From Antedon mediterranea (lineage: Eukaryota; Echinodermata; Crinoidea; Comatulida; Antedonidae), in assembly GCF_964355755.1 (NCBI RefSeq), contig NC_092677.1, forward strand, positions 5,833,001 to 5,897,000: a stretch of 64,000 bases of DNA. The letters are read 5' to 3'. Below the pieces are notes generated by a model. It was given only the letters and a program-made list of their open reading frames with translations, did not search any database and was not told the DNA's origin. A program made the position numbers and the translations under genes. Within the stretch, counting starts at the first letter, position 1; every line of letters begins with the position of its first letter. Positions 1-64,000 of this stretch are shown piece by piece.

Positions 1-80
1 GTGATGGCACTACTATGGCAACTATTGAAACAGAAACTATTTCAGTAAATTGTTTAGTGTATGATGAAATTCCAAACTGA
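1..80 (+). CDS. 3' end of Ig-type receptor gene A (last cytoplasmic exon, partial)
   Basis: In frame from base 3, this encodes 25 residues ending CLVYDEIPN and a TGA at 78-80. It matches the end of the last exon of gene C (23621-23820), including the shared TTMATIETE stretch, so it is the end of a third paralogue whose body lies left of the window. It lacks nine bases relative to gene C just upstream of TTMATIETE. The tail contains LVYDEI, which fits the ITIM consensus [SIVL]xYxx[IVL]. The rest of this gene cannot be seen. Confidence 0.75.
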   Translation, partial: DGTTMATIETETISVNCLVYDEIPN

Positions 81-640
81 TTTATTTAAAACTAGTTATA
101 CGCATGCTCGGTCCTTTTCGATTCTATTAGCCTAAATACATTACATTTGCAAAAATACGTATAAATTCTACTCAGCGTACGCCAAAAGTAACAAGGCCAA
201 CAGCCATAAGTCGCGTGATAGTGATACCGGACCGACAGACAGACCGACAGACCGACCGACCGACATAATAAACTATAGAGTCGCCGCGCGTCCACGCGAC
301 TAAAAATGCTAGCGGGAACCATAACCATTATATAACCAGGACCTACTAAACAACGTCGATGTCGCCGTACGTTTGGCTATGTAGGCCTACAACTGTTCGA
401 GATTAAGTTCTTTATGGGTACAGCATTCATAGATATAGAACCTCACTTTATAGTCTATCTCGTAAATATACCGTAAAATCTAATAATAAACTTTATTTAT
501 CATGATAGTCGAGATCCATGATTATGAAGTAAATCCTTCAGATAACGTTAGCATACAATATGAAATACTCAGTAGTTCTGAACAGCCGGTTCAAGCACTC
601 ATACGAGACAAGCCTAGCTAGGATATAATAAGAACAAGTC
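81..640 (+). other. 3' flank of gene A, paralogous to the 3' flank of gene C
   Basis: There is no coding sequence. The stretch aligns by eye with 23821-24235 downstream of gene C; shared landmarks include CATGATAGTCGAGATCCAT and GAACAGCCGGTT. The main difference is a small mobile element at 191-303 that is absent from the gene C side. The similarity stops near 615-650, where sequence like the last intron of gene B takes over. Confidence 0.6.
191..303. mobile_element. Short member of the GACAGACC-repeat foldback family (copy 1)
   Basis: It starts AACAAGGCCAACAGCCA, carries AAGTCGCGTG near the left and CACGCGACT at the right as inverted ends, and has a GACAGACC/GACC microsatellite core followed by AACTATAGAGTCGC. 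The homologous position downstream of gene C lacks it, so it inserted after the duplication. Other copies are at 11437-11544, 15613-16384 and 59810-60609. Confidence 0.65.
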
Positions 641-649
641 TTAAAGGGC

Positions 650-2215
650 TACTGAAAGACACAAGCGAACTATGCTGTTTTCTAACTAATAGTGATATAT
701 TATATTAAAAATAAAAGTAAACTTTTAATAATGCAAAAATTAACATTCTTAGACCGAATAATTTGTTTGTCTTATTTCGGAGAAAAGTTTTTTTTTATCT
801 AAGTAGGAAGGTGTCGGCCAAAACATTAGTGTCGCAAACAGTACGGCAGTTAAAACAAAATCATTTGCATTGTAATTTAAATGATCACTAACTCAGAGTA
901 GATTAGTAAACAATGGTGTACTTATTAACGGTAATGATACACTTTTACTTTCACTCCATATTGCATTATTGCTATTTTTCTTACAGAAAAGACGAATAAA
1001 AGAAATCCATATTCTTCTTTCTTATTCTGTCTTATTCTTTCTTATTTCTTCATTTCCATTCATCATACATATTCATAAACATACATAAAAAAGAAACAAA
1101 GAGAAAAAAAGAATGGAAAGGGGGAATCTCGAAAGCATAGATTTATAGAAGAAGAAGCTAACTTGCTTTTTACTTTAAATTAATACAGACTATAAAATAT
1201 AAACAATTTAAAAAAAGCTTTTTTTCCTTAAGCAATATCGTTTAAATAATGATTATAATTATACTCCAGGAATAATTGATTGTTTTTTTTAAATCATGCA
1301 ATTATGAAAAATGTAATAAAAAAGAAAACATATACATGTGACTAACTGTTACGTTGCTCCGGTTTCTACTGTAAAGCTCAGTCTACTTATTAAACTTTAT
1401 GTGACAAGAAAATGTGATGTGCCCATATATGGACATTATGATGTCATTTCACTACAATATTTGGGCATATCACTACTATATTATTTAGGAACTACATTTT
1501 AATCAAACTAGTTTGATAGTGTAGACAGAGCTTAAAACAAGCTAACGTGTATTAGAATGTTCGTCCCAACACATGCGTTTTGTATGGTGTCCCAGTGTGT
1601 GTATTCTGCAGAGTTTTGCTATGCATGTAAAACGGGTATTTGTTCTCACTTTAATGTCATACAAAGTACAATTTATGTTACTGGAGGGCAGCGCAAAAAG
1701 CCAAGACTGGTATATAAGGTATATAAAAATTACCGGAACATCAAAATAATTTGATTACCCCTTCCGGACCAGCAGAGACAAGAAAGACCGGGAAATCTGA
1801 AACTTAATTTGATGCCTCTCGGTATCCCAACATGCAACGGTACGACCGACCACCGCCCTCCGCGACACAACATTATCTTTTATTGTGCCTATGAAAAATG
1901 TTGTTATCTTCATATAAAAAGTGTATCTATAATAACATTAGGCCATTATGTGCTTAGAGAACCGTTGCTTTTTCAAGTTTAGTCTAGATTTCAATTGGTT
2001 GTGTATAATAATATGTACATAATTATAAATATTATAAAGATTATAAAGATGTTGATAGTTACTAATTATTAATATCATTTATCTAATAAGTGTCAATCTT
2101 TAAAACATTGCAATATTTGTATTATTACTTATATTTGGTTGATTGATATGGGAGTTTTAAACATTTCCAGTTCCGGTTATTTTTGTTTAGGCCTACCAAA
2201 TACGACATTAAAAAA
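650..2215 (+). pseudogene. Remnant of the 3' end of a gene-B-type receptor
   Basis: This block aligns by eye with 15385-17945: the end of gene B's last intron, its tail exon and its 3' flank. The tail-exon acceptor is preserved (TTCTTACAG before base 987), and the first codons (KRRIKEIH) match gene B. From about 1010 the coding sequence is replaced by TTCTT-rich low-complexity DNA, so the ITIM end is gone. No Ig exons precede it. The two-gene unit (gene-C type then gene-B type) therefore seems to have lost almost all of a gene-B-type member here. Confidence 0.6.
1373..1534. mobile_element. Foldback element, GTCTACACTATCAAAC family (copy 1)
   Basis: The inverted ends are AAGCTCAGTCTAC...AAACTTT and AAACTAGTTTGATAGTGTAGACAGAGCTT. 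The interior has the family signature GTGATGTGCCCATATATGGACAT and ATCACTAC. It sits at the same place as the copy at 16954-17113 in the paralogous block, so it predates that duplication. Confidence 0.6.
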
Positions 2216-4914
2216 TTGTTCTTCTATTATAATCTATATTAAATTTACGTAAGGCGCAAAATTAGGTAAATCGCGCCTTATTTCTAGAATGTTTACTCGA
2301 TGGTATATCAAGTTAGTTCATGTTTTTGGTACTGATTTTAACCACCTAATGTAACCCTGTTTACTAATTAAGTTGAGTTAGATAATTAGTTATTGGCAAT
2401 TAAAACGAATTTAGCTTCAACGATTTGCCCCAAACATAGGGGTGTTTTCCGATCGTGGTATACACTGTCTAATGGATGTCGATGCTGAATACAATAAAAC
2501 AAGGATGCTTCGCATTTATCTATCTCCTTCTACGATAATTGTTTTTAATAGCTGAAAACCGGTTAAACAGCTCGAGTCATCATAATGTTGACCCATTTTA
2601 AAAATACTATTTTAATAGATTTAATATACGTTTATATTATAAACTTATTGCTTGGCGATGAATGGAACATTCCAATCTCTCAGTCTCTACTTACTTACTC
2701 TTACTTACCAACACAAGTAGGTACATTTATGGGCCCTTGGGGGATAAACTTAAAACCTTTGGGTCGACATAGATATAAACAGTATTGCTTGTAATAGTAA
2801 GTTATAAGTAGTATCTATATATAAATTATGGTTAATTCTGACATAGGCGAGCACAATGCAAAAACTTCTCTACAAATCTCCGCCTTGGATACCTACCTTA
2901 TCTATCCGAGATGTACCGCGAAACGTAGATTTGATAACATTAGTGTGCACGCCGACGCTATTGTTCCATATTTATATCTTAGGAAGATATTATAAAGAGT
3001 TTTTTAACAACATTTATGATTTCAACATTGGATTTTCCTCTCAATTTCAATTCTTCCCGGTCAAAGTAATTTCCGGGTTTAAGATAAGTTCACCTTAGTT
3101 TCAAATATTTTCTCTCTTTTATACACAAGGGAGCAGTTAAAATAATAGATTTGACCCTAAAGGTGACTGGAAACAGGCACTTTCCATCAATCAATACAGT
3201 GTCCCTTTGGAAGACGAAAAAAAAATTGGCCATTAATCATAGCCATTTCAGTTTTTTGTTTATTTTAAAACATACCACACGTGTGTGAAGGTGCAGTAGT
3301 TAAATAATAGGAATTATACTGCAAATTAATAAAGATCAAATTAAATATACGCCATAAAGAATCCGAATATATTGTGGGGAATAGTATTATAAAATTACAT
3401 AGGGAGATTTGATAAGAAATTTTTCGAGTGAAATCCCGATAGCTGAGTTTTATTGAGTAAGCTTGCAGGAATAACTGTAGGCTATCTTCCTGTGTCCCGT
3501 TAGGACCGAGATGTCTGCCCATGTTGCAAGTCGTAATGTCTTCTTTCTTGGGCCCACTCTGTCACGGCAGTTAGTTTCAAAAGATGATTAAATTAAATAA
3601 TGTATTAATAATTATTAGGATGGTATTCATTTGAATAAACGCCTCTCCAATAAAACATCACTTTGAATAATAACCCCCCCCACACAACCCAACTATCTAA
3701 TAAACGTCCATTCACATATTTATAATAACACAATTATACTATTTGTAGTAGAATTCACCGCACTGTTATCTGCAATTTACCAAGCATTTGTTATTCTTTT
3801 TTACCACTTTTCATATCTATGAGAGGATTTCATTTGATTATAAATGTTACCATATTATTAGAACTACAAAATTTAACATATATCCCTCGAATAAGCACCT
3901 CCCTCAAATGACCTCCGCCTCCCCAAAGGGCCCTACCAAACAATAAAAACTATACTTTAAAATGTTATTAATCATCTAAAACACTGTGAAACAAAGTAGT
4001 TTAGTTTTACGAATGTCAAGCATTTTCAATAATGGTAATCGACAGAAAATGTATAAGGAGAACATTATCATTCCGAGAACCATCGTCTACACTTCCTAGA
4101 GGGGGAGCGAGCGAAGCGAGCTCACCCTCTAGTATAACAAATTTTGATAATAAATTCATAAACCATTTTTGCTCGCCATTTGAAACGCAACGTTCTTCTG
4201 TGAGTAGGGCTACTGTTGGATACATAAACACATACAAATAAACTGTATTACTTCTTGCTTCTCAACGTTTGTATCTAGGCCTATATATTAATTCTACTAC
4301 TAATAATTCTACGCATAATACACTACGAAAAACTCCAAAATATATAGTTTGGTGTTTTATACATTTTATACAAGTCCGTAAGCGGCTGTAGTTTTATTAT
4401 TACAATACTTCACATTTTATATTTCTATAAATTACAAATTCATATTTTAAACTTTTAATTGACGAAGTTCAACGTGCATTAACCCTCTCATCTACTTCTT
4501 TCCCTCCTATTTGTTATCACTTTCTGATGCGCACCCTAGATTAATATTCACAAAGCATACTTTTTCTTTAGCGTCTTGTATTGCTTTCATTTTTTAGCTT
4601 ACAGATATTTAATTTTTATATATTTAAGTGAAGGAATATTTCGTGTATAACAAAATCAATGGCCGTAAATAGAATTTTATACTTGATACAATTTGTTTAA
4701 AAATAAAATTGTTGGAGTACTTTTCTCAGGGAAGAGTCCACTTTTAGTATACTTATTCCTCCCATGCGAAATAACCACATATTAAGGCAGAAACAGATCG
4801 TGCGGACCACGGGTTACTGCTGGTCAGTAATTACACAAAAGATAAACGTCGTAGTGGTGTATCGTTACATGCTACTTTACTATTTTAATCGTGTATGAAA
4901 GTGGAAGAAATTGG
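2216..4914. other. Intergenic DNA, no gene recognised
   Basis: Only short open frames with no recognisable protein are present. There are AT-rich stretches and short motifs repeated with variation (AATAAACGCCTCTCC near 3636 and AATAAGCACCTCCC near 3890). At 4098-4134 there is a short inverted motif around GAGCGAGCGAAGCGAGCTC. I see no coding or RNA gene. Confidence 0.5.
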
Positions 4915-5059
4915 AGTTTCTAAACCAGGAATAACGGTATTTGTTCAATGTGTATAATTAATGGTTCAGTTATTTCGGAAATTGAAAATAAAAGCAATGT
5001 GTAATGGTAAAGTGATTCACAATCAAAAACTCAATTATACAACGAAGCAGTAGATATCG
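4915..5059 (+). promoter_or_regulatory. Probable 5' untranslated exon and promoter region of gene B
   Basis: The stretch is conserved with 19550-19797 upstream of gene C, including a donor in the same place (CG|GTAAGTGGTGT at 5060 and 19798). The next acceptor, TTTATAG at 5327, is also conserved and lies two bases before the ATG. This supports a non-coding first exon spliced to the signal-peptide exon. The transcription start is not visible. Confidence 0.45.
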
Positions 5060-5675
5060 GTAAGTGGTGTATTTTATATATATTTAACAAAGGCACTGTG
5101 CCTTTTTACTTTTATCAAACATGTAGATCCTTATAAAGAACATACTGTAGCATAACCAATCTTGTTTGGATATTCGAAAATGCAATGGTTAAAAGAAAAT
5201 GGACATTATCGATGTGACAATGACTATTACGACGGCGACTTTTATCGACGGTTCACCAAGTTGGTAACATCAGAAGTCGCAAAAATGTTAACATTAATAA
5301 CAAGTGAACCATAACTCCTATTTATAGATATGGCAACATATTACCTGTTCTTGATATTTCTTTGTCAACCGACGATAGGTAAGATTAATTGAGAAAAGTT
5401 TATTATTATGTTTGAATCAGTTATTATTATTAGTCAAGGGAAAAATGGCAAATAGCTTCCTACTTTCCAGGAGTTTTATGTTAGTTAAGTTATCAGAGAG
5501 TCTATGTTGTTTTTGAAAACTCTGTAACATGACCACAGTCCTGATTTTGCTTAGAGTTATCGTTTTTAAGATCAAATTGATATGCTTTATTTGTAGTCTC
5601 AGGTGTAACACAATTGTCGATAATCGAAGGCGAAACTACACAAACCAACAGTGGTGTTGGTAGTCTATGAGTGCC

Positions 5676-5845
5676 GCTTACCTGGATAAACCAACATAAG
5701 CCTCTCTCTCCGACGAGAGGTAAACATTACGAAAAGAAGAACATTAATAACATTAATTTTTCCCCACCCCCGTCGGATAATGGATCAGTCCGCCACCAGT
5801 ACGCCCTCAAGTGAGACACACCCACTTATCATCGTCATCATTTCT
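5676..5845. repeat. DIRS left inverted terminal repeat (element 3' side)
   Basis: This is the reverse complement of 10818-10985 with few differences, from GCTTACCTGGATAAACC to ATCGTCATCATTTCT. The outer 40 bases (5635-5675) are not shared with the right end; their complement is instead found in the internal region at 5881-5937. Confidence 0.85.
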
Positions 5846-5880
5846 CAAGACCACCTGCCTGAGGGGACGGTAGGGAGGGC

Positions 5881-5978
5881 GTTTATCCAGGTAAGCGGCA
5901 CTCATAGACTACCAACACCACTGTTGGTTTGTGTAGTCTATATCGTGCCTAGCTTACCTGGATAAACCAACATAAGCC
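5881..5978. repeat. DIRS internal complementary region
   Basis: The first part (5881-5937) is the reverse complement of the element's left extremity (5635-5691). The second part (5936-5978) is the reverse complement of the right extremity (10960-11001). The two meet at TAGTCTATATC, which shows how the ends would be joined in a circular intermediate, with an AC/GT overlap. In known DIRS elements this region templates completion of the ends. Confidence 0.85.
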
Positions 5979-6041
5979 AGTGTAGCACCGGACTAGAGTC
6001 TAGTCGGAGGCGGGAGGTAAGGTAAACATTGTCATACATAC

Positions 6042-7070
6042 CTAGTGTCTGGGCTTCAAGATTGAAGCCGCCACCGTAGACTGGTTTGCGGAGGTATCCG
6101 ACAGGTAGTGGGATGTGAAAGTGGACTGTGATCGCCACCATGCCGCTTGCAGGATGTCTGGAAGGGGCACCCCAGCAAACAGCGCCCATGAAGCGGCTAT
6201 GCCACGCACTTGGTGCATATGTGCCGGAGGAGGCGTATTTGTGGAGTCGTAACCAGCCCGGATGGCTGCCACGACCCAGTTTGCCAGCGTCGACCGAGCA
6301 GCCGGTCGGAAGGGTGCAACTGTCGATACGAACAGATGTGACGCTGAGACCCGAATGGACTCTGTGCGTTTGATGTAAAACTTTAGTGCCCGCACCGGGC
6401 ACCAAAGTCTGTCTTCCTCAACCCCTGAACATGCAGCAATGGTGGGAATAAACACAGTCGGCGGCGAGAAGTTCAATGTCTGAGATTTTGCAAGGAAATA
6501 TTTTCTAAAAACCAACCGCGCGCCACCCCGTTCAAACCTGATGTGCCCTGGCTCCAGAGAAAGAGCATGCAGTTCACCTCTGCGCTTGCACGAGGCTAGT
6601 GCAATCAAAAAGGCAGTTTTGAGAGTCAGGTTGTAAAGTGATGCCCTACTCAGGGGCTCGAAGGGTGGACGCATAAGAGCGGCTAGGACGACATTGACGT
6701 CCCAACGTGGAATCAGGGCCTTAGTAGGAGGCCGTTCTCGAAACATCCCGCGAAGCAAACTGGAAATTGCAGGGGATGAAGAGATGGTCGAGCCGTCCTT
6801 AAAATTCGGAATTACTGCACCCAAGGCAGACCGATAGCCGGATACGGTGCGAACCTGCAGACCTGACTCAAACAGGTAATGTAGGAAAGCGCAGACCTGG
6901 CCCAAAGTCACTTTCATAGGGTCGGTCTTCTGGCGCTTGCACCATTTGAAAAAGTGTTTTAATCGGCTATTGTAGACAGCAAGAGTGGATTCCCGTCGGG
7001 ATTTCGCCGCGAGGGCGGCCGGGCCATCTGGAATGCCTGAGTCTCTGAAGCGATTCCTGACAATGGCCAT
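6042..7070 (-). CDS. DIRS tyrosine recombinase (YR)
   Basis: A 342-aa frame from an ATG at 7070 to a stop at 6042. It inserts the circular DNA copy of the element by site-specific recombination and replaces the integrase used by LTR elements. An N-terminal SAM-like core-binding part (about residues 25-110, ESTLAVYNSRLKHF) is followed by the catalytic part. Visible active-site residues are R163/R164 in CKRRGEL, H286-x-x-R289 in HQVRG, W311/W312 and the nucleophile Y322 in SHYLSD. The frame stays open upstream to 8909, but that part is the shadow of the RT frame, so I chose the methionine at 7070. This gives a 112-nt overlap with the end of the RT frame. The true start could differ. No inactivating change is seen. 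Confidence 0.85.
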   Translation of the reverse strand: MAIVRNRFRDSGIPDGPAALAAKSRRESTLAVYNSRLKHFFKWCKRQKTDPMKVTLGQVCAFLHYLFESGLQVRTVSGYRSALGAVIPNFKDGSTISSSPAISSLLRGMFRERPPTKALIPRWDVNVVLAALMRPPFEPLSRASLYNLTLKTAFLIALASCKRRGELHALSLEPGHIRFERGGARLVFRKYFLAKSQTLNFSPPTVFIPTIAACSGVEEDRLWCPVRALKFYIKRTESIRVSASHLFVSTVAPFRPAARSTLANWVVAAIRAGYDSTNTPPPAHMHQVRGIAASWALFAGVPLPDILQAAWWRSQSTFTSHYLSDTSANQSTVAASILKPRH

Positions 7071-8977
7071 ACAGTCAGGTCGAGGGATATGAGGTTCGGT
7101 AGAGCAAACCGAGCTCGGCCCTGCGTCAGCAAGTCGTTCCGAATCGGAAGACGTAACGGCTGATCGTACAGAAGGCCTAGTAGCAGTGGAAACCACGGCT
7201 GCCTGGGCCAATACGGCGCTATTAGTAGGACTCGGCATTGATGGCGCTGAATGTGCGTCAGGACCAGTGGCAGTATTGAAAACGGTGGAAAGGCATATGC
7301 CCAAAGGTTGTCCCATGGTATGGACAGGGCATCCACCGCCCACGCATGTGCATCCCGATATCGACTGCAGAACGTCGGGAGCTGCGTGTTGCCTGACGTC
7401 GCAAACAGATCTACATGGGGCCGCCCAAAGTGGTTGAAGATCTGGGTGGCGATTATTGGAAGAAGACGCCATTCCGTAGGACGTAGAAGTGGACGGGACA
7501 GTGCGACCGCCACTATGTTCAGACGACCCGCAATGTGGGCCGCTGACAGTTGGATGTTGTGTCTTATACACCACATTAGCAACGTCCACGTGTGGCAACA
7601 TAGCGTGGGGGACCGTGTACCCCCTTGCCTGTTTATGTATGCCACGACGGTTGTGTTGTCGGAATTGACGAGAACATGGCGATTTGCCAGATGGGGAAGA
7701 AGAGCCTCCAATGAGCGCTCGACTGCCCAAAGTTCGAGCAGGTTGATGTGGGCGCGCGTCTCCTCGGGCGACCAGAGGCCGGAGACGCGAATGTCCGGAG
7801 ACGGAATGTGACCGCCCCAGCCTACTTTGGATGCGTCCGTTTCCACACGGACATCCGGGATTGACCTTTGTATAGGTGTGCCCACAAGTAACCTGTCTTC
7901 CACGAGCCACCATTCGAGATGCGAGATAATGAACGCATTCGTTGGAACCACTTTGTGTAGAGAGTCTGATCTTGGGCGGTATGCTGCCAGAAGGTGCAGA
8001 TGTAGAGGCCGCATCCTTAACCGGCAGAACGGAACGAGGGCGACGAAGCTGGCCAGTGACCCCAAGGTGCGTAGCCAGTCGTATGCCGTCGGAGCCTGAG
8101 CATTGATAAGATGTAGCACTGCAGTTCTTGCCTTGGCCACACGCTCGATGGATGGGCACGCACGGCCCGTAACCAAATTTATTTGGGCTCCGAGATACAG
8201 AGGGTTCTGAGAAGGGAGAAGACATGACTTCTCCTCGTTTATTATGAACCCTGCTTGTTCCGTCACGAGGCGGACAAAAGATAAGCTGCTCAGCAGCTGG
8301 TCCCTGGACTGGGCCACGATCAACCAATCGTCTAAGTACATGAACACTCTGATGCCGTGTTGATGAAAGAACGCCGCCAGGGTTCTCACTAGACGAGTAA
8401 ACACTCGTGGGGCCGTTGAGAGGCCGAACGGCAGAGCTACGAATTGGTATACCTGATCGTGAATGCGGAAGCGCAGCCAACTCTGGTGTTCTTGCGCAAT
8501 AGGCACGTGAAAGTACGCGTCTTTCAAGTCTATTGTCGCTGCCCAGTCCCCTCGTCTTAGCCCCAACAGGATAGATGAGACAGTCTCCATCCTGAACCTG
8601 CGGGGCCGAATGTACCGCTTGTTCAGACTTTTGAGGTTTAGGATGGGTCGCCAATCGCCCGATTTTTTCTGGGCGAGGAAAACGGTGGATTCGTGTCCCG
8701 GGATCGTAAGTTGTTCTTTTTGAACATGCACCACAGCTCCTTTCTGGAGCAGTGCTTCGAGGCCCGTCATGAGCGCATGACTCTTTTCCGGCTCTGACGG
8801 AATCCTCGTGTGCCGGGCACCTCCGCTCACCGGAGGGCTCGAGAATTCGATACAATACCCGTGTGTCACGGTGGAGAGAACCCATCTGTCTGTGGTCAGG
8901 GTCTCCCAAACCCGTGAAAACCGTTTCAAGCGACCCCCCACCTGCCCGCCCTCGCTTGGAGGGACGGGCGCCCCCAA
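6959..8977 (-). CDS. DIRS reverse transcriptase / RNase H / methyltransferase-like polyprotein
   Basis: A 672-aa frame. Reverse transcriptase motifs are LKDAYFH (151-157), PFGLSTAP (183-190) and the catalytic YLDD (214-217). RNase H follows, with D381 (ETDAS), E415 (LLELWAV) and D440 (VNSDN). The fourth acidic position, normally AD in N..AD.LSR, reads AV here (V491). The C-terminal 150 residues (HVDLFATSGNTQ, YAFPP, LLIAPYWP) resemble the region after RNase H in DIRS elements, often called the DAM-like methyltransferase domain. The frame starts four bases after the Gag stop, which suggests reinitiation or a leaky junction. Its end overlaps the recombinase frame by 112 nt. Confidence 0.9.
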   Translation of the reverse strand: MGAPVPPSEGGQVGGRLKRFSRVWETLTTDRWVLSTVTHGYCIEFSSPPVSGGARHTRIPSEPEKSHALMTGLEALLQKGAVVHVQKEQLTIPGHESTVFLAQKKSGDWRPILNLKSLNKRYIRPRRFRMETVSSILLGLRRGDWAATIDLKDAYFHVPIAQEHQSWLRFRIHDQVYQFVALPFGLSTAPRVFTRLVRTLAAFFHQHGIRVFMYLDDWLIVAQSRDQLLSSLSFVRLVTEQAGFIINEEKSCLLPSQNPLYLGAQINLVTGRACPSIERVAKARTAVLHLINAQAPTAYDWLRTLGSLASFVALVPFCRLRMRPLHLHLLAAYRPRSDSLHKVVPTNAFIISHLEWWLVEDRLLVGTPIQRSIPDVRVETDASKVGWGGHIPSPDIRVSGLWSPEETRAHINLLELWAVERSLEALLPHLANRHVLVNSDNTTVVAYINRQGGTRSPTLCCHTWTLLMWCIRHNIQLSAAHIAGRLNIVAVALSRPLLRPTEWRLLPIIATQIFNHFGRPHVDLFATSGNTQLPTFCSRYRDAHAWAVDALSIPWDNLWAYAFPPFSILPLVLTHIQRHQCRVLLIAPYWPRQPWFPLLLGLLYDQPLRLPIRNDLLTQGRARFALPNLISLDLTVWPLSGIASETQAFQMARPPSRRNPDGNPLLLSTIAD

Positions 8978-8981
8978 GCCG

Positions 8982-10511
8982 TCACCGGCGCTTCACATTA
9001 TAATACCGGCGACCACTCCTGTTGGTGGCGCCTCTGCCACCCCTATTTCGCATTCCGCGAGGGGGGTGTGAAGCCTGTCTTGATGTAGAAGCCTGACTTT
9101 GCATAGGCTGAGCCGGTGGCGGCGGGGGAGGCTGCATCTGCTGAGGAGCAGCAGGGACAGGCGGCGGTCGTGCGGCTGTCCTTGAGCGTGAATTGCTAGC
9201 TCGGCGCTTTTGCGGGAAGCGCGCTCTTGTCTCCCGACGAGCTTCCCTCTCACGAGCCCATTTATCCTCCTTTTGTGAGAAGGAGCCAAAGAACAAGTCC
9301 TGCGCCCCGAAGGAGTCAGACGTAGTAAACCTACGGAAATCGGTCGGTGCGATGTCAGTTGCACCCAAGACGTTAACGCGACGGGCCGCGGCCGCAGATA
9401 ATGCGATCGTTGCCTGTTGATCAACAACCAGGCCCATGATCTGCTGTAGTAGAGCTATCACGTCCGAATCGCCCTGGGGCGGATGTTCTGGATCAGCCAG
9501 AAAAGATAGCAAGTACCCGGCCATAGAGGCGGCTCTAAGCGTCTCGCGTGCGGCCCTGTCGACGGACATAAGGACGTCCTCTGTCCGGGATTCCGAAGGC
9601 TTCAAAAAATTAGTCCTGGACGGGTCCAGGTTCTGGTCCTCACGGACCCGTTCCTTCGCTGCCTCCGGGACGCTCGGCGCCGCGATGTACAGTTCGAATT
9701 GTTTCTGCGGCACCGGAAAAGCCGATGACAGGCTATAAGGCATAGGCCTACGAACCTTGGACTCCTTAGCGATCAGCTCCACACGTTCCACAAGTTCTGG
9801 ATCGAGAGGCGTAACCGGGCACGAAGATACCTTCTTAAAGGGCGTGCGTACGCCAAAAGTGGAATACCGCTTAGACGAAGGAGTATGCTTAGGCTCTCGA
9901 TACGTGAAATCGACGCCGAGAAAGGACAGCACCGCGGGGACCGTCCGCATAACTAGCGCCTGCAGACCTTCCTCCCCTGGCCCGGCCTGCTCTCGTAAGC
10001 TATCTCTATCATCGTCAGAGAGCGAGGCCATCGTCCTGTCACTATCGTAGACCCTTTGCCGGACGGACGAACCATCGAAAAACGAGGTCTGCTGTGGGCC
10101 AACATCAATGTATGGAATCTGGGGAGGAGGTCTACTCTGAGAGGGTACCTCAGGCTCATCCCTCGGCAGAGCTCTCACAGCTGCAACAATGGCTTGCAGT
10201 AACCCCGGAGAAATCTCATTCACCCCCGGAACCGCAGAGGCCGCAGCCGGTGCAGGCATATCTGGAAGGCTAACTTCCGGCGCGACGACAGGAGGGCCTG
10301 CCGTATCAACGGTACCCACCTCCGGAGGTGGTACCGCTTCCGTGCGCTCTTTAGGCTTAGGGAGCGATTTGAACTTGGACGGTGTCCAGCGGACACAAAC
10401 ATCGCACGGCGACAACTCGGTACACGTGCGGCAATTTATACACTCCAAGTGGCGGTCCCACTTCACGGTAGAGCGGGGACCCCTACATTTAATACAGTCC
10501 TGCTTAGGCAT
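8982..10511 (-). CDS. DIRS Gag-like protein
   Basis: A 509-aa frame from an ATG at 10511. The N-terminus carries a cysteine-rich cluster (C6, C9, H21, C24, C27, C30, C36, C39) that looks like a zinc-binding ribbon. A long Pro/Ala/Glu-rich middle follows. The C-terminus is strongly basic and rich in Arg, Gly and Pro (RGMRNRGGRG, YYNVKRR), as expected for RNA binding. As the first frame of a DIRS element it probably packages element RNA. No catalytic motif is visible. The assignment rests on position and composition more than on direct similarity. Confidence 0.75.
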   Translation of the reverse strand: MPKQDCIKCRGPRSTVKWDRHLECINCRTCTELSPCDVCVRWTPSKFKSLPKPKERTEAVPPPEVGTVDTAGPPVVAPEVSLPDMPAPAAASAVPGVNEISPGLLQAIVAAVRALPRDEPEVPSQSRPPPQIPYIDVGPQQTSFFDGSSVRQRVYDSDRTMASLSDDDRDSLREQAGPGEEGLQALVMRTVPAVLSFLGVDFTYREPKHTPSSKRYSTFGVRTPFKKVSSCPVTPLDPELVERVELIAKESKVRRPMPYSLSSAFPVPQKQFELYIAAPSVPEAAKERVREDQNLDPSRTNFLKPSESRTEDVLMSVDRAARETLRAASMAGYLLSFLADPEHPPQGDSDVIALLQQIMGLVVDQQATIALSAAAARRVNVLGATDIAPTDFRRFTTSDSFGAQDLFFGSFSQKEDKWAREREARRETRARFPQKRRASNSRSRTAARPPPVPAAPQQMQPPPPPPAQPMQSQASTSRQASHPPRGMRNRGGRGATNRSGRRYYNVKRR

Positions 10512-10817
10512 GGTGATCTAACAGACCTACTTTTCCCCACTAGCCTAACGAACAACAAAAGATCTTCCAGTATTTCTATCCAGGTGAAACACACTGGATA
10601 ACGGCTTACAACGCTAAATTTTAACTCCTGGCAACTAGCCAAGGGTAACGATTCTAAACGTATCCACCACAAGATAACGATCTACTACACTTAGCTTCGT
10701 TTTCTTGCTCTATTCTTCTCTTCCTGTCTACAGTATAAAGGTCTTTATCGCAAATTCCTCAGGAATTCCAGGAATGTGTTCAGAAAAAGACGTACGTACA
10801 CAACGACGTTACGAAAA

Positions 10818-10985
10818 GAAATGATGACGATGATAAGTGGGTGTGTCTCACTTGAGGGCGTACTGGTGGCGGACTGATCCATTATCCGACGGGGGTGGGG
10901 AAAAATTAATGTTATAATGTTCTTCTTTTCGTAATGTTTACCTCTCGTCGGAGAGAGAGGCTTATGTTGGTTTATCCAGGTAAGC
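10818..10985. repeat. DIRS right inverted terminal repeat (element 5' side)
   Basis: This is the reverse complement of 5676-5845. The Gag frame begins 307 bases inside it. The outer bases 10986-11001 (TAGGCACGATATAGAC) are unique to this end and are mirrored in the internal complementary region. Confidence 0.85.
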
Positions 10986-11001
10986 TAGGCACGATATAGA
11001 C

Positions 11002-11255
11002 AATCTCAGTTAACGTTTGCATGTCCGTTGAGAGAGAAGATGCGGTAAATTGGTTTGAAGATAGAGGAATAAATCCAAGCAAACTGATCGTTAATTCTGC
11101 CAATCGTCAATCGGGAATTTTCTCAATGAATGGAACTTCAGGCAATTTGGTCATAAAACAAGTAAACAGAATGGACGCTGGTCTCTACACATGTCAGGTT
11201 GTTGAAAACGGAGGCGAAAGGGATTGTACTGAAACGTATAATTTAAATGTATATT
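11002..11255 (+). pseudogene. Gene B first V exon, 3' part after the DIRS insertion
   Basis: The frame continues the V domain begun at 5597-5634: cysteine in VNVCMS, tryptophan in VNWFED, and the F-strand signature DAGLYTCQVV. It ends at YNLNVY before the donor GTGAGT at 11256. It is close to gene C at 20601-20894 with scattered substitutions. A methionine at 11021 could start an N-terminally truncated product, but that would have no signal peptide. Confidence 0.8.
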
Positions 11256-11436
11256 GTGAGTTGTTACTTTGTATAATGTAATATTGATGATACCTAATTG
11301 TAATCCTAATTGATATCCAATTGTAGTATGTATAATATAGCTATTTTTTATTTGTGTTTTAGAGTGACTTACTAAACCAAAATCTTTAGCAAAAGTAAAC
11401 ACATTTTGTAAACCTAAATTTATTTACATATTTAAA

Positions 11437-11544
11437 AACAAGGCCATATTCATGGATGCAGTCGCGTGCTCAAGTTAGTGTTTACCGACCAACCGACCAA
11501 CCGAGCAACCGACATAGTGAGCTATAGAGTCGCGTTGCACGCAA
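11437..11544. mobile_element. Short GACC-repeat foldback element (copy 2)
   Basis: It starts AAAAACAAGGCC, then GCAGTCGCGTGC, a GACCAACC microsatellite, and ends CGACATAGTGAGCTATAGAGTCGCG. The homologous intron of gene C (about 21295-21305) lacks it between ATTTATTTACATA and AAATAAAGT, so that is an empty site. Confidence 0.55.
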
Positions 11545-12537
11545 GAAAACAAATAAAGTCGTATGTCCTTCTTTTAAAAAAAACATACCAAGACGATACT
11601 TAAAGCTTACATTTTTTTTATAGATAATTTTCATATAAGCCCATTTACACTAGGGTGATAACGATCGACGATAAAAATAGATAAATATGCATTTTTAATA
11701 TATAAATCAAAAGAAATTTTTAAAAGTTGTTATCCTAGAACTATAGGATAACCACATGCTGCCTTTGATGATAATGATATTTTCACACGTTCAATCAAAT
11801 GGCGTCATGATTAGTTAGAGCAATAATATCGTGACAATACAACGATTTTATTGTTTTTATTGATCATGACATCATTTGATTGGATTTAAAAAAATAGTAT
11901 CTTTATCGAAGACAGAATAAATTATTACCCTATAGTTCTATTACTTCTATTTATTGTCATTTGCATATAAGATATACATAGAAATTGTGTTTGCTCTGAG
12001 ATATACCAAAAAAAACAGATAAATAAAAACCAAGTGTTATAAAAAGTGTTACATCACTCTCGTAGCATGCGTTCAGTGCCCGAATGGCAGCTGGATAAAA
12101 GCTACTTTACGAAACATATTAGTATTTCTAAAATTAACAATTATATTTTGGGCAAATTTAGCAATTGTGAAACTGAAAATTAGTATTTAAAAAACCTAAT
12201 TATTATTACTAATCGTCTATTGCATAGAGTAAGATATGCAAAGTAATTATACCGAAACAATTGTTGCTTCAAAGAGCTATTCATTTGAAAATGTTTCATA
12301 CCAATGTTTCATTTGTTAATTCTTAAATATGTTTTTAGGTTGATGCTGTGTTTGCATATTAATTACTGAGTACCGTATTTCTTGCATAACAACATTACAA
12401 CATTGTGTATTTTCCATATTAAATTATTAATAATTATTACTAAATAACAAATTAAGCTAAGTAATAACAATGTGTATGCCAAGATGTTTTTAAAAACAGT
12501 AATGATTACAATATAAATTATGGATATTTTATTACAG

Positions 12538-12837
12538 ATATGGAGTCTCCAAATATCAAAGAATATACTACGAATATTGGAAACAATGTTGTTGGTTATA
12601 CACTGTGTTGTCAATGGTCAAAGATGTTTCCTAAAATGGAACCAAATGTCACGTGGTTTCAAAATGGCAATACATTAGAAGCTAGTACGACGTACGTTTT
12701 AGAAACACAAGGAAATGTGCATACAATGTGTATTAGTTACATATCAGAGGTTGGAGACTATTCTTGTCGCATTGATGTTGAAACAAGTATGGGTAATATG
12801 AGCAAGACAAGCAATTGCAAAGAACTGCAGTCACCTT
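12538..12837 (+). pseudogene. Gene B Ig exon 2 (C-like domain 1)
   Basis: 300 nt, phase 1 to 1, acceptor ATTACAG and donor GTAAGT. It encodes one C-like domain with a double Cys before Trp (LCCQW), the conserved PNVTWFQNG and VGDYSCRI. Its close relatives are the C exon of gene C and exons 13065-13382 and 14767-15067. Confidence 0.75.
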
Positions 12838-13064
12838 GTAAGTAACAGAAAATTATTTTATATCATGTACCTTCCAAGGTTATATTATAAATTACATTTA
12901 TACTTAATGACATCAACAATAAAAAACTTTATGAAAAATATCGTACTTTAGAATGATCAAAATGAGGTGTTATAAACATACAGACAATACGTGTACTGTA
13001 ATAAATGTTATAATCATAAACCATTGAAGCATCATTCACATTCTTCTTAAATGTGTTTTCAAAG

Positions 13065-13382
13065 ATGTTGATTCACCAATTGTCATCGTATCTATCGATA
13101 ACACAAAACGCTACTATGCATTTTACTGTGTATGGGGTTTATTGTATCCAGAATTTGAACCAGACATAACCTGGATTTTTAATGGAAATATACTGAACAC
13201 ATCAATAACTAAATACAGTGTAACAGACGAAGGGAAACGTTGGAATAAACTTATTATTCTTGATACAATAAGTAAGGACGACTTAGGAAACTATTCTTGT
13301 TGTATTACTGTACAAATGGATGACGGCACTAATATAACAAAGAAAAGCAATGTAGAAGAACTTTGGCAAGCATCTATTAGTG
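13065..13382 (+). pseudogene. Gene B Ig exon 3 (C-like domain 2)
   Basis: 318 nt, phase 1 to 1, donor GTAAGT at 13383. The domain has FYCVW, PDITWIFNGN and LGNYSCCI, and several NxS/T sites. It is longer than its sister exons because of extra residues before the donor (LWQASIS). Confidence 0.7.
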
Positions 13383-13416
13383 GTAAGTTAGAAATATATA
13401 GAATTTTATTTACACG

Positions 13417-13537
13417 CTGTTAAGCCTGTTTCGAATTGACAGGATTCAGCGATTTTATTGGAGAAGGGGGTAAACATGCTGTCAATTCAATGCAACTCAG
13501 CGTAACTCAACGATCGACAGGAAAACAGGCTTAACGC
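13417..13537. mobile_element. Small foldback element in a gene B intron
   Basis: It has inverted ends GCTGTTAAGCCTGTTT and AAACAGGCTTAACGC about 90 bases apart, with inner CGAATTGACAGG and TGTCAATTC also complementary. No coding content. Confidence 0.45.
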
Positions 13538-13948
13538 TAAATGTATAGATTACATATAAGGATACAATAATATCACAACAAAAACTTACATATTTTGCAT
13601 AAATGGAAAATACAGACATTGATTGATAAATATACAACTTACAGTAAATTTTTGGGTTTGGATTGTTACCATTGCGACAGATATTACATAATACTACTGT
13701 ACTAGGTGTAGTTCAAAACATTTCTAACGTGACAAAATTACGCCTGCAATTCTTGAACATTTCTATACTATTCAAGGTAGGCCAAAGAGACGAATGTCCG
13801 CTGATTTTAACAGCAGCTTAAATTCTCCGTGATATAACATTTATTTAATAAGGGTTAGCAAAATAGTAATAATCTAATAAAAATAATATTTATAATTCAA
13901 AAAGAAGTATTATTATTATTAATTTGAATAATTATTGTTTCATTTAAG

Positions 13949-14248
13949 TTACACGGTTATCAGTAGTTGAAGAGGAGCGAATAGCAATACCAGCTGGAGT
14001 TGGTGTGCCCATAAACGAAATTGTGACGATAAAGTGGTACAAGTATAAATCGCCAAACACAAGCTATATAATTGTTAGTTTAACAAATCGAACCAATGGC
14101 CGCTTCTCAATTGATGGAACTGGTGAAAACTACGGTGATTTGATCATACAACATGCTGATAGAGAAGATGCGGGTTATTACACAATTCAGATTTTTGAAA
14201 AAGAGGATTCTAGACAGCAGACCATTACGTATTATTTGGATGTACATT
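13949..14248 (+). pseudogene. Gene B Ig exon 4 (V-like domain without the canonical cysteines)
   Basis: 300 nt, phase 1 to 1. The sequence follows the V pattern of exon 1 (KWYKYKS, GRFSIDGTG, DREDAGYYTIQIF). The B-strand Cys position reads as non-Cys in VPINEIV, and the F-strand Cys is Ile (YYTI). Both halves of the usual disulfide are thus missing. The donor GTTAGT at 14249 is weaker than the others. Confidence 0.7.
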
Positions 14249-14766
14249 GTTAGTTTTTTTTTCTTTAATAAATATTATAATCATAGTATACAGTAGCGTA
14301 TAACCAAATTTAGGCACTAATTATATTTCCAACTTATATTTAAATATTATGATAGGTTATAATATATGTAGTCTTTAACCTCCACTCATTTTAAACTAGT
14401 ATCACATTATTTTTGCTAAATTGTAGACTTGACCATGAATGCCTTTTATCATTTTGTATTATATTATTTCAGTCGGGAAAATGTATTATTATGTTCTTAA
14501 TGCTATGTTCTTATTCACCTGGTGTGGCTTACTGCAGAACTGGATTCTCAAATTCACGAAGTGTTGTTACATACAGTCTTTCATAATTGAAGACAAAATA
14601 GATAATTTCCTACAATTAAACTTTGAAAAATATTGATCAGCGGTGGTATAATTGTATACACAAATTATTTGACTAAATTTGAATAAATACAATCACGGAA
14701 GTTATAGAAATGTTATGCTAATTTATAGTCTGCTCACTATTTTTTATAACTTTATTTCTTCCAAAG

Positions 14767-15067
14767 ATCTACCTCAACCAACTCTCACATCATTCACTGA
14801 AAAGGCTGGCCACAGAAACACGTTGTACTGCAGGTGGTGTCAAATTTACCCCGAGATGGAACCGTACGTAGCATGGTTACATAATGGACATATATTAAAC
14901 ACCTCAACGACTAAGTACAGTGTGATAAAGAACGAACAGAAGAACAGACAAACACTCATTATTCTGGAAATGACTGAACAAGATGTTGGAGAATATGCTT
15001 GTCGTATTACTAAAAACAAAATTAGAAATGCCTAATATGAGCAAGACAAGCAATATTGAAATCCTAG
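14767..15067 (+). pseudogene. Gene B Ig exon 5 (C-like domain 3), frame broken
   Basis: C-like domain with YCRWCQIYPEMEPYVAW and VGEYACRIT. The exon is 301 nt from acceptor (CCAAAG) to donor (G|GTACG). Its sister exons are multiples of three, so one extra base is present. Reading straight through gives a stop at about 15033. Shifting frame by one near the A-run at 15011-15022 recovers the MSKTSN end seen in the paralogues. A homopolymer sequencing error is possible. Confidence 0.75.
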
Positions 15068-15245
15068 GTACGAACTGCACAATACATTGTTTATTTTATC
15101 GTCGTCAATTGTTTCACTACAAAATATTTCTAAATTTAGGTATCAATTATAGTTGATTGAAACATATTTAATTCGGGATTAAGTTAGTTTTTTTTAAATA
15201 TAAATTATAAAAATATTGTTATAACAAACATGCTTTCTTTTTAAG

Positions 15246-15361
15246 GTGCTTTGGATTCAACAGTAGCAGCATGCTTATCAAGTACAATTCTAATTGTCGC
15301 TGTTGTAATCACATTTATCTTTGGATCTGTCCCCACTTGCGTAATAGCAATTTGTCTTCAT
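15246..15361 (+). pseudogene. Gene B transmembrane exon
   Basis: The exon encodes a short stalk (ALDSTVAACL) followed by a strongly hydrophobic span (STILIVAVVITFIFG and VIAICLH) and ends in phase 0 at a GTAAGT donor. It is unrelated to the transmembrane exon of gene C. Confidence 0.75.
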
Positions 15362-15612
15362 GTAAGTATTTTTTTAATTACACGGGGCTAAAAGACACAA
15401 GCGAAATAGGTTGTATAGTATTAAAAGAAAAATAAACTCTTATTGTACAAAGAGAATGATTTTCGGACCGAATAATTGGTTTGTTTTGGATTTTGTTTTT
15501 ATCTATGCTGGAAGGTTTCGTCAACATTATCATTAGTACCATTATAAATAACCAATTACATAGAAATTTAAATTATCATTTATAATCTGAGAGTAAATTA
15601 GTAGGTCTAAAT

Positions 15613-16384
15613 AAAAACAAGGCCAACAGCCATTAAGTCGCGTGCTACAATGCATAGTGATACCGGACCGACAGACAAACAGACCGACAGACAGACAGAC
15701 CGACAGACAGACGGACCGACCGACATAGTGAACTATACTGACCGAAATTACTGAACATGTTTAAAAATGTTGAAATGTTTAAAAACATTTATATTTTTTT
15801 AATTTACACGTGCGTAGCCTGTCACTTTTGACGTGCTCGTATAACGTAATTTCGAGTTGAAAAGTAAGTCAAGAAAACAGAAATTGGGCAAAAAGAGTGC
15901 GCAATAACATTTAACGCGCAGTGCAAAAAATCTGCGCACTCATGGCAATTTTGTAAACGCTTAAAATTGCCTGAAACGTACTCTTATTTCATCGAAAATA
16001 AATTTGGAAAATTTTAAGCGCGCGTACGCATGCGTTACATGCGCTACGCACGTAATTGTATTGCCATATGATGATTTATGCCCTGAAATTTATGAGTACC
16101 AAATTTTATTTAATTGTGATTCATGGTTGTTAAGATATGATTACAAACGTGATTTCGTTAAATCGTGCGTAGACCGCGTAATTTTTTATTGCGCACCGTG
16201 AAAACATAACCACATCGATTCCTGCCCATAAGGAATATTCTGTGAAAAATTGACTTAGCTAGATTAAACTGATATCAAGATAAGGTCATAAAGCGATAAA
16301 ACGCATAGTGATACCGGACCGACAGACAGACAGACAGACCAACCGATCGACATAGTGAACTATAGAGTCGCTTCCACGCGACTA
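15613..16384. mobile_element. Long composite GACAGACC-repeat element (copy 3), gene B last intron
   Basis: It begins AAAAACAAGGCCAACAGCC...AAGTCGCGTG and ends TCGCTTCCACGCGACTAAT. The signature ATAGTGATACCGGACCGACAGAC occurs twice, near each end, around about 560 bp of unique GCGC-containing DNA. It looks like two short elements flanking a shared insert. A near copy is at 59810-60609. The paralogous remnant at about 900-910 is an empty site. Confidence 0.7.
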
Positions 16385-16463
16385 ATAATGGTGTACTTAT
16401 CAACGGTAAAATGATACACTTTTACTTTCACTCTATAATGAATCATTTATATTTTTCTTACAG

Positions 16464-16664
16464 AAAAGACGAGTAAAAGAAATCCATACTAATCATAAAA
16501 GTCACCAATATCAAGACCTGCAATTTGTTTCCAGTCCCGCTATTTACAATACAACGATATATCCTATAACAGACGACAACGTTGCTACCAATCAATACGC
16601 TGACAAAATGTCGTATACGCCGTGTCCTAAGCCTAACGTTGATTATCAGAATGTGACGAACTAG
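16464..16664 (+). pseudogene. Gene B cytoplasmic tail exon with ITIM-like motif
   Basis: Acceptor TTCTTACAG, then KRRVKEIH, ending in a TAG at 16662-16664: 66 residues. Basic residues follow the membrane span, as expected for the cytoplasmic side. Tyrosines occur in HQYQDL, AIYNTT, NQYADK, MSYTP and VDYQNV. VDYQNV fits the ITIM consensus and also contains YxN (a Grb2-type SH2 site). The exon itself is intact; the gene upstream is not. Confidence 0.75.
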
Positions 16665-16953
16665 TCTAACTTGCTTATTACTTTTTATTAGAGAATCGGG
16701 GGTGGGGGAGGGGTGTTTTTTATATAATGTATAATTGTATATATAACTAGAAAATCAAATTCTTTAAATTAATACAGGCTATAATATACACACATTTAAC
16801 AAAAGCTTTTTTTCCTTAAGAAATATCGTTTAAGCATAATACATGCTCAAGGAATAATTGATTGTTTGTTTGAAATAATATAATTATGAAACATGTAATC
16901 AAGAAAACAAATATATAAATTTGATTAACTTTAGCCTTGCTCCAGTTGATACT

Positions 16954-17113
16954 GTAAAGCTTCATTATCAAACTTTATGTGACAGAAAATGTGATGTGCA
17001 TGCATGGATATTATAATGTCTTATCACTACGATATTTGGGCATGTCACTACCATATTTGGGCTCATCGCATACTTTTTTGACAAACTAGTTTGATAGTGT
17101 AGACAGGGCATAA
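16954..17113. mobile_element. Foldback element, GTCTACACTATCAAAC family (copy 2)
   Basis: It has ends AAAGCTTCATTATCAAAC and ACTAGTTTGATAGTGTAGACAGGGC, with an interior TATCACTACGATATTTGGGCATGTCACTACC. It is paralogous in position to the copy at 1373-1534. Confidence 0.55.
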
Positions 17114-17166
17114 AACAAACTAACGTGTATTAGAATGTTCGTCAAAACACATGCGTTTTGTATGGT

Positions 17167-17562
17167 GCCGGATGGCGTAATTTTTTTTTCCAGGACGAAC
17201 GTGGGCAGAAATCATGAATAATTCATGATTAATTATGACATAATAGGGAACATTATAGAGGGCGCTGTATAAGAATGCCGAGAGATTAAAAAATTAGTGT
17301 AAACAACGTTTGCCAACCGAAATGTTTGGTCTAGTGGTAAAGGCTTTAACATATTACGCTGAAGCACTCGGTTCGAGGTCTTTCATGAACTTGTTTTTTT
17401 TTAATAGTTGAGAGAGATTATTTAGAGGGTTAGGTTTAGTATATTTAGGAAGTAGATCAGCTATCTTTCAATTCTTTATAATAGAAAATAATTATTAAGG
17501 TAATGAATTATTCATGACTTCTGCCCACGTTCGACCTGGAAAAAAAAAACACGCTGCCGGCC
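17167..17562 (+). mobile_element. TIR-flanked element with a tRNA-like promoter (copy 1)
   Basis: About 60-bp inverted ends run from GCCGGATGGCGTAA through CCAGGACGAACGTGGGCAG, mirrored at 17505-17562. Inside, TGGTCTAGTGGTAAAGG and GGTTCGAGGTC look like the A and B boxes of a tRNA. After a T-run, a stretch of about 65 bp (17410-17475) matches the reverse complement of 27845-27905 in the second copy. The paralogous block near 1585 lacks it. Confidence 0.65.
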
Positions 17563-17954
17563 CCAATGTGTTCTCACTTTAATTGCATACGAAGTAGTAT
17601 ATCAATATTAAATCTTACATTCCTATTTTAAACTATAAACAGCATGACGACCATATTTTGTATGGCAACATTATGCCATTATGTGCTTAGAAAAGCGTTG
17701 GCTATACATTTTCAAGTTTAGTCTAGCTTTCATTTGTCTGTGTGTTAATAATGTATACATAATCATAAATATAAAGATGTCGGTGTTACTAATTAATATC
17801 ATTTACCTAATAAAAGCAAATATCACATTGAAAATTTGCAATATTTATAACCTTTTACCATTACGGTGCATTTTTATCATTACTTTTGATATGGGAGTTT
17901 TAAGAATTTCCAGTTACCAAGACTTACCAAGAGGGCGACATTAAAAACTGGTCT

Positions 17955-19420
17955 TTATAATATTTTATTTATTTTTTTTTTTATTTTATTCAGTTGTCAA
18001 CCAACAGCGATGGAACCGCCACTAACAGGTTGAATCTAAACATAATAAATACAAAATGTATTCAAATAAACAACACAAACGTAAACAAAGATAACAACAT
18101 TAAAGAGATTAAACAATTTTACCCTTAAATACATTTAAACTATCATATAAATCAATATCCAAACAAGTAACCTATTAAATGTGTTAGGTAACCGCTGAAA
18201 GATACCTCGTTTTGTGCATTCAACACGACCACAAGGAACGTGAAGCAAACACTTGCTGCGAGTACGAGTTGGTATATTCAACTTAAACAAAGCAACAAGA
18301 GGACAATCATAAACGGAATTGAATGAGTTGTATAAAAAAAAAACTCAAAAACAACTCTACGATTTTCAAGAGAAATAAGAGAAACATAAAAATTAGGACA
18401 AGTGCGAGCAAGGAATCTAATGAATTTGTTCTGAACATTATAAATACGCTGAGATTGAGTACAAGAAATTGAATTTAAAATGACTGAACAGTATTCCAGG
18501 TGGGGGCACACGACTGAACGGTACAATGATGTTAATGCTCCACCATTGCCCATGAATCTACAGTTCCTCCATAACAAACCCAGCATTCTATTTGCCTTAC
18601 ATACAACATAATTAACATGTAAACAAAAATTTAACTTACTATCAATTAAAACTCCTAAATCCCTTTGAGAATTAACACAATCTAATTCCTGATCATTCAA
18701 CTTATATTTGGTTATAATAGGCTTTGTTTTCAGAGTGATACACAAAGATTTACATTTGCTTATTTTTAAAGAAAGTTTCCATGTCTCAGCCCATCCCACA
18801 AGAGAATCCAGATCCTCTTGCAGCAGATGAGCGTCGTCAGGTGAAGAGATTACTTTAAACAACTTTTAAGGTCATCAGCAAACAGAAGTGATTGTGAAAA
18901 CTTAAAAACAGAAGGAAGGTCATTAATATACAAATTAAAAAGCAAGGGGCCAATAATTGACCCCTGCGGAACCCCATAAAGTACAGGAAGCCACTCAGAA
19001 CAGTTTCCACTGATGACTACCCTCTGCTTCCTGTCAGTCAAATAATCCGAAAACCATTTAAGAAGATTGCCTTTTAAACCAAACTTTGAAATCTTAAAAA
19101 CTACACAAACCAACAGTGGTGTTGGTAGTCTATGAGTGCCGCTTACCTGGATAAACCAACATAAGCCTCTCTCTCCGACGAGAGGTAAACATTACGAAAA
19201 GAAGAACATTAATAACATTAATTTTTCCCCACCCCCGTCGGATAATGGATCAGTCCGCCACCAGTACGCCCTCAAGTGAGACAAGTAAATCATGAGGGAC
19301 CGAGTCAAATGCTCTAGAAAAATCAGTGTAGACCACATCACATTGCTTCTTACTATTCAAAGCATTGTATGCTGTAGAAAGAAGCAAATCAATATTAATA
19401 ATATCAATGACGGCTATGTA
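17955..19420 (-). mobile_element. 5'-truncated LINE fragment (non-LTR reverse transcriptase)
   Basis: Minus-strand frames carry RT motifs: TDFSRAFDSVPHDLL (about 19320), GVPQGSIIGPLLFNLYINDLP (about 18950), FADD (about 18885) and RDLGVLIDSKLNF (about 18670). The 3' end is A-rich on the minus strand (the T-run near 17965-17985). The start of the RT is missing and there are frame breaks, including one near 18855, so it is dead. It is a CR1/Jockey-like RT by motif style only. A DIRS fragment interrupts it at 19102-19282. Confidence 0.8.
19102..19282. mobile_element. 181-bp DIRS remnant inside the LINE
   Basis: By eye it is identical to 5637-5817 plus its AC: the left extremity and most of the left terminal repeat of the DIRS element. 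An AC dinucleotide is present at both borders (19100-19101 and 19281-19282). Removing the insert and one AC joins the LINE frame perfectly across PHDLL and FKISKFGL. It is thus a precise recombinase-type insertion or a partial excision, not random debris. Confidence 0.85.
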
Positions 19421-19576
19421 CCGAAGATGAGAAGATTGAAAAATACACAACACAAAATGGAACCGATTTGTCTAATAGCACTAATGACGACAATGGCGAT
19501 GAGCAGAACTGTTTTTATGTTTCCCGAAAGAGGAAATATTAAGTTATTTTTAAACCATGAAGAACTGTTTTGTTCA

Positions 19577-19578
<2 letters not shown>

Positions 19579-19673
<95 letters not shown>
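19579..19673. repeat. (AT)n microsatellite
   Basis: About 95 bases of pure TA/AT repeats just upstream of gene C's conserved 5' exon. At the paralogous spot upstream of gene B (about 4955) there is no such expansion. Confidence 0.95.
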
Positions 19674-19675
<2 letters not shown>

Positions 19676-19797
19676 TGTTTCGGTTATTTCTTACGGTACA
19701 TAATTATGGAAACTGAAAATAAAAGTAATGCGTTATTTAATGTAAAAGTGATGTTCACAATCACAAACTCAATCATACGCTGAAACAGTAGATAGCG
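19674..19797 (+). promoter_or_regulatory. Probable 5' untranslated exon of gene C
   Basis: Conserved with 4960-5059 upstream of gene B, ending at the same donor (GCG|GTAAGTGGTGT). The following 70 bases (AACAAAGGCACTGTGCC) are also conserved. The transcription start is not visible. Confidence 0.45.
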
Positions 19798-20122
19798 GTA
19801 AGTGGTGTATTTTTTTATATATTTAACAAAGGCACTGTGCCCTTTTACTTTTATCAAACATGTAAATCCTTATAAAGAACATTCTGTGTTACTGTTACTT
19901 AATAGCAAAACAATCGTTTATGGATATTATTGGACTCTTTAGTGGAGGACATTGCCGATAAGCTATGTTACATTCAGAAATTATCGTGAGTTTCTTTATC
20001 ATGATGTTCTATATCAACCTGCAGTCGTTAACGTAATGACTTGATATTATCGTTAACCAAGTTGATAACATCAGCAGTCGCAACCCTTACTAACAAGTGA
20101 ATCCTAACTCCTATTTATAGAT

Positions 20123-23100
20123 ATGGCAACATATTACCTGTTTCTGCTATTTCTTTGTCAGCAGACAATAGGTAAGTTTAATTTAAACAAGTTTGTTATT
20201 ATGGTTTATTTTTGCCGAAGGTTGGAAACCCTACTCAATCCAAAAGACCAATACTTGTTTATATTCTCGACAAGACAAAACATACTATGGGTATGGATTT
20301 TTGCCACATAGCGCTAGGTAGAGCTGCAGTTAGGCCAATGTGCACACTACACTATTATTGCTATTTCAATAATACAATCACCAATATGTAAGAGAATATT
20401 ACTCTACATGTTTTTATTTAAGAAAATTATTTTCCAAAATGCCCATAGGAAAATGGCAAAAGGCTTCCTACTTTCTAGGAGTTTTATGTGGTAAAGTTAT
20501 CAGAGAGTATATGCTGTTTTTGACAACTCTGTAACATGACCACAGTCCTGATTTTTGCTTAGTAGTTATCGTTTTTCAAACTGATATGCTTTATTTGTAG
20601 TCTCAGGTGTAACACAATTGTCGATAATTGAAGGCGAACCAATCTCAGTTAACGTTTGCATGTCCATTGAGAGAGAAGATGCGGTAAATTGGTTTAAAGA
20701 TAGAGAAATAAATACAAACAAACTGATCGTTAATTCTGCTAATCGTCAATCGGGAAATTTCTCAATGGATGGAACTTCAGGCAATTTGGTCATAAAACAA
20801 GTAAACAGAAAGGACGCTGGCCTCTACACATGTCAGGTTGTTGAAAAGGCCAAAGAAAGTCATTGTATTGAAACGTATGACTTAAATGTATATTGTGAGT
20901 TGTTACTTATGTATAATGTGATAATATCAAAGGTATCAAATTGTATGATTATAGCTATTTTTTCACCCGATTCCCAGTGCTGTATCTCTCCATATACTTT
21001 CCGAGGTATCATAGGAATATTTGGCAATACAGCATCTTATTCAGATCACATGCTGTGCCTGTATCAATGTAAAGATTACGGGTTAGGTTGCTACTAGATA
21101 CACGTGAAATACATCTGATGTTGTATTACCAATATTCCTATGATAATTCGGGAATAGATACAGTACTAAGAATCGGCCAATTATGTTTATTGTGTTTTAG
21201 GATGGCTTTCTATTAGAGTAGTTGATTATTACTCGTGAGCTAAATGAAGGCGCTTAACTACAATTATTAAACCCACATTTATTTACATACTAACACAAAT
21301 AAAGTACTATGGGTCTACCTTCTTTTTAAAAGCAAAATGCCAAAATTAACAGATGTATAGTGTTGTTTTGGTATTACCAAGACAACACTATAAATCTGTT
21401 AACTTTTTTATTTCTTTATGGTTTTCAAAACTATCGTCACCATGTGATGCTATGTAACTTCCATAAATTACTGCTAAGTAACTTCCATGAATTATTATTG
21501 TTGCGCTCTACTATTGAACGCCTAACGGTATTATAATGCTAAGACAAGGAACTACCACAGGCAATATATCTGTATAATGTACTTGTACTGAGGTTGGGTA
21601 AAATTTTACTTATAAATTTATAAAATACTTCTGACGCAAACATTTGTATTTAAAAAAAATATGTATGGCAAAAAGAAGCCACACCAAATCCACCCGGTTG
21701 AAGCTCAGGTGATAATAATTGTGTTTTCTTTTCCTATACTAGATATGGATTCTCCAATTCTAACATCTTACACTGAAAACTATATATTTTACTGCGAATG
21801 GGCTGAAATATATCCAGACATTAAACCAGATGTGCAGTGGATATATAATGGAGAAATACGGGACACTAAAACAACTAAATACAATGTGATCACAACAAAT
21901 AAAACAAGTATGCTGATGGTGCACCAAGTATCTGAAAACGACTTTGGAAACTATGCTTGTCGTATCACTGTTGAAACAAGGGCAGGAAATATGAGCAAGA
22001 CGAGCAAGGTTGGAGAAATTAAGCACACGGCTGCATGCAGTAAGTTATAAATACTCAATATGCCAAAAGTTTGTTTTTATATATTTATGCACATTTCCAA
22101 AGATATCTTTAATTTTAGTTTAAAAGTTTAGTTTAATTTAAAGGGGTAATTTTAGGCGGTGTGTGCCTTTTTAACCCCATTTTCTACAACGAATCCAAAC
22201 GTTTCAAGAATTCATTCACTATCCTTCTTAAAAGTAGCAATCTTGTTCACAAGAAAAAATAATATAATATATGCTCTACATAAACGAAGTCTTATTACAA
22301 GTCTTAGGGAGTGGAGTTATAAATTGTCATTGTCATTAGAAAAAATCCTGACACCTAGGACCCTTGGATTGGTAGCCAAGCATCATAACCTCCAAGCCAC
22401 CACAACTCCGGTTGTGAACAGCCACACTCATGTACTTCTGTTATGAAATATATATATATTTAAAGCATCTATAATAACAATATTATAACAAATTTATTTA
22501 TAGCATACTGTTGAATGCTTGTCATTTTATATTAACTTTCTACTGAACTATTTTTCTTGGCTCGAACGTCTTTCAAAAGTAAAACTATTATTTTAAAGAC
22601 CGCAGTTATTCACGGTATCTTCAAATAAAATATTCAATACCATTTGCCATAACACAAACAATTAGTATATGTGTGAACATAATTCTAATCATGTTTATGT
22701 TGCAATACGACAATAGGTTTCGATGAAAGCAGCAGAAGCGTCAGAAGAAGATCTCTAGACCTATGGTTAATTGTGATTGTGTGTGCAGCGATCTCTTTTG
22801 TTTGTATTATTGGCGTTTTATGGTCAGCTGTCAACAGAAGGAGTAAGTTTTTTTTCAAAATATTTATGTAAAAACGTAGCATTGTATTTTCTCTTATTTC
22901 CATTATACCCACAAAATTTAATTGAATTTGATATTAATGATAATTGGATTAATTTAACAAGAGAGTGGTCATTTATAGTATTCAAGGTATTATTATTGCA
23001 TGCGCATGTGCACTATCTATTTTACAATATTTGATGGCTAGTTTTTAGTATAGTTGCACAATTAAGGGCACTCTAATGTTCAATTCTGTATTGTTATTAA

Positions 23101-23820
23101 TATGGCCACAGCAATAAATATAGTAATTAAGAAATATGCATTACAATGTCATGTCTATAGGGGGCGACCTACATCCGGTTTTATACAATGCTAGTCAATA
23201 GACGATTGGCAACTAGCTATATTTAATTAATTCCTAAACTCGCGGCTCAATCGAAATTGACCCGCGACAATTTTTACCCGGAGTTTGATCTACGATACAT
23301 TCATTCTTATAGTATGGACAAATTGAGAGGGTTATGGGTAGGGTATTTATGTATGAGTACCGGCAGAGACATCATCGGGAGTAACATAGGCATACTCGAC
23401 TGAAAATACTGTAATACCAACTTCTTTTTCTTTTCTTGCATTATACTATTTATGTTCATTATCAGTTGTATATTTACAGTATTATGCTACTCTGTATTTT
23501 GCTTTATTATTTGTGGAAATAAATATTATTATTATTATTAATCTTTAATACATCACTGATAGAGAATTAATATTATTTCACCTAATTACGTTTTATTATT
23601 TATATTGTATTCTACATCAGATCAAACATCAGAATTTTCATCAAGTATTACAGGCCCGGAAAATGAAGACGATTTACCGGTACCTCTACACCCATACATT
23701 TCCCAACCTGTCATTATTCCGGATGTATGCGATGGTATGACCAGGTCTACTACTATGGCAACTATTGAAACAGACAATATGTCATTAAATTGGTCAGGGT
23801 ATGATGAAGTTCAAAGCTGA
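20123..23820 (+). CDS. Ig-superfamily receptor gene C (V-C, transmembrane, ITIM-like tail)
   Basis: The coding exons are 20123-20171, 20601-20894, 21743-22039, 22717-22842 and 23621-23820; they join in phase 1 throughout and give 321 aa. Residues 1-17 are a signal peptide (MATYYLFLLFLCQQTIG). The V-type domain spans 18-114, with Cys in VNVCMS, Trp in VNWFKD and DAGLYTCQVV. The C-like domain spans 115-213 (YCEWAEIYP, VQWIYNG, FGNYACRI). The membrane span is L229-V251, preceded by SVRRRS. The tail holds SGYDEV (314-319), an ITIM-like site. It is probably a cell-surface immune-type receptor; the ligand is unknown. All splice sites are GT-AG and no lesion is seen. The V and C exons are close copies of gene B's first V exon and C exons. 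Confidence 0.8.
20967..21177. mobile_element. Foldback element with about 60-bp inverted ends in gene C intron 2
   Basis: The left arm (CCGATTCCCAGTGCTGTATC...ATCATAGGAATATT...AATACAGCATC) is complementary to 21117-21177. Gene B's homologous intron (near 11345) runs straight through without it. No coding content. Confidence 0.65.
21345..21405. repeat. Short hairpin in gene C intron
   Basis: TTAACAGATGTATAGTGTTG and CAACACTATAAATCTGTTAA form a stem of about 20 bp around a TTTGGTATTACCAAG loop. The role is unknown. Confidence 0.5.
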
Positions 23821-25973
23821 TTTATCTCAAACTAGTAACTAGTTATACGCTCTCGGTTATTTAGTTATATTATTAGATACATTATATGCATGACGTATAA
23901 TTCTTACACAGCGTACGTCATTAGTGAAAATAGACGGAAATATACCATATAATGAGGGCTACTAAACCACGTCGATGTCGCCATCACGTAATAATAAATA
24001 TGAGAGATTAAGTTCTTTATGTGTACACCTTTTATAAGTATAGAAATTCACTCTTGCATTTACTTCATTAATTCGTAAATTTACCATATATCATGTATCA
24101 TGTATATCATGATAGTCGAGATCCATACGCTATAAATACATCACTCATATAACGTTGCGTACAATAGGAAAATACCTCACTGTGGAACAGCCGGTTAAAT
24201 CATGCATATTATACAAAACTAGGCATAGAAGGCATTACCAATTGTAAATAAAAACCGTACTTACTTGAATGTCTCACGGGCATTTTTAACGTCAATCCCA
24301 GTTGAATTAAAATCAAATCCAAGTTATAAATCCAAAGTATAAATCCAAAACCGCAATAGTATAAATATATCCTTTGTCAAATGTCTTTCAATTCTTCAAT
24401 ACTACCGTTTCTATTTTGTATAATGGCGGGTAATCGGTTATTGAAATTTTCCCGAAATGCATGATGGAAACATAGGGATTTCGTGAAAAAGTATACAGTC
24501 TGGTGCAAAAGCCTAAGACACATGAATTATGCATGGCGCGATGACGTAATAGGGACATTACTACACATTTGTATACAGTATTTAAAAAAATGTATTATAG
24601 GCCTAAATGTATATTATTTTTAAAATTGATTTTATCTTGCCAATAAAAACAACTTTGTAAATGTTTACAAGTTAGTAATATGTCTAAAACAGCGTTTTCT
24701 TGCAAGTCATTTTTTAAACGTATATCTGCGAAAACTAAATTGTCTTTATGTTGTGGTATACCGCACAGTTTTATAATATTTTTTAATTTTAGTTAAGTAT
24801 TTTCTGTCGGTGTGTAAGTAATAATGAAACAAAGTTTGAATAAAATAAATAAATATCAATTTCGACATTACTTATTCCAGTTGATATACTCAGAGATATT
24901 ATAATCTACCGAGGCCTATACTTATTATGGTAATGAGAAGTAATTAGATTGCTAGCTCACTATTAGCTGTTGTTTCAGTTTCTATTACTATTCACTAAAA
25001 ATAAAACCAATCTATTTACTTTGCTTTATCAAGATATTTTATTAGATATACAATGATAATATTAGTATTGAAAGGAAGAAATGTTTAACGAATGGTGATA
25101 ACATTTGAATAATATTACTATTAAGCCTAAAGCGTGATTCCCACTAAAAGTGCTACGCAAAGACGTAAACGCAACGTATAGTGATTTGACCAATCACAGG
25201 CGATGGATTATTCGAACAGTCGCTTGTCCTTGGTCAAATCACTTGCGTTGCGTCTACGTCATTGCGTTGCGTCTCTAGTAGTGGGAACCAAGCTTAATAC
25301 ACATTTTCTATTTTTTTTAAATATTTAACTCTACTCAAATATTTTTCAAAATTAGGCATATTAAATTACTTTTATTTTATGGTTGTGTACACGAAGATTA
25401 AAAGTACTGAAGGAGCTAAATGGCACCAGATTCACACATGCAATTCAACATTCTTTCAATATGTATCGTTGCAAGAAAATCTGCGCATATCTTTCTGTCC
25501 GAACTAGCATGTTTTGAAAGCATTGTCAATTTTGTTTTGTTTTTTTGTTACATTTTGTTGTTACATGTTTTGTATGTGTGAATCGAACATTTTGATGCCA
25601 GATCATTATTTTTGCCACATGCTATTAAATGTTTACATACTCTTTTGCGTTTAAAATATGTAATTCGTTTCATAATTATAATTACAATTTTATTTTATAC
25701 GTCCGCTTATGGCGCGTCATATATGTTGCGGATTCTGTCATGTGACAGATGACGTTTAACGTAGTCATCATTTTCAATTTGTCAAGGCGGTCCCCATGAT
25801 TATTCTGTTTCCACTGCACTGTTGATATTTCTAATACATGTATTATGTAGGCTAAAATTCATTTCATTTTACAATAAGCATTATCGTTATTACAAACTAA
25901 ATTGAGCAAATATGGCATATGGCGCATTCAACAAACAAATAAAATAAGGACAATTTTTTCTTAAATTTGAATG
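23821..25973. other. Intergenic between gene C and GBA
   Basis: 23821-24235 is the 3' flank of gene C, paralogous to 81-640. Beyond that I see AT-rich DNA without a recognisable gene, plus one foldback element at 25129-25296. The GBA 3' UTR must lie at the right end on the minus strand. Confidence 0.5.
25129..25296. mobile_element. Foldback element, TTGGTTCCCACTAG family (copy 1)
   Basis: The ends are TAAAGCGTGATTCCCACTA and TAGTGGGAACCAAGCTTA, with inner ACGCAACG-type repeats and GACCAATCACAGGCGATGG facing GCTTGTCCTTGGTCAAATCAC. The whole unit is nearly palindromic. Sister copies are at 26369, 29227 and 57641. Confidence 0.65.
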
Positions 25974-28900
25974 TTAAACAAAGAACAATAGTGAAAGTAA
26001 CAAGTCAAAGAATGTAGTTAAATAAGAAGAAGATGCAATCGAAGTTGAGTTTACTGGCGTCGTAACTTCTTCCGATTGTTTGTTTGTGTATACAAATGTT
26101 TGAATCGATCTGGCCTCGATGTTTGCGTTTATGCAGCCAACTCCACTTTCACACACACTTATGTCCGACGCTTTGTCATTTCTAAAACACAAACAAGTCA
26201 TGTTACTACATGTGAACATGAATATCTATTTCTGTTATTTATGTTATTATATATTTATCCTCTTTATTGCAATTCGTTAGGAAAGAAATTCTAGTGATGA
26301 TCGTTTTTAGTAAAGATTGAAGAAGATTTAGATCTAGGAAACACAAAACTAGATGGCTACGGTGACGGTAAAGCGTGGTTGCCACTAGCGACGCAACACA
26401 AGGACGTAACGCAACGCAAGTGAATTGACCAATCACAAGCGATGGCTTATTCGCTTGTGATTTCTAACTGTCTATAACTTCGCTTGTCATTGGTTAGAAC
26501 GCTTGCGTTCCGTTTACCTCCTTGCGTTACGTTCTAGTGGGAAACAAGCTTTAGTTTGTGATCACAAGCTTATCAGAAAGTCATTGAATCAGTCATCAAG
26601 TTATTCTCACTGTACCTGTTCAAAACAACAGTGGCCACTCTTCCAGATTCATCAGGCAGTTCAAAAGCAATTGAATCAAACTTGTTGCAGCCGGTGGTAG
26701 CAACGCATTCCGTCGTTACGCCGATACGCACGGAGTCTGGTTGTACAAATTTACTAAACAGAACAACATCAACATTTAAATGACAAAATGTGAGATTTTA
26801 AAGCCACGCAAAGAGCTATGAACAATGCACCGAATCTATTAATTAGTGTTCGATTTTATTTTTCAAATTCACCACACAAATATTAAACTGTTACATTTCT
26901 ATAAATACGCAGTTAGATAGTGTAAATTGTAATGTGGCCAATAAACTTAATTCATACATACCAATTAGAAGGATAAACTTACCTAAAATGACCCAGGTGG
27001 TAAAACATAGGCTGTTTATAAATGGTGTCATTATCGAAGTCAGCAATGATTGGTGCGTCTACAAAATTTCTCACCCAATTTGGACCACCTTGCATATCTA
27101 AAACCAGATTCCAATCAACCCATCCAGCTACAAAGTTGTTCATATCCTGAGCAGAGAGCATTATACAACATTTAGGTATTGCCAGATCAATCCAATTGAC
27201 TTAGGCCTATCTATTACATTAGATCTATCTATCACTACTACCAAGGCAATCTAACAGGGGCACCGGAGATCAAAAGCGATGCTATTGTTGAAAGTTTCGA
27301 TATATTATGTTACCACGGTAAACAAGCTCTAGTCTCCTAGTGTGGCTTGGATTTTCTTTCCTCATAATCTTTAAAAAAATGATAATTCACTTTCTTAATG
27401 TACCTCCATGATATCTTTAGAGTAAGCTTCTCCACGTTCCCAGCTGCCTAAAATGACTGCAGCATCGAGGGGGAGGTATCCCTCGCAGGCCTCTGTCGCC
27501 AACATGAAGTAATCTGGGAAAAGATCATGTGTCTGCGATAATAACGTAGCTGGTACGAGGTCGTCGTAATACCAATGTACACCGATTCCAGACACGTATT
27601 TGGCCGCTTCTTTATCATTGAGGACCTGATTTAAACAAAAGATGTGTTAACTTTTTTTAATGGAGAATTCATTTATCAGAAGACGTCAAAGTATTTTGAC
27701 AGAATCATCTAGATTTCGTTAGATCTTTCTGAGCTCTTAGGCCTAAATAATCATAAGATTGTTTATATATTATGCGACGAAGAAAGATTAACGACACCGG
27801 GTAGCGATTTTTTTTTCGTACATAAGTTGGGGACCCCATGTGAAAGATAGCCGAACTACTTCCTAAATATAACTAAACCTAACCCTCCAAATAATCTCTC
27901 TCTCACTATAAAGTAAAAGAAGTAGCTCATGGGAGTCGAACCCCATACATCGACATGTAAAGTCCATAGTCTTATCCACTCGACTACACAGACGGCTCGA
28001 CAGAATTCGTTTGCATTAGCGAATTGTAGTTAGCTGAATTCTTACGTCACACCTTATGGATATGATTAATGAATATTCATGTTTATTTTGTGACGTTTCA
28101 CGAGGGGTCCCCAACTTATGTACGAAAAGAAATATCGCCACCGGGTAGCCCCATGCCCTGCTCTTTAAATGTACACGAGCCAGATGTGTACAGTATAATC
28201 CTCTAGTTTTAAGTTCTTAGAAGAAATTTTCGGTTCAACAAATATAGGTCAAACTGGTGGGACCAAAAACTAATTTAAACTAACCATCAACATTGATAAA
28301 ACAGTGTGAATAAAGTTAATCAAATTAATGACTGAAACAAATTACCGTTTCGACCCATCCTGGCAAAAGGAACCGTTGATCGTCAAGTATCATTAACTTT
28401 ACGTCACCAAATCCCCGTTCCTCAAGTATAGGTCCTAGGTCCATCTTGATGAAATCCCTTTGCAGAGACGCATTAAAAAAGAGGCATTGCCATGGGTAGC
28501 GTTCAACCTCTCCCGCCGTCGGCTCATTCTGACCAGTCAAGCCCCATATGTCAATGTCTTGTTTAGCATATTCCTCGATAAATCTGGTGGTAGGTGATAA
28601 AAGCAAGAATAATGAAAGAAACGTTTTAAAATTGCAACATCACTCTGTCCATATTTTATGTGATGTTTTTTGTTTCTTTGAAGTTTCACTTTTTTCTGGT
28701 GGAATTGTCTCTCCAGAAACAACGGTTACACATAAACTTTATGTTAAAAATTGAATTTGCTTATGTTTTTAGTCAAGTATTTTAACTCATTGTAGGTTTA
28801 GCTTGTAGATTAACTTTTGTTAATTATGTAAGTAATGCTTCCTATGGATATGAAGTCCAAAATAAAGATACATGAATGAATGTCATTTATATAATAATTG

Positions 28901-31608
28901 CTTTGTGTGATTCGCCAATTAAACTTGATTATAGAGTTGTTCGTGAACTTATATTTAAAGATGTTTCCATAAAAAAAATCCTCTATTACCTAGCAAAGTA
29001 TAAAGCCCATGTTTCATAGTACTTCCCGCCAGGTTCTCCATATAAAGCCGCTCCGCCGACCATATCTTGGTTTGTCTTCATCCAATAAGGTGGTCCCCAC
29101 GGGCTACCAAACAGCTTTATGTCGCGACTTGCGACCGCCATTGCTCTCTTAATTACAGGTATCTAAAATAGGATTATAGATGGCATTGGTTGGTTATTAA
29201 TTACCACACATTAAGACGAGATAAACGAGCTTGGTTCCTACTACACTAGAACGCAGCGTAAGGAAGTAGACGCAACGCAAGCGAGTTGACCAATCACACG
29301 CGACTGTTCATCGCTTGAGATTGGTCAAATCACTTTGCGTTGCGTTACGTCCTTGCGTTACGTCCTAGTGGGAACCAAGCTTTAGCATGACATGCCCATG
29401 ATTGCACATGTAATTATACGGACGGTGGACAGCAGTTAAAGCATCAGGACATTTGTATATATGGAGGAAAATCAACAATATACTTAGTTCCTTACTTTAT
29501 ATGTTAAGTCTTCCATTTCAAGAGCGAAGTTTTTGAGTTCAAAATCACCAGGAACGTCATCATAGGAATAGTTTCTTGTGGAGAAGTCACAGCTGGCCAT
29601 GGGTATACGTCCAAGGTTGTATTCGATGCCTGGATAATTAGATTATTACGGTGTTACAAATCAATAATTTATAAGATGTAGACATTTAGTAGGCCTAGCA
29701 TAATTTGAGACTTTTGTACGGTATGATAGAAAAGCACGAAGGCGCTCAGCCAAATTCTAAGTGCCCCATAGGCCTAGCTTTCGTCATTTGGAAACGGAGG
29801 ATTAAGGACTACTTAAGGACTGTGTTACATGTCTATTAAGTTATAAACAAAATAAATGAATGTGTTATATTTGTGGAATGGGGAGAGTATATTGTCATTT
29901 AAACAGAACATTGTTAAATAGTCAATCATTCAAGTCGTGAACATATTTTCACTATTTGTATACTAACCACTTTTGGAGAAATAAGAATTGAGGATGTGTT
30001 CTTGTACGGGTTCCGATAGATTCATTATGTTGATAGTGGCAGAATCAGTAAAGGCTCCGCCAAAGCCAAGAACAGTCTGATGACGAACAGACCTGTCAAT
30101 TGTTAACCGAAGATCACCTATTTAACAACAAAAAACAATTGTTGGCCAATATGTGTATTAAGTGGAAAGCACTACTTATGACTCTAAATGTTCAGTGGTT
30201 TAATAATAATAATAACTTTATTGTTTCTCTTTTATAACAGAGGCACAATTCTCAAGAGATGTGCAACAAAATAAAATAAATATGGACTTATCTTAATACA
30301 CAATCAAATACAAACATTTATAAAATATTATTACATTAAAAAGTATATAAACATTAGGGTATAAAAATACTTTCAATACATTTGAGCGAAAAGTAAAAGA
30401 TTGTGTTATGGACGGATATTATAAATTTTGTTGCATTCTTTTCATGCAGTTACAATATTTGTAGTTTTCAAACTTCGCATACTGTCTAGTTTGTCTCTGC
30501 GAAGTTGTGTCGACAAATCTCTAGCAGTAGGCCTATATTGACCGTGGAAACTACATAAACCTCAACACAATGTATTTAATATTCACTAACCAAATTTTCC
30601 TTCAGTGTCCGGAACTAACGTTGATGTGTTCTTGAATAGTCTAAGACTATCTTTAGTTGACGTGTACACGACGTATTGGCCAGGCAAAGTGTCAAAATCT
30701 TGGTCTACGTCATCGCAGTATGTTGATGAACACTCGCAGACGAATGACGACTTTCCAAAACTTTTCTTTTTACAGTCATTTCCAAAAGCTAAAGTTTACA
30801 AAGGACAATGTAGAATGTTAAAATTAAAAATATCAACAATAATATTAGGCCTAAGTAAAACAGAATAAGGTAACCTTGCTTTTTAGCTTCTCTACTGATT
30901 TTTGCCTAATTTGTAGGCCCAATACTAATTTGTAATGAATAAAATGTTCCTAATTTGGCGACAAAAAATATTGGTAAGTTCAATGCGGTACTTTACAATT
31001 TTTACTATTAAATAACATAAACTTATATTAAAAATTTACTTATATTACTCACGTACAATAAAAAACCAAAAACTCATTTGTCGTATTCGATTGGGAACTT
31101 TCGTTTTCAACGTAAAGATTCGTTGAGTACTTTTTGAATTCGAATTGTAAATTTGTGCTCAACAGAAAGTTATTCGAATAGAAAACGTTGACAACGAAAG
31201 CTTTTTCGTTAAGAACAATCTCAACGCTCAAAATACTCCGTTAAAGAAGTACTCAACGGAAAAACTGTACTCAACGGTGTAAGTCTAAATCGAATACGAC
31301 AAATGGCTGGCTATTTTCTTCTATAAATTACAGTTTTGTCAGGTAAATAATTTTTTTCCGTCAAAGTGAATAACCATTATGTGATATAAAAATGGCATAT
31401 TCAACAAAAAATTGTTTAAGCAAAGCATTATTTATTTAGTGGGACAATATATCTTTAAGCCATTTGAAAGTCCAATATAATCAAATGATTGCATATTAAA
31501 ATAGCCATGTTATACGGTACCTAATAACAAAAATAAAAATACTGTACCTTGATTTGTGTAGAATACCAAAACAAAGAATAGCAGTGGATAAACGTACAAT
31601 AGATGCAT
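25974..31608 (-). CDS. GBA: Lysosomal acid glucosylceramidase (glucocerebrosidase), complete
   Basis: The exons in order are 31608-31548, 30788-30591, 30117-29968, 29629-29496, 29162-28990, 28583-28346, 27625-27404, 27146-26983, 26753-26616 and 26181-25974. All have GT-AG ends and compatible phases, giving 561 aa (human 536). The enzyme cleaves glucosylceramide in the lysosome and belongs to GH30. The first exon is a signal peptide ([16 protein letters not shown]). Then come the Cys-rich start ([17 protein letters not shown]), [12 protein letters not shown], the acid/base glutamate in GQNEPTAG, the nucleophile glutamate in ATEACEG, and [11 protein letters not shown] and [14 protein letters not shown] near the end. 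After the normal end ([10 protein letters not shown]) about 33 residues follow, ending in a hydrophobic stretch. I chose the ATG at 31608 for the signal peptide; upstream non-coding exons are possible. Confidence 0.95.
26369..26552. mobile_element. Foldback element, TTGGTTCCCACTAG family (copy 2), GBA last intron
   Basis: It runs from TAAAGCGTGGTTGCCACTAG to CTAGTGGGAAACAAGCTTTA. Inner arms include GACCAATCACAAGCGATGG and CGCTTGTCATTGGTTAGAAC. Confidence 0.65.
27794..28149 (-). mobile_element. TIR-flanked element with a tRNA-like promoter (copy 2), GBA intron
   Basis: The inverted ends are CCGGGTAGCGAT..TTCGTACATAAGTTGGGGACC and its mirror at 28108-28149. On the minus strand GTAGTCGAGTGGATAAGAC and GGGTTCGACTCCC form tRNA A- and B-box-like motifs. 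The AGGGTTAGGTTTAGT stretch shared with copy 1 follows. It abuts a scrap of the tRNA-headed SINE (28150-28200). Confidence 0.65.
29227..29384. mobile_element. Foldback element, TTGGTTCCCACTAG family (copy 3), GBA intron
   Basis: It runs from GAGCTTGGTTCCTACTACAC to GTCCTAGTGGGAACCAAGCTTTA, with the same inner GACCAATCACACGCGACTG arm and its complement. Confidence 0.65.
31075..31305. repeat. Foldback repeat in GBA intron 1
   Basis: Perfect 17-bp ends, CATTTGTCGTATTCGAT and ATCGAATACGACAAATG, lie 231 bp apart. The interior holds several variants of GTACTCAACGG in both orientations. It is probably a small non-autonomous DNA element. Confidence 0.55.
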
Positions 31609-32010
31609 TCTTCTTCTTATTTTTGGTATCCGAAATATCGTCAAATCCAAAATGCACAAATGGGCCGATTTCTAACTTTGATCTTTGAACGGTGACAATC
31701 GTTAATAAACATAAGTTATCAACAACTATCTACCCTGATACGGTATGATAATTGTTAAGTATCGAGATCTTGGTAAACTTCAAACGCAACCGATTTAATT
31801 ATCATTTCTTTACACTTTTTTTTAATGATGTAAATGTCAATTTATCACTTCTAACACTAATTAGTAATGTTGCAATCTAAAACGCCCTATTACTGAAAAG
31901 TTATTTATATGATGTAGTATTCGTTATTACGAGTCTATAGACAATGAAAAAGGAACGAGTAGTTCTCTGGATTTGTCACCTGGATCAATTGGAAGATCGA
32001 CGAGCGTGGA
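31609..32010. other. GBA upstream sequence, nothing else recognised
   Basis: It may hold the GBA 5' UTR or proximal promoter. No clear TATA box or repeat is visible. Confidence 0.4.
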
Positions 32011-32360
32011 CACATACGGCATTACAGCATTGAAACACCGGTTAATCAATGTTGGGCCTGGCTGCATTCTGGATGGGAGACCGCGTGGAATCGCGGCAGG
32101 GTGCTGTATATACCAGCGGAGAGTGATGGTGTAATATCGGACTAGCATGTGATAGGCTTGGGTTCGAGCCTTTCTGTATCATTATTAAGATACTTTTACT
32201 CTCATTGCCTCGTCCTTTGGATGGGATGTAAAGCCGTTGGTCTCGTGTACTTAGCAGTGCACGTTAAAGAACTTGGTACACTATTCGCATGCCGGTGTGC
32301 TGATCTGGTAGGCGCTCCACTGCTGGCTGCCGTGGGTCCGTGGAGGTCCTAATCCGAATT
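32011..32360 (+). mobile_element. SINE with 5S rRNA-derived head and tRNA-like segment
   Basis: The head (32011-32111) resembles 5S rRNA: ACATACGGCATTACAGCATTG, GTTGGGCCTGG, GGATGGGAGACCGCGTGGAA and CAGGGTGCTGTA. A tRNA-3'-like part with GGGTTCGAGCC follows, then the body TACTCTCATTGCCTCGTCC. The body recurs at 56690-56950. The 5S resemblance makes this a SINE3-class element. Confidence 0.75.
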
Positions 32361-32741
32361 TCCTCAGTTTGAAGACAAACACAAAATATCAAATACATGT
32401 GGATTTGCTTCGAAAATATAGATATGTATGCACGATAGGAAGGAATGCAGGTCCACCATTGGAGTTTGTCAGATACATATATCCATTCCATCATTATTAT
32501 TATTTAATTATGCGATATTGTTGCAATATACAATCCATTCACAAAAAAAGAATATAAACAATATTGTTTATATTTTAAGAGATACCAAATGATGAAAAAT
32601 AACATTTCAGATCGTTGGCAAAAAAAAACAAAGATTTTCACATATGCTGATACTTTAAAATACAAATTAGAGGAAAGTAAAACACGAAGGAAAAAGAATT
32701 GACGCATTTCTGTGTTGACGTCATTAGAACAAGTGAAACGT

Positions 32742-32872
32742 TATAGGCCATAAGCAGTAGCTCAAAAGATGCCTAGAACATGGATTTCGTTCCCACCTCT
32801 TGGATCTACATTTTGAAAGTTGATATTGTGAAATGAATATGTTACACATACTATATCAAAAGTTCTCCATGA
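32742..32872. repeat. Left arm of a 3.2-kb inverted-repeat pair
   Basis: It runs from ATAGGCCATAAGCAGTA through TTTCGTTCCCACCTCTTGGATCTACA to CTATATCAAAAGTTCTCCAT, and is imperfectly complementary to 35853-35971. The pair may bound a DNA transposon or be an older foldback. Confidence 0.55.
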
Positions 32873-33184
32873 AATACTTGTACACTTTTGAGCAATGGCC
32901 TCTCAAAGGTACCCCACTACTGCAAAAAAGGCACTTTTTGAGGTCTGGAGGTACTTTTATGGGCCAATATCTTTAAAAGTCTTTGTCCAAATGCAATTGT
33001 CTTTTCTCTGTGAGTAGTCCAGTATATTGTGAACACTTATCCAAAATTTAAAATTTAAAAAATAAGTATTTTGTATGTGAGGAAAACTGAAAAATTACAA
33101 TTATTTAGTTGTAATTGCACTTTTCAAGATGTTTAAGACACAATATCTTCGTAACTAATTGACATACCATATTTATATTTTTTT

Positions 33185-33880
33185 CCCAAATATTTGAGAG
33201 GGTTGTTAAACAAGATTCAAAGTTTCAGCTTGTCAGCTTCATGGAGGTTTTATTTATGAAGATGCAAAAACTGAGATTTGGCCAATTTTATAGATAATTT
33301 TAATATCTTTTAGTCGTTTTTTGAGCAGTTATATTTTAATAATCAACTCTCACTATGTATTTATATTCATGCAATGGGTATCCTAGTGAGTTAGTGACAC
33401 ACAAGTGAAGTTTCAATGCAAAAGAAATTATTATGCAATAATATGATAGTAACTTACATTGCATTTTTTTTGTTTTTAGTGCTAATTTTGTGTGAACTCG
33501 ACTCAAACAACCGTAAAAGGCGCCTGAATAAATACTATGCCTTTTCTGTACAACTACCCGAGAGGGTTGATAAACCAGCTTGATGATTTTTTTTATATAG
33601 GATGATTTTTTTTATATAGAAAGATGCACTGCACCAGCTGAAGAATTTGCTAATTTTATAGATAATTTTGATGTTTTATTTGTTTTTGAGGAGTACGTAA
33701 GCCTACATGATTTCTTAGAAAATGACTTGCCATAATAATATTTATATTCATGCAATGGGTATGCTAGTAGGTTAGTGACATCTGAGTAAATTTTCAACAC
33801 AAACAATAAATGATTATGCAATAACTTATTTATTGTAACTTAAATATTGCATTTTTTAGGAGTTTTTAGTGCCAATTTAG
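33185..33880. repeat. Diverged tandem duplication, about 365-bp unit
   Basis: 33185-33490 and 33553-33880 share GAGAGGGTTG, TTTTATAGATAATTTT, ATATTCATGCAATGGGTAT, GGTTAGTGACA-like and ATTGCATTTTTT landmarks in the same order. There is no coding content. It lies inside the 32742-35971 inverted-repeat span. Confidence 0.6.
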
Positions 33881-34846
33881 GCCAGGAGCTTCCATAAAAA
33901 CAACCCATTTTTTTCTGTGAAACACCAGATAAGTAGGCCTGCCAGCCCATTTTTACTGTTTTTATATTGATAACATGAATGTAAGTCTTGTGGAGAGAAC
34001 TATTATTATTGATAATGATATGAGATGGACATATATACACACAATATACAACAAATACCTTGTAATGTATTTTCATTTATTTTTTTTTTTATTCTTTTGG
34101 ATTTGTGTTTTTTTACAACCCTACATGTTGCCCAATATACAATGTATATAATCCTACTCTTCTCTCTAGATACGTTGTACCAGCATAACTAGTAGTCAAG
34201 TAGAAAAGTTGTCAATTTCAGGTGCGGCGTGGCCAGTGTACAATGGAAATAGCAAATATACTTTAACTAATTAATAAATAATAATTACTATGTGGAATAT
34301 CCTTCATATACAGTATGTACATACTACGTGGTAGGTAGGTACAATTAAACATAGATTCAGCAACATTTGCACTAAGTATTTTACATTCAGCCAGTTGATG
34401 GTTTTGAAGTTTATGAAAAATTCAAGATGATGACAATTGTTTTGAAGTTGGTATCATTTCTGTAACAAATAATCAAGAATAGATTATCTAATTTATATCG
34501 ATTACTTAATATTTAGTTAAACTGAATATTATTAAATTACAATGAATCTTTTTGGTTTTATATTTAAAAATTAGTTCAGATTTGAGGTAAACCATACACA
34601 GAAATGTTGAAACATTTTCAACTTTACTTACTCTACCACACACTTTCCATTACTATAGTGTTTATTGACAATGCAACCTGGTATATAAAACATTTTTAAA
34701 GTAATGGATGTTTTTCAGCTATTTCTTGCATTCATTACTATTTTTAACTTTCATTACTAATTTTACTACTATTGTATATAATTATAACAAAACATAAATC
34801 ATTTGGCATTTCTCATCTCTACATTAAAAAAGGATCCAAAACTTAC

Positions 34847-34898
34847 CAGAATCAGTGAACGTGTTCAGCATTTTTGTGCCTCCTTTCCACTAGACAAC
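34847..34898 (-). other. Possible small spliced exon (minus strand) with an ATG
   Basis: On the minus strand a TATGTCTAG acceptor and a CTG|GTAAGT donor bracket 52 nt containing ATG (34871) and MLNTFTDS in frame, ending in phase 1. GBA exon 2 also begins in phase 1, so it could be an alternative first exon of GBA lacking a signal peptide, or belong to an unrecognised gene. Splice-site appearance is the only evidence. Confidence 0.25.
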
Positions 34899-35234
34899 CT
34901 AGACATAAATAATTGAATATAAATTGAATTGAAATGATACAGTTGAAATGAAATAAATTATTTTTTATTAAAATTAAGCATTTATAAATAAAAATAATAC
35001 CGGGCTGATGTATGAATACTAGGCCTAGTCTTCGGACCAGGCCATCAAAATGAATGCATAATACTAAATAGGATAGCCTAGGTACAGTATAGGGAAAGCC
35101 TGCTTACTCTAGGCCAGACCAAATTAATTATTTCAAACAATTGTAATTATTAATAATAATAAATAATAATATATTAATTTTAATGTGTATTTATTATGTT
35201 TGCTCAAAATGTACTAAAATTATGCTATCCTCAC

Positions 35235-35271
35235 CTGTGTCTTTGTATTCCGTTTGTCGCCGTTTTAACTT
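35235..35271 (-). other. Possible 5' exon end (minus strand)
   Basis: A strong donor, ACACAG|GTGAGG, reads on the minus strand at 35235. Its upstream limit is arbitrary. It could splice to 34847-34898. There is no coding evidence. Confidence 0.2.
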
Positions 35272-35641
35272 AATAATAGCCCATTAAGTTATAGTTTAGT
35301 AGCAGGCCTAGCTGTACTGTGCTGCTGCCGGGCCTACCTAGCCTATGCCATCTTGAGAGTAGCCTAGTATACACCTCCAGACCTAGGCCAGTGTGCTACC
35401 AGCCTAAAGACGTAGCTAGCTAGCCTAGCCTTTCTGTACGAATATTATTAATATAGCACACTGGTTTAAGTGGTAACATTCTAAAAATCCCATTTCTTAT
35501 ATGAGCAGGAGACTATTTCAATACAATAGGATGATCATAAGATGCATCATTTCTTCGTTTACAGTAGCATTTGTTCGGTGGGGAATCAAACAAATTTTCC
35601 TCCACGTCTAGCTCCATTCATCATGATTGAATATTTTTGTC

Positions 35642-35723
35642 CACGTGTGACGTTGCCGTGTGTGAGTTTTGGGGATTCCCCTCATCTGTAAACAGAGCAT
35701 GATTGGTGAAATACGATCACGTG
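35642..35723. promoter_or_regulatory. Two CACGTG E-boxes in a candidate promoter
   Basis: CACGTG occurs at 35642-35647 (followed by TGAC) and at 35718-35723 (TCACGTGG). In vertebrates, E-boxes of the GTCACGTGAC type mark TFEB-driven lysosomal genes, including GBA. Here they lie 4 kb upstream of the GBA ATG, near the possible minus-strand 5' exons. The link is inference. Confidence 0.25.
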
Positions 35724-35852
35724 GTACCGTTTTTAAGACGTTGCGGATAATTTGAACGTGTAACGTTCGGCCCGACCAAATCACTCACGCGGTGTATATT
35801 AAAATAAAGTACCAAAATAAAACAGTAATTTCTCAAAATTGTCTAACACGAT

Positions 35853-35971
35853 TATGGAGAACTTTTGATATGTTGTTATTTATAAAATTATTATTCTAAA
35901 TATGTAAAGAAATTGTAGATCCATGACATCGGAACGAGATGAAACGTTAGAATTTACTGCTTATGGCCTAT
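35853..35971. repeat. Right arm of the 3.2-kb inverted-repeat pair
   Basis: ATGGAGAACTTTTGATAT...GTAGATCCATGACATCGGAACGAGATG...TACTGCTTATGGCCTAT, the imperfect reverse complement of 32742-32872. Confidence 0.55.
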
Positions 35972-38000
35972 TACTGGCATTACAGTCATTTCGGTTTGGG
36001 ATTCAGGGGCGGTCGCAGGACTATTTTAAGGGGGTTGTCCAAAGAGTCCAAGGCTGTAGACACTGAGTAGGCCTATTTACTGTGCAGTCTGCCAATTTAC
36101 ACATTCTCTTCTAGTCCTGTACGTTATGACGTTATGGATATTGTATACTGTACGATGAATGGGATCTAAATTTCAATTTAGTGACAGAAAAAAACATTTA
36201 CTATGAAATTAATGGTGTTGCCCGGGCCACTAGGGCAACACCCCTGCGTCCGCCCCTGGGGAATCACGTCGTCGTTACCCCCTCCCCCCCCCCCCACAAT
36301 GGTTCAAGATACAATTAGCAGCAGGCCTATCATTTACATTACTACACTTAGTCAATAGAATGAATCACAAAAATAGACAGAGTAAAGTTTCTAACGATTA
36401 TTTTTTATTTTACAGCATGTACACTTTGAAGATACGATACAATTTTACAGTCACGCAATGGGAGACTCACCAAGTAAGGCATAACTACTTAATCGAAACT
36501 TATATGAATTCAGCCTAACCAAATTCGGATAATTTGTTACGTGTTATATCATAAAAACATCGGAGATTGATTACTAATGGTTAGGCCATGGAGGTATAAC
36601 ATTAGATAAAATGTTACTTTCTATGGTTAGGCTACTATTGTTCATTTCAAACATATTTGTCTGGTTACTTTATATTTACTTTACCTAGGAAAGCAGAAAA
36701 TGTATTATCTGAGACAAATTGTTGTCTCGGATATTATCAGTACATAATATTTTATTGATTTGTTTCCGAATAGATTTAATATGCAATTTATAGCACACAT
36801 ATCGTAAGTGTATAGTTGCAATTTGATTGGTCAATTGTTTGTGACATGACATTGATATTTCAATAGGTAACTTTTTGTAAACATGTATCACGCGATAGGC
36901 CGATAAATAATGTGACACCGCAAATCAACACGTTGAAATCGCAGCCTATAATTGCTTTTCTCCGCGGTTAAAATCCAATAGACTGCATGAGCGGCCTAGC
37001 CTTTGGGATCGGAATCAAACCCGAAATACAAGATGAAAACATTTTACTTTTGGGCAGCTATACATGTTTCAACTCATAAGTAGGCCTATTTATTTTGTAT
37101 ATTTAAAACGAGATAAAATTGATATTTTTTAAGTTAGTTTTCAGAATAAACGAATTTGGGAATTTCTGGTTTTTATTATCAGAAAAGCTACTGCATGGAA
37201 TTCATTGTTCTAAAAATTGTTCTCTAGTTGGTGGAAAAAACAATGGTTTTAAGTATTTTTCAATTTTAAGTGTTTCCTTAGCAAAGTGTGAAATGGCCCG
37301 AGTTTGTGCGACATGGTGAATATGGCCATGTTAGGGGGCATTCATGGTCGAATTGGAAAGCATCTCTCTTTGTTTATATTTACATGATAGGCCTGGTTAC
37401 AAACTCTCTATCAGAAGTATGAAAGCTATAATACAAATATTTACAAATAAAACTCTAATATTTAACAGAAGGGTCAGTAACCCATCTATTCTAAAGGAAA
37501 GCATAGCCAAAACACCTCCCCATCTGGGTACATGCTTACACTCAGCGGCGTAAGAGTATGAGCGCTCAAACCCAGTGGACTCTGTGCATTCATTAAAACA
37601 TATCGGAAAAGGCTAAAACGCACAAGGCCTCCAGATTTTGATGGTCAATATAGGATCCCTTAACCACCCCAGAGGCCTCAGGCAACTGCTTACACGTTGA
37701 AGAATATCACATTGCCTGTCCAGCAATCAAACGTGTCTAACTGAGTCTAACTCAGTATATCTGAGCATGCAAGCCTAGCCTCAGTCGAGAAAAAATGCCA
37801 AAAGATAGCCAGTGATGGCAGAAGAGGCTATATGCTAGCTAAGTATGTATGTAGTATAATATTATATAACACCTATATAAATTCCTGTCATTTGATTGGA
37901 CGAATGTGGGTCACATGGCGTGCAATAGTACGCACTATTCAACGATCGTTAAATAGTACTTTGTGAAACATTTTTGTTTGTTATTTAGATGTTATATAAA
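35972..38000. other. Intergenic, no gene recognised
   Basis: There is a C-run at about 36280-36295. A splice-like ATG exon on the plus strand (ATGGGAGACTCACCAA|GTAAGG near 36462) has no recognisable continuation. Nothing else stands out. Confidence 0.45.
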
Positions 38001-38162
38001 ACAAATAATGAATGTTTTGTATTCGTGTAATGGTACAAATAATGGCACTTGGTGAATGATGAAAGGTTATATCAACTCGGCTTTGCCTCGTTGATATAAC
38101 CTTTCATCATTCACCTCGTGCCATTATTTGTACCATTGCACTCATAAACATTCATTATTTGT
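38001..38162. repeat. Long near-perfect hairpin, about 77-bp arms
   Basis: ACAAATAATGAATG...GGCACTTGGTGAATGATGAAAGGTTATATCAAC is mirrored after a short CGGCTTTGCC loop to 38162. The arms are nearly identical, so it is young or selected. Confidence 0.75.
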
Positions 38163-38873
38163 ATACTATAGTATGTTGTACAATACTACAGCGCTAATAA
38201 TTAATTCTTAATTCATTACTTTGCATTTTAAGTTGGATTCTTGTACAACTTTGTTTTACGTTTGGTTAGCTTATGCCAATTTTAGTACTGATTAAAGTTT
38301 GAAATTATATTCATCATTATTTTATTTCTTAAAATAGACAACAAAAACAAACTCTTCTTGATGCCCCAAGTCTCCCAAAAGTCGTGGCAGACATTTTTGG
38401 TAGTCTCACAACTTCCAAAAAAAGAGTAAAATTCACATCGTTGTAGCCCTACTCATGTAATGTGACGTGAATGATACCATTATTGATTATTTGGCGCCAT
38501 CTATCCATTTTTTAGTGGTTGGTGCCATGGGTTTAGTGTTACAGTAAGCGCCCTCTATTGTTCAATCATACTTTCAGAAAGCCTAGACATTTCTTTAATT
38601 GTGGCATCTGCCAACAGAGCAAAGCTGGATATATTTCATTACATTATTTCTTTTAGGACGTGATCTTCGGCCAAAATATAAACAGCGCTGTCCGTATCAA
38701 CTCCTCTTTTTCGTTTAATAATACAGTATTGACAAGTTATCTTTGTCGTTATTTTATAACTTTGTTGTTTTACCTAGGTCGGCATCAGACAAGAAACGAA
38801 CTTCAATTCTTCTGACTGGCTGACGAGTGCATTCTTTTTTTCCTACAAGGTTTAATAAATCAAATTTAAGTGT
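38163..38873. other. Intergenic, nothing recognised
   Basis: AT-rich DNA without open frames of note or visible repeats. Confidence 0.4.
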
Positions 38874-39067
38874 TAAGCCTTGTCTACACTTTCAAACTTT
38901 ATGTGATGTGCCCATCGACATGATGATGTCATATCACTACCATATCTGGTCATATCACTACCATATTTGGTCATAACACTACCATATTTGGTCATAACAC
39001 TACCATATTTGGTCATATCACTACCATATTTGTTTGTCAAACTAGTTTGATAGGGTAGACAGAGTTT
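38874..39067. mobile_element. Foldback element, GTCTACACTATCAAAC family (copy 3) with five 21-bp repeats
   Basis: The ends are AAGCCTTGTCTACACTTTCAAAC and AACTAGTTTGATAGGGTAGACAGAG. Inside, CATATTTGGTCATAACACTAC-type units of 21 bp occur about five times in tandem (38935-39031). Confidence 0.65.
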
Positions 39068-39568
39068 ATGTAGACATAAGTAGGCCTAGATCAGTGTGAA
39101 TTACTTTTTCATTAGGCATAAGAATAGTAAAGTTTATTTTGTATTAAATTAGTATTACATCATTGTGGTGATATGACTATTGTATGTTTTCAAATGAAAA
39201 TGACACTAAATTGGGTTTTCAAAACAATTTAGTTTCATGCTTGATAAAAAAAAAAGAATCAGATATGGCTTTAAGACGTTTTTCAAGAATATATCTAATA
39301 TCTGGATAGTTTTATGTGAAATTCAAGATTGTAATACAATAGTTGAAATTATTTCTCCATACATTCCAATTGTTAAGATGCAATTTCTCATACATTTTTC
39401 TACAATTTGTTTAGTAAATTGTAAGTGTAATTAATACTTTACTGTACGTAAAATATGTTTTAGAGGTTTGATTTAAAACAAAGATGTTTACAATAGATAT
39501 TAAAAAAACAATATAAAAAATATATTTAAAGTTTGAACTACAAACATAAAAACAAAACAAAAAACAAC
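39068..39568 (-). other. Probable GABPA 3' UTR and flank
   Basis: This is AT-rich DNA downstream of the GABPA stop. Minus-strand polyadenylation signals are plausible but none is clearly preferred. No other gene is seen. Confidence 0.35.
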
Positions 39569-42500
39569 TCACATAATACGCTGTTCACATTCAACAACCA
39601 GTTTATTTAACTCGGCTGCGCTATAGCCGAGCAGGTTTCGCAGATCACACACAAACTTGTAAACAAACCGCTTCCCATGCACCTTAGCAATCATATCGCC
39701 ATCATAGTAGTAACGAAGAGCACGACTCAGTTTCTCGTAGTTCATCAATGGTTTGTTTTTCCTAGCGCCCCATCGTTGAGCGACAACCTCAGGGTCAATT
39801 AACTTAAACTCTCCATTATCCCCGACCCAGCAGATACAATCACGGGAATCTTTGTCTGTTAATAGCTCGAGAAGAAACTGCCAAAGCTGGATCTGACCAT
39901 TGTTTCCTTTATTTAAAATGTTACAATTTAGTTTATATTTTAAATTACATATTAATAGTTTGTATTGCTTGCAGTGCTTTTAGAGAAATTTGCTATTATA
40001 TTCTAAACTATTCTATACAGTATAACCCATCCTTTGGATCACCTCTATTAAGGCGACACTTTACGGTGAAACAAAGGAAGGAAAATATATGTTTTAAAGC
40101 TATGTTCAACTCTAACCAGGGACACGCCTATTAAAGGGACATTATGAGTGAAAATAGATGTTTTAACATATGGCCAACACCTAATCAGCGGACATGCCTA
40201 TTAAGGGGATACTAAGGAGAAACAAGCACTTTACCAATAACTACTGAAGGCCATATGTTATTGAGTGGCATAATGATGATGACGGAGCCACTGAACTAAC
40301 AATGAATTATGAAATAAATTCAAAATAATGTAAATCTTTCAAATAAAATCTATAAAGTATTCAAAACGACAGAAATATCCTACCTGTTCTGTTTCCCGGT
40401 GAGAGCTTCTCGTCGCCACTGTGAGCTGTTATACGAGGGGAATGTGATTTTGTTGTTGTCTTTACTGTGGCTACATGGGCTACAACTGGAATGAAATAGA
40501 TTAACAATTATACTATGAATAGATGCATTTTGTGGGGCTATAAGCAACAATTAACATATAATGGCAATCATTATTATTATCATGATAATTTTATCAACAG
40601 ATTGAAGAATATTTACCCTCTGGTGCTGCTAATGGAGCTGGTCCTGTTAAAAAAAGTAGTATAAAAGGACATTAGTTTAAGTTCAGCACATCATTTTACA
40701 ATTGTTATTTTATTTATTTTATTTTATGTCTTTAGGCAATGTGGCCAAGTATTACCAATAGTAAATTAATCACTGTCCTATCAGATAGGTGGTAATTCCC
40801 CTGATACACAGGCTATTTTGTGAACCAGTTCACCAGGGTAACCACCTACTCTTCTCAAATAATCAACAGGGTTCTTTAAAGTGCACACAGGTTATAACTG
40901 TGTACACTGGACCTATGGTTTATAGTCCTTATCCGAGAAGACTTGTTTGACCACCAGAACTTGTGCCCCACCTATTTTAAAATGTTGTAGTGGTTGCATT
41001 GTCGTGCCTACGATCAAATGCTTGTGTGCAATGAAACCGATGGGCTCATGAATGTAGTCATTCTGACAATTCACCGACATAATGTGGCTAATCCTTCATG
41101 AACGATCAGACCGAAACAAGACTTTAATCTAATATTGTTTAATGAAATGTTTGGAAAATTTAGCGCAGAACCTCCTTGAAACTTTATAATTATGACAAGT
41201 ATAGATTGTAAGGTAGAATAAAAAAGAGAAAAATATTATATACCTTCAACGGTTACATTTGGAGCGTTATGCCCAGCAGCTGAAAGAGAATAATGATTTA
41301 AAATTTAATGAAAGGGCAGCATTATTGAAACAAATTCAATGGAAATTATACAATGTTTACCCAAAGGAAACATATGATAGTGTTTTGTGGCAGTTGCCGT
41401 ACGACTGGTTAACATTTTTCTGAACAATGTTAACCAGTCATACGGAAACTGCCACAAAACACTATCATAACTCACCAACAGTTTCATAGAACACTATTCC
41501 AAAGGAGTTTTATATTTCACCAATATAAAAAGAGATATCATATCTAAATAACACTAGACCGGACTGGGTAGGTATCTATCTATACTGACTCACCTAGCCA
41601 GAAATACTTTAACAGAAGAATTTCTGTCAATATATTTCTACAGTTTACAGTGATAATATTTATGTAGTTACTGCAGTATCTGCAGTAGGAACATTTTTGA
41701 TATGTTTCCAAAAACTAATTTACATTTTTTTAGGAGTTGCAGATGCGTCCAGATCAGTTCTCCGGCAGGTTTTGACAACTTGTCTAAGAAATCTTTTTTG
41801 CTGAGGGCGCACAACTCGCTACCTTTCATCTTCATCTGATCAATTCTGTCACCCAGTGCAATGTTGAACTCATTACTAGACCAATTCAACCAATGTATCG
41901 TGTTTTCAATGCTCCAAAGACATGGATCTATAAGAAAAGTATTAACAAAATAGAAAAATAAATTAAATTTCAAGATCTGTATTGTACTCCAAAAACAGGA
42001 AATATATGGCCTTTGTAGTTGTAGTTATTAATAAATGTAATGATTTTACTTTTAAAAAGAAAAAACATAAAATAAGTAATTCTAGATCACCTCCAGATCA
42101 CTATCCTTGCGCTTATGCCTCTAGACCACCCAGCTTGCGCTGAAGGCTGGGGTTAGATTTGAGCACAAGTAAGTAGCGGGTACCACAACAACAGGCCAAT
42201 TTTTTTTGGTTTTTAACTATTGCGGAGTAGCTTTGCATCAAGGAGTAAGATTTGACAAAATGGAAAAGATGACTAACTTACCATGACTGATTCCATGTTT
42301 CTCTTCCTCGTCCCTGTAACTGTTGCATAGCACCCATCGTGTCACCTGACCGTTGTCTATGGTTTCAGTAATTTCTTCAGTTGTAGTTGCTTCTAAAAAA
42401 TTATTTAAAAAATACTTAGAATTATGGGAAATAAGCATTACAAATCTAAAGATATTTAGAAATATAGATGATAAACAATCAAACCGGGAGGAAAACTCGG

Positions 42501-45500
42501 ACTGATAAATTGAACAGAAAATAGTAAAACTCGCCATAAAAGACAGCTTTTAAACAGTTACTAACCTTGCTGAGCGGAGTCTATTGGAATTTCAACTGTT
42601 TCAATAATTGGTTTCACAATATCTACAATGTTCAATCTTGGTTTTGAACCTGTAAAAACAAATATAACTAGACATTGAATTCATCTATCTTCCTGAGATG
42701 AGTAGTAGTAATTATTACAGTCTTGTTTATTTTTAATTTCATTTATATATGTAATTTTACTTTCTATGAACCAGAGATTCCGAAATAAAAGATTGAATGA
42801 ATGAATCTACTATTCCAACCAACCTAAATTTTAATTTGTAAACATGACTTCATCAAATGAAACATTAAGATACCAGTTTAAAAAGATAATTGTCTAAGCA
42901 AGATTATACAGTTTATTTATCAATACAAAATCGAGCAGCTTCCAAATATTATGGAAAACAGGAGTGTTTGTAATATTCTAGTCATTATTAATTTGATTTA
43001 TCCCAGACAAAGATATTATTTACCATATTTTACGTAAGTAAGTAAAGTACTTATGTATTTGACTGAATCATTCTAAAATTCTACAATAATTCAATTCCAA
43101 AAATCAGTAAAAGAGAATATTCTGAAAGAGCAAAAGCAACTGGAATAATAAAACTAACCAAGACCTGAGATTACTTGAACACTGAATTGCACAATGCCTT
43201 CTGCTGACACTCCCTGCTCTAAGAGACTCTTGCTTCCATCCACCTGAAAGAAATAGAAAATAAATCAAAGTAATCATTTATGAAGTATTACAGCCCAGCA
43301 TTCCATATGTAAAAGTAAAATTCTTAAATATTTATTGACTTAAGTGAAAAACTGTGCTTTATTACTTACTATATAACTAACTTAAAAACTAGTAATTGCA
43401 GAATATGCCGGTAAAAATAATCCCTCTTGATATTTTAGTTGAGTAATTGTGTGGCTTGATTTACTTTGCAAAAGGAAAACAATTCCATTCAGTACAGGAC
43501 AAAATGACTTCGTTATTGTTATCATTATGTGATATTATATATTATACATTATGTTAACTTATTATAGAACCATGCGCAGTCTTCTCTAAAAAACACGGAA
43601 TTTGTGTAGCCGTACACTTATGATATTTTGATCAAGCATTTTGCATATTTTCTATAACTTGTGTAAAAGCTGCGTATTAAACTGTTAGAATATTTTATAA
43701 ATGCTGTTCACCAACATTACCAAGCATTTTTTTCACACAACAAGCATGAATTACTATTAAATAAACATGTTTGGTACAACAATTTCCTGTAATCACATTT
43801 AGATTTCCTTATCAGCACTCACCCACCCTGTGCTTGAATTACAACAACCAAAAAAATGATTGTTAAATTGGGACAACGCTATTATTAACAATTTCAACAA
43901 TCCACGACGAGTAATAATAGATTTCTTCCAATCGATACAGAACACTGTGAAGTTGTAACTGATAAGAAAATGCGGCGAAAAAGTAAAGTGATAGTTAGAT
44001 TTCGAACAGATTAAAAACCACAATACCATTCCTAAGAGATACTCATTCCCCTTACTGCAATTACGGAAACAATACCCTGGGGATGGCGGGGGTTGTTATT
44101 AAAGCTAGCAAGCCTTGTACCACTCAAATGCGATTTCCTCCCTAGCAGTCTGACGCTCTTGATAACGTTAGCCGAGTTACTCGTCAATTAGGCCTGAAAC
44201 AAGGCAGGCAGACATAAACAGTGCCGCGTACATGAGTTGTTAAAGTTTCGCTACTCGACACCCGAGTGCCAATCGTGATCACGCTTCGAATCGTGCTCGC
44301 CCTAATGATTATTTCCTACGTTAAAATAAAAACTTCCTCCAGGTTCTTTGCGGCCAGAGTGAACAGTTTAGCTAAACTCTGTCTACACTATAAAACTTTA
44401 TGTGAGAATAAATGTGACGTGCCCATATAAACATGATGATGTCATATCACTACCATATTTGGGTATATCACTACCATATTTGGGTATATCACTACCATAT
44501 TTGGGTATATCACTACCCTATTTGGGCACTTTTTTTGTCATAAACTACAGTAGTTTGATAGTGTAGATCTTAATAGATATTGCAGTATGCAGTACTGGCA
44601 GCCACGGGTATGCCGTAGATGTTATTAAGTTTAATTTTATTGGAAAAGGAAGTGTAGTACAACTTATCAACCCAAGGTTAGGTTGGTGTTATTCCAGACA
44701 TTATTTCTGTAATATTATATTATTATTATTATTAAAAAATTGATTATAGAATACTAAAGTACATTGGAGAATCTTAACATATTTTACAATCTACCGTATA
44801 TTAAATATTTTTATTACTGTTTAAGTATTGGACTATACCCTATTTTATAATTACAGTACATAGGATTGTTCTTTTGGTGTGTAATTATCTGATATATCTT
44901 ATAAATAAATTTTAAAAAATAAATAAAAAAATAAAATTTATTTCAATAAATATTTAATTAAGTCCTTTGATGTTACCCGACAATGTTTTAATTTACAGTA
45001 AAATACATTTTTTGGTGTGTATTAATTGAATAAACGACATATTTTACAACGTATTTGAATAAATATTTAATTTATTAGTCCTATTAAATAAATTATGGCT
45101 CTATTGATAAGATGGTTGAGATGAAACCATAGAATGTTCTACGATGTTAAAAATAAATAGTTCCTTAATGCAGAGAAACAATAATGGAAGGAAGTAAGAA
45201 CTAATTATTCAACTTCCTCATGGCACACAATGCAATTAATTTAGTTGTATGTTGCACCTGATATTTTTGTTTTTTTAAAATGAATGTATTTTTTTTAAAT
45301 GTATATTTTCTGGCATTAATCAGTGAGAGGCAATTTCGTTAAAGCGCTGTCCACACTATCAAGCTATTTTTGACAAAAAAAGTGTGATATTCCCAAATAT
45401 GATATTGAATTATGATGTCATCATGTCCATATATGGGCACATCACATTTTGTTGTCATAGTGTGATATGATAGTGTAGACAGAGTTTTAGAGTAGATGCC

Positions 45501-47118
45501 AAGAAGATATCAGTGATATGGTACAAATTTTTCAGACATTACACTTCCCATTGGGCTACAGTACATTGTACTGTATGTTTAAACGTCAGTTCTCTAGCCC
45601 TGTCCCGTACTTGATACGATTGATGAACAATGCATCAATTTAAAGCAAAGTTTGATTTTAGAATGTATTTTTTAAATGTTTTTTGTAAAATTTTTGTATT
45701 TTTTTGTATGAATGATTCATAATGGTTGCCTTTTTGTATCTATATATTGTTATGAATGAATTTGTATTTTTATACTGTATTTGTTTTAACCTTATGTAAA
45801 TTAGAAGTCAATTCAGCACTTTTGCTGCTATTTTTAAATAATTATGTTTTATAATTTGAATAAGTACCAATATATTAACCGATATATTTTTGTGATTGCT
45901 TGAATATACAACAAGCCTAAACTGCAATGTAACTCCATTACAAAAATCAGCAATTTTACTTTGATAGAGAAAAATGCATGTAAACATAGATTGTCTTGTT
46001 ATTACGTTATACTGACAAACATCACGATAAAAACCAAAACAAATTAGAAAGTGTTGAAATAGAGAAATAAGGCAACGATGCAAAGTGGGTGGAAATTAAT
46101 CAGAGTTGACATATCGGTACACATTACTGTAGCAGTTGAATGTTGTGCTGTGGTTACAGTCTAGTTAGATCATGCTCAGATCAAGTCTCTATCAAACACA
46201 TTCAAACTAAACCCATAAACTCGTAAACAGGATATTTTACAAGCCAAATAATAGTTTTCAATGACTAATTGCTGTATTACTGATAACAAACATTGATAAA
46301 TACATTTTTGTAAGGGTTTTTCATTGTTTCTTTGAGTGTGGCCAGGCGGTATCTGAATGCTATATATGCATTTATAAAAAGTATTTACTATATATTTCTT
46401 GCAAAAACTGAACTGAAAACTGAATCGCTTCACACCTGTGGTATGGATAACCGTTACCAGATAAGCGTTCAAGTTCTATGAAACTACGTATTGTGTCGAC
46501 ATGGAACTCAACTGAAAAGAACTAGTTGCACAAGAGCTCCGATGTCAATTTTCGAGCAAATGAATCAAACTTATTAAGGACAAAATAATATATTATGTAC
46601 CATTACTAAATTCTGTAAATATAGCTCATGTTCCGATAGATTGCACTGAAGTCTCTGTTCAAGCAGTTTCTTAAGCGATGACATTGGTTCAGCTATGTCC
46701 ATCATCTGTGTGATTACATTGCTTGGAGTGGTTTGCCTATTAAAACATGAAATTAAAGATGAAATTACAGTTAAGTAAAATTGGAGAAACAAGATAAATA
46801 AAATATAAATAACTTGACTGAGATTTAAATCAAACAAAATACTTCGAAATTTCTAAAATAAATTGTATAATTTTAAAATGGTTTTGGTATATATAACATG
46901 TTTGTCTCCAATTTAACAATGAGGCTATGTTTTGTTGACTATAACACCAACAAGTTTCAACTTTATTTTGGCATAAAAGGTAGGTGATGATGATGATAAT
47001 TGAAAATAAGTAAACAAAAAAAAAGACGAACTAACGTATTGTTAGATTCCTGCGTCTTTGACTTCTTAACAGAAGCATCTCCAGAGGAATCACCATCTTC
47101 TGCAGACCTCTTGGACAT
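39569..47118 (-). CDS. GABPA: GA-binding protein alpha chain (ETS transcription factor), complete
   Basis: The exons in order are 47118-47036, 46736-46601, 43243-43159, 42649-42566, 42392-42282, 41927-41724, 41279-41244, 40643-40617, 40485-40384 and 39906-39569. All are GT-AG with matching phases; 401 aa (human 454). It binds GGAA sites and recruits the GABP beta subunit to activate housekeeping and mitochondrial genes. Visible parts are an acidic/basic start ([13 protein letters not shown]), an OST-type N-terminal domain ([34 protein letters not shown]), the PNT domain in the 204-nt exon (residues about 167-234; [26 protein letters not shown]), and a C-terminal ETS domain (about 296-377; [27 protein letters not shown]). 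The C-terminal tail after NKLVVECEQ is almost absent, so it ends about 30 residues earlier than the human protein. Confidence 0.95.
40776..40965 (-). mobile_element. tRNA-headed SINE, body only (copy 1), GABPA intron
   Basis: It shares GGGTAACC.CCTACTC, TTCTTTAAAGTGCACAC, TGTACACTGGACCTA.GGTTTATAGTCCTTATCCGAG and AAGACTTGTTT with 57860-58131. The tRNA-like head has decayed or is missing. Confidence 0.6.
41373..41469. repeat. Near-perfect hairpin in GABPA intron, about 43-bp arms
   Basis: TATGATAGTGTTTTGTGGCA...GACTGGTTAACATT is mirrored after about 10 bases. There is one small mismatch region. Function unknown. Confidence 0.7.
44372..44572. mobile_element. Foldback element, GTCTACACTATCAAAC family (copy 4) with four 21-bp repeats
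   Basis: The ends are AAACTCTGTCTACACTATAAAAC and AGTAGTTTGATAGTGTAGA. Internal units CATATTTGGGTATATCACTAC occur four times (44446-44525). It lies in a GABPA intron. Confidence 0.65.
45341..45490. mobile_element. Foldback element, GTCTACACTATCAAAC family (copy 5)
   Basis: It runs from AAAGCGCTGTCCACACTATC to GATAGTGTAGACAGAGTTTTA, with the palindromic CATATATGGGCACATCACA core and without expanded 21-bp repeats. Confidence 0.6.
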
Positions 47119-50100
47119 TCTTTGTCTTTTAACCTTTTTTTATGTACAGGTACTGCAGACTTTAGAATCTGAAAAGATATAAGTGAAATAAACATAGATA
47201 GATCGTTTAGTTCACGTTACATACAATTGTCATCATTTGGGGCAGTATCGGCTGCTTCCTTGGACTCAAGACAAATCCTTCAGTGCGGTAAAAATTCCAG
47301 ATCGTAGGCTTGAGTTGCTCTCACCCATTAAAACCACTTTGCAGTAGTGCACTTATACCCATGCTATTGTGTGCACTTGTAGTATAGTATATTACTGTAT
47401 TATCCAATTGATATAGATAGAAGATATAGTAGAATCTGCCGACAATTTTGCAGAATTGTAGAAACCAATTTGTTTTTTAAACCATGGCTGACACCACTAT
47501 TATGGGGACAATTTGTTGGGTTCGAAAGTGTACCCTTGGAATTCTACCGTATAATAATAGTAAAGTGAAATTTTACAAATTAGGCTAGGCCTCACTCCAA
47601 GAAATATGTTTTTGTAACTAAATACATTTTCTTTAAAAAATTAATTTTATGGAATAGGCAGGCCTCACTCCAAGAAATATGATGTTTTAACTAAACACAT
47701 TTTTTTAATAAATTATATTTCCTTCTGGAAAAAATTTGAACAGACAATTTCACGGGAAAGATAAATGCAATCCTGAAATCCCTGGGCCACACCCGTCAAA
47801 TATAATTAATTTAATTAATTGATTAGCGCTTGAATTCCAAGAGATTATCAAACTGACACTTTGTCTAGAATATCTTTACGTTTCAATTAATACTAGGAAT
47901 AGGCTTAAATACCAAATGTGTTTCGCTTTTGGACAGGTCATTGTACTTCAGTTATTGGGAATGTTATTTTCAAAACACTAATAAATAAAGCACAGATAAT
48001 AATATACATGTCATGTTATGTTTTTTTAAAGCATTCTCAAAATGTATTGTTTGACATGACAAAAATCTCTAGTTTATTTTTATGTACAGTTAGTGTAGCA
48101 GCACTAGCGAGCGTTTTGACATTTTTTCTGTGGTACTGTATGATTTTTTGGTTCTTTGGTATAAATTAAATTTGCTCGTTTAAATGTGCACAATTTACAA
48201 TCGCAATGGCATCTACACATAATACAATTACAAATCTGAATGTTTTTGAGGCTCTCTTTAATTAGAAAAGTCTCGCAGTGCTTAAAGAGAACAAGAAGCA
48301 AAAGTGAGTTTTCAAAAGAAATGTAAAACTGTTTCGATGTAGAAGAATGGACATGAAATGCGTTAAAAGCTAAGGTGTAGGGGCAAAAATACCCTGCAAT
48401 AAGTTGAATTTGCCAAATCAGTGTATTTGACAGTAATTTGCATCACATTAAAATGTGTACGCTGTTGCTAATAGCAACTATAGTGCTGTAGTACCATTAA
48501 AATATGTAACAATAAGAAATTTGAAAAACTACCCATTTGGATTGAAAAAAAAAGTCTGAATTGCATTTTATTTTATGACAAAAAAAGATGTCTTTGCATT
48601 TTTCAATCTTAATTGAAAATGTCCTTGTAAATTAAAAAGGTAGTAAAACATGTATTTGAAGTATTAATGATTAATTATGAATGTTATAGTTTTAAAATGT
48701 AAATAAATTAACACCCAACAAAACTACAGTACAGTATAGTGTTTACAAGAAACATTGCCGGTTACCTCTAGGATATTAATCAAACTATACTCTGTATTAT
48801 TAATATATGAAAATTTTAACTTAAATACTTTAAAAGCTGTAATATTTATATAAGAAAACTCACCAAGATATCTACGATTGTTGTAGTTGCTCTAGCAAAG
48901 TAGGAATGAATGTGAGCCTTATAGCAGAAAAACTCGAACATTAACAACCGAAGTGTTATCTACACTACAACACGCTTGTTCTATAATTACTACAAACTTG
49001 ATTGATGACGGTGCTAATTTCTAATTCTCTAGAGGGGGTATCGACACAGCATGTAACAGTCTATTTACTGAACTTCCTAAACATTACTTTAATGCTGTAT
49101 GGCTTATCTTGTTAAAAAGTTCTCCCAAGTTCTAAGCACCAATAGGCCAAAACTTACGGATTTCATTAATTTTTTTGCACTACGGATTTGGGTGGGTCTC
49201 ATTTTGTCCAGGGATACTTGATTGGAACAGGGAGAGCTGATTGGAAAAAGGAGCTGATTTCTTTTTCGCATTATCTGGTGTCGAGTGGTATATATTTATT
49301 GGAAACATAAATGCTAATGTTTAATACTTGAAGTGGAACTTTTCAGAGGACTTCCGTTTGAAATTTAGTAAACTGTTGGACACAATTCAGAATTGTTATG
49401 ATTTAATTACATACATTAAATTTTTTAGGACTTTACAAACCTGATAATTATATGTATTTGTAATGTAATTCAATATACAATGTAATATAATGCTAATATT
49501 ATAGTTCTAAAAAGTAATTGAATTTTAAGATTAGTTGTTTAAATTTTCTTATTTATTTTTTTTTAGATGAGACTGAAAGTTTAATTTACTTAAGCAACTT
49601 TCTAATATTTTGTGAACCAGACTAATACAAGGTTGGAATAATATGACTGGGTTTAAACCTACTGAGCTTCATAATTTTAAATGAACTTAAAAGTACTGTA
49701 CTTCCTGGCAACTAATTTGATCTTTAACTTCCACTGCTCCTTATTCCAATGCTAAATCAAGACGGTTGATGTCCTCTAAAGAGGGAAAGTTAAAGTCTGC
49801 TTTGTCATTATAGCGCAACATAAAATGAAAGTTTTAAAAAAAACGAGACAGAATTACCTTAAGTGTAAAGTTAATCAAATATAATACAATTCTGCTGCAT
49901 ACTGGAAATAAACAAACTGATTTTCTGCTCTTTAGAATGAAAGGAATTTCCTGTGACCTATTAATATCAAATGTTTGAGAAATACATTTTCAAATGTCAT
50001 GTTGTGTAGTTTAAGGTAGTACAGGACGTATATTTAGCATAGTTGATTTACTGTACATTTTTAATTTAAAAAAATAAAGAAATAAACAAGAAATATTTCT

Positions 50101-53100
50101 TTAAAAAACGCCACTCGACGTTTTGACTAACAATTTTAATCATTGATTTTTCTATCTTCAGATATAATGGTATATCATAATCAATTATTTTTGTTTAACA
50201 ATCAGTAGTAAATATTTTGTGTAAATATAGTCTAGCCTACTGTACAGATACAGAAAAAAAATATAATCATAAACTAAACTACAACATTTCATTTATACAG
50301 TAGGTCCATGGTAGGAGCATTAATTACTCCCTAATTTGACCCAGCCCACGTATATAGGCCTACTACCTAGCTACAATAGGGATAACGATGCAACATAAAA
50401 AGTAATAGCATACATTGCCTGTTGATATTTCGAATCAATATTAAAATAAAGAAAGAATTATGAAAATCTGATTATAGTTTTCAAAATATAGTGCCCAAAA
50501 CCAAAGTAATCGTTTTTAGCCACGAACAAAGTAAATAAATTGCTTTATTAAATGCTTATTTGTCAATCAGTGTTTGGTCTTTCATCTTCATGACACACCA
50601 AGGTTCTACAGAATATTATCAGGTTTCCAGGCATTAATATAGTAATTTACTTGCTGTTTATGCAATATATGTATTTAATACGATAAAATATTAATATACC
50701 TTGTTAGGCTGCTGACTCAGACTGACAATGGCCAGCCAAATACAATAGGCATATTTCGCAGGTTCGTTATGTATGGGGAGCACAAAACCGTGGTCTAAGT
50801 TTTAACTTTTAGGTTACAGCCAGAGTAGTCTTAGCATAATTATTATAATCTATAGGCTATCTATATAATCATCCTTGCAGCCACTTTATCTCCTCCTGCA
50901 TAAAGAGTAAAAAAGCACGTTGTCGATATCAAAGGCATTCGAGGGGACTCTCGAACTACTAGTAAAAGCGACCATGCGAGGCTGACTGCATATGATATAT
51001 GACGCGATAAACAGGCTTTGCTATATATGGAAGGCGGCGGACTACGTACTAGAGGCCTAGCTAGACAGGCTTTTTTTTAGAGCTCTCTCTCCCCTACTAT
51101 TTTTATACTCCACAGACAGACCTTTGTCCTGGGCCTGGCATGCTGCTGCTGCATTCTCTCACTCCAGCAGCAGTTCAGTTACTTTAAATTAAAGTAATTG
51201 GCTTATTAGGCCTAGCCTCTACGCTACGCCGCTAGTCATTAAAGTTTAATGACTAGCGTAGAGGCTAGGCCTAAGCCAATTATTGAATGAAAACAAATTA
51301 ATTATTGGTTGGGAGTTCATGCAGATATAACAGTGGTAAAAATTATCATTACATCACGAACAGCTACACTACAGTAGGAGGCAGAGATAGCTAGGCCTAT
51401 GCATAGTCTTGAGGCTACTATAACCGGGTCAAAATGTGGCGATGGGAATAGCAGAAGGAAGACGCCTCGGCCTACGGAAGTACGCACAATAATTCTGTAT
51501 TTCTTCGGACCTTAAATAGCTTATAATGTTACTTTACCTCTATATTAACAATCGTAGATATTTAATGACTGGAATATACACTTTTTACCAAGAAAATAAC
51601 AGTATAGCTACTGATTTTCTGCTCCTAAAAAATAAGTACACTCTCTTCTTTACGATCGGCATGAAATTTTGATTGTTTTGTTTTCATAAAATAGAGGGCG
51701 GCCTACAAGCTCAATCCTTCATTCAGCGTAATAAATAAAAATAGAAAAAAAAAATTCATGATTTTAGTCTTATTTTATTAATTTACAGGTAGTTTAAAAT
51801 TAACCAAGCAGTTTAACTGTAAAATATACTGTTTAGGTATAATTATATTATATACAGCTTCCATAATCTTTTTATCTCTTTAATTTTACTACAACAAAAT
51901 ATAAACAAAATGAACTTAACGGAAAATAATTATTATTGAAAAATGATTTAGGTAGTTTTTAAAGAAGTCAAAGTGAAAATGATCTTAAACGTGAGAAGAA
52001 AACAAAAAAAGGCGTACAAACATTGTCAATAAAGAACAACTTTCATTGGCAGAGAGGTTCCTGATAAAGAATAAACATCAATAGCGCAAACAATGTCAAT
52101 GCATCGTTAATTAATCGGGAACGATTTTCATTGATAAAGAGAGGAGTTTCAGAGAGTGCGATGAGATACAATATTTGGCAAAGATTGCTTGAGAAGTCAC
52201 AGTGAAAAAAATAAAAATGTTTTCTTCAAAAGTTGGCAAAGACAATAATTAGTGATAAAATAATGGAACACTTGGTAGATTGTCAGTAATACATTTTTCA
52301 AGATGAGTAGAGTTTCCAGTACAAGGGGTCATCAGCTAAAAGTACCTATATTATTAAGGTCTAAGAGTTGATCACCTTTAAACTTAATAGCCACGATTAA
52401 AAAATGGCAGAAAAATATGTTATCAACAATAGATTGTTCATTATTTTTATGACACTATTTTTGCATGATTAAATACCAAAATAAAAAAACAAATATATCT
52501 AACCGATAATTTACACTATTTAATTTACTATTTATTTATACTATTCAAAATAAATCGACCTACTTATCCTCCTCTTCATTATTTTTATAAATAATTCACA
52601 CAATAAACAAACACTTTGATGCATTATTTTTTTTATTAAATAGAATTAATAGTCTTTTTATAAATTATGTCCAAGGTGACAATACAAAAAAATCTATCAA
52701 AATGTTTTAATTAAATGTAGAGATGTAGTCGCATAAAGACCCATATAACGTACATACAACTCTATTTAAAGACATAAATGATGTTGGTCTATAATAGAGA
52801 TATTATAGCTCTTCTATTTTCTTTACTGTAGGCCTACAATATTGATTGTACTGTATAAGATGTGTCTTCTATTGTTAATTCATGCCCATGTGTCCAGTCA
52901 AAAATATACACCCCAAACATTACTACTTGAGATGTTGTTACTAATAATTTTAAACATTAACGAATGTTAATTTGAAACAAAAAATCTATATACTAAATGT
53001 TAATTTTAAAGCGTCAAATCACATTACACATAAAAACTTTTAGGCAAAGTTAAACTCTCATTAAAAAAAGGGGGTCTTCCCTCAGAAAAAAAAAATCCCA

Positions 53101-54355
53101 GATGAGCACGAATCACAAATTTATTTGGACCTTAAAGTATCTCAGTTCCAACAAGATGGCCGTAACCAGAGAGAGAGAGAGAGGACGAGAGAGAGACATT
53201 AAATATTATTAATAATTTATAATTACATCTTCAGCATGATTTTGGTACATTTATATATAATATAGCTTTACTTGGCACAATTAACTGTTATTGGAAAATC
53301 AAAAGACATGAAATATACAGAAAGTGTGTGTAGCACCCTCATTCGTAAGTTTTTTTAGGACCCATTTATTACTCTTTAGGCCCACCTCTTCCCTCTCTGT
53401 CAAAATCCAAATTTCCTATTAGACTCATATCTTCTCTAGCCAAACATCTTCAAATTTCTTTCACATATAGCCCAACCCTTTATGTCTTACTTTTCTTCTG
53501 TATAGACCACAAGCCTTTCCCACCCTATGCACAAAAGCACCCTAAGTCCTTCTCAGTGGACTCAACAATATGCATTTTTTTAATAAAATATGGATCATCT
53601 TAAACAAACCATCTACATCTACTTTTAAACACCTAAAAAAAGTAATACCAATCGGTATAAAAACCAACAAGGATAGCTGCATTTAAACAAAGAACTTAAT
53701 GTTTTGCGATTATTCACATTCCAACACAATTAAGCCCCGTTTTTTCATTCTTTTACTGCTGTGTTGATGGAATTATGTTATTTTTGGAATGAAATAATAA
53801 TAATAATACATTACAGTATATTATAAACAAAATATTTGCATAGTATTACAATATTAATATATATCATTGATGCTAATTTCATAAATGTTTACACACACAG
53901 TTACACATTGCTGATAGGTAAAAGGATGTGTGTAGGGAATACCATGTCAAAATAAATTTACTGCAGTTACTCGATTTTCATTCATCCTATTTATGCAATT
54001 ATTTATCAAGTGTTTTTGAGGTAATCATACACATTGATTATTGCTTAAATATCTCATAAACTTCTACATTGAAACAAAATCATTCAAATTGTAGTTTCTG
54101 CAGTAACTGCAGTAGACCAATGTTGACATCATCTCTAACCATGTGCTAATCTATCCATTTTTTTGATATATAACATTGGGTTTAAAAAATATTTTTAGCA
54201 CCATCTGTTTATGGATATTTCAGTTTTTATTTGTTTTTAACAGGGAGTTGTTATTAGTAATAACAACTCCCTGGTTTTTAACAAATACTATATTAGACCA
54301 ATGTAATGATTAAAGTCTTGTTGTATTGTTGCTTTCATGCGCGTTAAATTGTACG
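47119..54355. other. Intergenic between GABPA and CHEK1
   Basis: This should hold the GABPA 5' UTR and promoter. A minus-strand donor (CTTG|GTGAGT at about 48862) might end a non-coding GABPA exon. An ETS-type core, ACGGAAGT, lies at about 51475. There is a hairpin at 51195-51282, a GA-rich microsatellite at about 53170-53196 and a 15-bp-stem hairpin at 54241-54274. I see no recognisable gene. Confidence 0.45.
51195..51282. repeat. Imperfect hairpin with AGGCCTAG arms
   Basis: AATTGGCTTATTAGGCCTAGCC..ACGCT is mirrored by AGCGTAGAGGCTAGGCC..AATT around CTAGTCATTAAA/TTTAATGACTAG. The left arm carries eight extra bases. Confidence 0.6.
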
Positions 54356-54361
54356 TTTATT
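54356..54361 (-). terminator. Candidate CHEK1 polyadenylation signal
   Basis: The minus strand reads AATAAA 48 bases after the CHEK1 stop. It is the nearest such hexamer. The downstream element was not evaluated. Confidence 0.35.
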
Positions 54362-54408
54362 TCGTGACTTTGATAATACAGTAGTACTCATCACACGTTT
54401 AATAAATA

Positions 54409-57400
54409 CTATCTTTGGAGTTGAACTGGGCCTTTACATATAATACTAGCAAGTTTGCCCTTGATTTTCACAAATTTCCTCTTGAATTCCAGACCGTCTC
54501 CCTAAAATGATGAATTTCATTATTATTATTATTACTGCATTATTATTATTTATTTAATAAACTTGGGATAACACAGTATTTGTCTAGCATGCAACAATAT
54601 AGTATAAGCATAGATTATTATACAAATAATAAATGTTTATAAATGAATACAGAACATTCATTATTTGTTTATAACACAGACACCCTGTTCTGAAATAAAC
54701 TGTATTAAATTAATCCATCTTGAATGATTGTTCAAAGCTAGGCCAGGAATTTTCGGATTCTTGACATGGAGTAGTACAGATATAGACAGTGCACACTATG
54801 GGTAGATTTCCGAATGCAGATAAGTAAACAAGAAACACAGTGTTCAATAGTGCCATTCATTGTTCATTAGTGCGAAATAATAAACAGCACTTGATTTATC
54901 AATAAAATTGCAATTACACACTGAGGTTGGGATGTCTAAAAATGCTATATCTTCACCATTAGAACATTAGTGAACAAGACGATTAAAGAGCTAAAAGGCA
55001 AACAGAACAAATTGTTATATAATCACTATGCGTGTATACAGACCTTAGAAAGCCTAAAATCGACAAGAACATTTCCGTCCATATCTACCAATGTAGCCTT
55101 GAATGTCAATGGATTTCTTCGTTTATCTTGTGTTGTGATTGTTAGCTAGATAAATAAAAACAAATCTCATACAAGTAATGCTCAAACAAACTGCACATAA
55201 TATTACATTATGTGCTATTGGTGGTATTCTTTTCAATTATTTGAACAATGTAATTTGCTCATGAGCAACTCTATTATGATCAGCTCCATCGTGAACAAAT
55301 TCGTTATGCACTTGACATTTCAGTATCTGCTATGGTGGTATTTGTTAAGACAAAATTATTAGAACAATGTAAAATGCTGATTAGCAACTACATCATGATC
55401 AATTCCATCATGAGTAACACAATCACATCAACTCCATCATGAGCATGAGCAACTTCATCATGAGTAAAACCATAAGGAGCAACTACTTCACAAGCAACCA
55501 CAACAAGAGCAAATCCATCATGAGCAACTCCATCACAAGCAACTTTATCGCGAGCAAATCCATCATACGCAACTCAATCACGAGCAACTCCAATTCAATC
55601 AAAACCATAATAAACTTACTTGGCCTGCAGACGTTTGCTTTGCTTGATAGCCTAATTTTTCAAGAACTTCTAGCAAACTATGTATGCTTTCTTCTACACT
55701 GTACTTTGTAAAGAACCGAGTCATTCTCTTTACTAGTTTCTGGAATGGAGTCTTGAAAAAAAAAAGATATAATTATATTATATCCCACAATACAAAGTAA
55801 TAAACGTCTAGCCAATTTAAAAATTGTGCATAATTAAACAAAAAGAGATTTGTTTGTTTGTTTGTTTTTAAAAGTTCTAGCATTTGGTCTGTAATGGTAC
55901 AGCCTACATTTCTGCATTCTTACCTGGGAATTTCCCGGGGTACACGGTAGCTGACTACCCAATAACATATCATCAAGGTGTACTGGTTGGGAGAAACTAA
56001 CCCCATAGATTAGATCCTCAACGCTGCTACTATCAATTGTGCTGGTACCCAATCCACCACAGATAGATGGTTGCGAGCTAGAGTATTTACCCGGAGTTTC
56101 TTCCCTACAAAAAAAGAAAAACATTGATAACGAGCAACTACATCACAAGCCATCACTTCATTGCCAGTAAAAAAAAGCATTTAAAATAAATAACGTACCT
56201 ATTGGCCGATGACGGAGACAGATCCGTTCCTGTACACACTCGTTTAAATGAACCAGGTGGAGAACTTGAGGGCAGCCTTGAAAAACCTATTTAATAGAAT
56301 AAAATGTTGATCTTATTACAGTATGCCAATTACAGAGAAAGTTTTACTACTGGTCAAAGTTCACACTGCGCATATTATTGTCATGAATGATCACAGTAAA
56401 ACTAACCTTAAGCATTGGTTTACCTTACAAAATTTTCTAGTGTGAACATGACTGAACCAAACTTTGATCTAACCTTTTCTTTTAAATGTTTTACAATACC
56501 ATCTGTCATTTTTTATTTGAGTTATTGTATACCGTCTGGAGGGAACCTCACTTAACATTTTCTTCAAAAGTGCTGTAACATAAAAATAATTAAAGTAATA
56601 GTATACTGTATGCAGAGTAACCTCTACTTTAGGGCACACTCACTTAGGGAAGGGAAACCCATATAGTGACATATTTCCAAAGGGCAATGTGATGGTGTAA
56701 TGATATCGGACTGGAATGTGTTTGAGCCTATTTGTACCATACTGATTGTATCCTTAGGCAAGATGCTTTACTCTCATTGCCTCGTCCTTCGGATGGGACG
56801 TAAAGCTGTTGGTCCTGTGTACATGTAGCGCACATTCAAATACTTGGCACACTATTCTAAAAGAGTAGGAGATCATCTTCCGTGTGCTAATCTGGTAGGC
56901 ACTGAACTGCTGAGGTTTGCAGAAGGCCTAATCCAAATTTTCTTAGTTTCCAGTTAAGCTTGAGGACAATGGTTAATACCTTCAATCAATCAATCGTTCT
57001 ATTTATATAGCCCCATTCAAACAGTCATTGCTCATGGCGCTTCCAAAAATATAAGAAAATGTGAGGTTTGAGTAGTGATGTAAAGGTGCTCAATAATGAT
57101 GTTTCCTTCACCTTTATATGCCAAAAATATTTAATGGACAACCCATATTAAGGGGAACATTGTTTGGTCCCAAAGGTGTCCTCTTATTAGGGGTTCTTCT
57201 GTAACTAAATGCTACCCCTCAAATTCCATACCTAAAACTATAGTGTCTATCTTGACCCACGGTGTCAACTCAACCCTCTTGTCTAACCAATTGCAGAACT
57301 CTTTACAGTCATAGCTTGGTTCGTCCCATGGTAACTCTATCAAAAGAAATAGAAAACAGACTTTAGGTGTTTCTCTTCTCGTTCTGGGTTTTAGATTTAC

Positions 57401-60400
57401 TGTATATATAATTATAATGTAGACATTTTTTTTATTTCTAAATATATTCATGTGAAAAAGGGTGGTGTTTTCAAGCTGGACAGAAAAGTGACTCTATATA
57501 CCGTAAACTTTAAAGACATGCACTCTCCAGAAAAACCTTGCTTTCATAGTTTAAAAAAATCCCATATGGAACCACAAAGAAATGTTTGATATGATTGTGC
57601 GACACCTACATCCTTTCCAATTCAAGCCAGATTGCCAAATCAAAGCTTGGTTCCCACTAGGACACAACACAAGGACGAAAACGCAATGCAAACTAATTAA
57701 AAAACAAGAGTCATTTGAATAATATATTGTTTGTGATTGGTAAAACTACTTGCATTGCTCTTACGTATTTGTGTTGCGTCCTAGTGGGAACCAAGCTTAA
57801 GACGCTTGTATGAGAAATATTGAAATATATATTTATACTGGGTAACCTCTTCAGTCAAAGACTGGTCTCCCAGAGGGCCCAGTTGGTGATCAGTGGCTGT
57901 GATATACTAATACACCGGGGTAACCCCCTACTCGTCTCGAAAGATGTACTAGGTTCTTTAAAGTGCACACGAGCTAGATATGTACACTGGACCTACGGTT
58001 TATAGTCCTTATCCGAGAAGACTTGTTCTACCACCAGAACCATGGAGTGAGTGAGCCTCGAACCCATGCCGATGTTATGGCTACGTAATTACGGTTCCAC
58101 TGTCTTAACCGCTCGGCCACTCACTCACTATGAGGCGGTGGTTCAAGGTTTATAGTCATTTTTAGGATGGATTTTATATGCTATTTAGAATAATTTCAAA
58201 TCATCTGTCTGTTTAGTACGAATAAGCTTGGTGGCTAATGTGCTTGCCTTCCCATACCAAGGTCCGTGGTTCAACCCAGACCTAGTACCAGGATTGTAAA
58301 CTCACAACTCTTTTAACTCCTCCATTCCCTAAAGCCTCAAATAAAGATTTAGGTTATAAGCATGAACAAATTATAAAATAATTTATCCATCCTGTAATTG
58401 GTTAGTTACTCGCTGTTGGATGCATATTAAAATTAAAATGAATCAAATTAATATCGGTACTGTTGTTTGCTGCCGAACCTGCCAGATCATTCTGAATTTC
58501 TGTTTCAACATAAATCGTCTTTAGCAAATCAACTTCTGTATGTATCAAATTATTTTAGCTGTTACAGTGCAGTTAGCAATAATGCTGCTTCATAATTACA
58601 TCCACATTCCCACTGGACACATTAGTTTACCACATTTATATGATTGATTTTGCTTTTAGCTAGTTGCCATTCAAGTTAATTAACAGATAGTACACGTGAA
58701 CTACAAAGTTTCAAACTATAGTGGGCGGAGTTCACGGATATTGTGGTCACAAAGGCACGTCCGGATGCATAATTATGTCAGAAGTAGGGATGTATTCTCT
58801 CCTTTTGGTAGCCAAAATAAATGCATTGGTTTAGCTTACAATATTGTCTAGTGTGAATATGACTGAACAAAACTTTGATTTAACCTTTGCTTTGAAATGT
58901 TTTACAATACCATCTGTCATTTTTTATTTGAGTTATTGTATACCGTCTAGATTAATATTACGATTCAGCCACAGAGCTTGCTTTGAAAAATGCGTTGTCA
59001 GCAACTATTTATTAGGAGGGCCTACATCGCAGAGCCGTATATTGAAAGCATTACAACATTTTGATTTTCACATGGTACACTTCCGGCCATCTTTGTGTCC
59101 AACTATTCCTATGTGGAATATGGAGTTGAATGTTGTATAATGTATACCTTTGAAAACAATCCATTTGTTTAAAGGTTTTTTTTTTTTTTTTAAACTAAAT
59201 TATAAGTTACTGCAAACATGATTTTAAACAACACAAAGTACAAATAATGCATTAACTATACAGAATTGCTATGCAAACTAAGCCTGCACACTTAGAGCGC
59301 ACAATATTTTGGACACAGAAAATGTTTCTAATCCATTTCATATACTCTTTAAATATATGGCTCTGCTACTGTACATCATACACCATAGCTCCCTCTATCA
59401 TTTATAAAATTATTCAAACTTCGCTGTAGCTCTAGGAAAAAATCATGCACCTGGATAGGGTGGGCCCCACTTAGCTTCACCTACACATTTAAATAAAATT
59501 TACCTCCTGCTAACATAGCAACCAGTATAACACCGCAAGACCAAAGGTCAGAGGGTTCCGCATGATATTCTTTCTTTTTTAACACTTCGGGCGCTACATA
59601 CGGTGGTGTCCCGCAACACTTTCCCAACAATCTCTCCTTGCCCTGATGACGAAAAACTGTTGCTAGTCCGAAGTCAGAGATTTTTAAGTTATCTAAAATA
59701 AAACATAAATGCTATTACAATGTCTTTCGTTAATTGTTTATTAAAAATAAAAATGCAGTACTGTACTACAAAATAAAAATACTGTATGTAAAATTAGGGA
59801 AAACAAGGCCAACAGCCATTAAGTCGCGTGCTACAATGCATAGTGATACCGGACAGACAGACCGACAGACAGACCGACAGACAGACCGACAGACAGACAG
59901 ACCGACCGACTGACACAGTGAACTATACTGACCGAAATTACTGAACATGTTTAAAAATGTTGAAATGTTTAAAAACATTTATATTTTTTTAATTTACACG
60001 TGCGTAGCCTGTCACTTTCGACGTGCTCGTATAACGTAATTTCGAGTTGAAAAGTAAGTCAATAAAACAGAAATCGGGCAAAAAGAATGCGCAATAACAT
60101 TTAACGCGCAGTGCGCGCGCAAAAATATGCGCACTCATGGAAATTTTGTAAACGCTTAAAATTGCCTGAAATGTACTCTTATTTCATCGAAAATAAATTT
60201 TGAAAATTTTAAGCGCGCGTACGCATGCGTTACATGCGCTACGCGCGCTACGCAAGTAATTGTATTGCCATATGATGATTTATGCCCTGAAATTTATTAG
60301 TACCAAATTTTATTTAATTGTGATTCATGGTTGTTAAGATATGATTACAAACGTGATTTCGTTAAATCGTGCGTAGACCGCGTAATTTTTTATTGCGCAC

Positions 60401-60524
60401 CGTGAAAACATAACCACATCGATTCCTGGCCATAAGGAATATTCTGTGAAAAATTGACTTAGCTAGATTAAACTGATATCAAGATAAGGTCAGAAAGCGA
60501 TAAAACGCATAGTGATACCGGACC

Positions 60525-60563
<39 letters not shown>

Positions 60564-63101
60564 CGACCGACCGACATAGTGAACTATAGAGTCGCTTCCA
60601 CGCAACTAAAAAGACCTCATGAGAATTTCGAGAACACTAATGCATGAATCCCCCGATATTCGGATCATTTTCTGCTCTCCCGAGTTGGGAGGTCTGCTAC
60701 TGGGTGTGTGCCGATACTTACCATGCTCATCTAATAGTAGATTCTCTGGCTTGAGGTCTCTGTGTGTTACACCTTTTTTATGCAAATATTCTACACCAGA
60801 TATGAGTTGTAAAAAATAATTGTGTGCTTGTCTTTGTGGCATTCCTTGATCTGGTTCTAAAAAAAAAAGTACACAATATTTATAATATTAAATCACACTA
60901 TGTTAAATTACTGTTCTAATTTGTCTATTATCTAATAAGTCTATTTCATGATTTTTTTTTGTAGAAGCCAGATTTGGCTTTAATATGCCCTGGTTTAATT
61001 CTTAGTAGCTTTGAAAATGGATGTGTCAACGGTCGTCTGCAGTGAGAAACCACATAAAAACGTGTCATCAAGCAAAAGAGTAAGTAACCATGTCCAAACA
61101 ATTGCACACAATGTATTGACATGACCCAATTTCTAAATGAAGCATCCTTTACTTATTGATGTTTTCTGACCAACCGTCTCATAAAAATGATGCATGATGG
61201 CCCCAAAACACACGGTTGAGATTTGAGACCAAGAGGATAAAGGTTACTTTTAGATTTGCGATGACCAAACTACATCATAATTCATTGTGTGCTTGCGAGG
61301 ATATTGAGACATGTTTCCTCGTTCCCAATCTTAAAGCAGTGTTGATGGTTTCTAGGTCCAGTCGATGACCGATAACAAATCGATTTACCTAGAAAGGTCG
61401 TTGCAAATCGAAACAGAAAAGTGATGTTCCAGTTTCGAGATAGTTACAAACACGGCCTTCTTGAAATTTTAAATCAGTAAAGTAATTTTCCAAATACTAC
61501 TTCTCGAGAGTATACGCTAAATGACACCTGGCAAGGATTTTAGTCTTAAAAATTCCTATTAATGTCCCTCCAAGGTTTGAAATAAAATTCCTAAAAGAGA
61601 TTTATGGTATAAATATGAAATTTCAAATTGCAAATTTGTAGATGCCATGAATATAAATATTTATGTGCCTGCATTCAATGTGTATCAGATAATCTGTTTG
61701 TTTCATTAAAAAAAATAAAAACAAGAAAAGAAATGTTTGCTATTAAAATCTTTCTGTTGATATTTGATTAAAATTTCAGTGGACTGAATTTTTAATAAAC
61801 AAATGTCAATTCTGCAACCTAGTCCCCGGGGTCAGCTATTTAGATAATTTTTTTAATGAATTTTTGTCCGTTATTTATGTACTGTATGTGTGATATTACT
61901 ATTAAATCTCTATCTATCTTCGATCTTATTTATCATGGTTGTCATCAGCGCGACAATAGTAGGCTTTGTTTCAGGAAAGTAGATGATGGAAACAATAAAT
62001 TTAAAAGTTTGCGATGATTGGATTGGTTGGTACGTTAAATTTCTTTTGTCTATCACACCGAAATAAAAGCTTGCCTGCGAACACCCCCAGACTTTTGTGC
62101 TTACCTATCCTATCAAACAATTCTCCACCACTGGCATATTCTAAGAACAGGAACTGCACGTTAGGCTCTTTTCTTTGGCCGTAGAACTGAATTACCCGCT
62201 GATTCGTCAACATGCGATGTATACAAACCTACAGTAGACGTAGAAAAGAAAATTTGCGAGTAAAAATGCATACTTTTTAATGTGCGAATATAAACTAGAG
62301 TTGTACATAAACATCTCACTGTTCTCAGATGAACTCGGCTTATATTTTATATCTTACTTCTTTTATGAGATACAGTAGGTGGTAATTGTCCTAACTGGTA
62401 CAAGGGTTATTAAGTGAACCAGTTTACTGAGGTATAACCCCCTACTTATCTTCAATGATGATGAAATGGATTCATACGGGCAAACTGTGTACACTGGACA
62501 AGGTTTATAGTTATCTAAGAAGATTTGTTCCACCACAAGAGCTAGGAGCAAGTCGACCTTGAATTCATGCCGAAATTGGTGCCTCTTTAGATAGAAAACG
62601 GCACCCCTGCCTTAACCGTTCAGCCATTTGACTCGATTACTCTTTCATTTAAACTAAATTGAATCTTGAACATAGTGTGAGCATGATTAATATGAATGTG
62701 CACATATAGTACATTCTACTTTAAAATAGATTGCCTGATGTGGCGGGGGTGGTCTCCACTGAAAGAAAAACCACTCACAGGATATAATCCATTTCATATA
62801 ATCATCAATGAGTGAGAGTATGTGATTTACTGTACAATCCAATCATCTTGAATTGATGAAAATAAGGTTGATATCCATTAAAAGAACCTCATATTTTGTT
62901 TCACAAAGAGCAAATAAGTCAACAGCCACATCTCTCTTTCCAAAAGAAAAAAAAACTCACACAAGCATTAGATATGATTTATTTCTATTATGTACAGGTA
63001 CCTCTTTTCGAACACTGTCCGCAGCACCTTTTGACTTTGTTAGGTTGATGACCTTGACGGCTACGGCTTCTTGCGTACTGCGATTTACTGCTAGTTTCAC
63101 T
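54409..63101 (-). CDS. CHEK1: Checkpoint kinase 1 (5'-partial)
   Basis: The exons are 63101-63002, 62228-62105, 60856-60722, 59692-59504, 57336-57232, 56572-56474, 56286-56199, 56104-55924, 55751-55620, 55145-55044 and 54501-54409. They are in phase and give 448 aa plus a stop at 54409. The first exon (glycine loop) lies beyond the window, since the first visible exon starts in phase 2 at VKLAVN. The Ser/Thr kinase halts the cycle after DNA damage. Visible motifs are AVAVKVI (catalytic lysine), [36 protein letters not shown] and SDLWSCGV. The linker holds SQ sites at SSSQPS, VSFSQP, LGSQL and GNSQ, matching the ATR target region (human S317 and S345). The C-terminal domain has RMTRFFTK and [15 protein letters not shown]. 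With about 21 missing residues it matches the human length (476). Confidence 0.93.
55375..55610. repeat. 15-bp minisatellite in CHEK1 intron
   Basis: Units like AGCAACTCCATCATG repeat with variation, regular at 15 bp between about 55500 and 55595. It stops next to the donor of the exon ending at 55620. The plus-strand open frame with an SN-rich repeat is just this repeat translated. Scraps lie at 55260-55300 and 56130-56160. Confidence 0.75.
56690..56950 (+). mobile_element. 5S/tRNA-type SINE body (copy 2), CHEK1 intron
   Basis: It shares GTGATGGTGTAAT, ATCGGACT, TTTACTCTCATTGCCTCGTCC, GGATGGGACGTAAAGC and TTGGCACACTATTC with 32112-32360. The 5S head is missing. Confidence 0.65.
57641..57800. 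mobile_element. Foldback element, TTGGTTCCCACTAG family (copy 4), CHEK1 intron
   Basis: It runs from CAAAGCTTGGTTCCCACTAG to CTAGTGGGAACCAAGCTTA with perfect outer arms. The centre is more diverged than in the GBA copies. Confidence 0.7.
57860..58131 (-). mobile_element. tRNA-headed SINE (copy 2), CHEK1 intron
   Basis: On the minus strand the head at 58131-58042 reads TGGCCGAGCGGTTAAGACAG (A box) and GGGTTCGAGGCTCAC (B box), like a Ser/Leu-type tRNA. The body contains AAGTCTTCTCGGATAAGGAC and GTGCACTTTAAAGAACC. It is the best-preserved copy. Confidence 0.7.
58823..58948 (-). pseudogene. Truncated duplicate of a CHEK1 exon and donor
   Basis: It is about nine-tenths identical by eye to 56412-56537. 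It contains 64 of the 99 bases of the exon at 56572-56474 (QIKNDRWY region), the donor (G|GTTAAATC) and flanking intron. The exon's 5' part and acceptor are missing. It lies one intron upstream in the gene, so use as an exon is unlikely. Confidence 0.75.
59810..60609. mobile_element. Long composite GACAGACC-repeat element (copy 4), CHEK1 intron
   Basis: It closely matches 15613-16384 over its whole length, including both ATAGTGATACCGGAC blocks and the GCGC-containing centre. The right microsatellite is expanded with GACA units. It ends TCGCTTCCACGCAACTAAA. Confidence 0.7.
62385..62636 (-). mobile_element. tRNA-headed SINE (copy 3), CHEK1 intron
   Basis: A diverged copy. The minus-strand head reads AAATGGCTGAACGGTTAAGGC and the B box has decayed (ATTCAAGGTCG). 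The body retains GTGTACA and AAATCTTCTTAG. Confidence 0.55.
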
Positions 63102-64000
63102 CTGAAAATAGAAAAGAAATTAAACGTTTAATAGGAAAAAGTGAGCCATCTACTTATCGAAGCTTTGGGTGCTTTTAATTTTAAAGTGTTGTTTTAAAAT
63201 AATTGATTTATTTAAACCACAATTGCAATTTCAATCTGGGCCAACAGAAAGAGGTATACTGTACATATTGTCTACAAAACTTACCATGTTTATTAAATAC
63301 AATTTAAGAAGCCAAGTCATAGGTTTGAACCCAAACCTTACAATCAAGAAACTGACTATAAACACTAAACCAGCTACACCACTCTTCCAATCAATTTTGA
63401 TATTATAATAATATAATAAACAGTCTATAACCTCCCTTTGCCCTGTTTGGGACACAACTATTCGGGGTCCCAAACACTGCTTTAAATACTTATTGTACAG
63501 TACTCTTTTAACAAACAAGGAGTAATATAATTTATACGTTTTAACACTAGGTCAACTGCAATTCAGGGATGTTTTGTTAGGTGTCAATAGGCCTTCTCTA
63601 TATTTCCATTCCATTGTAGCTATCAAATACAGTAGAAACAACATTTAGCCCTTATCAATAATTTCTACATAATGCAACAAATATTTAATATTTCTGAATA
63701 TTGACAAATAAATGTTATTTATTTATTTTTCTCTGTTCTGGGTTGACCAACTAGCATAGGTGTTTAGCACCTGTTTGGTCTTTCCGTGCCTCCTTTTATA
63801 ATTGTTTTGTCTTCTTTATTTATGTATATGGCAGAAATTGAATAAATAAAAAAAAAAAATAAATAAATAAAAGCATAGAGTGGTATTAAACCCTTACAAA
63901 TTAATAAAAAATAAAAATAAAAGTATTATAATTTCCACAAATTTGCTCAATCCTTGATCTTACAGTATATAATTCCTAATGGTAAAATTTAAACTATGCC
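63102..64000. other. CHEK1 intron, no exon recognised
   Basis: No exon matching the expected kinase glycine-loop start was found on the minus strand. The DNA is AT-rich with an A-rich run at about 63840-63870. Confidence 0.5.

Follow-up and report, generated by a model that had tools for sequence, protein, structure and literature searches.

Clusters of immunoglobulin (Ig) receptors whose tails carry tyrosine motifs have been described for several invertebrates. The fester co-receptors (FcoR) of Botryllus schlosseri are clustered type I receptors with variable-type and C2-type Ig domains and with tails that bear ITIM, hemITAM or core YxxI/L/V motifs (PMC12065747), and 53 FcoR loci are on record (PMC12065747, PMC11999971). 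The Alr genes of Hydractinia form a clustered family of 41 members with V-set and I-set domains (PMC11999971), and ITIM and ITAM/hemITAM motifs have been reported for candidate genes of this family (PMC12065747). The oyster protein CgIgIT2, as far as its description goes, is one protein with five Ig domains and a tail tyrosine motif that is called an ITAM (PMC11999971). In this report we analyse a stretch of 64,000 nucleotides, hereafter the window, from the crinoid Antedon mediterranea (contig C8, positions 5833001-5897000), which probably belongs to an extensive cluster, expanding by duplication, of type I Ig recognition receptors that signal through their tail tyrosines and that comprise a mixture of activating, inhibitory and dual members.

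The genome assembly consists of 354 Mb in 18 contigs, and the window sits in a part of C8 that is rich in V-set exons. By hand count, 94 of the 150 V-set matches listed (150 of 790 candidates were scored) lie on C8, and 86 of those 94 fall at 0.38-1.66 or 4.78-6.15 Mb. Gene models were built from splice signals rather than from transcripts. A narrow signal-peptide pattern, run over C8:5795001-5857000, has three matches, one each ahead of the genes that we refer to as A, D/B and C; it is a weak guide, since units such as the paralogues B2 and E begin without a match to it. The window also contains introns and, on its minus strand, exons for a glycosyl-hydrolase-30 (which we take to be GBA-like), for ETS and Pointed domains and for a protein kinase (presumably CHK1-like). 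A search for GFP-family sequences gave no match, which does not prove them missing.

The most readily interpreted member is gene C, which appears complete and intact as judged by its splice signals. Its GT-AG model predicts a type I receptor of 321 amino acids, with plus-strand exons for a signal peptide (20123..20171), a V-set domain (20601..20894), an I-set domain (21743..22039), a transmembrane (TM) segment (22717..22842) and a tail (23621..23820, with SGYDEV at 23794-23811 and a stop at 23818-23820); the signal-peptide and TM exons come from the splice-site model, and the V-set and I-set exons from Pfam matches together with that model. Above the Pfam cut-offs gene C matches Ig families only, and a sushi scan that covered the gene C model gave no match at E 0.1. 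The structure predicted for the V exon (three rows from the window) had a mean pLDDT of 44, and no fold is drawn from it. Gene A lies mostly upstream of the window: its V, I and TM exons are at about C8:5829879-5831421, its tail exon begins at C8:5832863, and only the 3' part of that exon falls within the window (1..80, plus strand; LVYDEI at 54-71, stop at 78-80). Downstream of gene A there is a relic of a different, B-type tail exon on the plus strand (984..1010; tblastn match 987-1010), consisting of the acceptor and the first codons (KRRIKEIH), within a region (909-1011) that is 90% identical to 16384-16488.

What had been annotated as gene B seems to be the 3' end of a longer gene. The plus-strand exons that we assign to gene D/B are a signal-peptide exon (MATYYLFLIFLCQPTI, 5330..5378), a first V exon in two parts (5597..5634 and 11000..11255), two I-set exons (12538..12837 and 13065..13382), a second V exon that is missing both canonical cysteines (13949..14248), a last I-set exon with a broken frame (14767..15067), a TM exon (15246..15361) and a tail exon (16464..16664) with VDYQNV at 16638-16655. 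In one scan six of six exons, those of gene C included, and in another the 3' piece of the first V exon (V_D), gave Ig-family Pfam matches above the cut-off. Because the signal-peptide pattern has a single match ahead of D/B, as it has ahead of A and of C, these exons suggest one gene with five Ig domains, V-I-I-V-I-TM-tail; its close relative upstream, B2, reads V-I-V-I-TM-tail. The V-C layout proposed in the first-pass annotation stands insofar as genes C and A both have V and I exons, but it is a V-set plus I-set arrangement, with the C1-set below its cut-off in gene C, and gene B is likely V-I-I-V-I. Nor can gene B be taken as an intact receptor, since it is most likely broken twice in this assembly, by a transposon in the first V exon and by an in-frame stop. 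The stop (15033-15035) lies ahead of the TM and tail exons and follows from the last I exon being 2 bases short in comparison with a close paralogue at C8:5823594. The 5.4-kb insert (5635..10999, minus strand, borders approximate to about 1 base) has inverted ends that are 98% identical over 177 bases and long open reading frames (ORFs), with a reverse transcriptase match above the Pfam cut-off and weak RNase H and tyrosine recombinase matches below theirs, and it fits a DIRS-type retrotransposon, an element with these three kinds of ORF and inverted ends. The lesions may reflect a pseudogene, a haplotype or an assembly error.

The three ITIM-like sites on which the first-pass annotation was built are all present in tails A, B and C, and in each case two codons separate the site from the stop. 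Six tail exons within C8:5.80-5.857 Mb all end in [SVL]xYxx[IV]xx-stop: A in LVYDEIPN, C in SGYDEVQS, B in VDYQNVTN and, upstream, B2 in VVYEDIPN, E in SIYENISE and F in LNYEVVNY; three further V units in the same stretch (5807891, 5810376 and 5817083), to which no tail is assigned, are outside this count. The pattern used for ITIM-bearing receptors, [SIVLT]xYxx[ILV], also occurs in tails A, B, C, B2, E and F. Homology to B led to B2, with no use of the motif; E surfaced first in a motif-filtered list and is also returned by the homology search; and F came to light through the motif. For any one tail the earlier caution about a permissive ITIM consensus was justified, since residue shuffles of five tails carry the motif somewhere in 10-19% of cases. 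The exact register is another matter: [SIVL]xYxx[ILV] stands precisely two residues before the stop in 0.16-0.34% of shuffles per tail (the same number of tails), which exceeds chance. These tests ignore shared descent, and the P values of single tails are not freely multiplied because the tails form two groups of relatives at most. A scan of ORF ends for the motif at 0-7 residues before a stop gave 173 entries in a 167-kb part of the cluster versus 104 in a 97-kb control part, and at an offset of two residues 30 versus 7. The motif on its own says little.

More distant paralogues extend this picture. A single B-type tail query, with matches kept at E up to 10, returned 27 matches, one of which lies on C3 and the other 26 at 4.71-5.82 Mb of C8; from these we removed L051 and L052 (nearly identical to L050) and L054 (partial), and added tails B and F, giving a set of 26. 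The terminal motif is missing from 22 of the 26 exons, and 21 of the 26 have a donor-like end (under a permissive pattern, with the following exons not traced to their end). An initial reading of the distant paralogues as having no terminal site was withdrawn in view of these donor-like ends. The motif scan also brought up an exon resembling the B type some 1.1 Mb away, downstream of L038; it ends in SHYSNIRNT, with its site three residues before the stop. That the terminal motif arose as intron read-through is speculation.

The same set of tails has a second feature nearer the membrane. A pair of the form Yxx[LIV]-x7-9-Yxx[LIV] is found in 14 of the 26 tails, as compared to a shuffled expectation of 0.6 and a maximum of 4 in 2000 shuffles; counted by similarity group, it is present in 9 of 19. 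In the aligned tails the first tyrosine is present in 21 of 26, its +3 leucine in 21 of 26 and the second tyrosine in 22 of 26, and the full pair is missing in 12. The 14 tails, B2 and E among them, are the ones that qualify as ITAM-bearing, for which the general pattern is Yxx[L/I]-x6-12-Yxx[L/I]. Both the pair and the terminal site are found in B2 (YQDLQFMPRPDQYQEL) and E (YQELKVSALPAIYKEL). Tails A, B and C of the window have no full ITAM; in gene B a remnant (YQDL...YNTT) has lost the second half of the pair (YNTT). Downstream of several B-type exons there are exon-like ORFs with YQxL and/or [DE][DEG]GY[VA], mostly followed by [KR]P; YxxP is a Crk-type site. A bolder proposal, which we regard as doubtful, would be that this one cluster combines single tails in which an ITAM near the membrane and an ITIM at the C-terminus stand in fixed register (B2, E) with tails elsewhere that have been lengthened by duplicated YxxL/YxxP exons. 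An invertebrate recognition complex, with V domains mostly without the canonical disulfide, would then use a modular phosphotyrosine code that arose as exons were duplicated and lost.

If the tails signal as their motifs suggest, type I receptors with a V-set/I-set ectodomain, one TM segment and a short tail would sense other cells or microbes, and a Src-family kinase would phosphorylate their tail tyrosines. The membrane-near ITAM-like pairs of the B-type tails would then dock a Syk/Shark-like kinase with tandem SH2 domains, an SHP-type phosphatase would bind at the terminal [SVL]xYxx[IV]xx-stop, and the outcome would be a mixture of activating, inhibitory and dual receptors. Exons for SH2, SH2 and phosphatase domains occur in this order at C3:14097618-14104506 (+), and exons for SH2, partial SH2 (E 1.1e-4) and kinase domains at C6:545130-537616 (-). 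Each of these rows presumably represents one gene, and on the strength of their order it is plausible that the genome encodes SHP-type and Syk/Shark-type partners. SH2 and kinase exons also adjoin at C6:3449612-3452931. The original proposal of an Ig receptor cluster with ITIM-like terminal tyrosines finds support in these SHP-type and Syk-type exon arrangements and in the upstream paralogues. A purely inhibitory reading is not supported, given that homologous tails carry the ITAM-like pair and that Src-type SH2 docking and endocytic YxxPhi signals also fit the terminal site.

It would be rather unlikely, in our judgement, for the terminal Yxx[IV] to be such a sorting signal or Src-type docking site and no ITIM at all. 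All six tails match YxxPhi, the ITIM consensus is permissive at position -2, and YDEI, YDEV and YEDI resemble the acidic optimum of the Src SH2 domain, but at -2 every one of the six has S, V or L, and the B-type tails also bear the ITAM-like pair, which is needless for sorting. Somewhat easier to entertain, if still doubtful, is the idea that the receptors mediate homophilic adhesion after the manner of CEACAM or Alr, and that their tyrosines tune this adhesion and do not serve immunity. When the V profile was compared with solved structures, the two best matches were chains of CEACAM1, followed by Roundabout 2, CEA and contactins (among the best 60 of 262), which are adhesion or guidance molecules. 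An immune use nevertheless stays compatible with adhesion, and CEACAMs serve both. Among ten aligned V domains the F-strand cysteine is missing in six, no B-strand cysteine is seen in seven and both are seen in two (C and D), in an alignment whose rows begin at the profile match and could miss a B-strand cysteine lying further upstream; the CEACAM N domains, too, are not known to have the disulfide. An apparent "invariant Cys" at the ends of V exons proved to be read-through of the donor site and not a residue.

The least probable alternative, to our minds quite improbable, is that the terminal motifs are neutrally drifting relics of ancestral exon ends with no function kept. As had been claimed, tails A and C are paralogues (60% amino acid identity over 63 codons), and between them dN is 0.21, dS 0.23 and dN/dS about 0.9, with no sign of constraint, in keeping with drift, as is the persistence of the terminal motif in the broken gene B. 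The ratio is 0.35 for the B and B2 tails, with dS near saturation, and about 0.75 for B2 and E; selection on the tails would be weakly supported at best, given the values for A-C and B2-E. Against drift, B2 and E, at 39% and 21% identity to the B tail, still keep the tyrosine, the +3 [IV] and the register. The descent of the motif is less simple than the first-pass annotation had it, with a gene B tail unrelated to those of A and C and a motif held or gained in two unrelated tails, since one of the six pairs between A or C and B, B2 or E, namely A-B2, scores higher in alignment than shuffled sequence does (score 45; P 0.0005, 2000 shuffles) and the other five do not (P 0.11-0.86). The intron between the TM and tail exons is in phase 1 in C and in phase 0 in B. 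The A/C and B tail ends may share descent, may have exchanged their ends by recombination or may have converged.

We return to the reading of a mixed set of signalling receptors. If the tails work in this way, the genome would contain a large set of activating and inhibitory Ig receptors comparable to Alr and FcoR, which would help to test whether a balance of ITAM and ITIM is an ancient part of self/non-self recognition, and gene C and the paralogues B2 and E would be concrete candidates for assays. Among the titles listed in literature searches none describes the C8 cluster, which says little. What the cluster shares with vertebrate inhibitory receptors is a layout, and its likeness to CEACAM1, the best solved-structure match of the V profile in the comparison above, is at the level of the Ig fold, with no orthology claimed. 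In mammals, CEACAM1 and CEACAM3 place ITIM and ITAM members within one family, and vertebrate FCRLs have both motif types in one tail. The nearer known cases are invertebrate. CgIgIT2, likewise from an invertebrate, has several Ig domains and a tyrosine motif in its tail, but its description, in the part drawn upon, is of a single protein and mentions no gene cluster, whereas the C8 genes are clustered. With the fester co-receptors of Botryllus the cluster shares, as far as those accounts extend, the clustering of type I Ig receptors and the tyrosine-motif tails; the described FcoR layout of V-type Ig, sushi, two C2-type Ig, TM and ITIM/hemITAM tail differs from the V-I-I-V-I exons found in D/B, and also from the V and I domains of the gene C model, with its Ig matches only. 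The V-I layout of gene C corresponds to that of Alr, a likeness drawn from the published outline of the family and not from Alr sequence, and by analogy the cluster may have a role in immunity or allorecognition. Since such receptors have already been described for Botryllus FcoR and Hydractinia Alr, we regard the C8 cluster as a further case of a known kind, that of Ig receptors which invertebrates encode in clusters and whose tails bear motifs of the ITIM/ITAM type.

Duplicated stretches occur patchily in the window, one pair lying at 688-2172 and 15405-17915 and a second at 4977-11302 and 19708-20945, and just past gene A, an Ig receptor gene mostly upstream of the window, there is a mosaic of a C-like 3' UTR, a B-like intron and a relic of a B-like tail. 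The first V exon of gene D/B contains a DIRS-type retrotransposon (window 5635-10999) that bears long open ORFs, and a 186-base piece corresponding to one end of this element recurs as an identical copy at 19098-19283.

On the 5' side of gene A's V exon there is a signal-peptide exon (C8:5826468), followed closely by F, a B-type tail exon with internal repeats (C8:5826800-5827150). Downstream of B-type tail exons, exon-like ORFs with YQxL and DDEGY[VA]KP-like sites are repeated (C8:5732053 and downstream; loci L036 and L040-L043), which suggests that the tyrosine tails are modular.

Open frames of more than 600 aa each at L002 (contig C11) and L006 (C2) are read as putative Ig-TM receptors with long tyrosine-rich tails, each in a single exon. 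Among the V-set matches listed, some that fall in long open frames are also on C7, C3 and other contigs, and a row at C8:5122566-5139127, with a spacing of about 1 kb and equal or near-equal scores, looks like a recent tandem array, as judged from those scores and that spacing.
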